Translations under genes and position numbers: made by a program | Shown here: piece after piece, positions 1-64,000 of the stretch | How positions within the stretch are numbered: position 1 is the stretch's first letter | Layout: every line of letters begins with the position of its first letter | The notes under the pieces: model-generated | The model's database searches: none | What the model was told of the DNA's origin: nothing | Seen by the model: the letters and a program-made list of their open reading frames with translations, nothing else | NCBI GenBank assembly: GCA_944322755.1 | Contig: CALUPY010000005.1 | Span: 1-64,000 of the forward strand | DNA from: Candidatus Gastranaerophilales bacterium | GTDB lineage: Bacteria; Cyanobacteriota; Vampirovibrionia; Gastranaerophilales; Gastranaerophilaceae | Reading direction: 5' to 3' | DNA: 64,000 bases

Positions 1-102
1 AAATTAAAGCGGAGTGCAAAACCTTGCGAACGTCAATAATCCAAGACAGCGAACGAGTGCGCGGCAATCCATAGAAACAACAAAATGTCATCCTGAAACA
101 TT
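1..102. other. Non-coding edge with possible degenerate intergenic repeat
   Basis: No open frame of substance is seen. On the minus strand the stretch around positions 40-72 reads GGATTGCCGCGCACTCGTTC and continues GCTGTCTTGG, and 85-97 reads as TTCAGGATGACAT. These phrases resemble the short dispersed intergenic repeats found in many bacterial genomes (the 'GGATTGC-cgc-TTCGC' type). Only one copy is inside the window, so repeat status cannot be shown here. Confidence 0.25.
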
Positions 103-133
103 AAAAAAATCCGCTCCCAAAGAATAGAGCGGA
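103..133 (-). terminator. Rho-independent terminator after the glnA-gltD pair
   Basis: On the minus strand a 7-bp stem TCCGCTC/GAGCGGA (110-116 with 127-133, 10-nt loop) is followed by seven T. It lies 53 bases after the stop codon of the glutamate synthase gene. A second perfect 9-bp inverted repeat (162-170 with 184-192) overlaps the stop codon itself and may add to termination or mRNA protection. Confidence 0.8.
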
Positions 134-185
134 AAATTAAAAATATCATAAATACGTGCTCAAGCTAAATTTTCAATATGTCAAT

Positions 186-1562
186 TTAGCTTCTTAAATA
201 TTCATCAATTGCTTTTGCAGCACGTTTTCCTGCGCCCATTGCATTAATTGCATTGGATTCGCCGACAGGGGCAACATCTCCGCCTGCATACACGCCTTTT
301 ATCGAGGTTTCACCTGTTTCAGGGTTTACAATTATATAGCCGCGCGGATTTGTTTCAAGGTCGAGCCCCTCATGCTCTGCCGATTTTTGGATAATAGGAT
401 TCGGGCCTGTTCCCAGTGCTACTATCACTGTATCAAAATCCATATCTTCTGTTTTGCCTGTTGGCACGGGTTTGCGTCTTCCGCTTTCGTCCGGTTCACC
501 GAGCTCCATTATTTCGAGTCTTAGTGTTTTTGCGTAGCCGTCTTCTCCGAGAATTTCGACCGGAGAGTGAAGAAATTTAAATATAACACCTTCTTCTTTT
601 GCGTGCCTGATTTCTTCAAGTCTTGCCGGAAGTTCGGCTTCTGTTCTTCTGTATATGATGTAAACATCTTCATATCCGACTCTTACTGCTGTTCTTGCTG
701 CATCCATTGCAACATTTCCGCCGCCGATAATTGCTGCCCGTTTTCCGACTTTTAGCGGAGTTGGAGTTTCGGGGCTGTTCGCATGCATAAGATTTACACG
801 GGTTAGAAATTCGTTCGCACTGTAGACCCCGTTGAGGTTTTCTCCGGGAACTCCGAGCATTTTTGGCAGTCCTGCACCGGAGCAGAGAAATATTGCATCA
901 TAACCTTCTTCTTTAAGCTGGTTAATTGTTATGGATTTACCTACAATTACGTTTTTGTAAAATTTTACACCGATATTTTTTAGGGAGTTAAGTTCTCTGT
1001 CTAATACTTTTCGCGGAAGTCTGAATGGGGGGATTCCGTACCTTAATACTCCTCCGAGTTTGTGTAATGCTTCAAAAACAGTTACGTCATATCCGAGTTT
1101 TCTTAGGTCTGCAGCGGCTGTAATACCTGCACAACCGGAGCCTACGATTGCTACTTTTTTCCCTTTTTCAGGCTGTATATTATTTTTCGCATCTGTGTTG
1201 TCTCCGACGTATCTTTCAAGAGCACCGATTGCAACCGGTTTGCCTTTTATTCCGAGAACACAGTTTCCTTCGCACTGGCGTTCCTGCGGGCAGACCCTGC
1301 CGCAAACTGATGGCAGCAGGCTTGTTTCTCTGATTATGTCTCCTGCTTTTTCCAGATTGTCTTCTTTTATTGCCTGAATAAAGTCAGGAATTTTTATATT
1401 AACCGGACATCCCTGAACACAGCGGGGATTTTTGCAGTTCAAGCATCTTGATGCCTCAAGCTTCACCTGTTCTGGGGTAAAATTGCTTTCTACTGCGTCA
1501 AAATTTGTTCTTCTTACTTTCGGATCCTGCTCTTCGGGATGTTGTCTTTCTATTTTTTCCAT
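186..1562 (-). CDS. gltD: NADPH-dependent glutamate synthase small-subunit type oxidoreductase
   Basis: 458 residues, the usual length of the GltD/homotetrameric GltA-type family. Two cysteine clusters in the N-terminal quarter (C40, C43, C48, C52 and C87, C91, C97, C101) match the two 4Fe-4S sites of the Fer4_20 domain. An FAD-binding GSGCAG motif lies at about 141-146 and a second dinucleotide motif, IIGGGNVAMDAAR, in the NADPH domain. The family passes electrons from NADPH through FAD and Fe-S clusters, in GOGAT to the large subunit that makes glutamate from glutamine and 2-oxoglutarate. No large subunit (GltB) is in the window, so it may act with a distant partner or serve another iron-sulfur flavoenzyme role. 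It starts 56 bases after glnA on the same strand, implying one operon, with a GGAG ten bases before the ATG. Substrate assignment is therefore by family and context. Confidence 0.87.
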   Translation of the reverse strand: MEKIERQHPEEQDPKVRRTNFDAVESNFTPEQVKLEASRCLNCKNPRCVQGCPVNIKIPDFIQAIKEDNLEKAGDIIRETSLLPSVCGRVCPQERQCEGNCVLGIKGKPVAIGALERYVGDNTDAKNNIQPEKGKKVAIVGSGCAGITAAADLRKLGYDVTVFEALHKLGGVLRYGIPPFRLPRKVLDRELNSLKNIGVKFYKNVIVGKSITINQLKEEGYDAIFLCSGAGLPKMLGVPGENLNGVYSANEFLTRVNLMHANSPETPTPLKVGKRAAIIGGGNVAMDAARTAVRVGYEDVYIIYRRTEAELPARLEEIRHAKEEGVIFKFLHSPVEILGEDGYAKTLRLEIMELGEPDESGRRKPVPTGKTEDMDFDTVIVALGTGPNPIIQKSAEHEGLDLETNPRGYIIVNPETGETSIKGVYAGGDVAPVGESNAINAMGAGKRAAKAIDEYLRS

Positions 1563-1618
1563 TTTATTCTAACTCCATAAGTACCCGTCAAAATTATATA
1601 ATAAAAATTTTGTTATGT

Positions 1619-2965
1619 TTATACATCCATGTAATTTTTGAGTTCCCAGGGTGTAACCTGTTTTCTGTATAATTTCCATTCTTTTCTTTTTGTTTTCAAA
1701 AATTCTTCGAAAATGTAACTGCCTAGCGCAGCATTAGCCAGAAGGCTTTTTTCAAAATTTTCAAGAGCTGAAAACATGTTGCGCGGAAGGCTTTTTATCT
1801 TTCTCATTTTTATTTCGTTTGATGAGAGTAAGAACAGGTTTTTTTCAATAGGTTTTGGCGGGTCAGTTTGGTTTCTTATTCCGTCAATACAGGTCTGTAA
1901 AAGTACTGCAAAGGACAGATACGGGTTTGTGCTGAAATCCGGTGAACGCAGTTCCAGTCTGGTTGCTGAGCCTCTTTTTTGAGGAATGCGAACGAGAGCA
2001 CTTCTTGTTACAACAGACCAGGCAAGATAAACCGGTGCTTCGTAGTCTCTGACAAGCCTTTTGTAGCTGTTTACCGTAGGATTTAGAACCGCTGTTATTC
2101 CGTTTATATTTTTAAGTAGTGACCCCACGGAATACAGGGCCTCCTGAGAAAGCTGATATATATTGTCTTTGTCAAAAAATGCATTTTCCCCGTTCTTGTT
2201 CAGAGAAATATTTAAATGCAGACCTGAACCGTTCACACCGAAAAGCGGTTTGGGCATAAAAGATGCTGTGAATCCGAACATGCCTGCAGTCATTTTTGCA
2301 ATGTATTTGAAGGTCATAAGATTGTCTGCTGTTTTTAGGATATTGTCATATTCCAGGTCTACTTCAAACTGTAAAGGCGCGGCTTCATGATGGATTGCAT
2401 CAAACTCAAGCCCCATCTTCTCCATTGCGATAACCATCTGGTTTAGCACTTCTTCTATATTTTCTTCCGAATTTAAGTCATAGTATCCGACGTGGTTAAA
2501 AACGTTGTTTAAAATATTGTTATTTTCATCGGTTTTGAACAGAAAAAATTCTATTTCCGGACCAATATTCATTGTGTAGCCGTATTCGGTTTCTGTTTTT
2601 TTTATGATTTTTTTCAGGTTACACCGCGGGCAGCCTTCAAAAGGTGTGCCGTCAGAATTATAGATGTCGCATATAAAACGTGCGGTATTCTTTAGTTTGG
2701 GAATATTATCAGGATAGATTTTAAAAGTTTCTAAATCAGGATGAAACACTAAATCCATTGTTTCGTTTTCTCTGAAACCGGAAATTGAGGATCCGTCAAA
2801 GGCTATTTCGTTATTTAAAATTTCATTTATTTGTGATGACGACAGGAACAGGCTTTTAATCTTACCTCTTATATCAGTGAATTGAAGGGCAATAGACTCT
2901 ATTTCTCTATCTGCAATTGTTTTTAAAATATCTTCGCGTTTGTACATATCTAAATTATCAGTCAT
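1619..2965 (-). CDS. glnA: Type I glutamine synthetase
   Basis: ATP-dependent ligation of ammonium to glutamate in the cytoplasm. The GS-I signatures are present: the FDGSSISGF loop, EIEFF metal-binding strand, NGSGLHLNISL with the metal-binding His, NPTVNSYKRLV, and RLELRSPD near the active site; about 450 residues is normal for the class. The segment that carries the adenylylated Tyr in enterobacterial GS (NLYDLPPEE-like) reads NLFLLSSNE, so Tyr is replaced by Phe; this suggests the GS-I-alpha type, controlled by feedback rather than adenylylation. The open frame extends to a TTG at 2983, but the ATG at 2965 (MTDNLDMYK) is a more usual start; neither has a convincing Shine-Dalgarno, so the start is uncertain. 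It is the promoter-proximal gene of a pair with gltD, together giving ammonium assimilation. Confidence 0.93.
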   Translation of the reverse strand: MTDNLDMYKREDILKTIADREIESIALQFTDIRGKIKSLFLSSSQINEILNNEIAFDGSSISGFRENETMDLVFHPDLETFKIYPDNIPKLKNTARFICDIYNSDGTPFEGCPRCNLKKIIKKTETEYGYTMNIGPEIEFFLFKTDENNNILNNVFNHVGYYDLNSEENIEEVLNQMVIAMEKMGLEFDAIHHEAAPLQFEVDLEYDNILKTADNLMTFKYIAKMTAGMFGFTASFMPKPLFGVNGSGLHLNISLNKNGENAFFDKDNIYQLSQEALYSVGSLLKNINGITAVLNPTVNSYKRLVRDYEAPVYLAWSVVTRSALVRIPQKRGSATRLELRSPDFSTNPYLSFAVLLQTCIDGIRNQTDPPKPIEKNLFLLSSNEIKMRKIKSLPRNMFSALENFEKSLLANAALGSYIFEEFLKTKRKEWKLYRKQVTPWELKNYMDV

Positions 2966-3029
2966 TATTCTATTTTTAGTCAAGTATTTCTGCTCATACA
3001 GTATTTAACAATACGATGTGCATTGCGCT

Positions 3030-3072
3030 AAAAACAAAGCCGCTCTTTTTATAAAACGGCTTTGTTTTTTTT
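3030..3072. terminator. Bidirectional-looking terminator between the aminotransferase gene and glnA
   Basis: Twelve-base inverted repeat AAAACAAAGCCG (3031-3042) and CGGCTTTGTTTT (3057-3068), with T-rich tracts on both sides. On the minus strand it lies about 70 bases after the aminotransferase stop codon and should end that transcript before glnA. Confidence 0.85.
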
Positions 3073-3138
3073 ATTGTAAATATGATGAATTCGTTCACGT
3101 AATTTCATTCATTATCACGAATTTTTTTCGGACAAGTT

Positions 3139-4263
3139 CTAGCAGCAAGCCGTTGATTTTGCTTTTTCCACTGCTTTCACTACTTCTTCAACTACAGTTC
3201 TCTGTTCTTCTTCAGTGATTTCAGGGAACATCGGAAGGCTCATAACGTGTTTTGTGTTTTCAACGGTTACAGGCAGTGAGTTTTCAGGAACATGTAAATG
3301 TGCATGAACTTTTTGCATATGAAGCGGTATCGGATAGTAAATCATTGCGCCAATTCCTGCCTCCTGAAGAAGTTTATGTACTTCGTCACGGTTTGGAACT
3401 TTTATTGTGTACTGGTGGTATACACAGTATGTGTTGTCAAGTTCTTTAGGTGTTTCAATATCAGGGTATTGTGCAAAAAGTTTGTTGTAGAATGCTGCGT
3501 GTTCTCTTCTTTTTTTGTTCCATTCGTCAATGTAGGGCAGTTTTACTCTCAAAATGGCTGCCTGAACTTCATCAAGACGGCTGTTTACGCCTATTTCATC
3601 ATGATGATATCTTACGGCACCGCCATGGTTTCTTAATGCAACGATTCTGTCTCTCAGATAGTCGCTGTTCGTTGTAACAAGTCCGCCGTCTCCCATTGCG
3701 CCAAGGTTTTTTGTCGGATAGAAGCTGTAGCATCCGATATCTCCGAATGTACCGACTTTTTTGCCTTTGTATTCTGCTCCTATAGCCTGGCAGCAGTCTT
3801 CTATAACATGCAGATTGTAGCGTTTTGCAACATCCATAATCACATCCATATCACAGGGCTGTCCGTAGAGATGAACAGGCATGATGGCTTTTGTTTTAGG
3901 AGTAATTTTTTCTTCAATAAGTTTTGCGTTCATGTTAAATGTGTCTTTGTCTATATCAACAAAAACAGGAGTTGCGCCGACTATTTCAACAGATTCTGTT
4001 GTTGCAACAAAAGTGAATGCCACTGTGATAACTTCATCACCTTTGCCGATATCCAGTGCTCTTAAAGCAAGATGGAGTGCGTCAGTACCTGAATTCAGCG
4101 TAACTGTGTGTTTTACTCCGATATATTTTGCAAGTTCTTCCTGCAGTGCCTGATTGTTCTTTCCTAAAATGTAAGAACCTGAGCGCAGAACTTCAAGAAC
4201 TGCCTTTTCTACTTCCGGTCCGATTTTTTCATACTGTCTTTTTGAGTTGATAATAGGTATCAT
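3139..4263 (-). CDS. DegT/DnrJ/EryC1/StrS family PLP-dependent sugar aminotransferase
   Basis: 374 residues, normal for the family. These enzymes transfer an amino group from glutamate to a keto group of a nucleotide-activated sugar, usually for surface polysaccharide or glycan modification. Visible signatures are SGTDALHLAL (PLP phosphate binding, residues 58-67), the IED motif at 154-156 that contacts the pyridine nitrogen, and YPTKNLGAMGDGG with the Schiff-base lysine at K185. An AAGGAG ribosome site sits 7 bases before the ATG, fixing the start. The C-terminus ends in two cysteines, which is not a family feature. It stands alone between rpoZ and glnA, each separated by a terminator, so no sugar pathway neighbours reveal the substrate. 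An amino sugar for LPS, capsule or glycosylation of surface proteins is possible. Confidence 0.88.
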   Translation of the reverse strand: MIPIINSKRQYEKIGPEVEKAVLEVLRSGSYILGKNNQALQEELAKYIGVKHTVTLNSGTDALHLALRALDIGKGDEVITVAFTFVATTESVEIVGATPVFVDIDKDTFNMNAKLIEEKITPKTKAIMPVHLYGQPCDMDVIMDVAKRYNLHVIEDCCQAIGAEYKGKKVGTFGDIGCYSFYPTKNLGAMGDGGLVTTNSDYLRDRIVALRNHGGAVRYHHDEIGVNSRLDEVQAAILRVKLPYIDEWNKKRREHAAFYNKLFAQYPDIETPKELDNTYCVYHQYTIKVPNRDEVHKLLQEAGIGAMIYYPIPLHMQKVHAHLHVPENSLPVTVENTKHVMSLPMFPEITEEEQRTVVEEVVKAVEKAKSTACC

Positions 4264-4445
4264 ATAAATCTCCTTCTTAATTCGCCCTGTTTTAATTTTA
4301 TCATCTAAATATATTGTCTTTATAAAATCTTAATCTGAAAAGCCTTTATTGTTTGTATGTTTCGGCTCATATTGTGCTGTTTGGATTCACAAACATGTGT
4401 CTCGGAATGCTTGCTTGATGCTGCACGACATTTCAAAACTACCAT

Positions 4446-4483
4446 AAAAAAAGAACCTCCCGGATTTGGAAGGTTCTTTTTTT
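4446..4483 (-). terminator. Rho-independent terminator of rpoZ
   Basis: Stem AAGAACCT/AGGTTCTT extended by A/T pairs (4446-4458 with 4471-4483), ending in a run of T on the minus strand, 16 bases after the rpoZ stop codon. The long T and A tracts on both sides would let it work in either direction. Confidence 0.85.
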
Positions 4484-4498
4484 ATTAGTTTAAATTTT

Positions 4499-4741
4499 TT
4501 ATCCTACGAGTCTGCTTTCATCAGCTTCTGAAGCTTTTACCATAATAGCATGTTCAATGGGATTTTCTTTTTTTATTGTACTATCGAAAGCGAATTCATC
4601 ATATCCGAGTTCGTCTTTCGGTTTTTTCATCTGATATTCATCAACAAGTTTTTTTGCAAGTTCTGCAATTTCATACACAAGCTGGTATCTGTTTTCGCAG
4701 TTTTCATTCAGTTCCCATGCAACTTTTATAATCTGTGTCAT
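4499..4741 (-). CDS. rpoZ: RNA polymerase omega subunit
   Basis: A short protein of 80 residues. The segment ENRYQLVYEIAELAKKLVDE matches the omega core (NRY/F-x-L-v...a..A), and NPIEHAIMVKASEADE matches the downstream conserved 'kPi..Ai.e...' stretch that follows an acidic linker. Omega binds the beta-prime C-terminus and helps RNA polymerase assembly. I chose the ATG at 4741 because GGAG lies 6 bases before it; the longer frame to 4810 would add 23 hydrophobic residues translated from the promoter. A TTGATA-17-TATAGT promoter lies just upstream and a terminator just downstream, so it is monocistronic. The assignment rests on short motifs, so some doubt remains. Confidence 0.72.
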   Translation of the reverse strand: MTQIIKVAWELNENCENRYQLVYEIAELAKKLVDEYQMKKPKDELGYDEFAFDSTIKKENPIEHAIMVKASEADESRLVG

Positions 4742-4774
4742 TTCTTTCTCCGATAAAATCTTACCTATATTAAA

Positions 4775-4803
4775 ACTATAATATAAGAGAAAAAGAATAT
4801 CAA
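4775..4803 (-). promoter_or_regulatory. Sigma70-type promoter of rpoZ
   Basis: Minus-strand TTGATA (4803-4798), 17-base spacer, TATAGT (4780-4775). Transcription would start near 4768, giving a leader of about 27 bases that contains the GGAG site used by rpoZ. Confidence 0.65.
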
Positions 4804-4912
4804 TATGCAATAGAAAAGTTTTGAAGCAAAGATGTGGAAATTAGAGGCAAGAGAACTTAAAATAATGCAAAAAAAACAACTGAGTCTAAAAATAGCGCTA
4901 AATTTCCTTTAT

Positions 4913-4940
4913 TTTACAAAAACTGTTTTTCGGATATACT
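4913..4940 (+). promoter_or_regulatory. Promoter of lepA, predicting a leaderless mRNA
   Basis: TTTACA (4913-4918), 16-base spacer, TATACT (4935-4940). The start point expected about seven bases after the -10 box falls at or next to the A of the lepA ATG (4948), and no Shine-Dalgarno exists between the box and the start codon. Confidence 0.6.
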
Positions 4941-4947
4941 GATATTT

Positions 4948-6750
4948 ATGAAAACCATTGATAACGTAAGAAATTTTTGTATTATAGCGCATATTGACCA
5001 TGGTAAATCAACACTGGCTGACAGACTTCTTGAGGCGACCCATACGATTGCGGAAAGAGATATGCAGGATCAGCTTCTTGATACTATGGATATAGAGCGT
5101 GAACGCGGGATTACTATAAAGCTCAATGCGGCACGTATGAATTATAAAGCAAAAAACGGTAAAGATTATGTTCTGAACCTGATTGATACCCCGGGGCACG
5201 TAGATTTTTCTTATGAGGTTTCACGTTCACTTGCTGCGTGTGAAGGAGCATTGCTAATTGTGGATTCGACGCAGGGCGTAGAGGCACAAACACTTGCAAA
5301 CGTTTATCTTGCAATTGAGCAGAATCTTGAAATTATTCCTGTAATAAACAAAATAGATTTACCATCCGCTGATGTCGAGCGGGTAAAAAAAGAGATTGAA
5401 GATATTTTAGGTATAGACGCATCTATGGCTATACCTGTCAGTGCAAAAGCCGGTATAGGAATAGAGGATGTTCTTGAGGCTGTAGTTGAATTTGTACCGC
5501 CGCCGGCTGATACCTCGGATAAGCCTCTCAGAGCGCTTGTGTTCGACAGTACTTATGACCAGTATCTTGGAACTTTGTGCTTCTTTAAGGTCGTTGACGG
5601 AAGCATAAAACTCGGAGACAAAATAAAATTCATGGCAACGGGAAAAGAATATGAAGTTGTGGAATTGGGATATCTTAATCCGAACAGAGTGCCTGTAAAA
5701 GAGCTGAAAACCGGAGATGTCGGATATATGGGCTGTTCGATAAAGGAACTCACCCGTTTTGTCGGAGACACAATAACTCATGTTGAAATTCCAGCAAAAG
5801 AACCTCTTCCCGGATACAAAGAAGCTTTGCCTATGGTGTTTTCAGGGCTTTATCCTGTTGACAACGATGAATATCAGGACTTAAAAGAAGCGCTGGAAAA
5901 ACTAAAACTCAACGATTCTTCCATAACTTTTGAACCGGAAACATCATCTGCACTCGGATTCGGATTTAGATGCGGCTTTTTGGGAATGCTCCATATGGAG
6001 ATTGCACAGGAAAGACTGGAAAGAGAGTATAACCTTTCTCTTGTTACTACGGCTCCGTCGGTAGTTTATCATGTTTATAAAACAAACGGTGAAATGGTCG
6101 AGATTGATAATCCAGCTAACCTTCCTTCTCCCCAGTATCGTGAATATATAGAAGAGCCGTATGTTACGGTGAATATTATTGCTCCGAACGATTATACCGG
6201 TGCATTGATGGATTTGTGCCAGACAAAACGCGGTATATTTATTAATATGTCATATCTTGACTCGGTAAGAGTGAATTTAGAATATGAGATTCCCCTGAGT
6301 GAAGTTATCGTGGATTTTTATGACCAGCTGAAATCCAGAACAAAAGGGTATGCGAGTATGGACTATGAGTTCAAAGAATACCGCCGTTCAGACCTTGTAA
6401 AGCTGGATATTATGCTTGCTGGCGAAGTCGTGGACGCACTGAGTGCGATTGTTCATAAGGACAGCGCTTTTTATATTGGTCAGAAATTAACCTCAAAATT
6501 AAAAGATATAATTCCCCGCCAGCTTTTCGAAGTTCCGATACAGGCTGCAGTAGGCGGAAGAATTATTGCAAGAACTAATATTAAGGCTATGCGCAAAAAT
6601 GTTCTTGATAAATGCTACGGCGGTGATATTTCAAGAAAAAGAAAACTTCTTGAAAAGCAGAAGAAGGGTAAAAAGCGCATGAAATCAGTCGGACGTGTCG
6701 AAGTTCCTCAGGAAGCATTTATGGCTGTATTGAGCTTAAATGACGACTAA
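4948..6750 (+). CDS. lepA: Elongation factor 4 (LepA), ribosome back-translocase GTPase
   Basis: 600 residues, the standard length. The GTPase motifs are intact: G1 AHIDHGKST at 14-22, GITIK (G2), DTPGH (G3), NKID (G4) and SAK (G5). The LepA-specific C-terminal region is present, ending [17 protein letters not shown], and [22 protein letters not shown] is typical of the positively charged tail that enters the ribosome. The factor binds stalled or mistranslocated ribosomes on the cytoplasmic side. The start codon agrees with the family N-terminus ([17 protein letters not shown]) and has no ribosome site, suggesting leaderless translation. Its stop codon overlaps the stop of the convergent LysM gene (shared bases 6747-6750). 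Confidence 0.98.
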
Positions 6751-8003
6751 ACCTGATTTTTTACAGACGGATCTATCTGTGACATATATGTGCCGACATT
6801 TCTTGGCCAGAACTGATTAAGTCCTTTTGTGTCAGTATGGTCGCTTGTCGGGCAGTATTTTGCACCGACTCTGCCGACTGTTGTTCTACCCTGGTCGATA
6901 TAGTTCTTTTTCAGGAATCTTGCCATATCTTCAAGACAATCTTCTACATGTTTATAAACTTTGAATTTTGTGCTTCCGGCTTTTCTTACTCCGCCGACAT
7001 TGTTTCTCTTTCTTGCACTGTAGCTTGTGCCGTTTGCAGATTCATTTATTGCGATAGCAGCAAGGAAGGCTGCGCTAATGCCGTATTTGTCCTGCAATTT
7101 AAGAAGAGTTGCGCCCATTCCTTTTAAGACACCGCCGAGATGACTGTTGATTTGTTCTGCAGTGCCTGTATATTTCTGTGTAACATCAATATTGTGCAGG
7201 CTTGTAGTCCGTATTTTCGCTTTTGTTTTTACTTTTGGTTTGCTTTTTGTTTTTGTAACTTTGACAGGTGATGTAATTTCTGCACCTTTGACCTTTCTTA
7301 CCTTAACTTCAGGTTCTGTATCTGTTTTTACAACCGGTTTGGGTGAAGATACGACAACATCACTACCTTTTGGAACAGGAGGTTCAATAAGTTCACCGAG
7401 TTCAAATTCATCAAGAATTTTTCTTATGTTTTCCATATTAAGATATTCGCCTTTGTCGGAGAGTTTCAATTCTTTTTCACTCTCTCTGACGGCTTCTTCG
7501 ATTCGTTTTCCGGAATCGGCATATTTATTTAAATTCAATGCAAAGAAACTCGGATTTGATTCTGAATATCTCTTTATTTTTACATCTTCATCTTTAATAT
7601 CTGCCTCTTCTGCCTCAAGACTTGCAGAAGGGACAAAACTGTCCATACCCGGATTCGGACCGTGAACATTATCATCTACAGGAATATATTCCCTATGAGG
7701 GAGCATTCCCTGGGGATTTTGTTTGTTAGCAGCAAGTGCGAATTTTGATTTATCTATTGTCAAATCGAATTTTGGAGGATTGACTTTTAGCGGAGCAATA
7801 TCATTTGTTGCTTTGAGCGTCGGCATCTCCTCTGTATAAAGCGATATTTTTTGTCCTTCAAAAATAGAGTCAGGATTTTTAATATTGTTCTTTTTTGCAA
7901 CTTCCTGAACTTTTTGGGCAATGTCATCAGAATTTTTTAATTTAAATTCTTTTTTAACAATGTTCCATAAATTGTCTCCAGATTTAACGCTGTATCTTTC
8001 CAT
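6747..8003 (-). CDS. LysM and glucosaminidase-like peptidoglycan hydrolase
   Basis: 418 residues. The N-terminus (about residues 2-56) is a LysM peptidoglycan-binding domain ([17 protein letters not shown] ... FEGQKISLY). A long low-complexity, lysine/proline-rich linker follows (about 60-275). The C-terminal third (about 285-418) resembles the endo-beta-N-acetylglucosaminidase / lysozyme-like fold, with [12 protein letters not shown] carrying the likely catalytic Glu at residue 321, then NNVGGVRK and [15 protein letters not shown]. The expected role is cutting glycan strands of the wall. No signal peptide or membrane anchor precedes the LysM domain; the ATG at 8003 has a GAGGA site 5 bases upstream, and I see no alternative upstream start. 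Export might be non-classical or through a dedicated apparatus. It is convergent with lepA and transcribed alone. Confidence 0.8.
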
Positions 8004-8156
8004 GATGTCCTCTAAATCCTCTATGTTTTTTATTAATCCTCATATGTGTTAGACAGGGTTGGTTTTTATCTTCATAATCTATCCCTTATATATATAAAAA
8101 CAATCGGCGAAGAAAAATTGCCTGAAAATGAAAAAAATTAAAATGTATTTTTCCAT

Positions 8157-8240
8157 AAAAAAAAGCCGTCCTTAGAGGCCGGCTACTAGACTTGGGGAGG
8201 AGGTTTGTTGGACCTTTTGGTCTAACAATATATCTATCGG
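8157..8240 (-). ncRNA. Candidate small RNA with C-rich single-stranded seed
   Basis: Read on the minus strand: a hairpin with arms TTGTT-GACC / GGTC-AACAA around an AAAA loop (8228-8205), then an unpaired CCTCCTCCCC (8203-8194), then a terminator hairpin GCCG..CC/GG..CGGC (8183-8165) followed by eight T. No gene upstream on this strand needs a terminator here, so it most likely ends its own short transcript of about 75-85 nt. A weak TATACA box (8251-8246) lies in the right place, with only a poor -35. The layout (hairpin, CU-rich unpaired stretch, terminator) recalls cyanobacterial Yfr1, but the core motif differs. The rest of the 8004-8362 gap holds only the LysM leader and the tolC promoter. 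Confidence 0.45.
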
Positions 8241-8279
8241 CACAATGTATAAAAAACTTTAGAAATATCGTCTAAATGA

Positions 8280-8309
8280 TTTACAAAAGTTAATAATTTG
8301 AATTATAAT
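8280..8309 (+). promoter_or_regulatory. Promoter of the TolC-family gene
   Basis: TTTACA (8280-8285), 18-base spacer, TATAAT (8304-8309). The start would be near 8316, leaving a leader of about 47 bases with AAGGAAG at 8351-8357. Confidence 0.65.
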
Positions 8310-8362
8310 TGTGGAAGAGTTAATGAATAATTTGAATTTTTCTTTTTGTAAAGGAAGTTAGA

Positions 8363-9901
8363 TTGAGTTTTTTCAGATACATTATTGTTGTATTATGCAT
8401 ATTCACAGTACTGCCTGCATATGCAATTCAGGATGCGCCGTTTAAAAAGGGTGAATCATTGAGTTTGCAGGACTGTGTAGCTCTGGCAATAAACAACAGT
8501 CCGGTCATAAAAAGTTATGAATACAACATGGAGGTTGCAAAAAGTAATGTCGGAATAGCAAAGTCTGCTTTCTTTCCGACTCTTGGCGCGACAGCGGGAA
8601 TCTATCAGGACTATAACTCAAACAAAAACTATAACGGTTCATCTAATCGTGATTTGCCTTCCGTTGCAGTGATGCTGGAGCAGCTAATATGGGATTTTGG
8701 AAAGACCAGTTCTTATATAAAAATGGAAAAATTTTATGAGATTGCTGCTGAATATCAGTTTATGGACAGTATCTGTTTTACTATATATGATGTAAAAACC
8801 AAATACTACGCTGCATTGAGAGCAGAAGCAATAGTAGAAATCCAGAAGAATTACGTAAGGATTTGTGAAAAAAACCTTCAGCGTGCAAAACAGCTGTTTG
8901 AATCGGGCAAAAAACCTAAAATTGACTATATAAACGCGAAAGTTTTTTACACAGAATCAAAAATGCGTCTGTTGGATGCGGAAAATGAGTATGAAAATGC
9001 AATGGCGGATCTTGCAAATTCTTTGTATATAGCATATGCACCTGATTTTAAGCTTGTAGATACTGATACATTCAGATTTGCTGATACATTTATACCGGAT
9101 GACCTTGATGAGTTTCCTAAAAACCAGGGACGGGGCGGGTTTGTTACTGCAGTAAATAATAAAACAGAAGATGCACAAAAAAACTTTGAGCAATCATCAT
9201 TCAAAAAGCTGCCCTTTACTCTTGAAGCCTCTTATGAGCTTGCAAACAAAAACAGTCCTGATATATGGGTTTTGGATGCTACACTTGACGCAATGAAGCA
9301 GTCACTTTTGTATGTAAAAAGACAGTATTATCCGGGTATTGTGGGAAATGTCGGATATGGATTCAACAATTCCCGTGATTATGCCAATAACAATATAAAT
9401 ATGTCTGTCGGCATGACATCTGCTGTAAATATAAAGCAGCTTAAACATGAAATTGACAGAGCGCAGGCGCAGGTAAATCTTGCTGAAAACGATATAGCTC
9501 TTTTCAAACAAAATCTCTATTTTCAGGTAAAAAAATCATATATTAATGTAAAAAAACATGAAAACCAGATTCCGATTGCGAAAAGAAAGGCTGATGAAGC
9601 TTTTGAAAACTATGAAATGGAAAATGACCGTTATGATACAGGTGAAAATGATTACATTGCCCTGATGACTGCCAGAACAAACTTTAATGATGCGAAAGTT
9701 CTATACGTTGACACACTATACAAGTATAATATAGCCCTTGCCGAACTGGAAATAGCAATGCATTATCATCTTGATGACCTTCATCACCAGACTCAGCATG
9801 CTTTGAATTATCATTACAAAGATATTTTACACAAACTCCATGAAACTCTTCATTGTGAGCACATGCACGAGGAAGAAGAAAACGCAAAACCACAGAAATA
9901 G
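8363..9901 (+). CDS. TolC-family outer-membrane efflux/secretion channel with His-rich tail
   Basis: 512 residues. A signal peptide (residues 1-21, ending PAYA) is followed by two outer-membrane efflux repeats, with the family phrases LSLQDCVALAINNSPVIKSY and LEASYELANKNSPDIWVLDA, and long alpha-helical tunnel segments. TolC trimers form the outer-membrane duct for tripartite efflux pumps and type I secretion. The start is a TTG, chosen because AAGGAAG lies 5 bases before it and it opens the signal peptide. The extreme C-terminus is unusual: 11 His in 36 residues (467-502) plus one Cys and a Glu run, likely periplasmic and able to bind metal. No membrane-fusion or ABC/RND partner is next door; instead a tail-anchored hypothetical gene follows after 8 bases. 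Confidence 0.9.
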   Translation: MSFFRYIIVVLCIFTVLPAYAIQDAPFKKGESLSLQDCVALAINNSPVIKSYEYNMEVAKSNVGIAKSAFFPTLGATAGIYQDYNSNKNYNGSSNRDLPSVAVMLEQLIWDFGKTSSYIKMEKFYEIAAEYQFMDSICFTIYDVKTKYYAALRAEAIVEIQKNYVRICEKNLQRAKQLFESGKKPKIDYINAKVFYTESKMRLLDAENEYENAMADLANSLYIAYAPDFKLVDTDTFRFADTFIPDDLDEFPKNQGRGGFVTAVNNKTEDAQKNFEQSSFKKLPFTLEASYELANKNSPDIWVLDATLDAMKQSLLYVKRQYYPGIVGNVGYGFNNSRDYANNNINMSVGMTSAVNIKQLKHEIDRAQAQVNLAENDIALFKQNLYFQVKKSYINVKKHENQIPIAKRKADEAFENYEMENDRYDTGENDYIALMTARTNFNDAKVLYVDTLYKYNIALAELEIAMHYHLDDLHHQTQHALNYHYKDILHKLHETLHCEHMHEEEENAKPQK

Positions 9902-9909
9902 AAGAAAAT

Positions 9910-10740
9910 ATGATGACAAACTTTGATTTTTTAAAAAATATAGACCACGATTTATATACGATAGCAGGTATAGCAGAAAAGCTCTATCGGGATGAGTATT
10001 TTGAACAGTGCATGGGACAGACGAGAAGGTTTGCAGAAAATGCCGTGAAAAAAGTACTTGGCAGCAGAGCTCCTTATGATGCCAGTTTTGACGAGCTTAT
10101 AAACACGCTAAAAGATTCGTCTACAGGAAAATCTATTGAAAAAGAGTTTATTGATGATTTATATTTTCTTAAAAAAGCCGGTAATATTTCTGTTCACGGC
10201 GCAACTGTAAAAAAGGACGGAATCACGGCATTAGAGTGTTTGAGAAGAATGTTCGAAGTCGCTATAAACTATGCAGTGCATATAGATAAAACAAATGCTG
10301 CTCTGCTAAAACTAAATTATGACGAAGAGTTATTGCTTCTTGGCAGACCCAAACAGGAGCAGACTCTGAAAGAAAAATATCTTGCAGCAAAAAAAATACT
10401 GGAAAAACAGGATAAGGTATCTCAAAAATCAACGAATAACAGAAAATCTGTAAGGACTAAAACAAATGGTATTCTGGATGAAAAACCAATAAAGCAAAAG
10501 AAAAAAAGTACAAACAAGATAAAGACAGAAAAACTATCAATCCCTGTTCAAAAAGCAGATAAAAAGACGAAACCGGCTAAAAAGAATACAAAACAGCAAA
10601 AATCCCGTAAATCTTCAAAAATGAAAAAGTCTCACGACAACAGACTTCCTTTGTTTCTTAATCCTGTTGCAATCACTATTTCCTTTTTAATCGGGGCAGT
10701 AGTACTTGTTCTTATTGCAGCAAGTCTTAAAATCCTATAA
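9910..10740 (+). CDS. DUF4145-like protein with lysine-rich linker and C-terminal membrane anchor
   Basis: 276 residues. The first ~140 residues are helical and resemble the DUF4145 domain seen at the start of some restriction and other stress proteins: CMGQTRRFAENAVKKVL, then LKKAGNISVHGATV (the conserved 'GN..vHG' turn) and ALECLRRMFEVAINYAVH. Residues ~155-248 are an extremely Lys/Thr/Ser-rich linker. A single hydrophobic helix at about 252-273 ends the protein, leaving almost nothing behind it, so it should be a tail-anchored inner-membrane protein with the domain in the cytoplasm. It follows the TolC gene by 8 bases, probably co-transcribed, and overlaps the convergent alanine dehydrogenase gene by 14 bases. 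No function is established for this arrangement; a scaffold or nucleic-acid-linked role is only a guess. Confidence 0.62.
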   Translation: MMTNFDFLKNIDHDLYTIAGIAEKLYRDEYFEQCMGQTRRFAENAVKKVLGSRAPYDASFDELINTLKDSSTGKSIEKEFIDDLYFLKKAGNISVHGATVKKDGITALECLRRMFEVAINYAVHIDKTNAALLKLNYDEELLLLGRPKQEQTLKEKYLAAKKILEKQDKVSQKSTNNRKSVRTKTNGILDEKPIKQKKKSTNKIKTEKLSIPVQKADKKTKPAKKNTKQQKSRKSSKMKKSHDNRLPLFLNPVAITISFLIGAVVLVLIAASLKIL

Positions 10741-11848
10741 GCATGGACAATTCCGTATAAGGAAGAGCCAGAGCAGATGCAACATCCTGATTTACAAGTT
10801 TGCCTTGATAAGTGTTGACTCCCTTATACATTTCAGGAGTGGATTTTACAGCTGCTATAAAACCTTTGTCTGCGAGTTTCATTATATATGGCAGTGAATA
10901 GTTATTTAACGATACAGTTGCGCTTCTGCCGACGAGACCAGGAATATTCGGTACTGCATAATGGATTACACCGTTTTCGACAAAATAAGGTTTTTCGATT
11001 GACGTCGGTTCTTTTATTGTTTCGACTATACCGCCCTGATCAATAGAAACATCTATAATTACTGCTCCTTTTTTCATTGTTTTTTCAATATCTTTTGTAA
11101 TAATTTCAGGAGCCTTTGCACCTGGAATCAGTACTGCGCTTACGAGTACATCAGCCGTTTTGCAGAATTTTGCAATATTGTATTTGTTTGAGATTGCTGT
11201 TTTGACTCTGCCTTTAAAAATATTATCAATGATACTCAGTTTTTCCGGAGAAATATCAAGCACCGTAACACCGGCGCCAACTCCGGCCGCTATTTTTGCC
11301 GCATTAAGCCCGACTGTGCCTGCACCTATAATCAAAACTTCTGCAGGTGCAACTCCTGGTACTCCCCCTATTAGTGTTCCATTTCCTGCTTCAGAGTTTT
11401 CAAGAAGTTTTGCGGCAATCTGGATAGACATCTTTCCGGCTATTTCACTCATCGGGTGGAGCAATGGCAGGCGTCCGTCGCTGCATTGTATTGTTTCATA
11501 GGCAATTGCTGTTATTTTTTTCTTCAAAAGTTCTTTTGTTAACTCAGGTTCAACCGCAAGATGCAGGTAGGTCATCAACGTCTGACCGGGTTTTATCATT
11601 TCATATTCAACAGGTCTTGGTTCTTTTACTTTGACTACGATTTCGGATTTTGCATAGATTTCGTCAAGTGAATTGACAATTTTTGCACCGGCATGTTCAT
11701 ACAAATCGTCAGTAAATCCTACATTCACACCTGCATTTTCCTGTACAAATACAGTATGCTCTTTTTCAACAAGAGCTTCGACTGATGCGGGAGTGAGAGA
11801 AACTCGTGTTTCTCCGTTTTTAATTTCTTTGGGAACACCGATTATCAT
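10727..11848 (-). CDS. ald: Alanine dehydrogenase
   Basis: Reversible NAD-dependent deamination of L-alanine to pyruvate and ammonium. The N-terminus MIIGVPKEIKNGETRVSLTP is the family signature; R and K residues of RVSLTP and VKVKEPRP, and the His in TYLHLA, match the pyruvate-binding and catalytic positions. The NAD-binding Rossmann motif is IIGAGTVGLNAAKIA. The chosen ATG at 11848 gives 373 residues, the usual length, and is preceded by GGAG at 6 bases; the frame opens 12 bases earlier at a TTG without support. It lies 17 bases after pyrF on the same strand and should be the last gene of the tsaD-pyrF-ald run. Its 3' end overlaps the convergent DUF4145 gene. Confidence 0.95.
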   Translation of the reverse strand: MIIGVPKEIKNGETRVSLTPASVEALVEKEHTVFVQENAGVNVGFTDDLYEHAGAKIVNSLDEIYAKSEIVVKVKEPRPVEYEMIKPGQTLMTYLHLAVEPELTKELLKKKITAIAYETIQCSDGRLPLLHPMSEIAGKMSIQIAAKLLENSEAGNGTLIGGVPGVAPAEVLIIGAGTVGLNAAKIAAGVGAGVTVLDISPEKLSIIDNIFKGRVKTAISNKYNIAKFCKTADVLVSAVLIPGAKAPEIITKDIEKTMKKGAVIIDVSIDQGGIVETIKEPTSIEKPYFVENGVIHYAVPNIPGLVGRSATVSLNNYSLPYIMKLADKGFIAAVKSTPEMYKGVNTYQGKLVNQDVASALALPYTELSMLIGF

Positions 11849-11865
11849 ACAATACTCCAAAATAA

Positions 11866-12648
11866 TTAATATTCAATATGTTTAGTTGCATTATCAATTT
11901 CATCGAGAATAAGGTTTACAGCCGCAATCGGGTCGTCAGCCGAGGTAATAGGACGGCCGACTACCATGTAGTCAACCCCTGCTTTTATTGCGTCTGCCGG
12001 TGTAACCACACGTACCTGATCATTTACAACAGACCAGGTCGGCCTTATTGCAGGACACATAATAACAAAATCATCGGAAAATTCTTGTCTTATTTTCTTT
12101 GCTTCTGAGGCGCTTGCAATAACGCCGTCTATCTGCGATTCTTTCGCAAGATAAGCAAGATGCGAAACGTACTCATCAAGGTTCATTTTTACATTCAGTT
12201 CTTCTGTGAGTGTTCGTTGTCCGAAGCTTGAGAGCAGGGTGACCCCGAGAATTGTGGGGGTGGGCATATTATATTTTTTTGCGGTTTCTCTGGCAATTTT
12301 TACTGTACTTTTCAGCATTTTTGTCCCGCCTGCAAGATGTGCACTGAAAACTGTAACCCCATGTTTTACAAGATTAGAACTGGCTTTTGCAACAGTGTTC
12401 GGAATGTCGTGAAATTTTCCGTCAAAGTATACTTCACCGCCAAGCCGTTTTATGGTATCGATTGCTTCGTATGCACAGGAGATAAAGAGCTGCGGGCCGA
12501 CTTTAAAATAACCCACATAGTCTTTTAACAAAGAAACCAGTCTTTCCACTTCTTCTATTGTATCAACGTCCAATGCTAATATCAGTCTGTCTTTCGCTGA
12601 CAAATTATGTTTTTTGAATTCTTTTAATGATACCATACACATATCCAT
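11866..12648 (-). CDS. pyrF: Orotidine 5'-phosphate decarboxylase
   Basis: Last step of de novo UMP synthesis. The strand-1 motif LILALDVDT, the substrate contact KVGPQLF and the catalytic D-x-K-x-x-D-I (DGKFHDI, D76, K78, D81) are all present, as is the phosphate-binding GRPITSADDP near the end. At 260 residues it is of the longer, group I-like size. Three in-frame ATGs occur within the first five codons (12648, 12642, 12636) and none has a strong ribosome site, so the exact start is open by a few residues. It lies 52 bases behind tsaD. Confidence 0.95.
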   Translation of the reverse strand: MDMCMVSLKEFKKHNLSAKDRLILALDVDTIEEVERLVSLLKDYVGYFKVGPQLFISCAYEAIDTIKRLGGEVYFDGKFHDIPNTVAKASSNLVKHGVTVFSAHLAGGTKMLKSTVKIARETAKKYNMPTPTILGVTLLSSFGQRTLTEELNVKMNLDEYVSHLAYLAKESQIDGVIASASEAKKIRQEFSDDFVIMCPAIRPTWSVVNDQVRVVTPADAIKAGVDYMVVGRPITSADDPIAAVNLILDEIDNATKHIEY

Positions 12649-12700
12649 AAACTACAGAACTATTCAACTATAGCACTTTTTTTCATCTATCGCAATAGTT

Positions 12701-13753
12701 TTAGCAGCGGGAAAAAACTTCTATATCGAGTGAGTCCATGGTGTTAGCCAGAAAATATGCAGAACTTGCTATCATTGCAGCATTGTCCGTACAATACTTC
12801 ATTGCCGGTGCAAAAATTTTGTATCCTTTATCTTCAAGCGAAAAGAATTTTTTTCTTATTTCCGAGTTTGCCGCAACTCCACCGCCCAGCACTATCTGTT
12901 TTATTCCGAAATCCTCAGCTGCTTTGAGTGTCTTTTTAAAAAGCGTAGAAGTTATGCATTCCTGAAAACTTGCCGCTACATCTTCTTTAGGAATATATCC
13001 GAGTTCTTTTTCAAGCTTTCTTGTGAGATTAAGAACTGCTGTTTTTAATCCTGAAAAACTAAAGTCATATCTGCCGTCTACTTTTGCCTGCGGCAGAATG
13101 TATGCTTTCGGATTGCCTGATGGTGCCATTCTGTCAAGGTTTAATCCGCCTGGATATGGCAGCCCCAGCAGGCGTGCAACCTTGTCATAGGCTTCTCCTG
13201 TTGCATCGTCAATAGTTTCTCCGAGAATTTCCTGTTCAAGATATGAGTCTACTTTTATAATCTGTGTATGTCCACCGCTGATAAGCAAGGCAATCATCGG
13301 CGGTTTAAGCTCCGTGTCGATGTAGTTTGCGCAGACATGCGCATTCAGGTGATTTACGCCAATAAACGGCTTGTCATAGGTAACGGCAAGCGCTTTTGCT
13401 GCATTCAATCCTACCAGAAGCGAGCCTACAAGTCCGGGGCCGACAGTTGCGGCAATAGCTGTAAGTTCGTCCGGCTTTACTCCTGACTGTTCAAAAGCTT
13501 CTGCTATGACAAGATTTATGGATTCCAAATGTTCTCTTGCTGCAACTTCGGGCACAACGCCGCCGAATTGCTGGTGAGTCTTTATCTGGGAGGCTACAAC
13601 ATTAGCCAGAACTTCTCTTCCGTTTTTGACAATTGCACAAGCCGTTTCATCGCAGCTTGATTCTATAGCCATTATAGTTATATCTTCTTTACTGTCCGGC
13701 CCTACAAATACGCTTTTTCCGGACAGCGGTGTCTTGAATTCTTTTATGAGCAT
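12701..13753 (-). CDS. tsaD: tRNA N6-adenosine threonylcarbamoyltransferase
   Basis: TsaD transfers the threonylcarbamoyl group to A37 of ANN-decoding tRNAs, with TsaB and TsaE. The Kae1/TsaD signatures are clear: IMAIESSCDETACAIV, the metal-binding HLNAH (H135 and H139), LLISGGHT, and DNAAMIA near the C-terminus. The first ~25 residues (LIKEFKTPLSGKSVFVG...) are an extension before the usual core; the ATG at 13753 has AAGGAA 8 bases upstream, which supports it. It starts 47 bases downstream of the CHASE2-cyclase gene and is probably co-transcribed with it. Confidence 0.96.
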   Translation of the reverse strand: MLIKEFKTPLSGKSVFVGPDSKEDITIMAIESSCDETACAIVKNGREVLANVVASQIKTHQQFGGVVPEVAAREHLESINLVIAEAFEQSGVKPDELTAIAATVGPGLVGSLLVGLNAAKALAVTYDKPFIGVNHLNAHVCANYIDTELKPPMIALLISGGHTQIIKVDSYLEQEILGETIDDATGEAYDKVARLLGLPYPGGLNLDRMAPSGNPKAYILPQAKVDGRYDFSFSGLKTAVLNLTRKLEKELGYIPKEDVAASFQECITSTLFKKTLKAAEDFGIKQIVLGGGVAANSEIRKKFFSLEDKGYKIFAPAMKYCTDNAAMIASSAYFLANTMDSLDIEVFSRC

Positions 13754-13800
13754 TTTTTTGTTCCTTACCAGATAATTTTAACAGAAAAAAACAGCTGTGA

Positions 13801-15891
13801 TTATTGTTCATTTGTTTTTGTTTTTATTTCATACAGCTTTATTTTTTCGTCGCAATTCTTTAGCCTTATCATTCCGGCATAATCTACTGCTGGCGCAACA
13901 TCAAGATTTTCAAGAACAAATTCCGTAACTATAATATTTTTATCAAATTCTGTGCATACATTTTCTATGCGTTCAATAATATCAACAGTCTCACCCAGCA
14001 GAGTAAATTCAGACTGGGATTTTGAACCTATTTGTCCGATGATTGCATTACCTGTATTTATGGCCATTTTTACTTTGAGATACAAATCAGTATTCTGTTT
14101 GTCGTCTTCTTCATCCATTTTTTCACGCAGCTCGCTGCTGAACTTTTTGATTTCTTCTTCGATTTCGACGGCCGCTTTAATCGCGTTTTCTGTGTCTTTT
14201 CGGGAATGAATCGGGTATCCCCAGTACACGAGAACGGAGTTTCCGACAAAACGGTTGATGGTGCCGTTATATTTGAAAATTATCCGTTCAATAATATCAA
14301 AGGCATTGTTTATAATATTGACATAATTTTCAGGCGTAATAGTATCTGAGACCTGAACATTATTGTAGATATCACATGACATAACAGTAACTTTCTGAAC
14401 AGATGATTTCATATTGAGTCTGTGGGGTTTGTTCATTATCTGTTTCAAAACCTGTTCAGATACAAGGTTGCCGAATATTTTTTCAATTCTTTTTCGTTTT
14501 TTATATTCGTGGTGAACCTTAAGAACATAGCTCAGAATAAAAGTTACACACATGCAATATAAAGGCACCGCCATATATAAAAGTATGTGGAACCTCGGAT
14601 GACAGAATATAAGAATGCTCAGACCGCAGTAAATCATTATGATAAACAGCCCGTTTGTAAGAGCGAGCAAGAGGTTTGTTGAGATGATGATTGCAAATAT
14701 AATTGCTGCACAAAACGCTGCTGTAAGCACAATTGTTTTTGACATAGAGAGATGTTTAGCGAACTGTCTTTTGTACAGTTTTTTTGTATTTGAGTCATTT
14801 ATGTAGTTGTCGATAATAGTCGCTTTGATTTCTGCATCAGTCATTTCTTTGTCAACAGGTGTGTCATGGGTTTCTGTACTCATCTGTGTTTGGGTAACGA
14901 GGATGATTTTGTCTTTAAACATGGCGAGCGGATATTTTTCCCCGCTGTAAGTAAAGCTGTTTTCTCCTCTTACCATGCTGAGCATAAGAGAGTTAATGGG
15001 AATATCGAGATAAGTTCCGTTGTGTCCGTGCCAGTTGATAAGCGCCTGTCCGTTGTCATTAAGCCTGATTTGGTGGTCTCCTGTTTTCAGAACGTTGTTT
15101 TTTATAATAATCTCATCAACTGAACCCGTGTATTTTAAAAGTGCCGCCAAACCTATAGAAGGAATGAAATATTCTTTGTTTCCTTTGATAAGCTTGTATA
15201 CAGGCTGAGAGTATCGTATATTGTCTGTTTTTTTGCCTAAAGGCAGATTAGTGACAGCCATGGTAGTGTTTTGAGTAAAAATATCAGGGATGGGAGTGTG
15301 GGAGAAATAAGAGATTCTGTTTTCCGTTTCCTGATTGTCTATATAAACAGGGAGTGACTCTTTGACCGGCTGAAAAGGATTGTCAAAGTTATCCAGAATG
15401 CTTGCGGGGACTACATTGTTTGTGGAAACATACGGAGTTCGAAGCGCAGTTGCGAGAATGATATTGTCATAATTAGAAAGAGTGTTAGACAGTACCATGT
15501 CGGGGGAATATCTGTTGAGCGCAATATCTTCATAGTTCGAGAAATTTATATCAATAATAACCATTTGCGGCTCTTGTTTTTCTATAAAATCGATAAACTC
15601 AGCCCAAACCGCTCTTGACCATGGCCAGTGAATGAGATTCAATTCGCTGGAATGCGCAGCACTGTATCTTGTGAGGTCATTCACGGAGACTATTATGATG
15701 TTGTCGCTTGCTTGCGCAAATTTTTCCGAGAAAAGCCCTTTGTCGGTACTCAGAGAACTTCTGAAATCGATAAGCTGCTCTTCCGCATAATCAAACAGTT
15801 CGTTAAAAACGTAGGCAAATAGCGCGGCAAATATTATCAAAACTGTCGTAATAACAACCTTTAGTTTGTTTATTTTTTTGTCAAATATCAT
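13801..15891 (-). CDS. CHASE2-domain membrane protein with class III nucleotide cyclase homology domain
   Basis: 696 residues. A membrane helix at about 10-30 leads to a periplasmic CHASE2-type sensor (to ~375, with MVIIDINFSN and DKIILVTQT typical of CHASE2), then three closely spaced membrane helices (about 385-456), and a cytoplasmic cyclase homology domain from residue 501. The first metal-binding Asp is present (D507, SCDIYNN), but the second is replaced: the usual 'GD' reads GN at 550-551. In the substrate/transition-state segment the usual GDTVNxxxR reads GETVDIIERI, so Asp is Glu and Asn is Asp (637), while Arg 641 remains. Activity is therefore doubtful; it may bind a nucleotide without turnover or be a regulatory pseudocyclase. 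It has its own promoter and lies directly downstream of the giant gene. Confidence 0.82.
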   Translation of the reverse strand: MIFDKKINKLKVVITTVLIIFAALFAYVFNELFDYAEEQLIDFRSSLSTDKGLFSEKFAQASDNIIIVSVNDLTRYSAAHSSELNLIHWPWSRAVWAEFIDFIEKQEPQMVIIDINFSNYEDIALNRYSPDMVLSNTLSNYDNIILATALRTPYVSTNNVVPASILDNFDNPFQPVKESLPVYIDNQETENRISYFSHTPIPDIFTQNTTMAVTNLPLGKKTDNIRYSQPVYKLIKGNKEYFIPSIGLAALLKYTGSVDEIIIKNNVLKTGDHQIRLNDNGQALINWHGHNGTYLDIPINSLMLSMVRGENSFTYSGEKYPLAMFKDKIILVTQTQMSTETHDTPVDKEMTDAEIKATIIDNYINDSNTKKLYKRQFAKHLSMSKTIVLTAAFCAAIIFAIIISTNLLLALTNGLFIIMIYCGLSILIFCHPRFHILLYMAVPLYCMCVTFILSYVLKVHHEYKKRKRIEKIFGNLVSEQVLKQIMNKPHRLNMKSSVQKVTVMSCDIYNNVQVSDTITPENYVNIINNAFDIIERIIFKYNGTINRFVGNSVLVYWGYPIHSRKDTENAIKAAVEIEEEIKKFSSELREKMDEEDDKQNTDLYLKVKMAINTGNAIIGQIGSKSQSEFTLLGETVDIIERIENVCTEFDKNIIVTEFVLENLDVAPAVDYAGMIRLKNCDEKIKLYEIKTKTNEQ

Positions 15892-15920
15892 ATAAAATCT
15901 CTCGTAAACTAATTGGTTCT

Positions 15921-15949
15921 ATTATAAATGTTATTACGTGTTTTGACAA
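15921..15949 (-). promoter_or_regulatory. Promoter of the CHASE2-cyclase gene
   Basis: Minus-strand TTGTCA (15949-15944), 17-base spacer, TATAAT (15926-15921), followed by GAGAGA six bases before the ATG at 15891. This separates the cyclase gene from the giant gene although both run the same way; no clear terminator lies between them. Confidence 0.75.
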
Positions 15950-16000
15950 TGAAAGATTCTTTAAAGCTGCAAAGCAAATACCTTCCTAAGAAACTTGATG

Positions 16001-19000
16001 TTACATATTTCTAAGAGCATTTTCCGTGGGGTTAAGAACGAGCCTTGTGAGGGACTGGTTGTACTGGTATTTCAACTTGTCAATCATTTCGTTGACAGCC
16101 TCATACTGTTCTTCCAGCTGTGCAAGGAAGTCCGCAAGCTCAGCCTGATTTGAGGCAAGCGAGTTTTGTTCAAATGCCATGGAGGCTTTGACATTGTTGA
16201 GTTCGCTTGTGTTCATTGCTATCTCGTTCATAATAGACTTGTTGGTAGACTCGAGAAGTTTTGAAGTCGAGGCAAAGTAGCCGTTGGTTTGCAAGGATTC
16301 ATCGAGAGTTTCCCTGAGTCTAGTGAATGTGCCGGCTTCAGCGTTGTTTATAGGCTTTCTGTCATTACCGATAAGAATGCCTTTAACCTTTTCAGGGTCG
16401 TTCATAAACGCATTTATAAACTTGTCTTTGTTGAGCGAAATAGTGACTCTGCCGTCAGAGGACGAAACACCGCCTGAGATAGCGACATTTATACCAATGT
16501 CAGACATCTGGCGCTGAATCTGCCTGTAGGTTCCGACATTGTCTGTGAGGGCTTTTTTGATGTTAACAATAAGCGATTCGAACGCGGCATCACCCTCAAA
16601 CACCTTGTTCTGGGAAAGTCCCATTGCTTCGTTAAACCGTTTTACGAAGGTGTTAAGCTTGTTAAATGCGTTGGTAACAGAGTTTTTCCCGATGTCGATA
16701 GTGCCGGAGCCTGTTGCTTTAAGCGTAAGCCTTATTGCTTCATCGGAACTGTCAGTGTCGACGAGATTTCCGTGCTTGTCGAGAGACACAACGTTTGACT
16801 GTGTCTCAAATTCCTGACCGTTCAGAGTAAATATTGCATTGTCACCGAGTGTCTGGGCGTTTTGAACAATATTAGAACCTGATGTCCAGCCAATCATATC
16901 TGTCAAATTCGTTGTACCTGCTTCAATATTAATACGTGCATCACCGGACGCGGAGTTCGATGTCAGGACGATTCTGTCATTTATAAATTCCGCATAAACC
17001 CCGTTCGGGTCTGTGGAGGAGAAGGCAGCGTTGATTTTGCCCAGCAGCGTTGCAATAGAGTCGTTTTCAGTAACGTTAATATTAGCACCGTTAATTTTAA
17101 AGTTTCCGGCGGTGATACCGATGGTGGAGAGCGAGACAGTGGGATTTGCAACGGCGATTTCGTTGCTGGTAATCACTGTTCTTTCAGCGTCGACACCGTT
17201 TTCGATTTGTGCACCGGAGCTGAGATTTCCGCCCGAGGTGAAGCCGATTTTGTTCGTGAAATCGCTTGTTCCTTTTGTGACAGAGATGCCGCCTGCTGTG
17301 GTTGTTTCGGTGCGGGTTAGAACCATTCTGCCATCAGCATTTATGGTTGCGGCAATACCGAATCCGGAATTGTTAATCTTGCTGATAATAGAATCTATAG
17401 TGTCATACTGTGAAATTTCGATACGCAGAGAGTCAGATATCGAACCATCCGTGTTGACAAGATTTATGTAGAAATCACCGGCACTGAATCCGAGCGTCTG
17501 AACACTGTGAACAGTAGAGTTCGAAGTCAGAGTGGACAGAGAGCCGATTTGAGACGGATTTGCCTGAGAGCCGTTTCTTGTGAAGCCGACGGTTTCAGAG
17601 AAGTCTGATGTGCCGTCAGTTACTTCTATAATGTAGTTTCCTGCTGTTTTTGAACGCAAAGCCAGACTGTTTGTGGAGGCGTCCATAACAGCTGAGATTC
17701 CGAGACTTGAATTCGAAATCATGCTGGAGATGTCAGCGAGGGTTTCGTTGCCGGTGAGCGTAAACGTCTGCGAAACTTTTTGACCGTCCGGATTGGTGAC
17801 AGAGATGATGAAGTCTCCTGCGGAGAATCTCATTGAGTTGTCGAGACCGGTTGTGGAGCCGGTGAGGGTCGAATAGACGTCGCTTGCACCGTTGACACCG
17901 ACGGCATTTCCGCCGAGAGTGCCTGCTGTGAGACCGAGAATCTGGGCGTAGTTTGTCGTTCCATCGTTTATAACAATGGTCGCACCGTTATCAATTTTTG
18001 TTGAGATGACGATTCGTCCGGAATCATCGAGCGAAGCTGTAAAGTCGCTGTCTGCACTGTTGTTGATAAAGTCTATAACATCACCGACCGAGGTGACACC
18101 CTGCTCGACATTGACGTTTAACGTCCTGTGACCGTCAGCGCTTATGGTGAATGCGCCGGAGGTCATGTTGTTAAACGTTCTGTCTGTTGTGAGCCCGTAG
18201 ACAGAGCCTGTTATTTTTGAATAACCCAGTGAACCGAGCTCGGTCGTTGTGTTGTAAGTCCAAGTTTTGCCTTTTAAGCCGACGAGATTGTAGAAGTCGG
18301 TTGTGCCGGAGACGGTTATGTCAGAGGCGTTCTGTCCGACTGTTTTAATCCAGAACCTGTTGAGATTGTCGAGTCCGGCTTCAAATATTCCGCCTTCGTT
18401 GATTTTGTCTATGACGTCCTGAATCCTGTCAGTGGCAAGTACGTCTATGGTTTTTGTTGTCGAACCGGCAGAGATAGTCATAGAGCCGGCTGTCATTGAA
18501 CCGAATATATGGTTTGCGGTGAGGTTTGAGACAGAACCGGTGAGCTGTGATTTTCCGGGGCCTTTTGATTCTGAAGTGTAGTTGGGGTCATAGACCGTAA
18601 CATCTTTTGAGAGCCCTGCCATTTCAACGAATCCAGAGGTATCGTTATCGAAAGTGATTGCTGATGCGTAGTTACCGATAATCTGGAGATAGATTTTGCC
18701 GAGGTTTGTTGTCTCGTCATAATTTACATGGAAATCTATTCTGTCAGCACGGTTTTCGTCGGTAACGTCATCGTGTTCCCAGATGTCATCTTCGCCCGCG
18801 AGTATAGCCTGTTTCATCTTGTTGAGAACGGAGGAAACAGTGTCATTGTATACGATATCTATTGTATAAGTAATATCCGGACGATAGGTAATACTACCGG
18901 TTTCACCCGTTGATTCTCTGGCGTGGAGGGTGAAAGTAAGCTGACCGTCTTTGAGACCCGTGAATATAGAATTAGGTTTCATACCGAAAACCCCGCCGCC

Positions 19001-22000
19001 GTCTGTCTGGGTTTCATATATAAAGTAACCCTGATCACCTGTCTCAGTCTGTGAAGACGGGCCTGTCGAACGGTCTACAGCTACGAGTCCGAGGCGCTGT
19101 GTCAGGTCTGTAGTCGTAACCTGCGTGTCAGTCGGAGTCTGGATAGTGGATTCAATGTAGAATCTGCCTTCTTCATCGAGGTCAGCCTTGTATGCGCCGT
19201 TGGTCTGTGAGTAGACTTTGTTTATAATATCCTGAATAGTGTCAGTCGAAGAAATCGAGACATTGAAAGTACCGTTGCCGCCTGATATCCGGAAGGTTTC
19301 GGCCGTGAGGTTGCCGAGCAGGTGACCTTTTGTAAGGTTTTTAACAGAACCTGTCAGACGGTCATAGCCCCAGGACTCGATGACAGGGTCATTGTTTTCT
19401 GCATAATTGTGTCCGTTCGAGGTCAAGCCGGCAAGATGCGTAAAGTTTCCGGTGTCATTTTTAACGGAAATTGTTTCGGATTGTGCCGAATTGTAGACAT
19501 CGGAGGTTATGACGATTCTGCCCTGAGAGTCGAGTTTTGCAGAATAGGAGGCTGTATAGTAGATTCTGCCTGACGAATCAGTGTAGGCTGTGCCGTAGAG
19601 GTCATATTCTTCTTCATCATAGACTTTGTCAGAGAAGGGGTCTGTGATATATTTGCCCGTATCATATACGTAAGTACCCTGCATCTGGCTCAAGATGTAG
19701 TCTATGGTCGAACCTGCCGAGTAGGTGATAGTTTTCAGGAGCCTGTTGCCGAGATACAGGTCAAAGGAGCCGCCCTCCTGCAGAGCAAACGAGAAGTCAC
19801 CGTACAGGTCAGTGCGTGAACCGGTCAGAGTGTCGGTCTTTTTCGTGATACCGTTCCAGTCATCGTCAGATTTGTTCGTTCTGTTGGCGGAGCCGTTGGT
19901 GCCGGATGTCGCAATACCGAGAAGTTTCGCAGCGTTGCCGGTATCGGAGATGGTGACTTTTCCGTAGTATCCGTCTGTAACAATGCTCGTACCGTCCGAG
20001 CTGACTGACTCAATACCTGTCGAGTTACGCAGGGACTGGAGTATGGAGTTTATGGAAGTCGTAGACGAATAGGAGAACGAAGCAATGTTTCCGAAGTAAG
20101 AAGAGCTAATCGTTATCGTACCGCCCTGCTGGCCTGCAAAATGGGTGTTGAATGTAGAGGAGTTGTACGAAGTGGAGGACTGGATTTTTCCGTTCGTGTA
20201 CTGGTCTACTACGTGGGTCGAGGATACATTTCTGTAGGTCAGACCGACAGAGTATTTGAATCCGGGTGCATTGTAGTATCCTTCTCTTGTATCTGTAGAA
20301 TAAGTTGTTGAGTAGTCTTTTGTCCAGTAGGTTTCGTAGTACCAGGTACGCGAGTATACGTGCTGGTTTCTGACTCTGTCAGACGGGTCAGAGATGGTGT
20401 TTCCATATCCGGTGTCTCTGGTAGACCAGGCGGAGTCTTGTGTACGTTCTTGATATGAACCGGAATACCATGTGGTTAGATTCGTTTCTATGGACGTCTG
20501 GTATGTCGTGGAGGTGGTGAGGGTTTCTGTTTTTTTGTCACCTTCAACCCATGTAGATGTCGTTGTTGATTTATAAATATGGGCAGCCCAGTCATACCCA
20601 CCTGAACTATTTGCCCAAGAACTACCAACATAAGTATATCCTGAACCATAACCACTTCCCGCGCTGTTTAGTGCAGAATCTGCGGCACTTTGACTAGAGG
20701 CAGAACCGTTTATTGTCGTAACCCATTCACTTGTAACATTGGTAGTATAATATCCGTCAGAACCGGTTGTTTTTACCGTTGTACCATAAGTCGTACCCGT
20801 CGTATGAGTGGTTTTGTTGGTTTCAATGGATGAGGTATAGGACTGGTTGCGGTATTTGTCACCGGAGAAGGTTGATTTTGTGGTGCTTGCGCCCCATGTT
20901 CTGTCTGTCCAGATTTCGTCCTGATATTTGTATTCATAAGTAGTACCGTATTCAACGCTGGTGTCGTAGGAGTAGTTGTCCGCACCGGAATGATCTTTTG
21001 ACAAATCCCAGTCGTCAGTCTTTTCAGACCAGTAGTCATATGAATATTCCCAGTGATTTCTGTAAACACCTGCTGTGACGCTGCCGGAGGAGACGGAATA
21101 TCCGGCAAGTCCGAGCACTCTCGCTGCGTCTCCTGACGCAGTGACAGAAGCAGCAGTCGAAGAAGCTGACGAAGCGGAATTCGACTGGCGTTTCAGCATG
21201 ATGACGAGTTTTCCGTTGTCCCAGCCTGCTGTTGCAACGCTTGAATAACTGTTGTTTATCTTGTCAATGACGCCCTGTACTGTCAAACCTGAAACATCGA
21301 CCATCGTGCCGTTGAGGTTTACGGAACCGGATTTTATTGTACCGCCGTCGTTTTTGACGGTGGAAGTAACAACAGCGTGATAGTGATATCCGTTGTCGTC
21401 GCCTTTTTCAGTGTTTGCTGTAGATGATGCGACAGAGTATGCATCCAGACCCGTGATATGTTCAAAATCACCGGTGCCTTGAATTGTGTACTTAATCGTG
21501 TCACCTTCACCTGCGGTGTTTGCGCCGCCGTTTGTGTTGTATTTTGATTTGTCGTCAGCGTTCTGGTCATCAATCTGAGTCAGGACAAACTGGCCGTTTA
21601 TCAGGGAGGCTTTGACTTTTGTTGTGGAGGCTTCTGCATTAATCTGGTCGATTGCCTCGGCTATCGTGATTTTTCCGTCACCGTTTGAGTCTCTGAATGT
21701 AATAGTTCTCGCTACAGACGCAAGGTCGCCCGTGCCGGTCATTGTATCAACGCCCGTGAATCCGGGTCTTTCCCTTGTCATCCAGATAGTTATGGAGTTT
21801 TCGCCGAGAATCTGGTCTGTCAGAGTCAGCCCTGATGTTCCGCCGGTAATAGTCGCAGGATCTTTTCTTTCCTGTGATTTGTCGCCGTCCAGCGTCGTCT
21901 GAGTAGCCATACCGACTACACGTCCAAAGTCCCCGGCCACGCCGTCAACTTTTTCCATGCTTATTTTTATATCAAACGGACCAACAGCACGGCTTATCAG

Positions 22001-25000
22001 CTCGAATTTTCCGTCTTCGGTAATCTGAGCTTTTACATACCAGTTCGAGTTATTTATTGTATCCATTGCGGACTGGAGGGTGCCGGCTTTCAGGGTGTAT
22101 GTTTTTGAGGTATCTACGCCTGCGTCGTTTTTGTATGAAATTGTTATAATACTTTCGAGAATCTGGGTTGTGTTAGTGACATTGTTTGTACCTGTCAACT
22201 TCGAGAAGGTCTGACCTACGTTTTCACCGTCAGAGGTTGTGCCGGAAACGCCGGATGAGGGGGATGTGCTCATTAAGCTTATTGACCTTGACTGCCGTGT
22301 CGGCGTCATTATGCCCGATGTCGAGATGGAGCCTGTGTATGTTCCGCCGTAGACAGATATGCCGTAGAAGTCCGCAAAGCCCGAGGTGTCGGAGATTACG
22401 TTGAGGCTGGAAGTATTTTCGGCGGTTATTGTAATTTTTCCGCCGCTGTTTATTGCTGCCTGCAATCCTGCTGCATTCATCTTTTCAATGACTTTAGAGA
22501 CAGTGTCTGTTGCTGAAATCGCAATGGATATGCCGTTGGAGAAGTTTATTGTACCGTCTTTTTGACCCCAGAACGCTGCGTCCGCAAAGTCTCTTGTGTC
22601 CACGGAGCCGGTGATAGTAGAGCTCGATGCGCCGCCTTCTGAACCTTTTATTGTCTCTGTTTCGGCGGTAAGTGAACCGGCATGGAATGTCTGGCTGCTG
22701 CCGAGTCCGTACATCTCTGAAAATCCGGTTGTATCAGAGGTGACCTTGAGGTTAAGTGTGCCGTCCGCCGTGATTTCAATCTTTCCGTCTGCGTTAATTG
22801 AGGCTTTGAATCCGGCATTGTTCAATTTTTGTAGCACTGTGTTAAGGTCGTCAGCTGCGTTAATGCTTACGGTCGTGCCGTTCGAGAAGGTTATGCTTCC
22901 GGACTGCTGGCCTGTGAATGCATCGCCTGAATATGTTCTTGTGTCGACAGCACCGGTGAGGGTCGATGAGGTGTCGGCGCCTGCGTCTGCAATCTGGGTG
23001 TTCTGCTCGGGTGAGCCTGAGTAGTAGACGCTATTCGTTTTTAGGCCGTAAAAGTCTGTGAATCCTGTTGTGTCGGATGTGACTGAAAGGTCTGATGCAC
23101 CTGTTGCTGTGATTTCTATCTTTCCGTCAGCGTTTATAGAGGCCTGCAAGCCTGCGTCGTTGATTTTTTGGAGCACTTGCGCGAGTGTGTCAGTTGAATT
23201 TATATTTACGGTCGTACCGTTGGAGAATGAGATAGTGCCTGTGTTTTGGCCGTAGAACGCACCGCCTGAGAGTTCCAGTGTATTTACGGAGCCTGTCAGC
23301 GTGCTTTCACCGGCGTCAATAACTATCTCTGAACTGTTGACAGAGCCGCCATATACACCGCCTGCAGATGTCAGACCGTAGAAGTCAGCAAAGCCTGTTG
23401 TATCTGATTCGACCATCAGGTCCTGAGCATTTTCCGCTGTAATCTGTATTTTTCCTTCGGCATTTATTATTGCGGTGACGCCCTCGATTGCGTTCAGTTT
23501 GTTCAGAACGTCCGTGCGGTTGTCGGTTGCGGAAATTTCGACTGACATGCCGTTTGTGAATTTCAAGATACCGTCTTTTTGACCCCAGAATGCCGCGTCA
23601 ACATAGTCACTTGTGTCTACGCCGCCTGTGAGTGTGGAGGTTGCGGGAGCCAACTCGCCTTCTGTTTTAGTTGAAGTGAAGCCGGTGTAGGTTTTTCCGC
23701 TCTCGCTCAAGCCGTAGAAGTCAGCAAAGCCCGATGTGTCAGAAGTTATTTCAAGGGACAGGGCGTTATCAGAGTAGATACGTATTCTGCCGTTTTCGTC
23801 AAGTTCAGCAAATACACCGGTGGCGCCAGTGACAAATTCAGTTCCGCTGTCCTCCGGCGTGTCTGCATCAGAGCCGGCTTCTACATGACTGCCGTTGTCG
23901 CCAAAATCGCCCCATATAGTACCGGTGCCGAGGTCGTTTATTTTTTCGATTATATCAGAGCGTGTGTCTGTGGCGGAGATGTTTATTGTGACGTCAAAGC
24001 CGTCGGCAGTACCGTCGTCAACATGGATAGTCATGGTGCCGGACTGCTGACCCCAGAACGCCGCATCAGTCATCGAACCGGCATCAACAGAGCCCGTAAG
24101 GGAGGAGGAGAAGGTGTCTGTTGAACCTCCGCTAGAAGATGAACCAGGAGACTTAAAGGCAGGCATTCCTCCAGAGAAGTCCCAGATATTTTCATCCCAT
24201 CCGGCGTCTATAAATGTCTGAGCATTTGAGAATTCGGAGGTTGTGATGCCTTGATTGTTGCTTTCGACACCAATACTAGAACCGCTGTCTTGATTATACA
24301 TTCCCGATTCTATATATTCAGTATTCCAGAATGAATTAACTACTGTATCAGCATTATTTCCAACTAATCCGCCTACTTGAACATTCGTTCCGGTAACACT
24401 TCCGGATGCAAAACAATTTTCTATAGAACCGGAATTAACGCCGGTGATACCACCAACACATTGTCCGCCGCTAGTATCACCTATAAAATAGCTGTTTTTT
24501 ATAATTCCACTAGAACTTCTTCCAACAAGTCCTCCTGTTGCATAGCCACCATTAATAGTACCTGTGACATAACAATTAGAAATTTCTATTGCGGTATTCG
24601 TAGAATTGCTTTCTACTTTACCTGCTAAGCCACCAACAGCACTATTTCCAGAAATATTAACATTTTCTAAGCCTACATTTTTAATAGAAGCTCCTCTTCC
24701 AATGAAGCCAAACAGACCAATCCTGTTTTCGTCAGCTCTATCAATAGTCAGATTTTTTATAACATGTCCGTTACCGTTAAATTCGGCTTGAAAACTGGAA
24801 GATAAATCACCTATAGGATCCCAATTAGCATATCCGGACAGGTCAATGTCATTCATCAGGATATATTTGCCTATGATGTCTCCGTCAGCATTAACATTGT
24901 TCCTTATGTTATCCAGGTCTTGGGCTGTTTTGATTATTGTATAACCTTGTGCAATTGCTTCTTCTTCGCTCAATCGAACTATACCCGTAGCTGCGCTGCT

Positions 25001-28000
25001 GCCTGTATCAGGGGTACTTTCAGCAGAAACAATAATTTCTTCTGAATGAATTTCTCCATCATATGTATTGACTTTACTTCGTAATCCATAAAAATCAGAG
25101 AAGTTCGTAATATCTTGTGTTATGCGTAAGCCCTCTTCACCTGATATAGAAATTTTGCCGTCAATTATGTTGACGTCAAGACCGATATTCTCCATTTTTT
25201 GAAGAATAATAGTACGTGAATCATTTTCATTAACGTTTATATGTTTTCCGTTAGAAAAATATATACTTCCGGTTTTCTGTCCGTAGAACGCATTGTCTGC
25301 CATGCCTGTCACATTGACCGAGCCGGTTATGGTCGTGCTGCCCGGATTTCCTACGGTTGTAGTTGAAATATCCTGATTTCCTGTGTAGATGGTTTTTTCG
25401 GAATCAAGACCGTAGAAGTCAGCAAAGCCCGATGTGTCTGAGGTTATTTCAAGTGACAGGGCGTTATCAGAGTAGATTCGTATTCTGCCGTTTTCGTCAA
25501 GTTCGGCAAATACGCCGGTGCCTTTTTTCCAAATACTTTCGCCGGTCTCTTTGATTTCTGTTTCAGTGCCTGCTGGTACATGTCCAGTCTCACCTTCGCT
25601 TGGCCAGTCCGAAATTGTTATATCTTTTCCGAGGTCGTTTATTTTTTCGATTATATCAGAGCGTGTGTCTGTTGCGGAGATGTTTATTGTGACGTCAAAG
25701 CCGTCGGCAGTACCGTCGTCGACGTGAATAGTCAAAACACCGTTTTTCTGATTCCAGAAATAATTGTCAGCCATGTTTGTAGTAGAAACAGAGCCTGTGA
25801 TGGTAGTTTTGTTAACGGGAGTGCTGCCTTCTGAACTGTCCGCAGCTGCGCTCTGAACTTTGAGAACAGGAGCTGAGCCTGAAAAATCCCACACATCCTC
25901 AGACCATCCGGCGTCGATGAATGTCTGTGCATTGGACATTTGGGACGAAGTAAGCCCCTGACCTCCAAAGCTTGATGACTGACCGGATTTTTGTGTATCC
26001 CAGAAGGAATTTGTTATTTTTGATTCGTTTTCCGTGTAACCCGACAAACCGCCTGTTTTTGTACTATCAGTACCAGTGACTCGACCTGACGAGTAACTGT
26101 TTTCTATATAACCTTCTGTACCGCCGGTCAGGCCGCCGACAGCAATACTGCCTGAAACATTACCGGTTGCGTAAGAATTTGATATGGAAGAAGAACTTCC
26201 ATAATTTTGCCCTACCAGACCGCCTATATAATACTGTGAGCCTGTGACATTGCCGGTTGCGTAAGAATTTTCGACAGCACCGTAATTGTTTTCGCCGACA
26301 AGACCACCTACATATGATGTTCCTGTGACGTCGACTTGGGCATAGCTGTTCAGGATTGTTGTTGTTTTGGGCAGGTTAAATGAGTCATTGAATCCGACAA
26401 GTCCGCCGACATAGTCATCACCACTTACTGTTCCTGTTGCATAACAGTTGGTGATTTCACCTTTGTTTTGACCGACAAGTGCACCGGCTACTGCTTTTGA
26501 TGCATTTATATTTACATTTTCAAGCCCGACATTTTTGATTATGCTATTCGGCCCGGTTTCTGAGAATAGTCCTGCGTACATTACGGAGTTGTCATTTATT
26601 GTAAGGTTCTTTATCACATAACCGTTTCCGTCAAATGTTCCGTTAAATAGACCTATCGGTGCCCAGTTTGATTCGGATGACAAATCTATGTCGTTCATAA
26701 GTATATATTTGCCCGACATATTGTTTCTGATATTGTCAAGGTCATCTGCTGTCTTTATTATTGTATAGCCCTGTGCAATGGCTTCGGATTCGGTGAGTCT
26801 GTCTACTTCCGAAATGAACCCAACAGAATCAATGGCAGATGTACTACTTCCGGTGCCCGGAGCAGTTTCGCTTGTGATTTCTGCAGCTTCGACAGTATAG
26901 TCGCCCAGTCCTGTAACACGCGCAAAGTCGCCTGTGGCAGAGATTTTAACATCACCGTTGATTGTGAACTTTCCATCTGTAATAGAGGCTTGATACTTTG
27001 GCACCATCGAGTTTATGAAAGAAATTATTTGATTTATAGTTTTTCCTTTTGTTTCCAGCCCATCGATTGCGGTGCCTTCTCCTTCTATACTGATAGTACC
27101 GCTAAGTATATACTCATCACCGGTGAGATTTTGCGATGAGCCCTGGACAAAGGTCAGAGTTTCTTCTGTCGACGGTGTTGTCTGCGATGCAGCTGAGCCT
27201 ACTCTGTAATCACCCATGCCCGTAACACGCGCAAAGTCTCCGGATACAGCAATCGAGACAGAGCCGTTTTTGCTGTCTATTGTGAATTTTCCGTCAGTGA
27301 TAGAAGCTGTAATGCCGGATATGTTCTGGGCATTTATTTCATCGGCAATCTGCTGAAGAGTTTTGCCTTTTGTTTTTATTTCTGCGCCGTTACCGACCTT
27401 AATCGTGCCGCCGACGATTGTTTCGTTGCCGGTAAGCCCTGTACTGCTGCCTGTGTAACGGGTTATCAATGTAACGTCCGCGTCATCAGCCGTAACCCTG
27501 TCGACGACATAGTCATCGAGTCCTGTTACCCTTGCAAGGTCGCCTGTTGCAACGACAGCGACCTCTCCATTTTCGCTTGTGATAGTAAATCTGCCGTCCG
27601 TGATGGATGCGGTTATGCCAGTAAGTTTTTGAGCATTAACCTCATTAACTATCTGCTGGATTGTTTTTCCGGTTGCGTCAATAACAGTGCCGTTTCCGAC
27701 TTTCAATGTTCCGCCGAGCACCAGCTCACTTCCGGTTAAGGATGTCTGAGAACCCTGCATAATAGTGTTTACATCAACAATTATTTCTTCCTGAATAGTT
27801 GATATAGAAGAAGAACCGCTGTAATTTGTATCAGTTTCACCAAGTCCGTAGAAGCCGGTGAATCCTGTATCATCAGACGTGACTTTCAAGTCTGCGGTGT
27901 CTTTGGCTGTTATTGTGATATGTCCGTTTTCGTCGATAGCTGCTGTGAGTCCGGCGTTGTTGAGTTTTTGAAGGACATCCGAGCGTGTGTCAGATTCTGA

Positions 28001-31000
28001 AATAGTTATGCTGGCGCCGTTAGAGAAGGTGATTGTGCTGGCAGTCTGTCCCCAGAATGCAGCGTCGTTCAGGTCTGTAACATCGACAGAGCCGGTAAGG
28101 GTAGAGGATTCCGGCACAGTAGAAGCTTCTTCGAAAGTAGTTTCGAATCCGCCGCTGTAAACCGTATCAGTATTGAGCAAACCGTACATTGCGGCAAATC
28201 CCGTGTCGTCAGATGCAACGCTCAAATCCTTTGCACCCTCTTTTGAAATGGAGATTCTGCCGCTTGCGTCTATTTCTGCGGTGAGACCGGCAGCGTTGAT
28301 TTTCTGAATAACCGTATTCAGGTCATCGTTCGCGCCTATGGTTACGTTCGTACCGTCAGAGAAGGAGATTGTGCCTGACTGCTGACCGTAGAAGGCTTCG
28401 CCGGTGAATCCGGAGGTATCAACAGAGCCGGTAATTTTTGCAATATCCTGTGTCGAATTTCCTGAGTTCTGGTCTTTCAAGGCTGGAGCAGAGCCGGAGA
28501 AATCCCAGATGGATTCGTCCCAGCCGGCATTTACGAACATAGTCAAATCAGCAAAATCCGATGAGGTTATACCTGTTCCGCCGGCGCTTGTGTCCTGACC
28601 GGTGGAGTCAACTGCCCAGAATGAGTTAGTGACCGTTGTATTCGAAATAAAACTTCCTATCAAGCCGCCGACATCGCTTACGCCCGTCACAGAACCCATT
28701 GCATAGCTGTTTTCCACAGTTTCATCCTGAGTTGCGCCAATTAAACCGCCAACTCGATTTGTTCCGGTGACATTACCTGTTGCATATGTATTTTTGATAG
28801 AGAATCCGCTTGTATTCGCACTCATGCCGATAAGACCGCCGACTCCGTATTCGCCTGACACATTTCCGGTTGCATAAGAATTAGAAATATTTCCGGCTGC
28901 ATTTGCACCGAGTAAACCGCCTGCATAATTTTTACTTTCAACTTCTGCCGAGGACCAGGAGTCGGTGATAGTTCCGCCAAAATAGTTCAAGCCAATCAAA
29001 CCGCCTGCATTCGCCAATACAGTACTATCCGAGGCATCAGGGTCTGTATTTCTTACAACACCTGTCGAATAAGAGTTAGAAACAACGCCATAAGCGACGT
29101 TTGCACCGACAAGTGCGCCTGTTGCTCCGTATCCAGAGATATATACATTTTCAAGTCCTACATTTTTGATTGTACCCTGGTTCATTCCGAACAAACCGAC
29201 AGATTCTGATGTTGTATCATTAATCGTAAGATTTTTGATAACAAACCCATTTCCGTCAAATATTCCCTCAAACACATCTGAACCGCCTATCGCAGTAAAG
29301 TTTAAGACGCTGCTCATATCTATATCGTTCATCAGAATATATTTACCTTCCAAATCGTCATTTATTTTCAGAAGGTCTTCTGCTGTTTTTATTACGGTAT
29401 AGCCCTGTGCTATTGCATCAGCTTCTGAAATTTTGTCGACAGATGTGATAAAATCGCGTGAAACAGAAACATTCTGAACTATATACGAGGATATTCCGGT
29501 AACTCTGGCAGCATCACCCGTCGCCTGAACATTAACAATACCTGATGTACTTTCTATCGTGAATCTGCCGTCTTTCAATGATACACTCAAGCCTTCAATA
29601 TTCAGCGCATTTATTTCATCTATAACCTGATTCAGAGTTTTTCCGGCAGCGTCAATCACGGAATCAGCGATTTCAATAGTTCCGCTCACAAATTTTTCAT
29701 TTCCTGTAAGAGAATCCGAAGCCCCCTGCATTGTAACACTGTTCGTTGTTTCCTGAGATGAAGAAATGCTGCCGGAATAGTTTTTGTCAGTGGATAACAG
29801 ACCATAAAATTCTGCAAATCTCGATGTGTCAGAGACAATACTCAAACCGCCGCTGCCTTCTTTTGATATTTGTATTGCTCCGTCTGAGAGAATGACGGTT
29901 TTCAGTCCTGCTTCGTTAATTTTTTTGAGAACTTGTGCTCTGGTGTCATTTGCCGAAATATTTACAACTGTGCCGTCAGAGAATGTCAAAACACCGTCTT
30001 TCTGCCCGTAGAAAGCATTGTTTGAAAATCCCTGAGTATTTACAGTTCCTTCTAAGTAACTGTTTTTTTCGAGATTTATTTCTTCATTTTCTTCAGGTTC
30101 TCTGCTTCCGGGGATAATTTCTCCGACACCGATTTCGAGTTCACCGTCATAAGTAATTACGTCAGATAACCCGTAAAAATCAGTAAAGCCGGTGTTGTCG
30201 GATGTAACCGAGAGTTTGTCTGTTTTGGAAGAAGTCAGAAGTATTCTGCCTTTGTCGTCTATTTGTGCGGATAATCCGGCTGCGTTTATTTTATCAAGAA
30301 CTGTGTTGAGATTGTCTGTTGCATCGATAGTGACGTTTGTGCCGTCCGAGAATGAGATTGTGCCGGACTGTTGACCAGTAAAGTAATCGCCGGACAAATC
30401 TGTTGTATCAACAGAGCCGAGTATGCTATGTGTGCCGAATATTCTAAGTTCCGGTGTTCCTGCAGAAAAATCCCAGACTGATTCATCCCAGCCTGTGTCT
30501 GTGAATGTGGATGGATTAGAAAGCTCGCCTGTTGTCTTGCCGGTAACGTTTGTTATGGTAATTTCACCATAATTTTCTATACAAATAGCATCTATATTAG
30601 ATTCATCTGTATTCCAGTATACATTGGAAAAGTCACTTGAATTTTCTGATGCGTCGAATTGGCCTATTAAAGTTTTATAACCATCATAAGCATTTACTGA
30701 ACCTGCCACATATACATTAGAAACATTCGTACCGCTGTACATAGCGCCAAAAAGAGCACCGCTTTGAGAGTGTTCATCAGAATCAAGTGTCTCTTCACCC
30801 TTGACCGTGACATCTACATCAACATAAGCATTTGTAACAGTACTGGCATCTGAACCATAAGTTCCCAAACAGCCCAGAAGTCCACCTGCATAAACCCTTG
30901 TAGCTGTCACAGAACCTGTTACATAGATATTAGATATAATTGTATTATTATAAGCTTGGCTTGCCAATGAACCAACACCCATATAACCTTCGATATCAAC

Positions 31001-34000
31001 ATTTTCAAGTCTCAGGTTTTTAATCTCAGCATTATTGAGGTCATCAAATAGTCCGCTATCACCGTGCAGGTTTTTTATTGCGTAACCGTTTCCGTTAAAG
31101 ATCCCCTGGAATCCTTCTATTGATTCCCAATCACCAAACGAAGCCAGATCTATGTCGTTCATTAGAATATATTTGCCTGTTATATCGCCATTTATGGCAT
31201 CATTTCTGATATTATTCAAATCTTCGGCTGTTTTTATTATGGTATAACCCTGTTCTATTGCGTCGGCCTCTGATATTTTTCCAGTGCCCTGAACTTCGTA
31301 TGACGCAATTCCTGTAACTCGGGCAAAATCGCCGGTTCCTGAAACAGAAATTTTTGAGGCGCTTCTGATTGTAAATTTTCCGTCTTCAATGCTTGCTGTG
31401 ACATTTTTTATGTCAAGTGCATTAATTTCATCGACTATTTCTTGCAGCGTTTTGCCTGTCGTGTCTATACTGTTTCCGCCGACACTTACACTGCCGCTCA
31501 AAATGACATCATCTCCGCTCAGGTTTGAGCTTGCACCTTGTATGGTTAATCCCGAGCCTTGTTGTATAATCTCGTTTTCTTTTGGATTATAGTATGTGTT
31601 AGTTACAATACCCGGTGTTGACCATTCGGATGTGAGACCCCAATATTTAGCAAATCCTGATGTGTCTGATACGACAGTCAGGTTGTCTGTACCGGACCCT
31701 ATTATTGTGAATCCGCAGCTTGTGTTTGTATACAAACCGGCTTCTTCCATTTTTTTCCGTACGACACTTAATGAGTCTGTTTTCGATATATCAATGGATA
31801 CACCATTTGAGAAGGTAAGCGTACCGTCTTTTTGACCATTGAATGCCAAGGAACTGTTATCGACCATTTTGGAACCGTATAGAATAGAAGATTTTTGAGC
31901 TTCTTGATTAAATGTTGGGGTTGAACCGGAGAAGTCCCAGACAGATTCGTCCCAGCCGGCATTGATGAAGTTTTGCATATCTGCCATCTGGGCATTAGTA
32001 AGTCCTGTGCCGCCGCACTCGCTGGTAGATACACCGGAGAGTTCTACATTCCAGAAACTATTTTTGATGGAATAATAAAAAGAGCTATTGTCGTGTATAA
32101 GTCCGCTAGCATAAGCGGAGCCTGTAATTACACCGGAGTAATAACTGTTTTCTATGTAGGTTTCATCATAAAGTGAATAACCAATTAGACCGCCAATATT
32201 ACCATAATTACTGCTCAAGGTAGCTGTAGAATACGAATTTATCAGTTTTAAATCGCCGCCTGCACTAACTGTCGTACCAATAATTCCACCAATGTCACTA
32301 TTCCCGGAATTGCTGTTGTTGCTTATTGTACCTGTTGAAAATACATTTTTTAGCAGCAAGTCATAATCTTCCCAAGCATATCCAATTATACCGCCTGCAT
32401 TACCTTCTGTTTGAATATTAACATTTGCGTAGGAATTTATTATTGTGCCTCCGCCAAAACCAACCAGACCGCCGGCATTACCTTTAGCATTGATAGTGAC
32501 ATCCGCACCGCTGTTAATGATGTTAACATTTTTTCCTCCAGTAGGCGAGAAGGAGTAACGTCCGCCAACCAGCCCGCCTACACCGATAAAGTCGCCTCCA
32601 TCTTCTCCGGATACTGTTCCAGAGACGAAAGTATTATAGATTTTGCCTACGTTATTATCACGACCGCCCTCATTCGCAATTGCACCTACTGCACCGGTCT
32701 CAGCGGATACGTTTACATTTTCCATAGTCAGGTTTCTGACTTCACCTTCTAAAATTCCAAACAGACCGCCGTTTGTAGAGGTGAAGTTTCTTATGGTATA
32801 TCCGTTGCCGTCAAATACACCATAGAAAGATGATTTAGGCGTCCAGTCTGTAACACCTGACATGTCTATATCACACATGAGAATGTATCTGCCTGAAGAG
32901 CCAATATTCTGCAGGTCTGAAGCTGATTTGATAATAGTATAACCTTTGGCAATGGCCTCTTCTTCTGTCAGATGGTTTGTGGCGGCAGCTTCGACAGAGT
33001 AGTTCGCAATACCCAGTACTCTGGCTGCATCATTTGTGCCTGTGATATTTATTTTGTCATTATTTATACTGGTTATTGTGAATCTGCCGTCTTCTATGGA
33101 CGCAATTATTCCGGAGATATTCTTGGCGTTTATTTCTTCTATAATTTGGTCTACAGTTTTTCCGTCTGTTTGAATGACATGTTTCCTGTCGTCGTAACTC
33201 AATGTGATATTGCCGCTGATAATCTGTTCGCTTCCTGTCAGGTTATCGGCAGAACCCTGTGAAACGATAATAGGTGTCGGGGTTTTAAGACCGTAAAACT
33301 CACTGAATCCGGTGTTGTCGTATGTGATTCTGATATATTCTGAATCATCAGATATTTTTATAAATCCGTTTTCGTCAATTTCAGCACTCAAACCGGCATC
33401 ATTGATTTTCTGTAAGACTGTATCAAGGTCATCTGTTGCGGCGATAGTGACTTTTGCACCGTTGGAAAATTCAATTGTTCCTGACGACTGTCCCCAGAAA
33501 GCTCCGCCTGTAAGCTCTGTTGTGTCAACGGAGCCTGTCAGAGTCGAGTGCTGCGTTGTCTGTTCTACAGAAAAAGTCTGTTCTCCGTCATACTCTGCGC
33601 CGTCTGCGTCAAGACCGTAGAAGTCCGCAAAGCCTGATGTGTCAGAGACAATGGAAACTTTGCCCTCGCCTGTGAGGGTGAGATTTCCGTTTTCATCGAT
33701 TTTTGCATAAACGCCTGTGCCTTCACGAATTACTTCATAATTTCCTGTTCCGGAAGGCGTTGATGGTTCTGGAGATTGATCATCCTGGTGCTGTCCGCCG
33801 TCACCAACCCACTCCGGCAGTATCAAATCTTCTGCAAGGTCGTTAATTTTGTTGAGCACGTCAGTTCTTGTATCACCTGCGTCAATCTGAATTTCTACAT
33901 CAAATCCGTCAGCCGTGCCGTCGTCAACGTGGATTGTCAAGACTCCGTCTTTCTGGCCCCAGAAGGCTGTGTCAGCCAGGTCATCTGTATCTACAGAGCC

Positions 34001-37000
34001 GGTAAGTTCAGTGCCCTGACCTGTGGCGGGTGTGTCGGGCATGTCCGGTGTTTCTGTATCCGGAGGAGTTGCCGAAACAGGGGTTGAGAAGATGTTCTGT
34101 GTTTTCAGTACAGGAGCTTCACCTGAGAAATCCCAGACGTTTTCTGACCAGCCTGCGTCGATGAAGTTCTGGGAGTTTTTGAACTCTTCGGAGGTGAGAC
34201 CCTGGTATGTGACAGAGCTTTCGTTGGGGGGAGTTGTCACATATGTATCATCATCAGGGATAAGCTGATATTGGGTTGTATAACCATGTTTTTTATCTTT
34301 GTCCCAGAATGTACTTACAAAGTTATTTCCATAACCGCCTTCTGCGCCAACCAATCCTCCGCCATTACCATCACAATTTGCATAAGAAGAATAGACAAAG
34401 GCATCTGATAGAAAACCAATAAGTCCACCGCCATTATTATCACACATAACATTGCTGCTTGAATAAGAATTGAAAATATAGCTGTGATTATCACCAGAGC
34501 TAATAATTTCTGAGTTATCACTCCAACAAGCATATCCCGCAAGCCCGCCAGCAATCATGTCAGTTGCAGTGATTGTTATATCTGTATATGAGTTTGATAT
34601 AGTGCTGCTGGCAAGAGTTCCTACCAAACCACCGACATGTCCACCAGCGCTAATATTGCCGTTTACAACAGATGAATTATAAATTTTCGTGGTATCGCTA
34701 TAGCCGACAAGACCGCCTACCGCAGCTCCTCCATTTATATTAACATTTTCAAGACGAACATTTGCTATTTCTGCACCGAAAGTATATCCGAAAAGACCTA
34801 TATTATTTTCATCAGCTCTGTCTATTGTGAGATTGCTTATGGTAAACCCGTTGCCATTGAATACACCTGTGAAGGCGCTGTAAAAATCTGTGCCTATAGG
34901 CGCCCAGTTAGAGATACCGGAGAGGTCAATATCGTTCATAAGTATATATTTGCCGGAAAGGTTGTTTTTCATTGCCGCAAGGTCGTCTGCAGTTTTTATA
35001 ACAGTATACCCCAGTGCAATCGCTTCTTCTTCAGTAAGCCTGTATACACCGGCGGTTTCGGATAGCGCGGAACTGTGTTCAGGGATGGTTATGCCGTTTG
35101 ATTCGAGATTTGTCTTGAAATTGTTAATCCAGTCATACTCAGAACTGTTTGCGATTTCGAATGAGGTCAGACCTGTCGCAGAATCCTGAGCTACACCGGC
35201 CAATAAAACTCCATAGCCATGAATCTGATTTGTTGATTCTATATTGAAATAAGCGTCAGTGATGGTGCCGCCGTTTGCTTCTCCTGCAAGTCCGCCGGTG
35301 TTGTGTACGCCGTATACAAGTCCTCCGGCATATGAATTTTCAATAGAACCGCCATTCGTGATACCGACAAGTCCGCCAATTGTGTTGTCACCGGAAACAA
35401 CAGCTTCACTATAACTATATTCAATTGTGCCGCCATTCATTAAGCCGACAAGTCCGCCGATAGTTTCTTTTCCCTGGACAGTGCCGAGGTTATATGAATT
35501 GGCGATTTCACCGCCGTCATACATTACTCCTACAAAACCGCCGACTTCGCTGTTACCTTTGACTGTGCCGGAGACTAAAATATAATCTCTTATTTTTCCG
35601 TAATTTTCGCCGGCAATACCTCCTACGCCTGTGTCACCCGTGACAGAGCCGGACATAACACCAGTATCATGTATATTGCCAGTTGCATCATTAACTCCGA
35701 CAAAACCTCCGACATCACTTTTACCGTTTACATTACCGGAAAAAGTAGTTTCTGTTATTTCACCATAGTTATCTCCGACAAGACCGCCGATAATGCTGTT
35801 ATCATCACCTATGCCGTATACAGATGCGTGGATGGAAGAATAGCTGAGCATACCTCCGTTTTCCATCGTTCCAGCGACACCGCCTACATATTGGGTTCCT
35901 GAAATAGTTCCGGATACAGTAATGTTTTGCGCAATACCGGTAGAGCCGATTACTGCAGCAATACCGCCTATGTTTTCAACGCCTTCTACTGTGCCGGTAA
36001 ATGATGAATTTTTAACAGTACCATTTAAAAGACCTGCAAATCCTCCGAGGTTGCTGCCGTCACGGATAATTGAGGCTGATGTTGAATCCTCAATAACAGC
36101 ACCTTTCTCTAAAACGCCAGCAATACCACCTGTATAGTCAGCAGTGTTGCCGACCATGGTCAGACCTGAATTTGATGACATTATTTTGGCTCCGGATTCC
36201 ATCGTGCCTGCAAGACCGCCGGTGATTCCGTTTGCTTCTATAGTTCCGGTTGCATAAGAATTTTCTATAACAGCGCCGTCTCCCATTTTTGCTATAAGTG
36301 CGCCGGTATTGTTATTTGCAGCTTTTATACTGACATTTTTAAGCGCTACGTTAGAGATAACAGCCAAATTATTTGCATATCCGAACAAACCTGCATAATC
36401 GGAGTTTGTGCCGTCTATTGTCAAATTTTTGATAGCATAACCGTTTCCGTTGAGTTCGCCGGTAAAGGCTGAAGCATCAGTACCGATTGCAGTCCAGTTT
36501 GAGTATGATGAAAGGTCGATGTCTCCCATAAGAATGTATTGACCGGTTATGTTTCCGTTTTCGTCAACATTGTTTCTGATGTTGTCTAGGTCGGCTGCGG
36601 TTTTAATGACAGTATAGCCCTGTGCAATGGCTTCTTCTTCCGTAAGCTGTGTTACTGGATTTATGAAGTCGACAACAGGGGCATTCGGGTCAACTTGTTC
36701 AGTTATAACTTCGCCGTCGTATGTTGTGTCTGTTTCCATAAGTCCGACAAGCTGTGAGAAGCCTGAGGTGTCAGCGACGATGGAAATCGGGCCGTTTGTT
36801 GAGGAGATGTAGATTTTTCCTTCATAACCGACAGAAATGTCAAGTCCGGCCGCTTTTATGGCTTTTATTGCGGCGTCAATATTCTTTTCTGCATCGGCGT
36901 CGATAGTGACTTTTGTGCCGTCTGAGAATGTTATTTCTCCGTCATCCAAGCCTGCTGCTGAATATTCGAGCAATTCTTCGACGTTGACTGAGCCGGTGAG

Positions 37001-40000
37001 GGTTGTTACGCGGCCGTCTTGTACGGTTTGTTTCAGCGTCGGAGGATTTTTTGAAAAATCCCAAACCTCATCTGACCAGCCTGCGTCGATGAAGTTCTGT
37101 GAGCTGGACATGTCAGACGATGCGCCCGTGCCGGTGTAGTTGGCGTCGGTAATAAGTTCCATATTAACAAGGTCTGGAGCGGTAGATTTAATTGCATTTG
37201 TTTGACCAGTAGAAGTGGAATCCCAGAAGGTGTTTTGCAGATAAGAATCTATCTCTATACCTCCAAAGAGTAGGCCTATAATGCCCGCACTATTGCTGCC
37301 TGTTACAGAACCTGTTGCATAGGAGTTTATTATTGCGCCCTCATTTGTCGGAATACTTATTGGAAATTGTGCAATACCAAGATCAACATTTGCTGTAAAA
37401 TAATATGGCACATGCATGCCAACTAAACCGCCGGTGCTGCTGACAAAATGCTGACCTCCGGTTACATCTCCTGATGCAAAAGTATTGGAAAGTGTAGAAC
37501 CCCAAGAAGCTCCGGTCAGACCACCTGTGTAACATATTGTGTCACTGGAAATTTGTTCTCCTGAAACGTTACCTAGTGCATATGATTCAGAAATTGTTGA
37601 ATTTGCGCTTGTTCCAACTAAGCCGCCAATTGAATTATGGGTGAAAAAATTATAAATATCTTCAAACTCATAATTCTTATCACCTATACATGTTACATCA
37701 ACATCTGCATAAGCGTATGATATGTTGCTGCCGTTGACTGTCCATTCATTTAGATCGAGTGAAGACTTGTCAAATACAAAATCTTCTCCAACTAAGCCGC
37801 CAACAAAGCCTTTTCCTGTAACAGTACCAGTAACGTAGGTGTTTGTTATTTCTCCTGAAATCGTTCCACCCAGTACGCCTACAACACCGCCGCCGTTTAC
37901 ATTTGCATTTTCTATACCGAGATTTTTTATCACTGCGTTTTTTGCATAACCAAATAAACCGACATAAGTTTCATCCGCCCTGTCGATGGTGAGATTTTTG
38001 ATGACAAATCCGTTGCCGTTGAGTGTGCCGGTGAAGGCGTTCGAGTCGTCGCCAATCGGAGTCCAGTTTGTGTATCCGGAGAGGTCGATGTCTCCCATGA
38101 GAATGTATTTGCCTGAGAGATTGTTTCTGATGTTGTTCAAATCTTCGGCGGTTTTGATGAGAGTGTAGCCCTGTTTGAGTGCTTCATCTTCTGTGAGCTG
38201 GTAGATTTGCTGGGTGAATTTAGAGGCATTCTGGTCTTTGAGAGTCGGGGTTGAGCCGGACAAATCCCAGATGGATTCGTCCCATCCTGCAGCTTTGATG
38301 TTGTCCATGGACATGTCAGACGATGCGCCTGTGCCGGTGTAGTTGGCGTCCTGATAGAATGTTTCGTCATCTGCATACTTGAGGGCATCAAATTTGTAAA
38401 TTTTGCCAATCAGGTTTTGCTGTCCTGTAGAATCTGCATCCCAGAAAACGTTTTGGATATATGTATCTAAATCAGTATTCTCAGAAACAGCGCCGACGAG
38501 TCCTGCAGTGCTGCCAACGTTTCCTGATGAGATGCTGCAGCTAACAGAACCTGTTGCGAAGGAATTTGTTATAGAACCTTTAGCGGTATTTAGCTGCAAA
38601 GGCAAAAATCCTGCCACATAATGAGCAAAGCTTTCAGAAAGGTGCAAACCTACTAAACCGCCGGCAAAACCTTCATTCTGACCTGAAACATTACCTGTTG
38701 CATAGGTATTAGATAATGTAGAACCTTCAGAATGACCAACTAAACCACCACCAACAAACAAGCAATTAGTTGCATTTCCTGTCTCAGAAATGTTACCGGT
38801 TGCATAGGATTCAGAAATTGTGGAATTTGCACTATGACCTACCAGACCGCCAAATCCACGATATTGAACTCCAAGAATACTAGGATCAGAATCTGTATTG
38901 TCAACGGTAGAGGATACATCAACATTTGCATAAGAATATGAGATATTACTACCGATTACAGAATATTCCATACCGTTTCTAATGATAGTAAAATCTTCAC
39001 CAATTAAACCGCCGACACTCATTGCGCCTGAAGCCGTACCTGTAGCATAGGTATTAGTGACTTCACCTGAAAAAACGCCGGCCAGTACACCGATGAACAC
39101 ATCGCCGTTTACATTCGCATTTTCTATACCGAGATTTTTTACCACTGCGTCTTTTGCATAACCGAACAAGCCGACATTAGATTCATCAGCCCTGTTGATA
39201 GTCAGGTTGCTTATGACATATCCGTTGCCGTCGAAAGTGCCTTTGAACGCGGAGGAACTGTCTCCAATCGGATTCCAGTTTTCGTAAGCAGACAGGTCGA
39301 TGTCGTTCATCAAAATGTATTTTCCTGTGATGTTGCCGTTTTCGTCGACGTTGTTTCTGATGTTGTCGAGGTCTTGGGCTGTTTTGATTATTGTGTAGCC
39401 CTGTTCAACAGCCTGTTCTTCTGTCAGACGTTTTATGGAGTTTGTGAAATTGCCTTTGTGGAGCTCGCCTGAGGCGGAGATTGTTTCTTCTTCGACAATG
39501 ACTTCGCCTTTGTGCACTGTGTCTGTCGCTGTCAGGCCGTAAAAATCAGAAAATCCTGATGTGTCAGAGACAATGGAAACTTTGCCCTCGCCTGTGAGGG
39601 TGAGATTTCCGTTTTCATCGATTTTTGCATAAACGCCAGTTCCTTCTCTGACAAGCACAAGGTCGTCTTCTGTTATAGGCTGTCCTGCATCCCCATCTTC
39701 TGTAACCCAGTAATCGTCTTCTGCGAGAAGGTTGATTCTGTTCATAATAGCAGTACGTGTGTCGTTGGCGTTTATCTTGATTTCTATGTTGAATCCAGTT
39801 TTTCCGCTCGCAGCATAGGGTGAATCGTCGTGAATTTTTCCATCGTCGACATAGATGGTCAGGACACCGTCTTTCTGACCCCAGAATGCAGAATCAGCCA
39901 TTTCACCGGCATTGACCGAACCGGTGATGGTAGTGTCGTCGTATCTCGGGTCTGGCGCTTCGCCCGTTGCGTAGGGGTTTGTAATGTTAATCGTCGGATT

Positions 40001-43000
40001 GACTGTCTTATTCGCTTGTTTCAAAGTCGGCATATCGCCGGAGAAATCCCATACATCTTCTGACCAGCCTGCGTCGATGAAGTTCTGTGCGCTGGACATG
40101 TCAGAGGACAGCGTGCCTACTATTAAAACAGGGTAGTCTATGTCTTCGTATCCAAATGCATTTGGCTGTCCGGTAGTATCTGCATTCCAGAATGAGTTCT
40201 CTATACCTGTCAATTCATCAGACATGCCCGGCATTTGTTCACCTGAAGCATGACCTATAAAACCGCCTGTGTTTGTTGTTCCGGAAACTTCTCCGGCTGC
40301 ATAAGAGTTTTTGATTCTGCCTGTCTTGTAGCCAAGGGGTGATATCATGTAGCTACCGAGCAGACCTCCGACATTTTCTGTGCCTTTTACGTTTCCTGTA
40401 GAATATGTATTTGTTAAATTGTTGCCGGCTGATAATCCTATCAAGCCGCCGATATTTTTTGTACCTGTGACATTTCCGGTTGAATAAGAATATGAAATCT
40501 CAGAAAGTACTGCATAACCTGCAATTCCGCCAGCACCTGCTTCGCCGGTAACATCAACATCAGAATATGCGTATTGAATATTTGCGGATTCAAAAGTAGA
40601 ACCGACTAAGCCGCCTGTATAGTTTTTACCTGTAACAGAGCCTGTAGCAAAGGAGTTGTATATATTTCCTTCTAAATTACCGGCAATAGCACCTGTATAG
40701 TTGCCTCCTTTTACATTGACATTCTCAAGTCCTACATTTTTAATTTCACCTTGAGAACTTCCGAACAGACCGACATAATCTTCGTCTGTTCTATCTATCG
40801 TCAGGTTTTTAATAACATATCCGTTTCCGTTTAATTCACCGGTAAAGGCTGCAGAATCGTCACCAATAGGATCCCAGTTTGTGTATCCGGAAAGGTCTAT
40901 GTCTCCCATAATAATGTATTTGCCGGAAAGATTGTTTCTGATGTTGTTCAGGTCTTCTGCGGTTTTTATTACAGTGTAGCCCTGTGCGATTGCTGCTGAT
41001 TCAGAGATATGATTTGTCTGTGAAACAAAGTTTTCTGACGGGGTATTTGTGCCTGTTAAAGAGGACGCATTGCCGGAAAAGTCCCAGATTTCTTCTGACC
41101 AGCCTGCGTCGATGAAGTTCTGTGCGCTGGACATGTCAGACGATGCGCCTGTGCCGGTGTAGTTGGCGTCAACTGCATTAAATCCGAATACAGCATAACC
41201 ATCTTCTAAAACAGAATCAAGAGCATTAGCTTGTCCTGTAGAATTTATGTCCCAGAAAGAATTTTGGAGATATGTATCTAAATCCGTAGATTGTGAGACA
41301 GCGCCCACAAGTCCGCCTGTTATAACATCTTCGCTTCCGCCTGTCACGGCACCTGTTGCGTAGGAATTTATTATTGCGCCTTTATTAACGGATATGGGCA
41401 TTATCCGCCCAAGAAACTGTATCTCATACTCATCAGAATGTATACCAACTAAACCGCCTGTGCTGCCAAAGTCTTGACCTCCGATGACATCACCGGAGAC
41501 AAAAGTATTAGAAATAGTTGTACCCCAAGAAACGCCTACCGCTCCGCCGACATAAGATGTATCTTCATCACCTTGTTCAAAACTACCGATTTTTTCTCCG
41601 GAAACATTGCCTAAAACGTAAGATTGTGAGATTGTTGCATTTGCACTGTTGCCGACTAAACCGCCAATTGCGTTATAATAAGCAGGACTAGTAAATGTTG
41701 CCGCATAACCGTCATTCATCAATCCTGTAGAAGAAACATCAACATCTGTATAAGAGTAAGAAATGGTGCTGCCGCCTTCAATTGTCCAGTCATCAGGCCT
41801 GAGAGAATTGTTTCTATTTAATGTGAAATTAATACCTATTAGCCCTCCGACATCCAAGTCTCCGGTAACTGTACCAGTCGCATAGGTGTTTGTCACCTCA
41901 CCGACAAAGTTACCGCCCAGTGCACCTACAGCAGCACTGCCGTTTACATTCGCATTTTCTATACCGAGATTTTTTACCACTGCGTCTTTTGCATAACCGA
42001 ACAAGCCGACATTAGATTCATCAGCCCTGTCTATAGTCATGTTTTTGATGACGAATCCGTTGCCGTTTAATTCGCCGGTAAATACTGTTGGTCCGTCGCC
42101 TATCGGATCCCAGTTTTCGAATGACGAGAGGTCGATGTTGTTCATCAGGATATATTTTCCTGTGATGTTGCCGTTTTCGTCGACGTTGTTTCTGATGTTG
42201 TTCAAATCTTCTGCTGTTTTTATCACTGTGTAGCCCTGTGCAATGGCTTCTTTTTCAGAAATATAGTCAACTTTTGCGACAAAGTTTTCTGCGTATGCGT
42301 TCTGGTCTTTGAGAGTCGGGGTTGCGCCGGACAAATCCCAGATGGATTCGTCCCATCCGGCGGCTTTGATGTTGTCCATGGACATGTCGGATGAGGCGCC
42401 TGCGATAGAATCCACCCCCCCGACAGCCTGTGATGCTCCGGTTGAGTCTGTGTTCCAGAAGGAGTTTTGGATATATCCACTTATAGAACCATCAGCAACA
42501 CCAATCAGCCCGCCTGTCTTTCCCTGAGACACATTTTGGACTGAAACATTACCTGTCGCATAAGAATTCTGTATTTGAGCGACACCATCTATTGTAACAG
42601 TAATTCCCAAAACGGATATCTGCCCCCCCCATAAGGAACCAACTAGACCTCCTGCAACAACTGTATCTGTGTTTGAGACTGTACCTGTTGCATAGGCGTT
42701 TTTAATAGTACTGGCGATATTATTTCCAACCAATCCGCCTAAATAACTTCCTCCTATGTCTGCTGTAACATCACCTGTTGCATAAGATTCTGAAATAGTT
42801 CCGCCAAAAATATCTCCAATTAACCCGCCTACTCCGAGTAATGCCATCCCAAATATATCCCCATCGGAATTTTGAGTAACTGTAACATCAACATCAGCAT
42901 AAGAAGAATAAATATCAGTATGACCGGTGAAAGTTAAGCCATCTCTTTGTATATAGCCTGCGCCAATAAGACCACCCATGCTACCAGCACCTGAAACATT

Positions 43001-46000
43001 TCCTGTTGCGTAGGCGTTCGTTACATTACCGCCCAATGTTCCTGCAAGAGCGCCAACATTAACATAACCCACGACATTAGCATTTTCTATGCCTACATTT
43101 TTTATTTCAGCATCGGTTGTAATACCAAACAAGCCGACATTAGATTCATCAGCCCTGTCGATAGTCAGATTGCTTATGACATAACCGTTGCCGTTAAATT
43201 CACCGGTGAAGGCGTTTGAGTCATCGCCTATCGGATCCCAGTTTTCGTAAGCCGAAAGGTCGATGTTATTCATCAGGATGTATTTTCCAGTGATGTTTCC
43301 GTTTTCGTCGACGTTATTTCTGATATTGTCGAGGTCTTGGGCTGTTTTGATTATTGTGTAGCCCTGTGCGAGTGCTTCTTCTTCCGTTATACGGTTGACA
43401 GTGTTTATAAAGTTTCCTGAGTAGACAGTAGAGGTGCCTGCTTCGACTTCGTAGTCCGCAAGTCCCGTCACACGCGCAAAATCGCCTGTCGCCGTGATAG
43501 CAAGTTCACCGACGGTGCTTTCTATTGTGAATCTGCCGTCTTTTATGGAGGCTGTGACGCCGTCCAGTCCGAGGGCATTTATTTCTGCGGCTATTTGGTT
43601 AAGGGTTTTGTCTTTTGTGCTTATTTCAGCTGCATCACCGACTTTGAGGGTGCCGCCGATGATTGTTTCTTCTCCGGTCAGAGTTGAGGCTGTGCCGTAG
43701 TGGCGGGTTATTGTAATTGGCCCTGTCTGCACCTGATCCGCTGCACTGACTGTATAGTCGCCGAGTCCGGTTACGCGTGCAAAGTCGCCTGTCGCAGTTA
43801 TGGAAAGTTCACCGTTCAGGCTGTCTATTGTGAATTTTCCGTTTGTTACCGAGGCTGTTACGCCGTCTATTCCCAGTGCGTTTATCTCATCGACAATCTG
43901 GTTAATGTTTTTGAATTTTGTATTGATTTCAGGGGCGTCGCCGATTTTAAGTGTGCCGCTTAAGATTACCTCGTCGCCTGTGAGGTCTGAAACCTTGCCG
44001 TAGTGGCGGGTTACCATCATCGGTTCTGATTCTTCTACGGTTCCGCCTTCAATCTTGTAGTCGCCAAGGCCAGAAACTCTTGCAAAGTCGCCTGTTGCAA
44101 TGATAGACGGGGTTACATTTTCGCCCTGTATCGTAAATCTGCCGTCTGTTATAGAAGCTGTTATTCCTGTGATATTCTGGGCGTTTACCTCATCAACTAT
44201 CTGCTGCAGCGTTTTGCCTTTTGTGTCTATTGCTGTTCCGCCCTGAATCTGCAATGTGCCGCCGAGAATTGTTATATCTCCGGTCAGTGAAGATGTTGAG
44301 CCCTGAACAGTGGTTATTGTGCCGCCGGGAATGTTCTCTATTGTGCCGTCTTCGGTGTCGTATGTCGCAAAGCCCGTTACCCTTGCAAAATCGCCTGTCG
44401 CAAGAACTTCTTCTGCTGCGCCGTCAAATTTTATTGTGAATTTGCCGTCAGTTATAGAGGCTTCGTAGTTTGTGAATTCAGACAGGTCGTTTATTTCATC
44501 CACTATCTGCTGCAGAGTTTTGCCGGCAACATTAAAGTTGTCTACACCGATTTGCAAAGTGCCGCCGACTATAGTTTCCGAGCCGGTCAGTGAATCTTCC
44601 TGTCCCTGCATTGTTATATATGAAGAACCGCTGCTAACGTTGTATTCGGCAAGCCCTGTAACCCTTGCGGCGTCGCCTGTTGCGTTTATCTCAATTTCAC
44701 CGCTAGAGCTTGTGACAGTGAATTTTCCGTTGACTATTGCGGTTTGGACGCCTTCAATATCCAGTGCGTTGAGCTCTTCTACTACCTGTGCAAGCGTTTT
44801 TCCGGCTGCGTCTACAGTTTTATCGCCGATTGAAACAGAGCCGCTTACAAGCGTTTCTGTGCCGGTCAGGCTGTCGGCCTGTCCGGTGTATGTATGAATA
44901 GTTATAACAGGTCTGGCTGTATCTGTTGAGCTGCCTTCTGATATAGTATAGCTTGCTAGTCCTGTTACCCTAGCAAAGTCGCCGGAGGCTATTACATCGA
45001 CCTGGCCTCTTTCGCTTGTGACAGTGAATCTGCCGTCTTTTATGGATGCAGTAACACCGGAAATATTCTGGGCATTGATTTCTGAAATTACTTGGTTGAG
45101 TGTTTTTCCGTCTGTATCAATTACCGCATTTCTGTCTATTTGAATGCTGCCGCCGACAAATCTTTCTGAACCATTTAATGATGTGTTTTGTCCCTGCATG
45201 AGGGTAATTGTTTTGTAATTTACTTCCGGAGACTCTGCGGATGTGTTAGAAGTGGTTGCGCCGGCTGTGCCCGTACCTGCAAGCCCTGATACACGCGCAA
45301 AGTCGCCTGATGCCTGCACATCAACGATTCCGTTTTCGCTTATTATCGTAAATGCTCCGTCTTTTATGGAGGCTGTGATTCCTTCAAGTCCCTGGGCATT
45401 GATTGCGTCAATGACTTCCTGCATTGTCATGCCTTTGGTATTTATTTGGGCGCCGGAGCCTACTTTTACTGTACCGTTTAAAAGAACTTCCGAACCGTCG
45501 AGAGTGTTTGTTGCACCCTGCATCTGGGTTACTGTAACCGCTTCTGTTGACGAGCTGGTTCCTGCTTCGACTATGTACGAGGCAAGTCCGGTGATTCTTG
45601 CAAAATCTCCTGTGGCTGTCACGGACGGAGCGTTTGAGCCTTCTACTTTCAGAGTGAACCTTCCGTCTGTTACAGATGCGCTTAAGCCGTCTATACCTTG
45701 TGCGTTAATTTCGTTAATTACCTGCGCAAGTGATTTTCCGGTTGTATCTATTTCTGCATTGTCTCCGATTTTTATTGTGCCGCCTACAGAAACAATACTG
45801 TCGTTAAGCTGCATTTCAGAACCTTGAACAATAGTGTAGGTTTCTGTGTTTTCGTCTACAACGTTTGAACTGCTGCCGGAGCCGATTATGTATTCTGCCA
45901 TTCCTGTTACGCGTGCAAAATCACCTGAAGCCTGAACGCTCGGGACTGTATCAGTACCGGTTACTGTAAATTTTCCGTCTTTAATTGATGCAGTTATTCC

Positions 46001-49000
46001 GTTAAGTCCGAGGTCATTAATCTCTGTAACGATTTCTCCCAACGTTTTTCCGGCTGCATCAATAGTGTTTCCGTTTACTGTAATGCTGCCGCTGACAATG
46101 GTCATATCTGCTGTGAGGGAGTCATTTTGGCCGGACAGGTGGGTTACTGTTTTGTCTGCTCCGCCCGCTGTTCCTGCCTGGTCAGTAACGACAGCGCCGC
46201 CTGTTGCGTAAGATGCCATGCCTGTTACCCTTGCAAGATCACCGGTTACTGTGACTTTGGGAACGTCTGTTCCCATTGATACAATTGTGAATTTTCCGTC
46301 TTTAATTGAGGCTGAAACACCGGATAAGCCGAGATTGTTGATTTCTGAAATTATCTGGTCGAGTGTTTTTCCTGTTGCATCAATTTCTGCGCCGTCTGCA
46401 ATTTTTATTGTACCGTTTATGACTTTTATGTCTCCGGTAAGGTTGTCAGCTGCGCCTTGCATCTGAATTGCGTTAGGGGTAGGCTGCGGTGTTCCGTCAG
46501 GGGCATTGCCCTGAATTACATAGCTTCCAAGTCCGGTTGCCCTGCCAAAGTCACCTTCGCCACCTATAATATAGGATATGTTTTCTATACTGTCATCTAT
46601 TGCAACAAGCTGGAACTGGCCTGTGGATGTGAGTTTTGCTTCGACTTTTGTTTCATCTTTGTGGGAGTTTATTATGTTTATACAATCCTGAATTGTTTCT
46701 CCCATGTCCATTGTCACGCCGCCTATGGTCAGGGTTGAGCCTTTTAGTACCTGTGAATAGTCATCAAGCCCGGTTACTCCGCCGGTTACGCTGGCATATT
46801 GAATTTCTACGTGTGTGTTTGAACCGTCAACGGTTGTGTAAGTTCCTGCACCTACGACTCTTCCCAAGTCTCCAGATGTAATCTGGAAGGAGATGTTTTT
46901 TACGCCGCTGTCAATATTTCTGAGAACTAGTCTGCCTTCATCATTCAAAAATGCTTCTACTCCTGTTGCTGCAGAGTGGGCGTTGATTGCATTTAGGGCT
47001 TCTGAAATGTTTGTGCCGACACCTATTGTCAATCCGTTAACTACAACCGTGCTATTCATAATCTGGGTGCCGTATGAAACAGAGTTTGCTGTTGTTAAGA
47101 TTGTTTTTGTTGCACCGTATTTTTCTTCTTTGCCCGCAATTACCTGATAGCCTATGATACCTGTGATTTGACCGAAATTGCCGTTTACATCCTGTACTGA
47201 TATGGGCAGGGAGCCGTGGCGTGTTTCTGTCAGGACTAGTTTTCCGTTTTCATCAATCGAGGCTTCAACGTATGTTTTGTCAGAGACCGCATTTATGTTT
47301 TTGATTGCGCTTTCCAGCGTGCCTTCTGCTATATTGACTGTAATACCGTTGATTTTAATTGTGGATACACCGACTTCTGTTGCAGAATTAACGATTTCGG
47401 TTCCTGTTAACGTTGAAGCAGAACCTTCTGCGCCTGCAACAAAATTCGATGCTGCAACACTTTCTGTTGTGAGACCTGTTATTTCTCCAAAATTGCTGGT
47501 TCCGCCTTCTATGTATAGGGCGGTGGAACCGGTCAGACGGTTTCTGATGGTTATGTGATTGTCTTTGTATTCAGCAACTATGCCGAGTTCTTCACTATAC
47601 TGGTTGATTTCTGCGAGAGCCTCTTCTATGCTTCCGCCTTTTAGCTGGATAGTTTTGCCGTTAATCTTAAATGAACCGGCTGTTACAGCTCCTGCAGTGG
47701 TGATGTCAGTGATTTCTTTTGTGCCTGTCGTGTGTGTAAAATAATCCCCGTCAAGTCCGGGTGAAAGGATACCCGTCGACTGTGTGCCTTCTGTCATTCC
47801 GACAAATTCCGTAAAGTCGCTGGTGCCTGCTTCGACTGTTATTGTGTAGCCTGAGCCTTTGTTATTCTGTACAAGTTCAAATACTCCGTTTTCGATTGTT
47901 GCGGAGATACCTATTCCGGAATTGTTGATTTTGTTGATGATATCATTGATTCCGTCATCTTCTTCTATTGTAATAACAGCAGACTGCTCCGAGCCGTTAT
48001 ATCCTGTTGTGATTTTAAAGGTGCCTGTTGTGTAACCTGTAGAATCTGCATTTACTGCTGTGTTTCCGGAGAGTTTTTGGGCTGTGCCGTCATTTCCTAT
48101 TACAAGGCTTCCCGTGTTCATGCTTCCGCCTTCGGTAAAGCCGATTGCGTTTGTGAAATTGCTTGTTCCTTTTTTGATTTCAATAAGCACATTTCCTGTT
48201 CTGTTTGCGACAAATGTGATTTTGTTGTCTTTTAGCATTGCACCGACGCCGTATTTTGAATCGGAGTTTATGGTGGAAATAAGGCTGTTGAGAGTTGTGT
48301 CTTTGTTTATGTATAGTTCCTGACCGTTTATCGAGAACGAACCCTCTGACATAGTAAGGCCCATTATGTCGCCAAAGTTTGTATTCTGATTGGTGATTTT
48401 CATGGACTTTCCTGCTTCGGATTCTATGTAAAAGTGGTTGTAATCATCAAATCCGGCTTTGTATCCGTTTACTCTGAGTTTTTCAATAACATCGTCGATT
48501 GTGTCTGAACCCTTTATCGAAATAAGGTTTCCGCCAAGTTCAAAAGTGCCTGTAGTTACACCCAGACGGCTCATTGTCATAGAACCTGTCAGATCAGAAC
48601 GTGTCGAAGTAAGCCTTTTTCCGTCAAAACTTCCGGCAAATAGGTCTACTATCTTTGTTTCTCCGTCTACGCTTACTCCTTTTAACGCGTTGCTTATTGC
48701 CTGTGTGGCTGTTGCTACCTGTTTTACCGTGTATTCAATACGTTGTGAATCCACATTTCCGCTGATGAGTTCTCCGTTTACAGCCGAGCTGTTTGTATTA
48801 AATATATCCCATATTGAGGAGGCACTTGAGTTTTTTACGCTGTTTATAAAATCGTCGAGTGATGACACAGTTCTGTTGTAAGAACTTTTTACGCTGGAAA
48901 GTGTGCCGAGTTTGTTCGTTATTGAGGTCGAGCTGCTGTTTAAGTCATCTATTGTCTTTTGCAGGCTTTCAAGATACTCAACATATGAGCTGTTAATCTG

Positions 49001-49156
49001 ATTTGAATAAGCGTTTCCCTCTCCTCCTGTGCCGAGTGATGAAACACCGCCAAGAGAATTTGCACTTTTCTGTTTGTTTAAAAGTACGTTGTTGACAAGT
49101 GATGAAATGGAGGCGTTTCTTGATGAAAGGCCGTTTGTGTAAATACTTATATTCAT
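16001..49156 (-). CDS. Giant FliD-like protein with hook-IN repeats and twelve GLUG modules (11,051 aa)
   Basis: An uninterrupted 33-kb frame, about 1.1 MDa. Residues 1-170 resemble FliD_N: a short start, coil-forming helices, then EYTVKQVATATQAIS, matching the FliD 'y.itV.qLA.a' strand. Residues ~170-890 are hook IN-type repeats (GxFxING, DTIxxxIxxIN, A.i.dG.fvi, ixxGTSNF...GFT). Residues ~890-8980 are an insert: ten tandem ~100-residue IN repeats ending TGDFARVTGLxxY, then twelve GLUG modules with IN linkers bearing AFWGQxxGTIxFSNG and SDTxGFxDFYGL. Residues ~9360-9675 are Tyr/Trp-rich. The last ~250 residues resemble FliD_C, with paired helices (TFTRLRETLDESL ... LEEQYEAVNEMIDKLKYQYN). There is no signal peptide. 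The ATG has GAGGAG 7 bases upstream. The likely role is an extended surface or filament-tip adhesin; family assignment is strong at both ends, function is inferred. Confidence 0.85.
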   Translation of the reverse strand: MNISIYTNGLSSRNASISSLVNNVLLNKQKSANSLGGVSSLGTGGEGNAYSNQINSSYVEYLESLQKTIDDLNSSSTSITNKLGTLSSVKSSYNRTVSSLDDFINSVKNSSASSIWDIFNTNSSAVNGELISGNVDSQRIEYTVKQVATATQAISNALKGVSVDGETKIVDLFAGSFDGKRLTSTRSDLTGSMTMSRLGVTTGTFELGGNLISIKGSDTIDDVIEKLRVNGYKAGFDDYNHFYIESEAGKSMKITNQNTNFGDIMGLTMSEGSFSINGQELYINKDTTLNSLISTINSDSKYGVGAMLKDNKITFVANRTGNVLIEIKKGTSNFTNAIGFTEGGSMNTGSLVIGNDGTAQKLSGNTAVNADSTGYTTGTFKITTGYNGSEQSAVITIEEDDGINDIINKINNSGIGISATIENGVFELVQNNKGSGYTITVEAGTSDFTEFVGMTEGTQSTGILSPGLDGDYFTHTTGTKEITDITTAGAVTAGSFKINGKTIQLKGGSIEEALAEINQYSEELGIVAEYKDNHITIRNRLTGSTALYIEGGTSNFGEITGLTTESVAASNFVAGAEGSASTLTGTEIVNSATEVGVSTIKINGITVNIAEGTLESAIKNINAVSDKTYVEASIDENGKLVLTETRHGSLPISVQDVNGNFGQITGIIGYQVIAGKEEKYGATKTILTTANSVSYGTQIMNSTVVVNGLTIGVGTNISEALNAINAHSAATGVEAFLNDEGRLVLRNIDSGVKNISFQITSGDLGRVVGAGTYTTVDGSNTHVEIQYASVTGGVTGLDDYSQVLKGSTLTIGGVTMDMGETIQDCINIINSHKDETKVEAKLTSTGQFQLVAIDDSIENISYIIGGEGDFGRATGLGSYVIQGNAPDGTPQPTPNAIQMQGAADNLTGDIKVINGTIKIADGAEIDATGKTLDQIISEINNLGLSGVSASIKDGKFTIVSMGTDVPKVTVTGDLARVTGMASYATGGAVVTDQAGTAGGADKTVTHLSGQNDSLTADMTIVSGSITVNGNTIDAAGKTLGEIVTEINDLGLNGITASIKDGKFTVTGTDTVPSVQASGDFARVTGMAEYIIGSGSSSNVVDENTETYTIVQGSEMQLNDSIVSVGGTIKIGDNAEIDTTGKSLAQVINEINAQGIDGLSASVTDGRFTLKVEGSNAPSVTATGDFARITGLASYIVEAGTSSSTEAVTVTQMQGATNTLDGSEVLLNGTVKVGSGAQINTKGMTMQEVIDAINAQGLEGITASIKDGAFTIISENGIVDVQASGDFARVSGLAGTGTAGATTSNTSAESPEVNYKTITLMQGQNTSLNGSERFVGGSIQIDRNAVIDTDGKTLNQVISEINAQNISGVTASIKDGRFTVTSERGQVDVIASGDFARVTGLASYTISEGSSTDTARPVITIHTYTGQADSLTGTETLVSGSVSIGDKTVDAAGKTLAQVVEELNALDIEGVQTAIVNGKFTVTSSSGEIEINATGDAARVTGLAEYNVSSGSSYITMQGQEDSLTGSETIVGGTLQIGVDNFNVAGKTLQQIVDEINDLSEFTNYEASITDGKFTIKFDGAAEEVLATGDFARVTGFATYDTEDGTIENIPGGTITTVQGSTSSLTGDITILGGTLQIQGGTAIDTKGKTLQQIVDEVNAQNITGITASITDGRFTIQGENVTPSIIATGDFARVSGLGDYKIEGGTVEESEPMMVTRHYGKVSDLTGDEVILSGTLKIGDAPEINTKFKNINQIVDEINALGIDGVTASVTNGKFTIDSLNGELSITATGDFARVTGLGDYTVSAADQVQTGPITITRHYGTASTLTGEETIIGGTLKVGDAAEISTKDKTLNQIAAEINALGLDGVTASIKDGRFTIESTVGELAITATGDFARVTGLADYEVEAGTSTVYSGNFINTVNRITEEEALAQGYTIIKTAQDLDNIRNNVDENGNITGKYILMNNIDLSAYENWDPIGDDSNAFTGEFNGNGYVISNLTIDRADESNVGLFGITTDAEIKNVGIENANVVGYVNVGALAGTLGGNVTNAYATGNVSGAGSMGGLIGAGYIQRDGLTFTGHTDIYSSYADVDVTVTQNSDGDIFGMALLGVGGLIGDIFGGTISESYATGDVTADIGGSYLGGLVGNNIASTIKNAYATGTVSNTDTVVAGGLVGSLWGGQISVLGITVTIDGVAQIQNSYATGNVSVQNVSQGKTGGLIGVADGSISGYIQNSFWNTDSTGASQAVGGVDSIAGASSDMSMDNIKAAGWDESIWDLSGATPTLKDQNAYAENFVAKVDYISEKEAIAQGYTVIKTAEDLNNIRNNVDENGNITGKYILMNNIDLSSFENWDPIGDGPTVFTGELNGNGFVIKNMTIDRADESNVGLFGYAKDAVVKNLGIENANVNGSAAVGALGGNFVGEVTNTYATGTVTGDLDVGGLIGINFTLNRNNSLRPDDWTIEGGSTISYSYTDVDVSSTGLMNDGYAATFTSPAYYNAIGGLVGNSANATISQSYVLGNVSGEKIGSFEQGDEDTSYVGGAVGVSWGTTISNTFVSGDVIGGQDFGSTGGLVGIHSDEYEIQFLGRIMPISVNKGAIINSYATGAVTGGSEDVITGGLVGAVSQSTDLDTYLQNSFWDINSTGQANALDSVLEDGYAVFGFNAVDANYTGTGASSDMSSAQNFIDAGWSEEIWDFSGNASSLTGTNTPSENFVSQTNHISESAAIAQGYTVIKTAEDLNNIRNNLSGKYIIMGDIDLSGYTNWDPIGDDSAAFTGELNGNGYVIKNLTIDRTDEDYVGLFGSSQGEIKNVGLENVNVKGGNYTGAIAGNLEGNIYNSFATGSVTGKNYTGGLVGSTFESANIQYAYSDVDVTGEAGAGGIAGYAVLSEISYSYSTGNVTGTKNIGGLIGLSAGNNLTNTYSTGNVKGTENVGGLLGSYMISPLGYKTGRIKNSYAAGEVSGTTNTGGFIGHASGEQMPGMSDELTGIENSFWNADTTGQPNAFGYEDIDYPVLIVGTLSSDMSSAQNFIDAGWSEDVWDFSGDMPTLKQANKTVNPTINITNPYATGEAPDPRYDDTTITGSVNAGEMADSAFWGQKDGVLTIYVDDGKIHDDSPYAASGKTGFNIEIKINANDTRTAIMNRINLLAEDDYWVTEDGDAGQPITEDDLVLVREGTGVYAKIDENGNLTLTGEGKVSIVSDTSGFSDFYGLTATDTVHKGEVIVEEETISASGELHKGNFTNSIKRLTEEQAVEQGYTIIKTAQDLDNIRNNVDENGNITGKYILMNDIDLSAYENWNPIGDSSSAFKGTFDGNGYVISNLTINRADESNVGLFGYAKDAVVKNLGIENANVNGDVFIGVLAGVFSGEVTNTYATGTASGAMSVGGLIGEDFTIIRNGMEYSVIGSNISYSYANVDVSSTVDNTDSDPSILGVQYRGFGGLVGHSANSTISESYATGNISETGNATNCLFVGGGLVGHSEGSTLSNTYATGNVSGQNEGFAGGLVGLHLSESFAHYVAGFLPLQLNTAKGSITNSFATGSVSCSISSGNVGSTAGLVGAVSENTDLDTYIQNVFWDADSTGQQNLIGKIYKFDALKYADDETFYQDANYTGTGASSDMSMDNIKAAGWDESIWDLSGSTPTLKDQNASKFTQQIYQLTEDEALKQGYTLIKTAEDLNNIRNNLSGKYILMGDIDLSGYTNWTPIGDDSNAFTGTLNGNGFVIKNLTIDRADETYVGLFGYAKNAVIKNLGIENANVNGGGVVGVLGGTISGEITNTYVTGTVTGKGFVGGLVGEDFVFDKSSLDLNEWTVNGSNISYAYADVDVTCIGDKNYEFEDIYNFFTHNSIGGLVGTSANSTISESYALGNVSGEQISSDTICYTGGLTGASWGSTLSNTFASGDVTGGQHFVSSTGGLVGMHVPYYFTANVDLGIAQFPISIPTNEGAIINSYATGSVTGSNSAGIIGLLFGGIEIDSYLQNTFWDSTSTGQTNAIKSTAPDLVNMELITDANYTGTGASSDMSSSQNFIDAGWSDEVWDFSKNPPTLKQTVQDGRVTTLTGSVNVEELLEYSAAGLDDGEITFSDGTKVTIDADAEKNIDAAIKAIKAAGLDISVGYEGKIYISSTNGPISIVADTSGFSQLVGLMETDTTYDGEVITEQVDPNAPVVDFINPVTQLTEEEAIAQGYTVIKTAADLDNIRNNVDENGNITGQYILMGDIDLSSYSNWTAIGTDASAFTGELNGNGYAIKNLTIDGTNSDYAGLFGYANNLAVISNVALKNVSIKAANNNTGALIAKMGDGAVIENSYATGTIEANGITGGLAGTMESGAKIMSSNSGLTMVGNTADYTGGIAGVLEKGAVIEDSTSASIIRDGSNLGGFAGLLNGTVKNSSFTGTVEGVENIGGIAAVIGSTGIAQNITVSGTISGTQYVGGVAGTMENGGMLSYSSIHASVYGIGDDNSIIGGLVGDNYGEITETTFSGNVNGKSDVGGFVGVNDATGNIHDTGVMSGSVTGDTGVGGIAGENYGKIRDYILVSGTVKGNSEVGGFVGVMYDGGEIANSYNLGTVQGKETIGGLVGLMNGGTIEYSYSEAVVSGDNTIGGLVGITNGGSIENSYAGGLVYGVHNTGGLAGEANGGTITDAYFNIESTNQIHGYGVLLAGVAQDSATGLTSFEIANSSEYDWINNFKTNLESNGITIPEHSSALSETAGVYRLTEEEAIALGYTVIKTADDLAAMKNNLSGKYILMNDIDLSGISNWAPIGTDFYSAFTGVFNGNGFTISNLTIDRADENNIGLFGYTFGAEIANVRLENVNINGGAAVGGLVGYSDTTKIYNSSVVNGNISAGGHVGGLVGTLASSTISNSYTDITITATDMIAGGLAGYACWSDNSEIISSGDNHSYIFNSYSSSNVMCDNNGGGLIGFLSDAFVYSSYANCDGNGGGLVGAEGGYGNNFVSTFWDKDKKHGYTTQYQLIPDDDTYVTTPPNESSVTYQGLTSEEFKNSQNFIDAGWSENVWDFSGEAPVLKTQNIFSTPVSATPPDTETPDMPDTPATGQGTELTGSVDTDDLADTAFWGQKDGVLTIHVDDGTADGFDVEIQIDAGDTRTDVLNKINDLAEDLILPEWVGDGGQHQDDQSPEPSTPSGTGNYEVIREGTGVYAKIDENGNLTLTGEGKVSIVSDTSGFADFYGLDADGAEYDGEQTFSVEQTTQHSTLTGSVDTTELTGGAFWGQSSGTIEFSNGAKVTIAATDDLDTVLQKINDAGLSAEIDENGFIKISDDSEYIRITYDNTGFSEFYGLKTPTPIIVSQGSADNLTGSEQIISGNITLSYDDRKHVIQTDGKTVDQIIEEINAKNISGIIASIEDGRFTITSINNDKINITGTNDAARVLGIANYSVEAAATNHLTEEEAIAKGYTIIKSASDLQNIGSSGRYILMCDIDMSGVTDWTPKSSFYGVFDGNGYTIRNFTSTNGGLFGILEGEVRNLTMENVNVSAETGAVGAIANEGGRDNNVGKIYNTFVSGTVSGEDGGDFIGVGGLVGGRYSFSPTGGKNVNIINSGADVTINAKGNAGGLVGFGGGTIINSYANVNIQTEGNAGGIIGYAWEDYDLLLKNVFSTGTISNNSNSGNSDIGGIIGTTVSAGGDLKLINSYSTATLSSNYGNIGGLIGYSLYDETYIENSYYSGVITGSAYASGLIHDNSSFYYSIKNSFWNVELSGVSTSECGGTGLTNAQMADMQNFINAGWDESVWDFSGSTPTFNQEAQKSSILYGSKMVDNSSLAFNGQKDGTLTFSNGVSIDISKTDSLSVVRKKMEEAGLYTNTSCGFTIIGSGTDNLTVVSDTSGFAKYWGLTSEWSTPGIVTNTYYNPKENEIIQQGSGLTIQGASSNLSGDDVILSGSVSVGGNSIDTTGKTLQEIVDEINALDIKNVTASIEDGKFTIRSASKISVSGTGDFARVTGIASYEVQGTGKISEADAIEQGYTIIKTAEDLNNIRNDAINGDITGKYILMNDIDLASFGDWESIEGFQGIFNGNGYAIKNLHGDSGLFDDLNNAEIKNLRLENVDIEGYMGVGSLASQAYNNTIISNIYVTGSVTATRVYAGGLLGCLGTYGSDASTVTNAYVDVDVTVKGEETLDSDEHSQSGALFGAMYSGTNVSNVYVAGSVNAYDGYKTLIGQFDASENSSDFSNVYWNTDESNIDAICIENYGEITITNVTGKTTGELSNPSTFTDTGWDESVWDFSAGTPELRIFGTHSILGSVDTTDLSGDYFTGQQSGTISFSDGTNVTIDATDNLNTVLDKINAAGLSAQIDDKGRILLTSSKTDKLSVTSDNTGFTDFYGLSDVITYDGELEIGVGEIIPGSREPEENEEINLEKNSYLEGTVNTQGFSNNAFYGQKDGVLTFSDGTVVNISANDTRAQVLKKINEAGLKTVILSDGAIQISKEGSGGLSIVSDTSRFAEFYGLLSTDKNYSGSISSSQETTNSVTMQGASDSLTGNEKFVSGTIEIADSVIDAAGKTLNQVIDEINALNIEGLSVSLKDGRFTIESTSGIVNVQATGDAARVTGISSYIVQNVSVSRDFITSVDKISEADAIAQGYTVIKTAEDLLKINDDLEGKYILMNDIDMSSVLNFTAIGGSDVFEGIFDGNGFVIKNLTINDTTSESVGLFGMNQGTIKNVGLENVYISGYGATGALVGANVAYGVVSNSYSTGVVRNTDPDASDSTVLANAGGLIGLNYFGGTITDSWSSAEVESKNYAGGLLGANAAGNISNSYATGNVSGEYGVGGLIGMSANTSGFSIKNTYATGNVTGTNRVGGLIGATQDETVENSYAMGSVTGVSDVGGLIGSFISNTTVTNSFWAVDSTGQDTSAGGTGITSSDFADLTMFVNAGWDESIWDFSGSAPALKDQNSGNSTQDIAKITGSVDTSGFTGEAFYGQQSGTISFSDGTNVTIGANDDLNTVIQKINAAGLTAEIDASGRISISKEGAKDLSVASDDTGFAAMYGLLNTDTVYSGGFETTFEEASTVPESSTLTGSVDVTDLNDAAFWGQTASTITFSNGASITISESDTRSDVLQKLNNAGLTAAIDENGHITITAKDTADLKVTSDDTGFTGFYGLGETDTNYSGSSSISTIQEEIIVDVNTIMQGSQTSLTGSELVLGGTLKVGNGTVIDATGKTIQQIVNEVNAQKLTGITASITDGRFTITSENGEVAVVATGDLARVTGLDDYVVDRVTADDADVTLITRYTGSSTGLTGNETIVGGTIKVGNGAEIKTKGKTLQQIADEINAQNISGITASITDGKFTIDSKNGSVSIAVSGDFARVTGMGDYRVGSAASQTTPSTEETLTFVQGSSQNLTGDEYILSGTISIEGEGTAIDGLETKGKTINQIISFINSMVPKYQASITDGKFTINGDVKISATGDFARVTGLGDYTVEAAEITSETAPGTGSSTSAIDSVGFISEVDRLTESEAIAQGYTIIKTADDLDNIRNNMSGKYILMNDIDLSSESNWAPIGLFNGTFDGNGYVIKNLTINDNSVMYAGLFSETGPNSIIKNVGLENVNINASKAVAGALVGQNKGEITNCYATGTVSGDDYVGGLVGFNDSFNLPKTTTILNSYAQVDVTGTSYVGGLVGENNYGAVENSYATGNVTGSQYYIGGLVGQNYGSSSSISNSYATGNVSGSIAVGGLTGGTEGYIENSYSSGRVTGTDSTKTGGLSGYTENESKITNSFWDTQKSGQSSSFGGQGLTSSQMSNAQTFIDAGWSEDVWDFSGSAPVLKVQSAAADSSEGSTPVNKTTITGSVSTTNMADNYFWNQKNGVLTIHVDDGTADGFDVTINISATDTRSDIIEKINDLGKDITISDWPSEGETGHVPAGTETEIKETGESIWKKGTGVFAELDENGRIRIYSDNALSLEITSDTSGFADFYGLDSEKTIYTGNQDISTTTVGNPGSTTITGSVNVTGMADNAFYGQKTGSIYFSNGKHINVNENDSRTIILQKMENIGLDVNIIDGKISISGEEGLRITQDITNFSDFYGLRSKVNTYDGEIHSEEIIVSAESTPDTGSSAATGIVRLSEEEAIAQGYTIIKTAQDLDNIRNNVNADGDIIGKYILMNDIDLSGYANWDPIGDLSSSFQAEFNGNGHVIKNLTIDRADENRIGLFGFIGRGASIKNVGLENVNISGNSAVGGLAGKVESNSTNTAIEISNCYVTGTINGGYATGGLVGRSSSGIIKNSYFIGDTSGGQCVGGITGVNSGSIENCFASGSVTGTNVQVGGLVGNNADTVVNSFWNTEYIESGMYNQDSGSSIGVESNNQGITTSEFSNAQTFIDAGWDENIWDFSGGMPAFKSPGSSSSGGSTDTFSSSLTGSVDAGSMTDAAFWGQQSGTMTIHVDDGTADGFDVTINISATDTRSDIIEKINDLGTGTIWGDFGDNGSHVEAGSDADTPEDSGTEFVTGATGVFAELDENGRIRIYSDNALSLEITSDTSGFADFYGLSESGKTYTGFTSTKTEGELAPATSTLTGGVDTSDYVDAAFWGQKDGILKFTNGMSVEISATDNRTDVLNKLNAIEGVTAIINAEGKIQITAENAQDLMVESDTTGFADFYGLTSAGGVYGGSVNSSEIVIDAGESTLTGSVNTLELSGGAFYGQNTGTISFSNGTTVNINSTDTLAQVLQKINDAGLQASINADGKIEITATGASDLSVTSDTTGFTDFYGLKTNSVYYSGSPEQNTQIADAGADTSSTLTGAVDTRTYSGDAFTGQQSGSITFSNGTTVSINAADDLNTVLQKLNNAGFKASINADGKIEITADGTLNLKVTSDTTGFSEMYGLGSSQTFHAGSLTAETETIKGSEGGASSSTITGSVDTRDFADAAFWGQKDGTINFSNGISIAISATDTVSKVIEKMNAAGLQAAINSGGKITITAENTSSLNVISDTSGFADFYGISVYGGTYTGSISTSGIMTPTRQSRSISLMSTSPSSGVSGTTSDGENVGQTFSKLTGTNNVTNTTQILESIITISYKNDAGVDTSKTYTLKAGTLQSAMDTINNSNWYVKAQITEDGKFELISRAVGPFDIKISMEKVDGVAGDFGRVVGMATQTTLDGDKSQERKDPATITGGTSGLTLTDQILGENSITIWMTRERPGFTGVDTMTGTGDLASVARTITFRDSNGDGKITIAEAIDQINAEASTTKVKASLINGQFVLTQIDDQNADDKSKYNTNGGANTAGEGDTIKYTIQGTGDFEHITGLDAYSVASSTANTEKGDDNGYHYHAVVTSTVKNDGGTIKSGSVNLNGTMVDVSGLTVQGVIDKINNSYSSVATAGWDNGKLVIMLKRQSNSASSASSTAASVTASGDAARVLGLAGYSVSSGSVTAGVYRNHWEYSYDYWSEKTDDWDLSKDHSGADNYSYDTSVEYGTTYEYKYQDEIWTDRTWGASTTKSTFSGDKYRNQSYTSSIETNKTTHTTGTTYGTTVKTTGSDGYYTTNVTSEWVTTINGSASSQSAADSALNSAGSGYGSGYTYVGSSWANSSGGYDWAAHIYKSTTTSTWVEGDKKTETLTTSTTYQTSIETNLTTWYSGSYQERTQDSAWSTRDTGYGNTISDPSDRVRNQHVYSRTWYYETYWTKDYSTTYSTDTREGYYNAPGFKYSVGLTYRNVSSTHVVDQYTNGKIQSSTSYNSSTFNTHFAGQQGGTITISSSYFGNIASFSYSSTTSINSILQSLRNSTGIESVSSDGTSIVTDGYYGKVTISDTGNAAKLLGIATSGTNGSANRTNKSDDDWNGITKKTDTLTGSRTDLYGDFSFALQEGGSFDLYLGNRLLKTITYSAGSTIDYILSQMQGTYVYDTGKYITDPFSDKVYDEEEYDLYGTAYTDSSGRIYYTASYSAKLDSQGRIVITSDVYNSAQSETISVKNDTGNFTHLAGLTSNGHNYAENNDPVIESWGYDRLTGSVKNLTKGHLLGNLTAETFRISGGNGTFNVSISSTDTIQDIINKVYSQTNGAYKADLDEEGRFYIESTIQTPTDTQVTTTDLTQRLGLVAVDRSTGPSSQTETGDQGYFIYETQTDGGGVFGMKPNSIFTGLKDGQLTFTLHARESTGETGSITYRPDITYTIDIVYNDTVSSVLNKMKQAILAGEDDIWEHDDVTDENRADRIDFHVNYDETTNLGKIYLQIIGNYASAITFDNDTSGFVEMAGLSKDVTVYDPNYTSESKGPGKSQLTGSVSNLTANHIFGSMTAGSMTISAGSTTKTIDVLATDRIQDVIDKINEGGIFEAGLDNLNRFWIKTVGQNASDITVSGTTDFYNLVGLKGKTWTYNTTTELGSLGYSKITGSVYGLTTDRTFNNMTSGAFTISADGHRTLNVNVEQGVTSVGDVIDFINNSADSDFTASLDDSGRIVISTKIDNGATIVINDGTTNYAQILGLTAGTLGGNAVGVNGASDVYSTLTGSTTGLDNSMRFSAGDFIISVTNPDGQKVSQTFTLTGNETLADISSMISNSSLGISAVMDASTNSLALRSKTAGNYIIEVTDGTSDFSETVGFTRNGSQANPSQIGSLSTLTSNSTVHSVQTLGFSAGDFYINLVNTDGSISDSLRIEISQYDTIDSIISKINNSGFGIAATINADGRMVLTRTETTTAGGISVTKGTSDFTNKIGFTSGGNLSSGAQIENGVDAERTVITSNEIAVANPTVSLSTIGITAGNFKINGANINVTENDSIATLLGKINAAFSSTDPNGVYAEFINDRIVLTSNSASGDARINIEAGTTNLTDMIGWTSGSNIVQNAQTLGDNAIFTLNGQEFETQSNVVSLDKHGNLVDTDSSDEAIRLTLKATGSGTIDIGKNSVTNAFNKLNTFVKRFNEAMGLSQNKVFEGDAAFESLIVNIKKALTDNVGTYRQIQRQMSDIGINVAISGGVSSSDGRVTISLNKDKFINAFMNDPEKVKGILIGNDRKPINNAEAGTFTRLRETLDESLQTNGYFASTSKLLESTNKSIMNEIAMNTSELNNVKASMAFEQNSLASNQAELADFLAQLEEQYEAVNEMIDKLKYQYNQSLTRLVLNPTENALRNM
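20130..21070 (-). other. Tyr/Trp/Thr/Ser-rich block inside the giant protein
   Basis: Residues about 9360-9675. Its first 118 residues hold 15 Tyr and 6 Trp among many Ser and Thr (phrases such as WEYSYDYW, TTYEYKYQDEIW). The repeat pattern of the neighbouring hook-IN units stops at its start and resumes at its end. The 3,980-residue paralogue has no such block. Confidence 0.75.
21656..21691 (-). other. EF-hand-like calcium loop in the giant protein
   Basis: Residues 9156-9167 read DSNGDGKITIAE. Positions 1, 3, 5, 6, 8, 9 and 12 (D, N, D, G, I, T, E) fit the canonical calcium-binding loop. It sits inside a hook-IN unit just before AIDQIN, at the position matching the loop in the smaller paralogue. 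Confidence 0.65.
23930..24019 (-). repeat. 90-bp near-identical intragenic repeat, copy 1
   Basis: Matches 25631-25720 with a single mismatch. It encodes the IN-type linker with VDDGTADGFDV and ATDTRSDIIEKINDLG. The similarity continues with more mismatches on the downstream coding side. Confidence 0.9.
25631..25720 (-). repeat. 90-bp near-identical intragenic repeat, copy 2
   Basis: Partner of 23930-24019, differing at one base. The two copies flank GLUG module 12 and its linkers, so recombination between them would remove one module in frame. Confidence 0.9.
33633..33715 (-). repeat. 83-bp exact intragenic repeat, copy 1
   Basis: Identical over 83 bases to 39555-39637. It encodes the linker segment AKIDENGNLTLTGEGKVSIV and following residues, after GLUG module 7. 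Confidence 0.92.
39555..39637 (-). repeat. 83-bp exact intragenic repeat, copy 2
   Basis: Identical to 33633-33715, but following GLUG module 3. Exact identity at synonymous sites indicates recent duplication or gene conversion within the gene. Confidence 0.92.
43410..46450 (-). repeat. Tandem array of ten ~100-residue hook-IN repeats
   Basis: Ten units of about 305 bases. Each reads roughly: LTGSExxxxGTxxIG, xIDTxGKTLxQIxxEINAxxI, GxTASIxDGxFTI, then ATGDFARVTGLxxY. The IN core (DTxGKTLxQIxxEIN) matches the flagellin hook IN motif. The array lies between the N-terminal FliD-like part and the first GLUG module; isolated units of the same kind recur later, before modules 8 to 11. Confidence 0.8.
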
Positions 49157-49272
49157 GCCAAAACTCCTCTCACCACAAGCAAGAGGCTATATTCTGAAAT
49201 ATGCCATTGTTTGACTACACATTTTTTCATGCGTACATCCTTGGGGTATATTTTCAATTTACACAACTCGAC
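49157..49272 (-). promoter_or_regulatory. Structured leader of the 11,051-aa gene
   Basis: About 116 nt. It shows three hairpins: ACGCAT/ATGTGT; then GGC-ATATT / AATAT-GCC with a TCAG loop and one bulge (49205-49185); then CCTCT/AGAGG (49186-49182 with 49170-49166). The last stem pairs the Shine-Dalgarno AGAGGAG (49170-49164), seven bases before the ATG. The second and third stems share two bases, so they cannot both form fully. Confidence 0.6.
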
Positions 49273-49307
49273 ATAAACAGTATATCACATTGATATAAAT
49301 AACGCAA
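49269..49307 (-). promoter_or_regulatory. Promoter of the 11,051-aa gene
   Basis: Minus strand: TTGCGT (49307-49302), 17-base spacer ending TG-A, TATACT (49284-49279), an extended -10 sigma70-type promoter. The 25 bases from 49293 to 49269 match the divergent promoter at 24 positions. It does not resemble a sigma28 flagellar promoter. Confidence 0.75.
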
Positions 49308-49400
49308 TAGCATAATTGTAAATGTTACAATATCGGATAGAAAGTATGCTTGATTTTCAATAATTTAGGAATGTTTTCTTTACAATTTTTATATTCTTGA

Positions 49401-49439
49401 TTGCAGAAGTGATGTCAATATGATATACTGTTTATGTCG
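49401..49439 (+). promoter_or_regulatory. Promoter of the 3,980-aa gene
   Basis: TTGCAG (49401-49406), 17-base spacer ending TG-A, TATACT (49424-49429). The 25 bases 49415-49439 are the twin of the divergent promoter. Between the two promoters lie about 90 AT-rich bases with no further feature I can name. Confidence 0.75.
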
Positions 49440-49602
49440 TAGTAGAGTTGATTAAAATTAAACAGGTCCGTATGGATTCAAATTCATTTGCAAAAATGAA
49501 AAATAGTGCTGGTTTTTGCCGTGCAAAAAGAGCAGAAATGCTTTGCACGTGTGTTTGTGCAGCAATAGTCCTTCCTGATTTTAATCGGAAGGGCAGGCTG
49601 GC
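49436..49602 (+). promoter_or_regulatory. Structured leader of the 3,980-aa gene
   Basis: About 167 nt with three hairpins in series. TTCATTT/AAATGAA closes on a GCAA tetraloop (49483-49500). CGTGCAA/TTGCACG, with an inner AGCA/TGCT, closes on a GAAA tetraloop (49520-49549). CCTTCC-GAT/ATC-GGAAGG closes on TTTA (49570-49592). The last stem contains GGAAGG, a possible ribosome site ten bases before the ATG; GGCAGG nearer the start is an alternative. Confidence 0.65.
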
Positions 49603-52600
49603 ATGAGTATAATAATTAACGGATTGACCACCTCCAGAAATTCATCAATCAGCGCAATGATTAACAATGTACTGAGCCAGAAGCAGCAGTCATTGAACAG
49701 CCTGTATCAGCAAAAAAGCGCTATTGAAGATATGTTTAATCAGGTTGCTTCAGGCGCATATACTACGAATTCCCAGATTTATCAGCTTAACTCTTACTAC
49801 AACACACAGATAATAAATCTTCAGTCTACAATAAATACTCTGGGTTCCCAGATAAATATTCATAACTCTAAAATTACGACATTGAATTCGCTAAAGAGCC
49901 AGTATTCAAAGACTGTTACATCATTAGATGATTTTCTTCAAAGTGTAAAAGACTCTACAACGACCTCCGGTGTTCTTGATTTTACAAATACAAACCCTGA
50001 TGTGGTGGATGTTGTTTTAAATAACAATAAGGTTAACACTCAAAAAATTGACTACAAAGTCACTCAGGTCGCTACAGCAACAAAAGCCATAAGCGATATT
50101 TTAAAAGGTGAGAACATAAGCTTAAATACAAAAATAACAGACTTATTTGCCGGCAGCTACAGCGGTACAAGAGTTAGTACTACGCGAAATGACCTTGATG
50201 AATCTATGACTATGTCTGAACTCGGTATAAAAAGCGGGGTTTTTAGCATTGGAAATACTACAGTCTCTGTTAACAGCAACAATACGCTCGCAGATATTAT
50301 AAAAGCACTGCAGGCAGACGGATACGGTGCAGGCATCGAAAACGGACAGTTCTACATAGATTCAAAAGGTGTTAAATCTATGAATATGCACGACCAGAGT
50401 TCCAACTTTGGCGAAAAAACAGGACTGACAATCTCTACCGGAACTTTCTCCATTAACGGAAATGAATTGACAATTGATGAAAATACTACGATAAATGACC
50501 TGTTTAATGAAATTAACGGAGACGAAAAGTACGGAGTGGGGGCGATTCTGGATGAGAACAAAATTACACTGGTCGCAAACAGAACGGGAAATGTCTTAAT
50601 TGAAATCGCAAAAGGTTCAAGCAATTTTACCAACGTTATCGGCTTTACAACAGGCGGAAAAATGATTGAAGACAATCTTGTTCTGGGTTCAGACGGTTCT
50701 GTTCAGGTTTTGGCAGGGAATAATTCAATTGCCGCAATGACAGGAGGGTTTAAAGAAGGCTCATTTGTAATCAGAAAATCCTTAAACGGAGTAACCTCGC
50801 AGGCCGTTATAGATGTTGCAGCGGCGGATACATTAGACGATGTTATTGCAAAAATTAATGCATCGAGCCTTGATATAACAGCCTCTGTTGAAAATGACAG
50901 ATTTGTTATTAAAAACAATCTCAAAGGTGCGGGATACAGTATTACTGTGGAATCAGGCAGTTCCGACTTTACGAATAAGGTCGGACTTACAGACGGAATG
51001 ACCTCAACGGGTGTTTTGAATCCGGATTTGGATGCACAGTACTATACAACCCTCACGGGAATCAGAAATATTGTAAATCCTGCTAATGTGCAGGTTACAG
51101 CCGGATCTTTTAAAATTAATGACACTACGATAGAACTGAATGCCGGTACGCTCGCTGCTGCTATTGAAAAAATTAATCAATATACAAATCAAACTGGTGT
51201 AATTGCTGAATTTGACACAGAAAACGGGCATGTTGTACTGAGAAATAAAATGACAGGCAGCGAAGGTCTGTTTGTTGAAGGCGGTACAAGTAATTTTGGG
51301 GTAATTGCCGGTTTTACCACGGAAAGTTCTGCTTCCGCAGCTGCAACAATAGGACAGCAAGGCTCAAAAACTACTCTTACCGGCTCAGAGGATGTTAACA
51401 ATAATACGATGATTGAAGATTCTTCAATTATCCTCAACGGCACAATTATAGATATAAACGCAGGCACGCTGCAAAGTGCTGTACAGCAAATTAATGCAAA
51501 ATCTGATATTACACAGATTACTGCGTCAATTGAAAATAACAGACTTGTGTTTACAGAAATGCGAAACGGTACACTCCCTATTTCTGTCAGCGATATTTCC
51601 GGTAATTTCGGACAGTTGACAGGTATTATCGGTTATCAGGTTTCAGCTGGTCAGGAGGAAAAATACGGCAGTACTAAAACGACATATACTGCAACAAAAA
51701 CAGTAAGCAACTCTGATGAAATTTTAGACAGTGTTGTTACAATTAACGGAAAAGACATTAATCTCAGCGGTACTATATCTTCAGCTATTGCAACAATAAA
51801 CGCAAACTCTGCTACGACGGGAGTTGAAGCATTTATTGACGGAAACGGTAAGTTTGTTTTGAGAAATACGAACGCAGGGTCTGCAGGTTTAAGTTTCTCT
51901 GTTCAATCCGGAGATTTCGGACGTGTTGTGGGTACTGGTTCATATACTACTGTATCAGGCTCTACATCGCATGTTGAAAAGGAACATGCAACAGTGACCG
52001 GTGCAGTAACAGGTCTTGATGAGTATTCACAAGTACTTGCCGGATCTAAAATTCAGTTTGGTACGACGATTATTGACCTTGGTGCCAGTGTTGGCGCTGC
52101 ATTGCTGGCTATTAACAATAACAAAGACATAACTGGCGTTGAAGCTCTCTTAAATGACGACGGACAGTTTGTTTTGAGAGCGGTCAGTGATACTATGCAG
52201 AGTATTTCATTCAAAGTAATAGGCGTTGGCGACTTCGGACGCGTTACAGGTTTGGGTTCGTATACTGTCGGGGCTGCTCCGTCAAACGGTGAACATACGA
52301 ATTATACCTACAGCAAACTTGTTGGACAAAATACGGTCTCCAAAGAAACAGAAATCACCGAATCTCAGATTACCCTCGGATTTGTGAATGATGCCGGAGT
52401 GAATGTTGAAAAGACCTTCCTTTTAAAAGACGGTACTCTTGAAGATGCAATGAGCACAATTAACGCTGCAAACTGGTATGTTAAAGCAGAAATCGTCAAT
52501 GACAAACTTCAGTTTGTATCCAGAGATTCAGGCCCGTTTAGGATAACCCTTAGCGTTGATACAGTTAACGGTGTAACCGGCGACTTTGGCCGTGTTGTCG

Positions 52601-55600
52601 GAATGGCCAGCAGCACAACCCTTGACGGCAGTATTTCACATCTGAAAAAAGATCCGGCAAAATACGTTGGCGCCACAAGCGGTCTCAATTCATACGACGA
52701 ACTAATCGGCACAAATTCCATAAAATTGTGGATGACAAGAAGCAACTCCTACACAGGCGTAAACACAGAACAAGGCTCAGGTGCGCTTGCTTCTGTTGCG
52801 CAGACTATAACATTTACCGACAAAGACGGCAACGGCTACATCTCAATACAGGATGCAATAGACAGCATTAATGACCTAAAACATATTACAAAAATCGAAG
52901 CCTCGCTTGAAAACGGTCAGTTTGTACTGCGCCAGACCGATGCAAACACTGCCGGAGAAGGTGATACCATAAACTTTGAGGTCTCAGGAGACGGCGATTT
53001 TGCGCGTGTAGCCGGATTCGGCGACTATACGACCATAGGACAGGCTGACACCGGAAACGTTGTAGGGCAGTCTTTCAGTACCTTAACGGGTTCAAGAGAT
53101 GTTGACCCTGTTAATGAAGTTCTTGAGAGCACGTTCAAATTTACTATAACAAAAGCTGTTGCCCAAAATTCTGCAGGTATAAACATGTCCATAGACATTC
53201 ACGTTGCAGACGGCACGCTTGCTGATGCGGTTACCTCTATTAACCAACAGCTTGCGGCTGCAGGTATCTCTGTAACAGCATCGATTACAAACGGTAAATT
53301 TGAATTCAAATCAGATTTGGCAGGTGACTATAACATATCAGTCGATATGACAAACAGCGACTTCGGGCGTGTAATCGGAATAGGTTCCCATACTACGACA
53401 GACGGCTCATACACGGTACGTGAAAAACAGGCAGCAAAGGTTACAGGCGGAGTTACCGGCCTCAAATACGATTCACAGCTTACAGGCAGCGTTCAACTTA
53501 CTTTGCAGGGCATAATTACCTCTACGAATACCGGTGTAAACACAGAAGGCGGTACAAATAATGCTGTTTCTTCCGTAAAAACAATCACTCTCTCCGGTAC
53601 AATAGAAGATGCTATAAATGCTATAAACGCAGAAACTGCCACTACCCAGATAAGAGCATATCTTGACGCGGACGGAAGATTTGTACTGGAACAGACGAAT
53701 GCAAACACCGCAAGTGAATTTGATACAATATCATTCTCTGTTTCAGGCACCGGAGATTTTGGCGCGGTAACAGGATTGAGCGCCTATATTGCATACGGCG
53801 ATGACAACACAGGCACCACAACAGGACAAACAAATTCATATATTTCCGGTGTTGTCGACAATCTTAAAGGCACGGAACAGGTTACTGACGGAAAAGTTAC
53901 GGTAACTCTTGTAAATGACGTTCACAGTTGGAATACCCCTGTTACAACGACTTTTGATGTTGATATAACAGGAACTGTTCAGAATGTAGCTGAGCAAATA
54001 ACTGCAAAAGCGCATGAACTCGGACTTGAACTTGATGCTTACATTGATTCTTCGACAGGCAGATTTACTCTAAAATCAACATCCTACGGCCCTGATTCTA
54101 TTAGTATTGCAGTAGAAGACAGTGATTTTGGCAGAATTACCGGCATTGCAAACTATTCACTTGATTTTGGTACTGTTACAAGCGGAAATTCTACATATGA
54201 GCTTCATCCGACACTCTCCGGCGGTAACGAAGTGACAGGTGATATTACCATTCTCGGCGGAACTCTGCAAATAGGTGATAAAACAATCAATACAACAAAC
54301 AAAACCATAGAACAGATTGTTAATGAAGTCAACAATCTCGGACTTGCCGGTGTCACTGCAGACCTTGAAACCGGATTTTTCAGGATTAAAATGCTCGAAA
54401 ATTCTGTTGACAATCCTTATGACATTCAGGCAACAGGTGATTTTGCCAGAGTAACAGGTTTTGCTGCGTATTCGGTCGGTTCTGCAACTTATGTAGACGG
54501 ATCTTACACTGTCTCTGACGGTACCCACTCATTCCAGACTAAAAGTGAAATGGGGCTGAAAAAAGATACGACATTTGTCGGTGGCAGTATTACAATAACG
54601 CATGATAACGGTTACGGTCAGAATGAGTCATTTACAATTGATACGACCGGGAAAACAGTTGAAGAAGTAGTTGCAGAAATCAATGCGGCAGGTCAGTCCG
54701 GCCCGAGTGTTGACAGTGTTGACGGTTACAGTAAAAACTACGTCTATGCCGAGTATGTGAACGAACAGATTGTTATAAAAACGAATTATACAAACCACTC
54801 AATCACAGCAGAAGGCGACTTTGCCAGAGTAACAGGATTTTCTGCCTACACCTCAGGTGTTGCTTCAAATGCTGCACCGACCACTACTGTTGAAAACGGC
54901 ACATTTGAATACCTTAGCAGTAATAAAAATAAACTCACAGCAAATACTGAATTTGTAAACGGTACTATAAGTATATCATTTGAAAACGGCTCGAACGGTA
55001 CGCGTACAATCTCCGTGAACGGTCAGGGAAAGACACTGGTAGAAGTTGTTTCAGAGCTGCAAACGCAGGCTGAGGCTTATGGTGAGGAGTTTTCAAAAGA
55101 CGGATATGTTATTAGCAAACCGGAAATAAGTTTTGATTCAACGACAGGAAAAATCAGTATAAAAACTTACGGAAACAGTCATACTGTTACTGCAACAGGC
55201 GATATGGCAAGACTTACCGGTTTCGGTAATTATACGGTCGCCTCTGCAACGAACACTCCGGGCAGTGTCTCGATTGTAAATAATAAATATGTATATACTG
55301 ATGGTACTCTTACCGGCTCGGTAAATGTCTATGATTCTAACGGTCAGGCAATTGCAAATCAGGCCGGCTTTATTGAGTTTTATTCCGGTTCTGAAAAGAT
55401 AGGATTCGTAAAAGTTGATGCAGGTGATGATTTACAAACAGTCCTGAATAAAATAAACAGTATAACCCTTACTTTCAATGCGCCCGATGACCTGCCCAGC
55501 GACAATCTTAACTATAAACTTAATGCCGTAATAGACTCCAGCGGAAGGATAAAAATTAATTATTCCGGGGCTATTTCTGACTTTTCTGTAAAAGGAGATA

Positions 55601-58600
55601 GTGCTTTTGCCGGTTATTACGGACTCACTTCTTCCGGTACTTCTCAATATGAAGACTACGATACAGCTATAACTCCCTCTAAAGATATTGTAACCTATGA
55701 CAGAAACGGTGTTTTGACAGGAGCAACCGACCTGTCAGATGTGAACGGGAATGCTATATTCGGGCAGGCCGGAACAATTGATTTCTATAACGGCAGTACA
55801 AAAATTGCCTCTGTTACAGTCGGTGCTAATGACGATTTGCAGACCGTTTTAGACAAAATCAATAATATGACTGTGAATTATGCCCCACCGTCTGATGTTT
55901 CAAATGTCAACTGGGATACCACTATCTCTGCGCAGATTGTAAATGACAGAATAGAAATCACTTACGGCGCAGGCATGGATGAGTTTAGAATCAGCGGAAG
56001 TAGCGCATTTGTTTACTTCTACGGACTCGGGGATAATCCGACCGAACTGGAACAGCGCTCGGTAAACGAAGAAATAGACAGCCCGAAAGACGTATATGTA
56101 TACAATAACGGTAGTATTACCGGCTCTGTAAGTGTAAACGGAATGATTACAGACGGAACTCTTGCTGTCGGGAAAACAAATATCGGACCTTTCAGCGGTC
56201 AAAAAGACGGAATGCTGACATTTGTAACCCAGACTGCAGACGGATATATTGCTGTTGGTAATGTAGAGATTCTTGCAACGGACAGTCTTGATCAGGTCAT
56301 GAAAAAGATAAATGACATGATTGCAAAAGATATTATTACTCCAAATGGAGTTGAAATAAACAAAATTAACGGCTACACAGCTTCCTTTACTGCTGATGGA
56401 AAAATACAGATTACATACGGAGGCCAGCTTGGTGCCGTAAGAATTCAGGATACTAGCGGGTTTGCCCAGTATTACGGTTTGACCGATTCTTCCATGACCT
56501 GGGAGGATAAATCATTTACAGGTACTATGGAACGCCCGATGCCTGATGAAGTCGGAGAAAGTACTGTCACAAGCGCAAACGGCGGATACAAAGATACGAG
56601 TGTTGTCGGCAGTTTGCAGGGCGGAACATTCAGGGTTTCTATTAACGGAAAAAGTATAGATGTCCACTATAACAGTAATGAAAGTGTTGAAACTATTATG
56701 AACAGGCTCGTAGAGCTTGCAAACCAAAAAGACGGCACAGGGCTGTTTGATTTTAATACCGATACTCCTGACTTGAATATGTCTCCTTTAACACAGGACA
56801 AATTGACATACAGGCTGGATTCTGACGGACATATTGTAATAACTTCTGCGGTTGAGTCAAGAACACAGGATGAGCTTGTTATAACTGACCTCTCCGGCAA
56901 TTTTGCCACCTTGACCGGTATTGCTACAGAGCCTGAGGGGTATACCCCACCTGTTTCTCCCGGAATGCCTACAGAACCGGGTATTACAAATAATGGAACT
57001 GATTATTATGTAAAATTATACGAAGAAACAGGCTCGCACGGTACTTTTACTTTTAGCGGCAGTTCAATTAACGGATTGAATGCAAATACTGCGCTTTCCG
57101 GTATTACAGACGGCGGTTTTAATATAAACACTACTGACGGTGCAAAATGGGTAGAGGTTAACAAAGGTGATACTGTTCAGATGGTTTTGGACAGGATTAA
57201 TGCTCTTAACCCCAGCATAAATGCAGTATTTGATACGAAAAACAACAGAATTAGCATAACCGCTGTTGACAATGCACTATATGAGCTTTCTTTTTCTGAT
57301 GACACTTCCGGATTTATTCAGAGGGCAGGGCTTGCACAGGATGATAAGGTCTATGATGCAAACTTTACAAATACAAAACTCTCAGAAGGTTTATCCAAAC
57401 TCAAGGGCTCTACGGAAAATCTCCATTCCAGCCACATTCTTGGTAATATACAGGGCGGGCTGAACACAGCGGAGGAAACTGTTACAATAAGCGGCGGCGG
57501 TGCTTCTGTAGATATTACTGTTTTAGACGATGAAAGCCTTGATTCTATTATTCAAAAGATTAAAGACACAGGCGAATACGATGCGGGAATTGAAGATGGA
57601 CGATTCTGGATAAAATCGTTGACTGACTCCTCTACTGCTGTCACGGTTTCTGATTCGAATTTTGCAAGGATACTCGGGTTGTCAGGAGAAACAGAAGAAC
57701 TCGGAAAAGGTACACTGACTTTAGGCTCCTACGGAACAATGGAATATGAAAGTGCAGCTATCGACGGGCTTTTGGGTTCATCGAATTTAACCATAGACGA
57801 TTCAATCGCCGGAGACGGTGACGGCTCTTTCAGAGTTACTTTAAGCGATAAAACAAATAATACAATCAACGTTGGCACAACATCATTTGATGTTTCAATA
57901 GACAGAAACATGACCGTAAATGATATTGTAAACGCAATAAAGACTGCGGCAGTAAACGCAGGTATAGAAGGATTTAATATAAGTTTTGACAATTCAACCC
58001 ATCAGTTTAAAATTAGTATTGCGGGAAATAAAGCGGAACAGATTACATTTACCGGACTTGATGCACGCGGTACTGAGCTGGTAAAACGTCTGGGGCTTTC
58101 TCTTTCTGATGAAACGACGACTCATATGGGAACGTTTACAGAAGAAAGCCATGGATATCTTAAACTCACCGGTTCTGTGGACGGGTTGCACGGGGAACAT
58201 GTTCTTGGCGGGTTAACCTCGTCTACTTTCACAATAAGTGATGGTTCAAGCACAGTCACAATTTCAGTCACAAACGGTCAAACTCTGAACGAAATTATCA
58301 ACAACATAAACCTTCAGTCCGGCGGTAAATATACCGCAAGCATAGACAATGAAGGCAGATTTTTTATACAGGCGAACAGCCAGAGCGCAGCAAATATCAT
58401 TGTGTCTGAATCAGATTTTACGAAGAGGGTCGGACTCGTCGGTGCAACTACAACAGAGGGAGCTTCTTCACAGACCGAAGTCGGAGATCACGGATTGTTT
58501 GTATTTTATGGTGCAGGCGGCTCCGGAGGCACCGGTATTGACGGCATGAAAGGCAGTACTGTATTTACTGGTTTAAGAAACGGTTCCTTTACCTTTACCC

Positions 58601-61545
58601 TGGGTGCAACCTCTACAATGACGCCGAACGGAGACATAATCTACAGACCTGAACGTTCATATACGGTAAATGTTTCGTCTTCAGACAGCGTTGATACAAT
58701 TCTGAACAAGATGAAGCAGGCAATTATTAATGCAGAATCCGGATATCAGGCCTCTGATGTCACCGGTTCCAACCGTCTGGATACTAGTAAGATGGTGTTT
58801 AAAGTTGATGTTGATGATTCAACAGGAAAAGGCCGTATTCATATTGAGTTAAACGGTGAATATGCCTCAGAAATTACATTTCAGAATGATTCTTCCGGCT
58901 TTGTGACAATGGCTGGTATGTCTACTACTGGTGCAACGACTGATGCCGACTTTTCTGTCACAACTCTTACCTCCGGGAAATCAATGATTACCGGTTCTAT
59001 GCAAAATCTGGATAAGGAACATGTCTTTGGTGGTATGCAAGCCGGAACTCTAGTTTTGACTGCCGGTTCAACTACCGAAACAATAAACATTTCAGCAAAC
59101 GACAGAATACAGGATGTTATTGATAAGATTTCACAAAACGGAAACTTTGAAGCAGGATTGGATGAAAACGGAGCTTTGTATATTAAAACAACCGGACAAA
59201 ACAGCGCAGAACTGAAAGTTTCCGGCTCATCCGATTTCTATAATCTTACCGGTCTTGTAGGAAATACCTGGTCTTCGACAGGTATCACTGATTCCGGTTC
59301 ATATGGGTTGTCAAAAATTACCGGTTCAGTTTCCGGTTTGAATGCATCGCAATCGTTTAACAATATGACTTCAGGCACTTTCTCTATATCTGCTGCCGGT
59401 CACAGAACTCTTAGCGTAAACGTAGAAAAAGGTGTGACAACGATTCAGGATGTACTTGATTTTATTAATACAAGTACTCAGAGTGATTTTAAAGCTTCTC
59501 TTAACGCCTCAGGTCAAATTGAAATTACGACAACAATTGAAAATGGCGCAACAATACGTATTGAAGACGGTGATACAGACTATGCGCATATACTGGGGCT
59601 TACCGCAGGTACAATTGGCGGTGAAGCAGTAGGGGTAATGGGGCAGCAGGATATCTATTCTACCTTATCCGGTACAAGAACAGGCATGAATAATGGTATG
59701 ACATTCAGCGCCGGTGATTTTGAAATTACCGTAAAAAATCCGGATGGAACCGTTAAGACTCATACATTTACACTTGCGGGCGGTGAAACGCTGGCAGAAA
59801 TTGCTGGTTTGATTACAAACTCTGATTTGGGTATTACTGCAGAGATAGATCCTTATGGTACAAATCTTGTTTTGACAGCAAAGCTTGCAGGCGCGTATGA
59901 AATATCGTTGAAAGACGGTACTTCGAATTTCGCGGAAGTTGCTGGATTTACACAGAACGGTGTACAGATAAAACCTGCTGATAACGGAACTCTCTCCACA
60001 CTCACTTCTTCTAAAACAGCACAAAATGCTTCACTGCTTGGATATACGTCCGGTGACTTTTTCGTTTCGCTTACGGATAAAGACGGAAATATCACTGACA
60101 CAAGAAGAATTGAAATATCTTCAACTGATACAGTTCAGGAAATTGCAGCAGCTATTAACGCGTCAGGTATAGGTATCACAGCAAGCATTGATGCAACAAG
60201 CGGGAAAATGGTACTTACAAGAGATTCTTCAGAAACAGACGGAGGTATTGTTGTTACAAAAGGAACCAGTGACTTCACAAACAAAATCGGATTTACCTCA
60301 GGCGGTACATTGTCTTCCACCGCGCAGATTGAAAACGGTACTGATGCTACGAGCACTGTTATTAGAAGCGACAGGCTGCAGGTCAGCAATGATAATGTTC
60401 TGCTTTCTACATTGGGTGTTACTTCCGGAAACTTTAAAATCAATAACACCGTGATTAATGTTACAGACACTGATACGATAGCTGATTTGGTTAATAAGAT
60501 AAACGGAGCATTTCTTTCAACTGATGAAAATGGTGTACACGCGGAATTTACCGATAACCGTATAGTACTGACTTCAAATGCCCAAAAAACGAATGCCCGT
60601 ATTGAAATTGAAGCAGGGTCCTCAAATCTTACGGACATAGTCGGATTTACTAACGGCAATGCTATGAATGTTGCAACACAGCAGAATGGTTATAATGCAG
60701 TATTCAACTTAAACGGTACTGACTATGAAACAGAGTCTAATGTAATAAAACTTGATAAAGACGGTAAAATTACGAATAATGATGCTGATACGGCAATAAC
60801 AATTACGATAAAAGAAACAGGAGCCGGTACAATAAATATCGGCAGCTTGACTCTGGATGAAACATATCAGAAACTCGTTGATTTTGTTGGAAAATTCAAT
60901 GTAACAATGACCCTGTCTCAATCAACGAATTTGGCTGATGATGCTGAATTCTCTGCCCTTTTAGGCCGTATAAGAGATGCTTTAATAAGCGATATAGGAA
61001 ACAGAACAGATATTCAGCAGGAACTTGCAGACATTGGTATAATTGTAAATATTACCGGCTCTGCTACTTCAACTGCCGGAAAAGTCTCTATTACCCTTAA
61101 CAGGGATGAGTTCTATAATGCGTTTTTATCCAATCCTCAGAATGTCTCTGAGCTTCTCGTCGGGGATGATACGGATGATCCGATTGACCATACTGTTGCA
61201 GGTTCTTTCACGAGAGTAAAAGATACAATAGACGATTCTCTTAAACCGGTCAGCGGCTATTTTAATTCAACCATTAGAACATTAACGAGCCAGAAAAATG
61301 CACTGCAAAAAGAAATGACGATTAATAAAGGCGAAATGGCAAGACTGGAAAGCGAACTGTCTCTTTATGGCGGAGATGAGGCAATGGCGCAAAACCAGAA
61401 AGAACTTATGGATTTTCTGACGAAATTGCAGGAGCAGTATTCTGAAATAAATGATCTTATCACTAAACTCAACAAACAGTACAATGAGTCACTTACCCGT
61501 ATAATAATTAACCAAAATAATCCGGGTTTCAATCCGATTGTGTAA
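49603..61545 (+). CDS. Giant FliD-like protein of hook-IN repeats (3,980 aa)
   Basis: A paralogue of the divergent 11,051-residue protein. The N-terminus (INGLTTSRNSSISAMINNVL, a coiled helical stretch, then DYKVTQVATATKAIS) resembles FliD_N; the C-terminus (LDETYQKLVDFVGKFN ... LQEQYSEINDLITKLNKQYN) resembles FliD_C. Between them are a few dozen hook IN-type units, each with a strand pair, an 'INxxxxxxG' helix and a GFT/GLT-type closing strand. There are no GLUG modules. I found no cysteine on reading the whole protein, typical of flagellar axial proteins. An EF-hand-like loop occurs at 1073-1084. No signal peptide is present. Ordinary FliD is about 450-700 residues, so this is several times the normal size. 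It is convergent with rnhB, 45 bases away, without an obvious terminator. Likely an exported filament-cap-like or surface fibre protein. Confidence 0.85.
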   Translation: MSIIINGLTTSRNSSISAMINNVLSQKQQSLNSLYQQKSAIEDMFNQVASGAYTTNSQIYQLNSYYNTQIINLQSTINTLGSQINIHNSKITTLNSLKSQYSKTVTSLDDFLQSVKDSTTTSGVLDFTNTNPDVVDVVLNNNKVNTQKIDYKVTQVATATKAISDILKGENISLNTKITDLFAGSYSGTRVSTTRNDLDESMTMSELGIKSGVFSIGNTTVSVNSNNTLADIIKALQADGYGAGIENGQFYIDSKGVKSMNMHDQSSNFGEKTGLTISTGTFSINGNELTIDENTTINDLFNEINGDEKYGVGAILDENKITLVANRTGNVLIEIAKGSSNFTNVIGFTTGGKMIEDNLVLGSDGSVQVLAGNNSIAAMTGGFKEGSFVIRKSLNGVTSQAVIDVAAADTLDDVIAKINASSLDITASVENDRFVIKNNLKGAGYSITVESGSSDFTNKVGLTDGMTSTGVLNPDLDAQYYTTLTGIRNIVNPANVQVTAGSFKINDTTIELNAGTLAAAIEKINQYTNQTGVIAEFDTENGHVVLRNKMTGSEGLFVEGGTSNFGVIAGFTTESSASAAATIGQQGSKTTLTGSEDVNNNTMIEDSSIILNGTIIDINAGTLQSAVQQINAKSDITQITASIENNRLVFTEMRNGTLPISVSDISGNFGQLTGIIGYQVSAGQEEKYGSTKTTYTATKTVSNSDEILDSVVTINGKDINLSGTISSAIATINANSATTGVEAFIDGNGKFVLRNTNAGSAGLSFSVQSGDFGRVVGTGSYTTVSGSTSHVEKEHATVTGAVTGLDEYSQVLAGSKIQFGTTIIDLGASVGAALLAINNNKDITGVEALLNDDGQFVLRAVSDTMQSISFKVIGVGDFGRVTGLGSYTVGAAPSNGEHTNYTYSKLVGQNTVSKETEITESQITLGFVNDAGVNVEKTFLLKDGTLEDAMSTINAANWYVKAEIVNDKLQFVSRDSGPFRITLSVDTVNGVTGDFGRVVGMASSTTLDGSISHLKKDPAKYVGATSGLNSYDELIGTNSIKLWMTRSNSYTGVNTEQGSGALASVAQTITFTDKDGNGYISIQDAIDSINDLKHITKIEASLENGQFVLRQTDANTAGEGDTINFEVSGDGDFARVAGFGDYTTIGQADTGNVVGQSFSTLTGSRDVDPVNEVLESTFKFTITKAVAQNSAGINMSIDIHVADGTLADAVTSINQQLAAAGISVTASITNGKFEFKSDLAGDYNISVDMTNSDFGRVIGIGSHTTTDGSYTVREKQAAKVTGGVTGLKYDSQLTGSVQLTLQGIITSTNTGVNTEGGTNNAVSSVKTITLSGTIEDAINAINAETATTQIRAYLDADGRFVLEQTNANTASEFDTISFSVSGTGDFGAVTGLSAYIAYGDDNTGTTTGQTNSYISGVVDNLKGTEQVTDGKVTVTLVNDVHSWNTPVTTTFDVDITGTVQNVAEQITAKAHELGLELDAYIDSSTGRFTLKSTSYGPDSISIAVEDSDFGRITGIANYSLDFGTVTSGNSTYELHPTLSGGNEVTGDITILGGTLQIGDKTINTTNKTIEQIVNEVNNLGLAGVTADLETGFFRIKMLENSVDNPYDIQATGDFARVTGFAAYSVGSATYVDGSYTVSDGTHSFQTKSEMGLKKDTTFVGGSITITHDNGYGQNESFTIDTTGKTVEEVVAEINAAGQSGPSVDSVDGYSKNYVYAEYVNEQIVIKTNYTNHSITAEGDFARVTGFSAYTSGVASNAAPTTTVENGTFEYLSSNKNKLTANTEFVNGTISISFENGSNGTRTISVNGQGKTLVEVVSELQTQAEAYGEEFSKDGYVISKPEISFDSTTGKISIKTYGNSHTVTATGDMARLTGFGNYTVASATNTPGSVSIVNNKYVYTDGTLTGSVNVYDSNGQAIANQAGFIEFYSGSEKIGFVKVDAGDDLQTVLNKINSITLTFNAPDDLPSDNLNYKLNAVIDSSGRIKINYSGAISDFSVKGDSAFAGYYGLTSSGTSQYEDYDTAITPSKDIVTYDRNGVLTGATDLSDVNGNAIFGQAGTIDFYNGSTKIASVTVGANDDLQTVLDKINNMTVNYAPPSDVSNVNWDTTISAQIVNDRIEITYGAGMDEFRISGSSAFVYFYGLGDNPTELEQRSVNEEIDSPKDVYVYNNGSITGSVSVNGMITDGTLAVGKTNIGPFSGQKDGMLTFVTQTADGYIAVGNVEILATDSLDQVMKKINDMIAKDIITPNGVEINKINGYTASFTADGKIQITYGGQLGAVRIQDTSGFAQYYGLTDSSMTWEDKSFTGTMERPMPDEVGESTVTSANGGYKDTSVVGSLQGGTFRVSINGKSIDVHYNSNESVETIMNRLVELANQKDGTGLFDFNTDTPDLNMSPLTQDKLTYRLDSDGHIVITSAVESRTQDELVITDLSGNFATLTGIATEPEGYTPPVSPGMPTEPGITNNGTDYYVKLYEETGSHGTFTFSGSSINGLNANTALSGITDGGFNINTTDGAKWVEVNKGDTVQMVLDRINALNPSINAVFDTKNNRISITAVDNALYELSFSDDTSGFIQRAGLAQDDKVYDANFTNTKLSEGLSKLKGSTENLHSSHILGNIQGGLNTAEETVTISGGGASVDITVLDDESLDSIIQKIKDTGEYDAGIEDGRFWIKSLTDSSTAVTVSDSNFARILGLSGETEELGKGTLTLGSYGTMEYESAAIDGLLGSSNLTIDDSIAGDGDGSFRVTLSDKTNNTINVGTTSFDVSIDRNMTVNDIVNAIKTAAVNAGIEGFNISFDNSTHQFKISIAGNKAEQITFTGLDARGTELVKRLGLSLSDETTTHMGTFTEESHGYLKLTGSVDGLHGEHVLGGLTSSTFTISDGSSTVTISVTNGQTLNEIINNINLQSGGKYTASIDNEGRFFIQANSQSAANIIVSESDFTKRVGLVGATTTEGASSQTEVGDHGLFVFYGAGGSGGTGIDGMKGSTVFTGLRNGSFTFTLGATSTMTPNGDIIYRPERSYTVNVSSSDSVDTILNKMKQAIINAESGYQASDVTGSNRLDTSKMVFKVDVDDSTGKGRIHIELNGEYASEITFQNDSSGFVTMAGMSTTGATTDADFSVTTLTSGKSMITGSMQNLDKEHVFGGMQAGTLVLTAGSTTETINISANDRIQDVIDKISQNGNFEAGLDENGALYIKTTGQNSAELKVSGSSDFYNLTGLVGNTWSSTGITDSGSYGLSKITGSVSGLNASQSFNNMTSGTFSISAAGHRTLSVNVEKGVTTIQDVLDFINTSTQSDFKASLNASGQIEITTTIENGATIRIEDGDTDYAHILGLTAGTIGGEAVGVMGQQDIYSTLSGTRTGMNNGMTFSAGDFEITVKNPDGTVKTHTFTLAGGETLAEIAGLITNSDLGITAEIDPYGTNLVLTAKLAGAYEISLKDGTSNFAEVAGFTQNGVQIKPADNGTLSTLTSSKTAQNASLLGYTSGDFFVSLTDKDGNITDTRRIEISSTDTVQEIAAAINASGIGITASIDATSGKMVLTRDSSETDGGIVVTKGTSDFTNKIGFTSGGTLSSTAQIENGTDATSTVIRSDRLQVSNDNVLLSTLGVTSGNFKINNTVINVTDTDTIADLVNKINGAFLSTDENGVHAEFTDNRIVLTSNAQKTNARIEIEAGSSNLTDIVGFTNGNAMNVATQQNGYNAVFNLNGTDYETESNVIKLDKDGKITNNDADTAITITIKETGAGTINIGSLTLDETYQKLVDFVGKFNVTMTLSQSTNLADDAEFSALLGRIRDALISDIGNRTDIQQELADIGIIVNITGSATSTAGKVSITLNRDEFYNAFLSNPQNVSELLVGDDTDDPIDHTVAGSFTRVKDTIDDSLKPVSGYFNSTIRTLTSQKNALQKEMTINKGEMARLESELSLYGGDEAMAQNQKELMDFLTKLQEQYSEINDLITKLNKQYNESLTRIIINQNNPGFNPIV
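52819..52854 (+). other. EF-hand-like calcium loop in the 3,980-aa protein
   Basis: Residues 1073-1084 read DKDGNGYISIQD, a textbook twelve-residue calcium loop (D1, D3, N5, G6, I8, S9, D12). It is followed by AIDSIN of a hook-IN unit. The counterpart loop in the giant protein differs in sequence but keeps every ligand type. Confidence 0.7.
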
Positions 61546-61590
61546 TAATTGAGAAAATATTTTCAGTTATGATGTGAAACATTTGTGAAT

Positions 61591-62247
61591 TTATAACAAA
61601 CTGAGTTGCTTTTCTTCCTCAAGAATGTTTCTCAAAAATTTTTTTCTGTGCCAGACAGTAATACCGATATTCTTTATTGCATTAATATGCTCTGCTGTTA
61701 GATATCCTTTATTTCTAGCCCAGCCGTATTCAGGAAATTTTTTATCAAGTTCATACATTAACCGGTCTCTTGAAACTTTTGCCAGAATACTTGCTGCAGC
61801 AATGCAGGCCGATTTTGAATCTCCTTTAATAACAGTCATCTGCGCAAGTGAACAATTTTTTATTTTCTTGTTACCGTCCACGAGAACTTTTATTTTGTCT
61901 GTATTGAGCTGTTCTGCTACATTGGTGCAGGCTTTTTTCATCGCGTCTAAAGATGCATTCAGAATATTTTTTTTGTCTATTTCTTCCACGCTTGACTGCT
62001 GAATTGAGTAAACTGCGTATTTTGTTATAATTGCGAATAATTCTTCTCTGTGTTTTTCGGAAAGTTTTTTGGAGTCATTCAGCAGACTAAGTTCTTCATA
62101 TAAACTTTCGGGAATCTCTCTGAAACATACAGCAGCCGCAAATACAGGCCCTGCTCCGGGGCCTCTGCCTGCTTCGTCAGTTCCTATTACAAGGCAGCTT
62201 TCCGCCTGCGCTTTATCAAAATCCAAAAGTTCTTTAATTTTCGTCAT
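61591..62247 (-). CDS. rnhB: Ribonuclease HII
   Basis: Cuts RNA in RNA-DNA hybrids and starts removal of misincorporated ribonucleotides. 218 residues, normal size. The defining GTDEAGRGP motif (D24, E25) is present, followed by NDSKKLSEKHREEL, a DGNKK segment and AASILAKVSRDRLM, which carry the other acidic and substrate-contacting residues. The gene overlaps the end of rbgA by 14 bases, so the two are translationally coupled. Confidence 0.97.
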   Translation of the reverse strand: MTKIKELLDFDKAQAESCLVIGTDEAGRGPGAGPVFAAAVCFREIPESLYEELSLLNDSKKLSEKHREELFAIITKYAVYSIQQSSVEEIDKKNILNASLDAMKKACTNVAEQLNTDKIKVLVDGNKKIKNCSLAQMTVIKGDSKSACIAAASILAKVSRDRLMYELDKKFPEYGWARNKGYLTAEHINAIKNIGITVWHRKKFLRNILEEEKQLSLL

Positions 62248-63076
62248 CCAGTATAAACTTTCCTATTCTTCCCGCTCTAAAATCTGTCAAAACCATAACT
62301 GCAGCCTTGGTAATATCAGCGCGTCCTTCTTTTGCAAGCCAGTTTCGTTTTAATGCAATATGTTCAAGTGTTATATCTTCATTTTCATCCAGTGAGTAAT
62401 ATTCAATGACATTTTCTTTATAACTTTTTTCTAATATATTAAGCAGTTCCTGTGCTACTGCCTCATTTTCATAGGCATTTTCACTGACTGAATTTACCAT
62501 TGCAAGTTTTTTTGCCTTTTTCTGGTCTTCCTGTTTAAGTGGGATAATGCCGGGGGTATCCAGAAGATCGATTTTCGGGTTGACTCTGACCCATTGCTGT
62601 TGGCGTGTTACACCGGCTTTTGCACCGACTTTTGTTTTTGCTTTTTTTATAAGTTTGTTTATTATACTGGATTTACCAACATTAGGCATTCCGACCACAA
62701 CAACTCTTACTGGCCGTGGCAGCAGTCCCTTTGCAACAAGTTTGTCAATTTTGTCTTTGCCTAGCTCTGCTATTTTATTTTCAATAATTGAAATATCGTT
62801 ACTTTTTGAAGCACAGGTTTTTAATACGGGAAAACCTGTTTCTTTTTCAATGTGCTTTTTGAAAAAATCCAGTTTTTTTTCGTCTGCAAGATCTGCTTTG
62901 TTGAAAAGAATAAGCCTTGGCTTTTCTCCCAGAAGCTTTTTTATATTCGGATAGGAGGAACTCACGGGAATGCGTGCGTCAATGACCTCAATAACCACAT
63001 CAACAAGATTAATCAGCTCTTTGAGCTGCTTTTCAGCTTTTGCTATGTGTCCGGGATACCAGTGGATATGAGTCAT
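62234..63076 (-). CDS. rbgA: Ribosome biogenesis GTPase RbgA (YlqF)
   Basis: A circularly permuted GTPase for late 50S subunit assembly. The motif order is G4 (FNKADL) before G1 (GMPNVGKSSIINKL) and G3 (DTPGI), as in YlqF/RbgA, with the N-terminal IHWYPGHIAKAEKQL signature. I chose the ATG at 63076, giving 280 residues beginning MTHIHWYPGH, because AAGGA stands 7 bases before it and this is the family N-terminus; the frame could be opened to a GTG at 63106 without support. It overlaps rnhB and lies downstream of rplS, with a terminator between. rplS, rbgA and rnhB are a common neighbourhood and the first two are linked by 50S biogenesis. Confidence 0.96.
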   Translation of the reverse strand: MTHIHWYPGHIAKAEKQLKELINLVDVVIEVIDARIPVSSSYPNIKKLLGEKPRLILFNKADLADEKKLDFFKKHIEKETGFPVLKTCASKSNDISIIENKIAELGKDKIDKLVAKGLLPRPVRVVVVGMPNVGKSSIINKLIKKAKTKVGAKAGVTRQQQWVRVNPKIDLLDTPGIIPLKQEDQKKAKKLAMVNSVSENAYENEAVAQELLNILEKSYKENVIEYYSLDENEDITLEHIALKRNWLAKEGRADITKAAVMVLTDFRAGRIGKFILDDEN

Positions 63077-63142
63077 AGAAAAATCCTTATCTTTTTTGTT
63101 TGTCACATGTTATTTAGAAACAATGAAAAAATCGGTCTGTTT

Positions 63143-63178
63143 AAAAAATAAAGCGGCAAATAAATTAACCGCTTTATT
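63143..63178 (-). terminator. Rho-independent terminator of rplS
   Basis: Ten-base stem AATAAAGCGG/CCGCTTTATT (63147-63156 with 63169-63178) followed on the minus strand by a run of T. It lies between rplS and rbgA, about 50 bases after the rplS stop codon. Confidence 0.85.
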
Positions 63179-63229
63179 CTAAAATATTTCTGATTTTGCT
63201 GTAACGGAAAAGTTCCGATTTTAAAGCAA

Positions 63230-63583
63230 TTATCTTTTTTCGATTTTTTCTTTAATACGTGTAGCTTTGCCAGAACGTTCTCTGAGGTAATAGAGTTTAG
63301 CTCTTCTAACATCACCGCGTCTTAATACATTGATTTTTTCGATACGCGGAGAATTTACGGGGAATACACGTTCAACACCTACACCCTGGAATGTTTTTCT
63401 GACGGTAATAGTCTTGCCTACACCGGAGCCTCTTTTCTTGATAATAATACCTTCAAAAGCCTGGGTTCTTTCTTTACCGCCTTCTGAAATTCTAACGAAT
63501 ACTTTTACTGTATCTCCGGGGTTGAGTTCCGGAAGATTATCTCTCAAATATTGAGTTCCTAATTCTTTTACTATTGGGTTCAT
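63230..63583 (-). CDS. rplS: 50S ribosomal protein bL19
   Basis: About 117 residues, typical for bL19, which sits at the 30S-50S interface. The conserved run includes [49 protein letters not shown] and [16 protein letters not shown], all hallmark segments. Two ATGs two codons apart are possible (63589 and 63583). AAGGAA stands about 9 bases before the second but only 3 before the first, so I take the second. A terminator follows. Confidence 0.97.
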
Positions 63584-63711
63584 GGTCATATTTCCTTACT
63601 ATTAATTCACAATATAGTTTGATTTTATATAAAACATATTTTTATATCAAGTGCCGGCTTAACTTTTCACAACATTTGTAAAGTAAAAGTTTTTATAATA
63701 TTATAAAAATT

Positions 63712-64000
63712 ATGATTAAGGTGGATAAAAAGATATACGTGCCGGTGCTTTGCTGGCTGGTAAAAAAACTTTTTAAATTTGAGAGTTATTTTTATAACGC
63801 AAAAAATATAAACTATCCGCAGATGAAACCTGCGATTTTTGCACTATGGCATGCTCATCAGTGCGGGCTTTATGCTATTCCGGACAGAGGACAGGTAAAT
63901 GCTCTTATCAGCAAGTCTAATGACGGTGATATTATTGCAACAGCCACTGACTACGTGGGGATAAAAGTTGTTCGCGGTTCCAGTCACAGACGCGGCGCAG
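63712..64000 (+). CDS. DUF374-type lysophospholipid acyltransferase-like protein (partial, 3' end outside window)
   Basis: The first 96 codons are present and the gene runs off the window. They contain the family landmarks: AIFALWHAHQCGL with the H-x3-4 catalytic-type histidine region, then NALISKSNDGDIIA and VRGSSHRRGA, characteristic of the DUF374 branch of the LPLAT superfamily, linked to lipid A or outer-membrane lipid acylation. The ATG at 63712 agrees with the start of homology; no Shine-Dalgarno is seen, and a TATAAT at 63694-63699 would place transcription only a few bases before the start codon. It is divergent from rplS. Confidence 0.82.
   Translation, partial: MIKVDKKIYVPVLCWLVKKLFKFESYFYNAKNINYPQMKPAIFALWHAHQCGLYAIPDRGQVNALISKSNDGDIIATATDYVGIKVVRGSSHRRGA

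Follow-up and report, generated by a model that had tools for sequence, protein, structure and literature searches.

An 11,051-residue FliD-like protein with conserved arms and a variable centre in a Gastranaerophilales bacterium

The window, by which we mean the whole stretch of DNA analysed (64,000 nucleotides of contig CALUPY010000005.1), belongs to a genome (G000) of 2.19 Mb in 43 contigs that is 99.97% complete, and the nearest orthologues of its giant gene sit in assemblies titled Candidatus Gastranaerophilales. Members of the Gastranaerophilales are non-photosynthetic relatives of cyanobacteria and mostly uncultured gut bacteria. Two divergent giant genes, each preceded by a copy of the same short element, were located in the window:

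16001..49156, minus strand: giant FliD-like gene (protein of 11,051 aa and about 1.16 MDa)
49603..61545, plus strand: divergent paralogue of 3,980 aa with 29 Flagellin_IN (IN) units and no GLUG cassette (unit HMM; domain search)
49269..49293, minus strand: 25-bp element preceding the giant gene (each of four species has two copies in its genome)
49415..49439, plus strand: 25-bp element preceding the 3,980-aa gene (the other copy of this pair)

The giant frame of 33,156 bases runs from an ATG at 49156 to a stop at 16001-16003 through 11,051 uninterrupted codons, and at the composition of the window a stop-free run of this length would arise by chance with a probability of about 10^-283. A ribosome site, AGAGGAG, lies about 9 bases 5' of the ATG. 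The coordinates, length, intactness and ribosome site given in a preliminary description were thus correct; the giant lies on the minus strand, and a plus-strand reading of the interval was ruled out by its 373 stops.

The two ends of the protein were compared with those of FliD by domain profiles, profile-profile alignment and structure prediction.

48557..49156, minus strand: N-terminal helical region resembling D0/D1, residues 1-200 (aligned by hhalign to the N-termini of normal FliD; Foldseek matches with FliD caps are weak)
16004..16846, minus strand: FliD_C region, residues 10771-11051 (FliD_C 33.4 bits; hhalign probability 99.9% to normal FliD)

The C-terminus matched FliD_C (PF07195) at 29.7 and 33.4 bits in two runs, above the cut-off of 25.4, and carries paired helices. 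Both ends had been called FliD-like; the C-terminus bore this out, and Flagellin_IN was matched in many places, but FliD_N (PF02465) found no match in the giant protein at E <= 1 and reached just 20.8 bits in a 6.2-kaa paralogue, below its cut-off of 24.8. The segment EYTVKQVATATQAIS occupies residues 141-155. When an N-terminal profile built from eleven relatives of the giant's type was aligned to normal FliD N-termini with hhalign, residues 66-183 aligned at a probability of 95.8% (E 8e-9) and the first 65 residues did not align. The C-terminal profile aligned to normal FliD at 99.9% (E 7.5e-33), and the wrong-end controls gave 4% and 0.4% with no alignment. The model predicted for the start of the protein was poor (pLDDT 53); with it the first five PDB ranks in Foldseek were all FliD caps or complexes at E 5e-3 to 1e-2, a weak indication of a FliD-like D0-D1-head topology. 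PDB sequence searches with the ends failed or were weak; the C-terminal profile did not recover FliD there, and its two matches were set aside as most likely coiled-coil chance matches.

Kinship with FliD is supported, at the level of sequence, by FliD_C, by the Flagellin_IN units and by the profile-profile alignment of both ends. Since FliD_C and Flagellin_IN were found and FliD_N was not, we class the protein as a FliD-like paralogue, short of calling it FliD itself. At the extreme C-terminus, several giants of the same type share a tail resembling N-x-N-N-P-x-F (NQNNPGF, NRNNPSF, NKNNPSF; 16004-16040 and 61510-61542 in the window), which is absent from the genome's normal FliD.

The interior is assembled from two kinds of module, and its features are as follows:

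16850..48550, minus strand: residues 203-10769, with 51 Flagellin_IN-type units and cassettes set between them (iterated HMM; Pfam Flagellin_IN)
46487..48550, minus strand: conserved N-arm of 7 units, residues 203-890 (84-93% amino acid identity to orthologues)
22202..46459, minus strand: variable centre, residues 900-8985 (window-by-window comparison; absent from the G033 orthologue, as seen at the junction)
24041..43390, minus strand: zone of 12 GLUG/M26_N-type beta-solenoid cassettes, residues 1923-8372 (domain matches; AlphaFold of one cassette)
20117..21079, minus strand: Thr/Ser/Tyr/Trp-rich linker, residues 9360-9680 (48.6% Y+W+T+S)
16847..22201, minus strand: conserved C-arm, residues 8986-10770 (mostly 80-100% identical to the G033 and G064 orthologues)

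The Pfam profile Flagellin_IN (PF07196) matched the giant above its cut-off at many places. A unit HMM, trained on five units and then iterated with each unit at E < 0.01, found 51 units in the giant, 29 in its 3,980-aa neighbour, 23 in the paralogue on contig C2 and just a single one in the normal FliD. That unit (residues 138-214) directly follows the D1 start, the same place that the array occupies in the giant. The 12 GLUG cassettes of the centre each span roughly 370 aa or more. AlphaFold predicted a beta-solenoid for one cassette modelled with the IN unit preceding it (mean pLDDT 88.3); its PDB matches by fold were a Bacteroides protein and IgA1 proteases, and by sequence 3n6z, a Bacteroides surface protein (E 2.9e-28). 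The earlier notion of a stretched filament-cap fold agrees with a stretched-fibre anatomy but not with a single fold, the interior being made of 51 head units in tandem together with 12 GLUG cassettes. The 321-residue linker at 9360-9680 is kept in the orthologues of the giant and is mostly without a match in the 3,980-aa paralogue.

The possibility of a peptidase function was considered. The GLUG/M26_N beta-solenoid of M26 IgA1 peptidases is present; the function was rejected because the HExxH zinc-binding motif is missing from the giant and its relatives.

A scan of contigs recovered three orthologues of the giant, all from the same genus, with lengths of 3,012 (G033), 7,267 (G064) and 8,903 aa (G092, or three residues shorter from the next start). 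Compared window by window, residues 1-895 and about 9000-11051 are orthologous in all the species. Over residues 1-890 the amino acid identity was 84-93% with dN/dS of 0.027-0.051, and in the C-arm dN/dS was 0.049-0.071, ratios that are rough since dS is near saturation. The 3,980-aa partner is nearly constant in length (3,980-3,981 aa in four species; dN/dS 0.026-0.047), and a relative of 3,827 aa in another genus is 64% identical to it. Judged by these ratios, the arms and the partner are under strong purifying selection.

The centre of about 8,000 residues is variable, mosaic or absent among the orthologues; that of G033 lacks it, the two arms being joined in a linker between units. The number of GLUG cassettes falls from 12 in G000 to 9 in G092, 4 in G064 and 0 in G033. 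The nearest neighbour of a GLUG head was in the same protein for 33 of 51 heads, against 6.9 expected, which points to duplication of cassettes within each gene. In the stretch 6901-7300, dS to G064 was 0.26 compared with about 1.2-1.3 in the arms, and this low value points to exchange of the stretch between species. The colinear segments of the centre had dN/dS of 0.11-0.17.

The genome also encodes a normal FliD (476 aa, contig 13), and for this reason the giant gene is classed, from its sequence, as a paralogue of FliD and not the FliD. A further paralogue of 6,203 aa lies on contig C2; in G064 its locus is a C-terminal remnant (contig 11, L061:13653-14729). FliD_C was found above cut-off in 55 of the 146 genomes of the family. 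A frame of at least 1,000 aa with FliD_C occurs in 16 of these, in five genera and always together with a shorter FliD_C frame, a tally counted from a table in which some frames are cut by contig ends. The other giants of the family measure 1.3-6.6 kaa and occur in at least five genera beside a normal FliD, the latter mostly of about 470-640 aa in the survey. In a phylum sample of 386 genomes no giants were found outside the family, and the 21 other genomes with FliD_C had frames of at most 799 aa. Giants with canonical ends exist in other genera, of 6,588 aa (G040) and 4,700 aa (G086), and the former aligned to FliD in hhalign at a probability of 100% at both ends. By these predicted lengths, the 11,051-aa protein is the largest member found of the giant FliD-like class of the family.

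The element upstream of both divergent genes, TCAATNTGATATACTGTTTATGTCG, has exactly two copies per genome, one for each giant gene, in all four genomes of the genus; in G064 this is so although the giant and its partner are on different contigs. It was found in none of the other 142 family genomes searched, nor was a reversed control. It contains an extended -10-like sequence, TGATATACT. In the copy belonging to the giant gene, a dyad, ATATCA-ATG-TGATAT, spans the putative -10. Since this private element is common to both genes, their co-expression is the natural inference. The region upstream of the giant gene showed no sigma-28-type promoter pattern; that of the normal fliD lacks it as well, so its absence at the giant says little. 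No Rfam family was found in the window or the leader. A hairpin that would mask the ribosome site (CCTCT...AGAGG) 5' of the giant gene was dropped as a candidate, not being kept in G092. A gene for a protein with CHASE2 and adenylate/guanylate cyclase domains lies directly downstream of the giant gene, at 13801-15891.

The host is a flagellated bacterium, and its genome has ten Flagellin_N matches and an FlhA above the flagellar cut-off on contig 1. Flagella genes have been reported earlier in part of the Gastranaerophilales (PMC4040986, PMC5877343). The other genes near the giant in the window are housekeeping genes, with no flagellar genes among them. In two relatives, giants adjoin flagellar genes, which may favour a flagellar reading. 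In G136 (L072:3673-18860 and on) a giant of 3,827 aa lies close to a small gene with a FliT match below cut-off, the normal fliD and the start of a second giant, in this order, and in G064 (contig 6, L053:9790-14097) a flagellin-like gene of 1,435 aa is convergent to the giant gene.

In FliD both chain ends lie in the foot, where the terminal helices and D1 dock on the filament end and meet their partners. We propose that the giant is a FliD paralogue that would leave the cell through a flagellar-type system and be retained at the tip of the filament, where it would display a long fibre loop; on balance this is probably correct. The terminal helices and D1 core would be kept as the docking foot, and the D2/D3 head would be replaced by 51 head-type beads and 12 beta-solenoids. 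The chain would pass unfolded through the secretion system; at the tip it may sit by itself or share the site with the normal FliD or the 3,980-aa partner. As its two ends are both in the foot, the insert has to run out and back, hence a loop or hairpin, in which the conserved arms may form the stalk and the variable centre the distal part, a putative binding surface that is adhesive or exchangeable. At about 3.5 nm for an IN unit and 0.48 nm for a solenoid rung, such a loop would, as a rough estimate, measure on the order of 100 nm. The giant has no stretch resembling a signal peptide or a membrane helix: the top 19-residue hydropathy, 1.69, is inside the chain, and within the first 45 residues it is at most 0.53. 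Together with the few cysteines (17 in the whole protein) and the FliD docking ends, this makes flagellar-type export and a seat at the tip appear most likely. The divergent first 65 residues, the unmatched FliD_N, the poor N-terminal model, the failure of the C-terminal profile to recover FliD in the PDB by sequence and the housekeeping neighbours in the window argue against the flagellar-tip reading. To our knowledge, a substrate of 1.16 MDa is far above any known for flagellar export. The stretched fibre suggested in the preliminary description fits the anatomy; a seat at the flagellar tip and a role in adhesion are both putative.

Another explanation, which we regard as improbable but deserving of weight, is that the protein derives from FliD and uses flagellar export, but is released or serves as an adhesin on the cell surface or the filament side. 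A normal-sized FliD accompanies the giants, so that the cap is already supplied, and the N-terminal 65 residues are unlike FliD. Against this, the FliD foot (its C-terminal helices) is conserved under purifying selection. It is quite unlikely that the giants are the tip proteins of a second export machine. A second set of FliF-, FlhA- and FliI-like genes lies close together on contig 14 (L091:3106-10249), below both flagellar and injectisome equivalog cut-offs; the genome has two full-length FlhA-like genes, and contig 3 holds a third FlhA-like C-terminal domain. However, the genes on contig 14 match flagellar proteins with better scores than injectisome proteins and have no linkage to the giants.

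Export by some other route, type I for example, would make the giant a cell-surface adhesin that merely kept its FliD ends. GLUG cassettes are typical of surface proteins and the window contains a TolC-family gene (8363-9901), but the lack of a signal peptide and membrane helix speaks against this very doubtful alternative, which also leaves the FliD-type ends unexplained.

The 33-kb frame might instead be a chimera or a wrongly expanded repeat. The assembly is split over 43 contigs, one orthologue has a mere 3,012 aa, and the only two exact repeats of at least 55 bp within the gene, of 92 and 83 bp, might cause a misjoin. Nevertheless, Tandem Repeats Finder (TRF) detected no tandem repeat or array in the window, which indicates that the repeats of the gene are old at the DNA level. 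With neither tandem arrays nor any exact repeat of at least 100 bp, it is unlikely that the length arose because identical repeats had been collapsed or expanded. The frame is whole throughout, and in separately assembled relatives the orthologous gene encodes 7,267 and 8,903 aa. The misassembly through collapsed repeats that the preliminary description had raised is unlikely on this sequence evidence, and an artefact of any kind is highly improbable. Finally, a decaying, non-expressed gene, for which the shrinkage of the related paralogue locus in G064 could be cited, is extremely improbable in view of 11,051 codons without a stop and dN/dS of 0.027-0.071 in the arms and 0.11-0.17 in the colinear centre segments.

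A FliD paralogue displayed at the filament tip can be set beside several known systems. Like the FliD/HAP2 cap (PF02465, PF07196, PF07195), the giant has FliD_C, a Flagellin_IN unit, helical feet and the same order of parts. Unlike the cap, which has a single head unit, it carries 51 of them and 12 GLUG solenoids, has about 20 times the length and divergent first 65 residues, and is a paralogue beside a normal FliD. The FliD of Helicobacter pylori carries extra head domains, D4 and D5, and is 74 kDa, and P. aeruginosa PAK appears to adhere to mucin through its FliD (PMC8306008). In H. pylori the head is likewise enlarged by added D2/D3-like domains, two of them in 74 kDa compared with more than 60 modules in about 1,160 kDa. 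The giant flagellins of marine gamma-proteobacteria, above 1,000 aa and located in the filament shaft (PMC6248924), are also flagellar with an enlarged outer region, but are not cap proteins. IgA1 proteases and the Bacteroides protein 3n6z have the fold and sequence of the GLUG/M26_N cassette in common with the giant, whose cassettes, unlike those of the proteases, lack HExxH and are set into a FliD-like frame. In its scale of thousands of residues the giant resembles the giant surface proteins of Apilactobacillus kunkeei (PMC12863079), which also have solenoid domains and show intragenic recombination, and SiiE of Salmonella (PMC6272769), which is secreted by a type I system. Neither is described with FliD ends. 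The extreme size initially claimed holds relative to the usual cap; since Omnitrophota encode proteins of up to at least 39,678 aa (PMC10066038), size alone is not a record. No published account of a giant cap-like protein was found in the open literature searched.

The conserved arms and freely evolving centre resemble, by analogy, the logic of tail fibres and adhesins, and a middle rebuilt from species to species suggests very long, variable fibres at flagellar tips. It is possible, and we put this forward tentatively, that the two genes form a co-regulated pair of exchangeable tip megafibres, in which one would be constant in length and the other would swap distal beads and solenoids by recombination, an adhesin evolvable in the manner of a phage tail fibre. 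If the proposed tip seat is true, a megadalton FliD with a conserved foot and an evolvable head would make the flagellar tip a platform for very long display fibres. The giant would then test the substrate size limit of flagellar-type export, and it would offer a mechanism of attachment for mostly uncultured gut bacteria.

Follow-up and report, generated by a model that had tools for sequence, protein, structure and literature searches.

A 64,000-nucleotide stretch of Candidatus Gastranaerophilales DNA (the window) encodes an 11,051-amino-acid (aa) protein, referred to here as the giant, that carries twelve GLUG modules between FliD-like ends. The giant is probably an additional flagellar adhesin derived from FliD, with heads gained and lost through recombination; its export, location, and binding are what we infer. 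It is a single ORF, open over 33 kb without an internal stop, and its relatives are found in Candidatus Gastranaerophilales (features in Table 1). An earlier sequence-only reading had placed the feature at 24150-43405. This holds for the modules (24146-43396), but the whole feature is wider and comprises the giant ORF (16001-49156) and a divergent paralogue (49603-61545). The neighbouring genes in the window are housekeeping genes, none of them flagellar.

Table 1. Features of the giant and its divergent paralogue, in window coordinates.
Feature	Position	Strand	Evidence
Giant FliD-like ORF, 11,051 aa	16001..49156	-	ORF; orthologues in 3 same-genus genomes
N-terminal 200 aa, D0/D1-like coil, QVAT stretch	48557..49156	-	alignment with ordinary FliD; FliD_N 8.7 bits, sub-cut-off
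N-proximal hook-IN repeat array, ~aa 200-1920	43397..48556	-	Flagellin_IN E 5.9e-38 on 43157-49156 + motif positions
GLUG module 1, 365 aa	42302..43396	-	module table
GLUG module 2, 407 aa	41048..42268	-	module table
GLUG module 3, 334 aa	40013..41014	-	module table
GLUG module 4, 401 aa	38231..39433	-	module table
GLUG module 5, 389 aa	37037..38203	-	module table
GLUG module 6, 532 aa	35057..36652	-	module table; end placed by hand
GLUG module 7, 316 aa	34097..35044	-	module table
GLUG module 8, 362 aa	31892..32977	-	module table
GLUG module 9, 282 aa	30437..31282	-	module table
GLUG module 10, 317 aa	28487..29437	-	module table
GLUG module 11, 317 aa	25853..26803	-	module table; inside modelled segment 25382-27184
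GLUG module 12, 278 aa	24146..24979	-	module table
C-proximal IN repeats + Y/S/T-rich stretch (~aa 9360-9650)	16877..24145	-	Flagellin_IN E 5e-39 on 16004-25756; sequence reading
FliD_C domain	16073..16846	-	34.2 bits vs cut-off 25.4, E 2.4e-8; Foldseek best 6sih FliD E 3.9e-10
18-bp element GATATACTGTTTATGTCG, upstream of giant	49269..49286	-	sequence search
18-bp element GATATACTGTTTATGTCG, inverted copy upstream of paralogue	49422..49439	+	sequence search
TTGCAG (49401-49406), 17 bases, TATACT (49424-49429)	upstream of paralogue	+	sequence reading
Divergent paralogue, 3,980 aa, IN repeats, without GLUG	49603..61545	+	ORF + profile scans

Twelve module starts were counted by motif, with module lengths of 278-532 aa (mean 358), which bears out the earlier count of twelve modules of 280-530 residues. 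The Glug and Flagellin_IN profile searches suggested by the sequence-only reading both scored on the giant. Glug reached 140.5 bits on its pieces (cut-off 20.5; E to 3.1e-42), and Flagellin_IN matched the two end pieces with E values of 5.9e-38 and 5e-39. Genome-wide there are 32 single Glug matches at E <= 0.001, and the giant frame holds 18 of them. The IN repeats proposed as linkers do not form a regular linker between every pair of modules: some modules abut, and many IN copies occur at aa 200-1900 and from aa 8300 onward. A common sequence core is retained over 15 GLUG module copies. Judged from sequence, it is plausible that the GLUG heads project from the cell and bind multivalently, as the sequence-only reading suggested.

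The relation to FliD holds at the C-terminus, by both Pfam FliD_C and predicted fold, and the domain calls of the sequence-only reading (hook-IN, GLUG, and FliD) were right. For FliD_C to exceed its cut-off, the C-terminal 367 aa had to be scanned alone (34.2 versus 25.4 bits). The C-terminal model is of middling confidence (mean pLDDT 68.7, pTM 0.32), and its Foldseek matches 1-21 are all FliD chains or chains of cap/filament-assembly complexes; a PDB sequence search returned no FliD chain at E <= 1. FliD_N missed its cut-off of 24.8 bits in both the giant (8.7 bits) and the 3,980-aa paralogue (11.2 bits), and we therefore name the giant FliD-like or FliD-derived rather than FliD. None of the genome's 10 Flagellin_N matches is on C5, the contig of the window, so the giant has no Flagellin_N match. 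The genome also encodes a flagellar FlhA above the equivalog cut-off (857.9 versus 772.1) and an ordinary FliD of 476-478 aa. Because this ordinary FliD sits elsewhere (contig C13), the giant counts as an additional FliD-like protein and is not required as a working cap. No Sec-like N-terminus was seen by eye on the giant, and Pfam identified no other export signal or anchor on its pieces. An RTX-type adhesin, as that class is generally defined, was rejected because no such family appears in the Pfam tables of these pieces.

Orthologues in three same-genus genomes are 3,012, 7,267, and 8,900 aa in length and have 0, 4, and 5 GLUG modules, respectively. The giant's ends are 81-94% identical in these orthologues, and the middle aligns poorly. 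Values of dN/dS for the ends are 0.02-0.08 against the three relatives, and are rough because dS is near saturation. One orthologue (G133) is without any GLUG, indicating that whatever function the ends serve does not require GLUG. The divergent neighbour is steady at 3,980-3,981 aa while the giant's orthologues vary, and the pair is on one contig in two of the three orthologue assemblies. Phase switching of the window gene was rejected, since G/C runs in the window do not exceed 8, and those in the same-genus giant loci retrieved all stay below 8.

The paralogue is 50% identical to the giant over the C-terminal 630 aa and 49% over the N-terminal 397 aa, and a scan of its own C-terminus gave no FliD_C match. 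The 18-bp element upstream of both genes is kept in all four same-genus genomes, with one site per gene and no further exact site. It reads as a sigma-70-like extended -10 element; by eye, no sigma-28 promoter was noticed for the pair.

The domain-pair search put forward with the sequence-only reading found 16 frames, from 14 genomes, that combine FliD with Glug (genera g1, g14, g15, and g28), and a FastTree phylogeny was constructed from 27 C-terminal 300-aa pieces. Two genomes of genus g14 place giants close to the ordinary fliD. The giant in G076 ends ~110 bases before this gene. In G101, a 3,837-aa giant precedes fliD by two genes, and fliD itself is immediately followed by an IN-rich FliD-like frame of at least 1,150 aa. 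Among 147 genomes with a strong FliD match, 56 carry Glug, versus 37 of the 236 without one, the latter group including 13 weak matches (above 1e-10). Glug is thus not tied to flagella and was rejected as a marker of flagellated genomes. These arrangements bear on whether the giant could instead be a surface or released adhesin with borrowed FliD-like ends that acts outside the flagellum, for example shed as a free linker. The sub-cut-off N-terminus, the separate FliD on C13, and the housekeeping neighbours are in its favor, but the proximity of giants to fliD in G076 and G101, the strong constraint on the ends (dN/dS 0.02-0.08), and the absence of any other export signal or anchor by Pfam on the giant's pieces make it unlikely.

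GLUG also occurs within true flagellins, and Flagellin_N matches genes on contigs C25 and C12 of this genome. Many GLUG flagellins have a G/C tract near codon 160 that decides the reading frame, and variants were seen both in and out of frame. One genome has 12 tract-bearing flagellin loci; the tract statistics are rough, with 3.5 kb per flagellin gene assumed. Such variants, the fast change in the giant's length and content between constant ends, and the orthologue without GLUG would also fit a shield, spacer, or antigenic decoy that hides the tip of the filament from immunity, phages, or predators, or else contributes stiffness or drag, with no specific binding. We regard this as quite unlikely, as a core common to 15 GLUG copies goes beyond what a plain spacer needs.

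Structure prediction for a GLUG-IN segment (25382-27184) gave a pLDDT of 81.4, with GLUG coils mostly >= 90. The best Foldseek matches are IgA1 protease M26 structures, followed, for the IN flanks, by FlgK and FliD (E 0.04 and above), and there are weak fold matches to beta-helix lyases. Peptidase_M26_N also matches the modules (up to 63.9 bits versus a cut-off of 27.7). These likenesses, together with M26-annotated flagellins in PMC5595980 (Table 1 there), could point to flagellum-borne peptidases or glycan-cleaving enzymes akin to flagellinolysin, but the M26_N match covers the beta-helix rather than the catalytic part, and the Pfam tables of the giant's pieces contain no M26 catalytic family. 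We set this very improbable reading aside because HExxH is absent from the three giants of this genome (11,051, 3,980, and 6,203 aa). An assembly chimera or decaying repeat gene is hardly credible: repeats are prone to misassembly, and in this genome contigs C12 and C30 end within such repeats, but the frame is open across 33 kb, orthologues in other assemblies share its ends (and two of the three assemblies also have the divergent pair together on one contig), the architecture is common to 14 genomes, and dN/dS of the ends is low.

As a FliD-derived flagellar adhesin, the giant would leave the cell unfolded via the flagellar export system, and its D0/D1-like ends would dock at the growing end or the hook-filament region. 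GLUG beta-helices would line an arm of IN repeats held away from the filament, and the heads would attach to surfaces, with glycans of the host or community, or mucus, as the likeliest targets. The flagellum would then double as an organelle of adhesion. Recombination between modules would alter head number and kind, and slippage in G/C tracts would switch GLUG flagellins along the filament. To our knowledge, an 11,051-aa chain is far above the length of any known flagellar export substrate, and how a chain of 11,000 residues passes the export channel is a question this mechanism, if true, would raise.

Tentatively, the Gastranaerophilales flagellum in the gut may be a modular organelle for adhesion that varies at two levels: recombining GLUG heads on giant FliD-derived tip proteins, and a slippage-switched flagellin repertoire, mostly GLUG-bearing, with a nearly fixed tract site between polymerising domain and head. 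Giant GLUG FliDs may have arisen at least twice in the family. The data suggest that flagella of this cyanobacteria-related gut bacterium also serve as re-armable sticky appendages. If true, this extends the notion of a flagellum: in a gut lineage that neighbours Cyanobacteria and is poorly cultured, tip and filament would carry exchangeable, switchable heads, like pili and autotransporters.

Neither GLUG-bearing FliD giants nor the switching repertoire turned up in the literature searched, which also has no characterised fusion of FliD with GLUG; the sequence-only reading had known of no described protein with many GLUG and many hook-IN repeats. For the flagellin half, a neighbouring annotation is that of M26 on flagellins (PMC5595980). 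Beyond that reading are the ordinary FliD elsewhere, the variation in module number among close relatives, and GLUG on flagellins. Giant flagellins, flagellinolysins, and M26-annotated flagellins are the precedents. Giant flagellins (PF00669, over 1,000 aa), as presented in the main text of PMC6248924, have a huge surface-exposed middle grown by internal duplication. The window gene likewise has a huge middle between conserved flagellar ends, but is FliD-type without a Flagellin_N match; FliD is absent from that main text. Flagellinolysin carries a proteolytic HExxH domain in the flagellin hypervariable region, and Table 1 of Eckhard et al. 2017 (PMC5595980) lists 17 flagellins annotated Peptidase_M26. 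Both resemble the giant in placing a foreign domain within a flagellar protein, but that work concerns flagellins only, and the HExxH of flagellinolysin has no counterpart in the giant. Its main text does not mention FliD, and its passages on flagellinolysins contain neither tandem modules nor phase switching. The 17 proteins possibly carry the same GLUG beta-helix, and M26 labels on flagellins would, if the proposed reading is true, merit a recheck for non-catalytic GLUG. In Campylobacter poly-G contingency loci (PMC6321876), tract length switches surface genes on and off. GLUG flagellins would share this tract-length switching, but the tract here is at the flagellin D1/GLUG junction, and the window genes have no G/C run over 8. 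The N-terminal GLUG region of M26 IgA1 proteases (PF07581, PF05342; 7uvk, 6xja) is alike in sequence family and beta-helix fold, and the giant differs in its many copies, its flagellar-type ends, and its lack of the catalytic motif. Compared with the filament cap FliD/HAP2 (PF07195, PF02465), the giant shares the C-terminal domain and predicted fold, the hook-IN repeats, and the N-terminal QVAT coil, and differs in its length (11,051 versus 476-478 aa), its sub-cut-off FliD_N, its twelve GLUG modules, and its co-occurrence with an ordinary FliD.

The giant FliD-like open reading frame is continuous in one frame on contig C5, whose first 64,000 bases are the window, in a 2.19 Mb assembly of 43 contigs (genome G000). 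Pfam searches on pieces of the protein matched Flagellin_IN, Glug, and Peptidase_M26_N, all well above cut-off. The C-terminal 367 amino acids reached FliD_C (34.2 bits against a cut-off of 25.4), and the N-terminus did not reach the Pfam cut-off for FliD_N. A GYTxIKTAxDL-like motif is common to the starts of twelve GLUG modules of 278–532 amino acids, most of which end in a WDFSG-like motif; module ends were set by us, for module 6 without the help of this motif. Motif starts, sizes, and Pfam scores bear out the twelve-module layout proposed in the sequence-only reading. A Tyr/Ser/Thr/Trp-rich stretch (amino acids 9360–9650) is unlike the remainder of the protein and has no family match.

Coordinates of the giant ORF and of loci elsewhere
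Feature	Position	Strand
Giant ORF, 11,051 aa (ORF reading)	49156 -> 16001	-
GLUG modules of giant	24146-43396	
Tyr/Ser/Thr/Trp-rich stretch of giant	20207-21079	
L011, broken flagellin	G000:C12:57899-62795	
L014, second FlhA-like locus	G000:C14:29105-36245	
L109, broken membrane-protein gene	G000:C1:161291-163059	
L115, contig end	G000:C30:24290-24624	
L132, 437-aa frame	G174:C11:63415-64725	

An AlphaFold2 model of a 601-amino-acid segment, GLUG module 11 with its flanking IN repeats, has a mean pLDDT of 81.4, with GLUG coils mostly at 90 or higher. Its Foldseek matches are IgA1 proteases (7uvk, E 3.9e-6; 6xja, 6.0e-6), with FlgK and FliD lower in the list (E 0.04 and above). The model of the last 637 amino acids is weaker (pLDDT 68.7, pTM 0.32); its PDB matches 1–21 in Foldseek are FliD chains or chains of cap/filament-assembly complexes (best 6sih, E 3.9e-10). 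TM-scores are low, as would follow from a domain arrangement that is different or badly modelled.

Three further same-genus genomes encode orthologues of 3,012, 7,267, and 8,900 amino acids with 0, 4, and 5 module starts, respectively, compared with 11,051 and 12 in G000. The ends of these orthologues are conserved (81–93% identity to the N-terminal 400 amino acids of the giant, 82–94% to the C-terminal 640), and for amino acids 2287–5855 no collinear match with same-genus genome G174 was present among the best alignments. The divergent neighbouring paralogue is constant in size (3,980, 3,980, 3,980, and 3,981 amino acids) and lacks GLUG in all four genomes. With dS near saturation, dN/dS was 0.02–0.08 for the ends of the giant and 0.03–0.05 for the whole neighbour. 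An inverted 18-bp promoter element is common to both genes and exact in all four genomes; it is absent from the two g14 genomes searched, and G174 has one extra site with two mismatches.

The giant would, in the reading considered here, be an additional FliD-derived flagellar adhesin with GLUG heads varied by recombination. Counting against this, the orthologue in G133 lacks GLUG, and G174 has only a 437-amino-acid frame where G000 has its third giant (6,203 amino acids, contig C2). That frame (L132) carries FliD_C and is probably a remnant. The ordinary FliD of G000, on contig C13, has FliD_N and FliD_C above cut-off; the genome also has 10 Flagellin_N matches and, on contig C1, a flagellar FlhA above the equivalog cut-off. 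A second FlhA-like protein (contig C14), below that cut-off, adjoins FliI- and FliF-like proteins, and this locus (L014) may represent another flagellar or type III system.

GLUG also occurs in flagellins. A 703-amino-acid protein on contig C25 of G000 has Flagellin_N, Glug, and Flagellin_C above cut-off, and G174 and G101 (genus g14) each encode a similar protein. G174 has 23 Flagellin_N matches, and 12 of its 15 G/C runs of at least 9 lie inside flagellin genes, matched by place. The frame is open through five of these 12 tracts and broken in six; in the remaining one (L080) it is kept but truncated at a contig end. GLUG was seen in nine; one is without it, one is cut, and L067 has DUF3060 in its place. 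Tracts start at base 475–476 after the start codon in 9 of the 12 and in the C25 gene. Between identical flanks, G11 is in frame (L066, L076, L080) and G12 out of frame (L063, L075). In G000, the flagellin tracts on contigs C25 and C12 are each 13 long, the first in frame and the second out of frame. The pattern is different in other genera: among 13 flagellin loci scanned there, four have G9–G13 lying 87–90 bases ahead of the start, and single loci have G11 at 44 and at 607; three had no start by our motif, one of them with G11. The tract lengths are read from assemblies, so switching within a population is putative. The giant itself has no long G/C tract, which counts against the flagellar-adhesin reading.

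Three further G000 loci were noted. L011 is probably a giant flagellin that is switched off: its flagellin N-terminus of 172 amino acids breaks at a C13 tract, and the next frame, which carries IN and GLUG, extends for 1,443 amino acids or more and past the contig end. In L109, the frame of a membrane-protein gene that neighbours an acyltransferase-like gene (both named by eye) breaks at a C13 tract, and this is likely a second switched surface locus. At L115, a contig end, a flagellin N-terminus is fused to an IN repeat that recurs at the end of contig C12; this looks like a break of the assembly within repeats.

Of 383 genomes from the order, a C-terminal profile matched 160 at E <= 0.001 and 147 of these at E <= 1e-10 (subset sorted by us). 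FliD-like frames of at least 1,500 amino acids occur in at least 48 of the 92 genomes tallied from the matches listed. FliD and Glug, paired by shared contig and frame length, share one frame in 16 cases from 14 genomes (genera g1, g14, g15, and g28). In G076 (g14), the giant ends ~110 bases before the ordinary fliD frame on the same strand; in G101 a giant is found two genes ahead of fliD, and the frame directly after fliD, IN-rich and FliD-like, is cut by the contig end. An unrooted FastTree phylogeny of 27 C-termini separated the giants into a g1/g14 group (support 1.0) and a g15/g16/g28 group (0.994), suggesting two or more origins. Glug is present in 37 genomes that lack a strong FliD match, which counts against the flagellar-adhesin reading. 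In the order, G007, G013, G107, G017, and G307, which likewise have no strong FliD match, contain Glug-rich frames of 550–1,557 amino acids, possibly a source pool of modules. A C-terminal alignment search of the contig collection returned 17 loci, 16 from Candidatus Gastranaerophilales and one from an 'uncultured bacterium'; absence outside the order is weak evidence, since the patterns of this single scan were narrow.

Neither a GLUG-bearing FliD nor switching GLUG flagellins were found in open-licence PMC literature screened by title and opening lines of the abstract. PMC3787301 and PMC5877343 report flagellar genes in this bacterial lineage, and PMC5595980 lists Peptidase_M26 in 17 flagellins. 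The M26_N match in the giant, by comparison, is a beta-helix without a catalytic motif, so some of those flagellins may be GLUG proteins. Mucin binding is reduced in C. difficile fliC and fliD mutants, according to PMC12713411, which fits a general role of flagella in adhesion.
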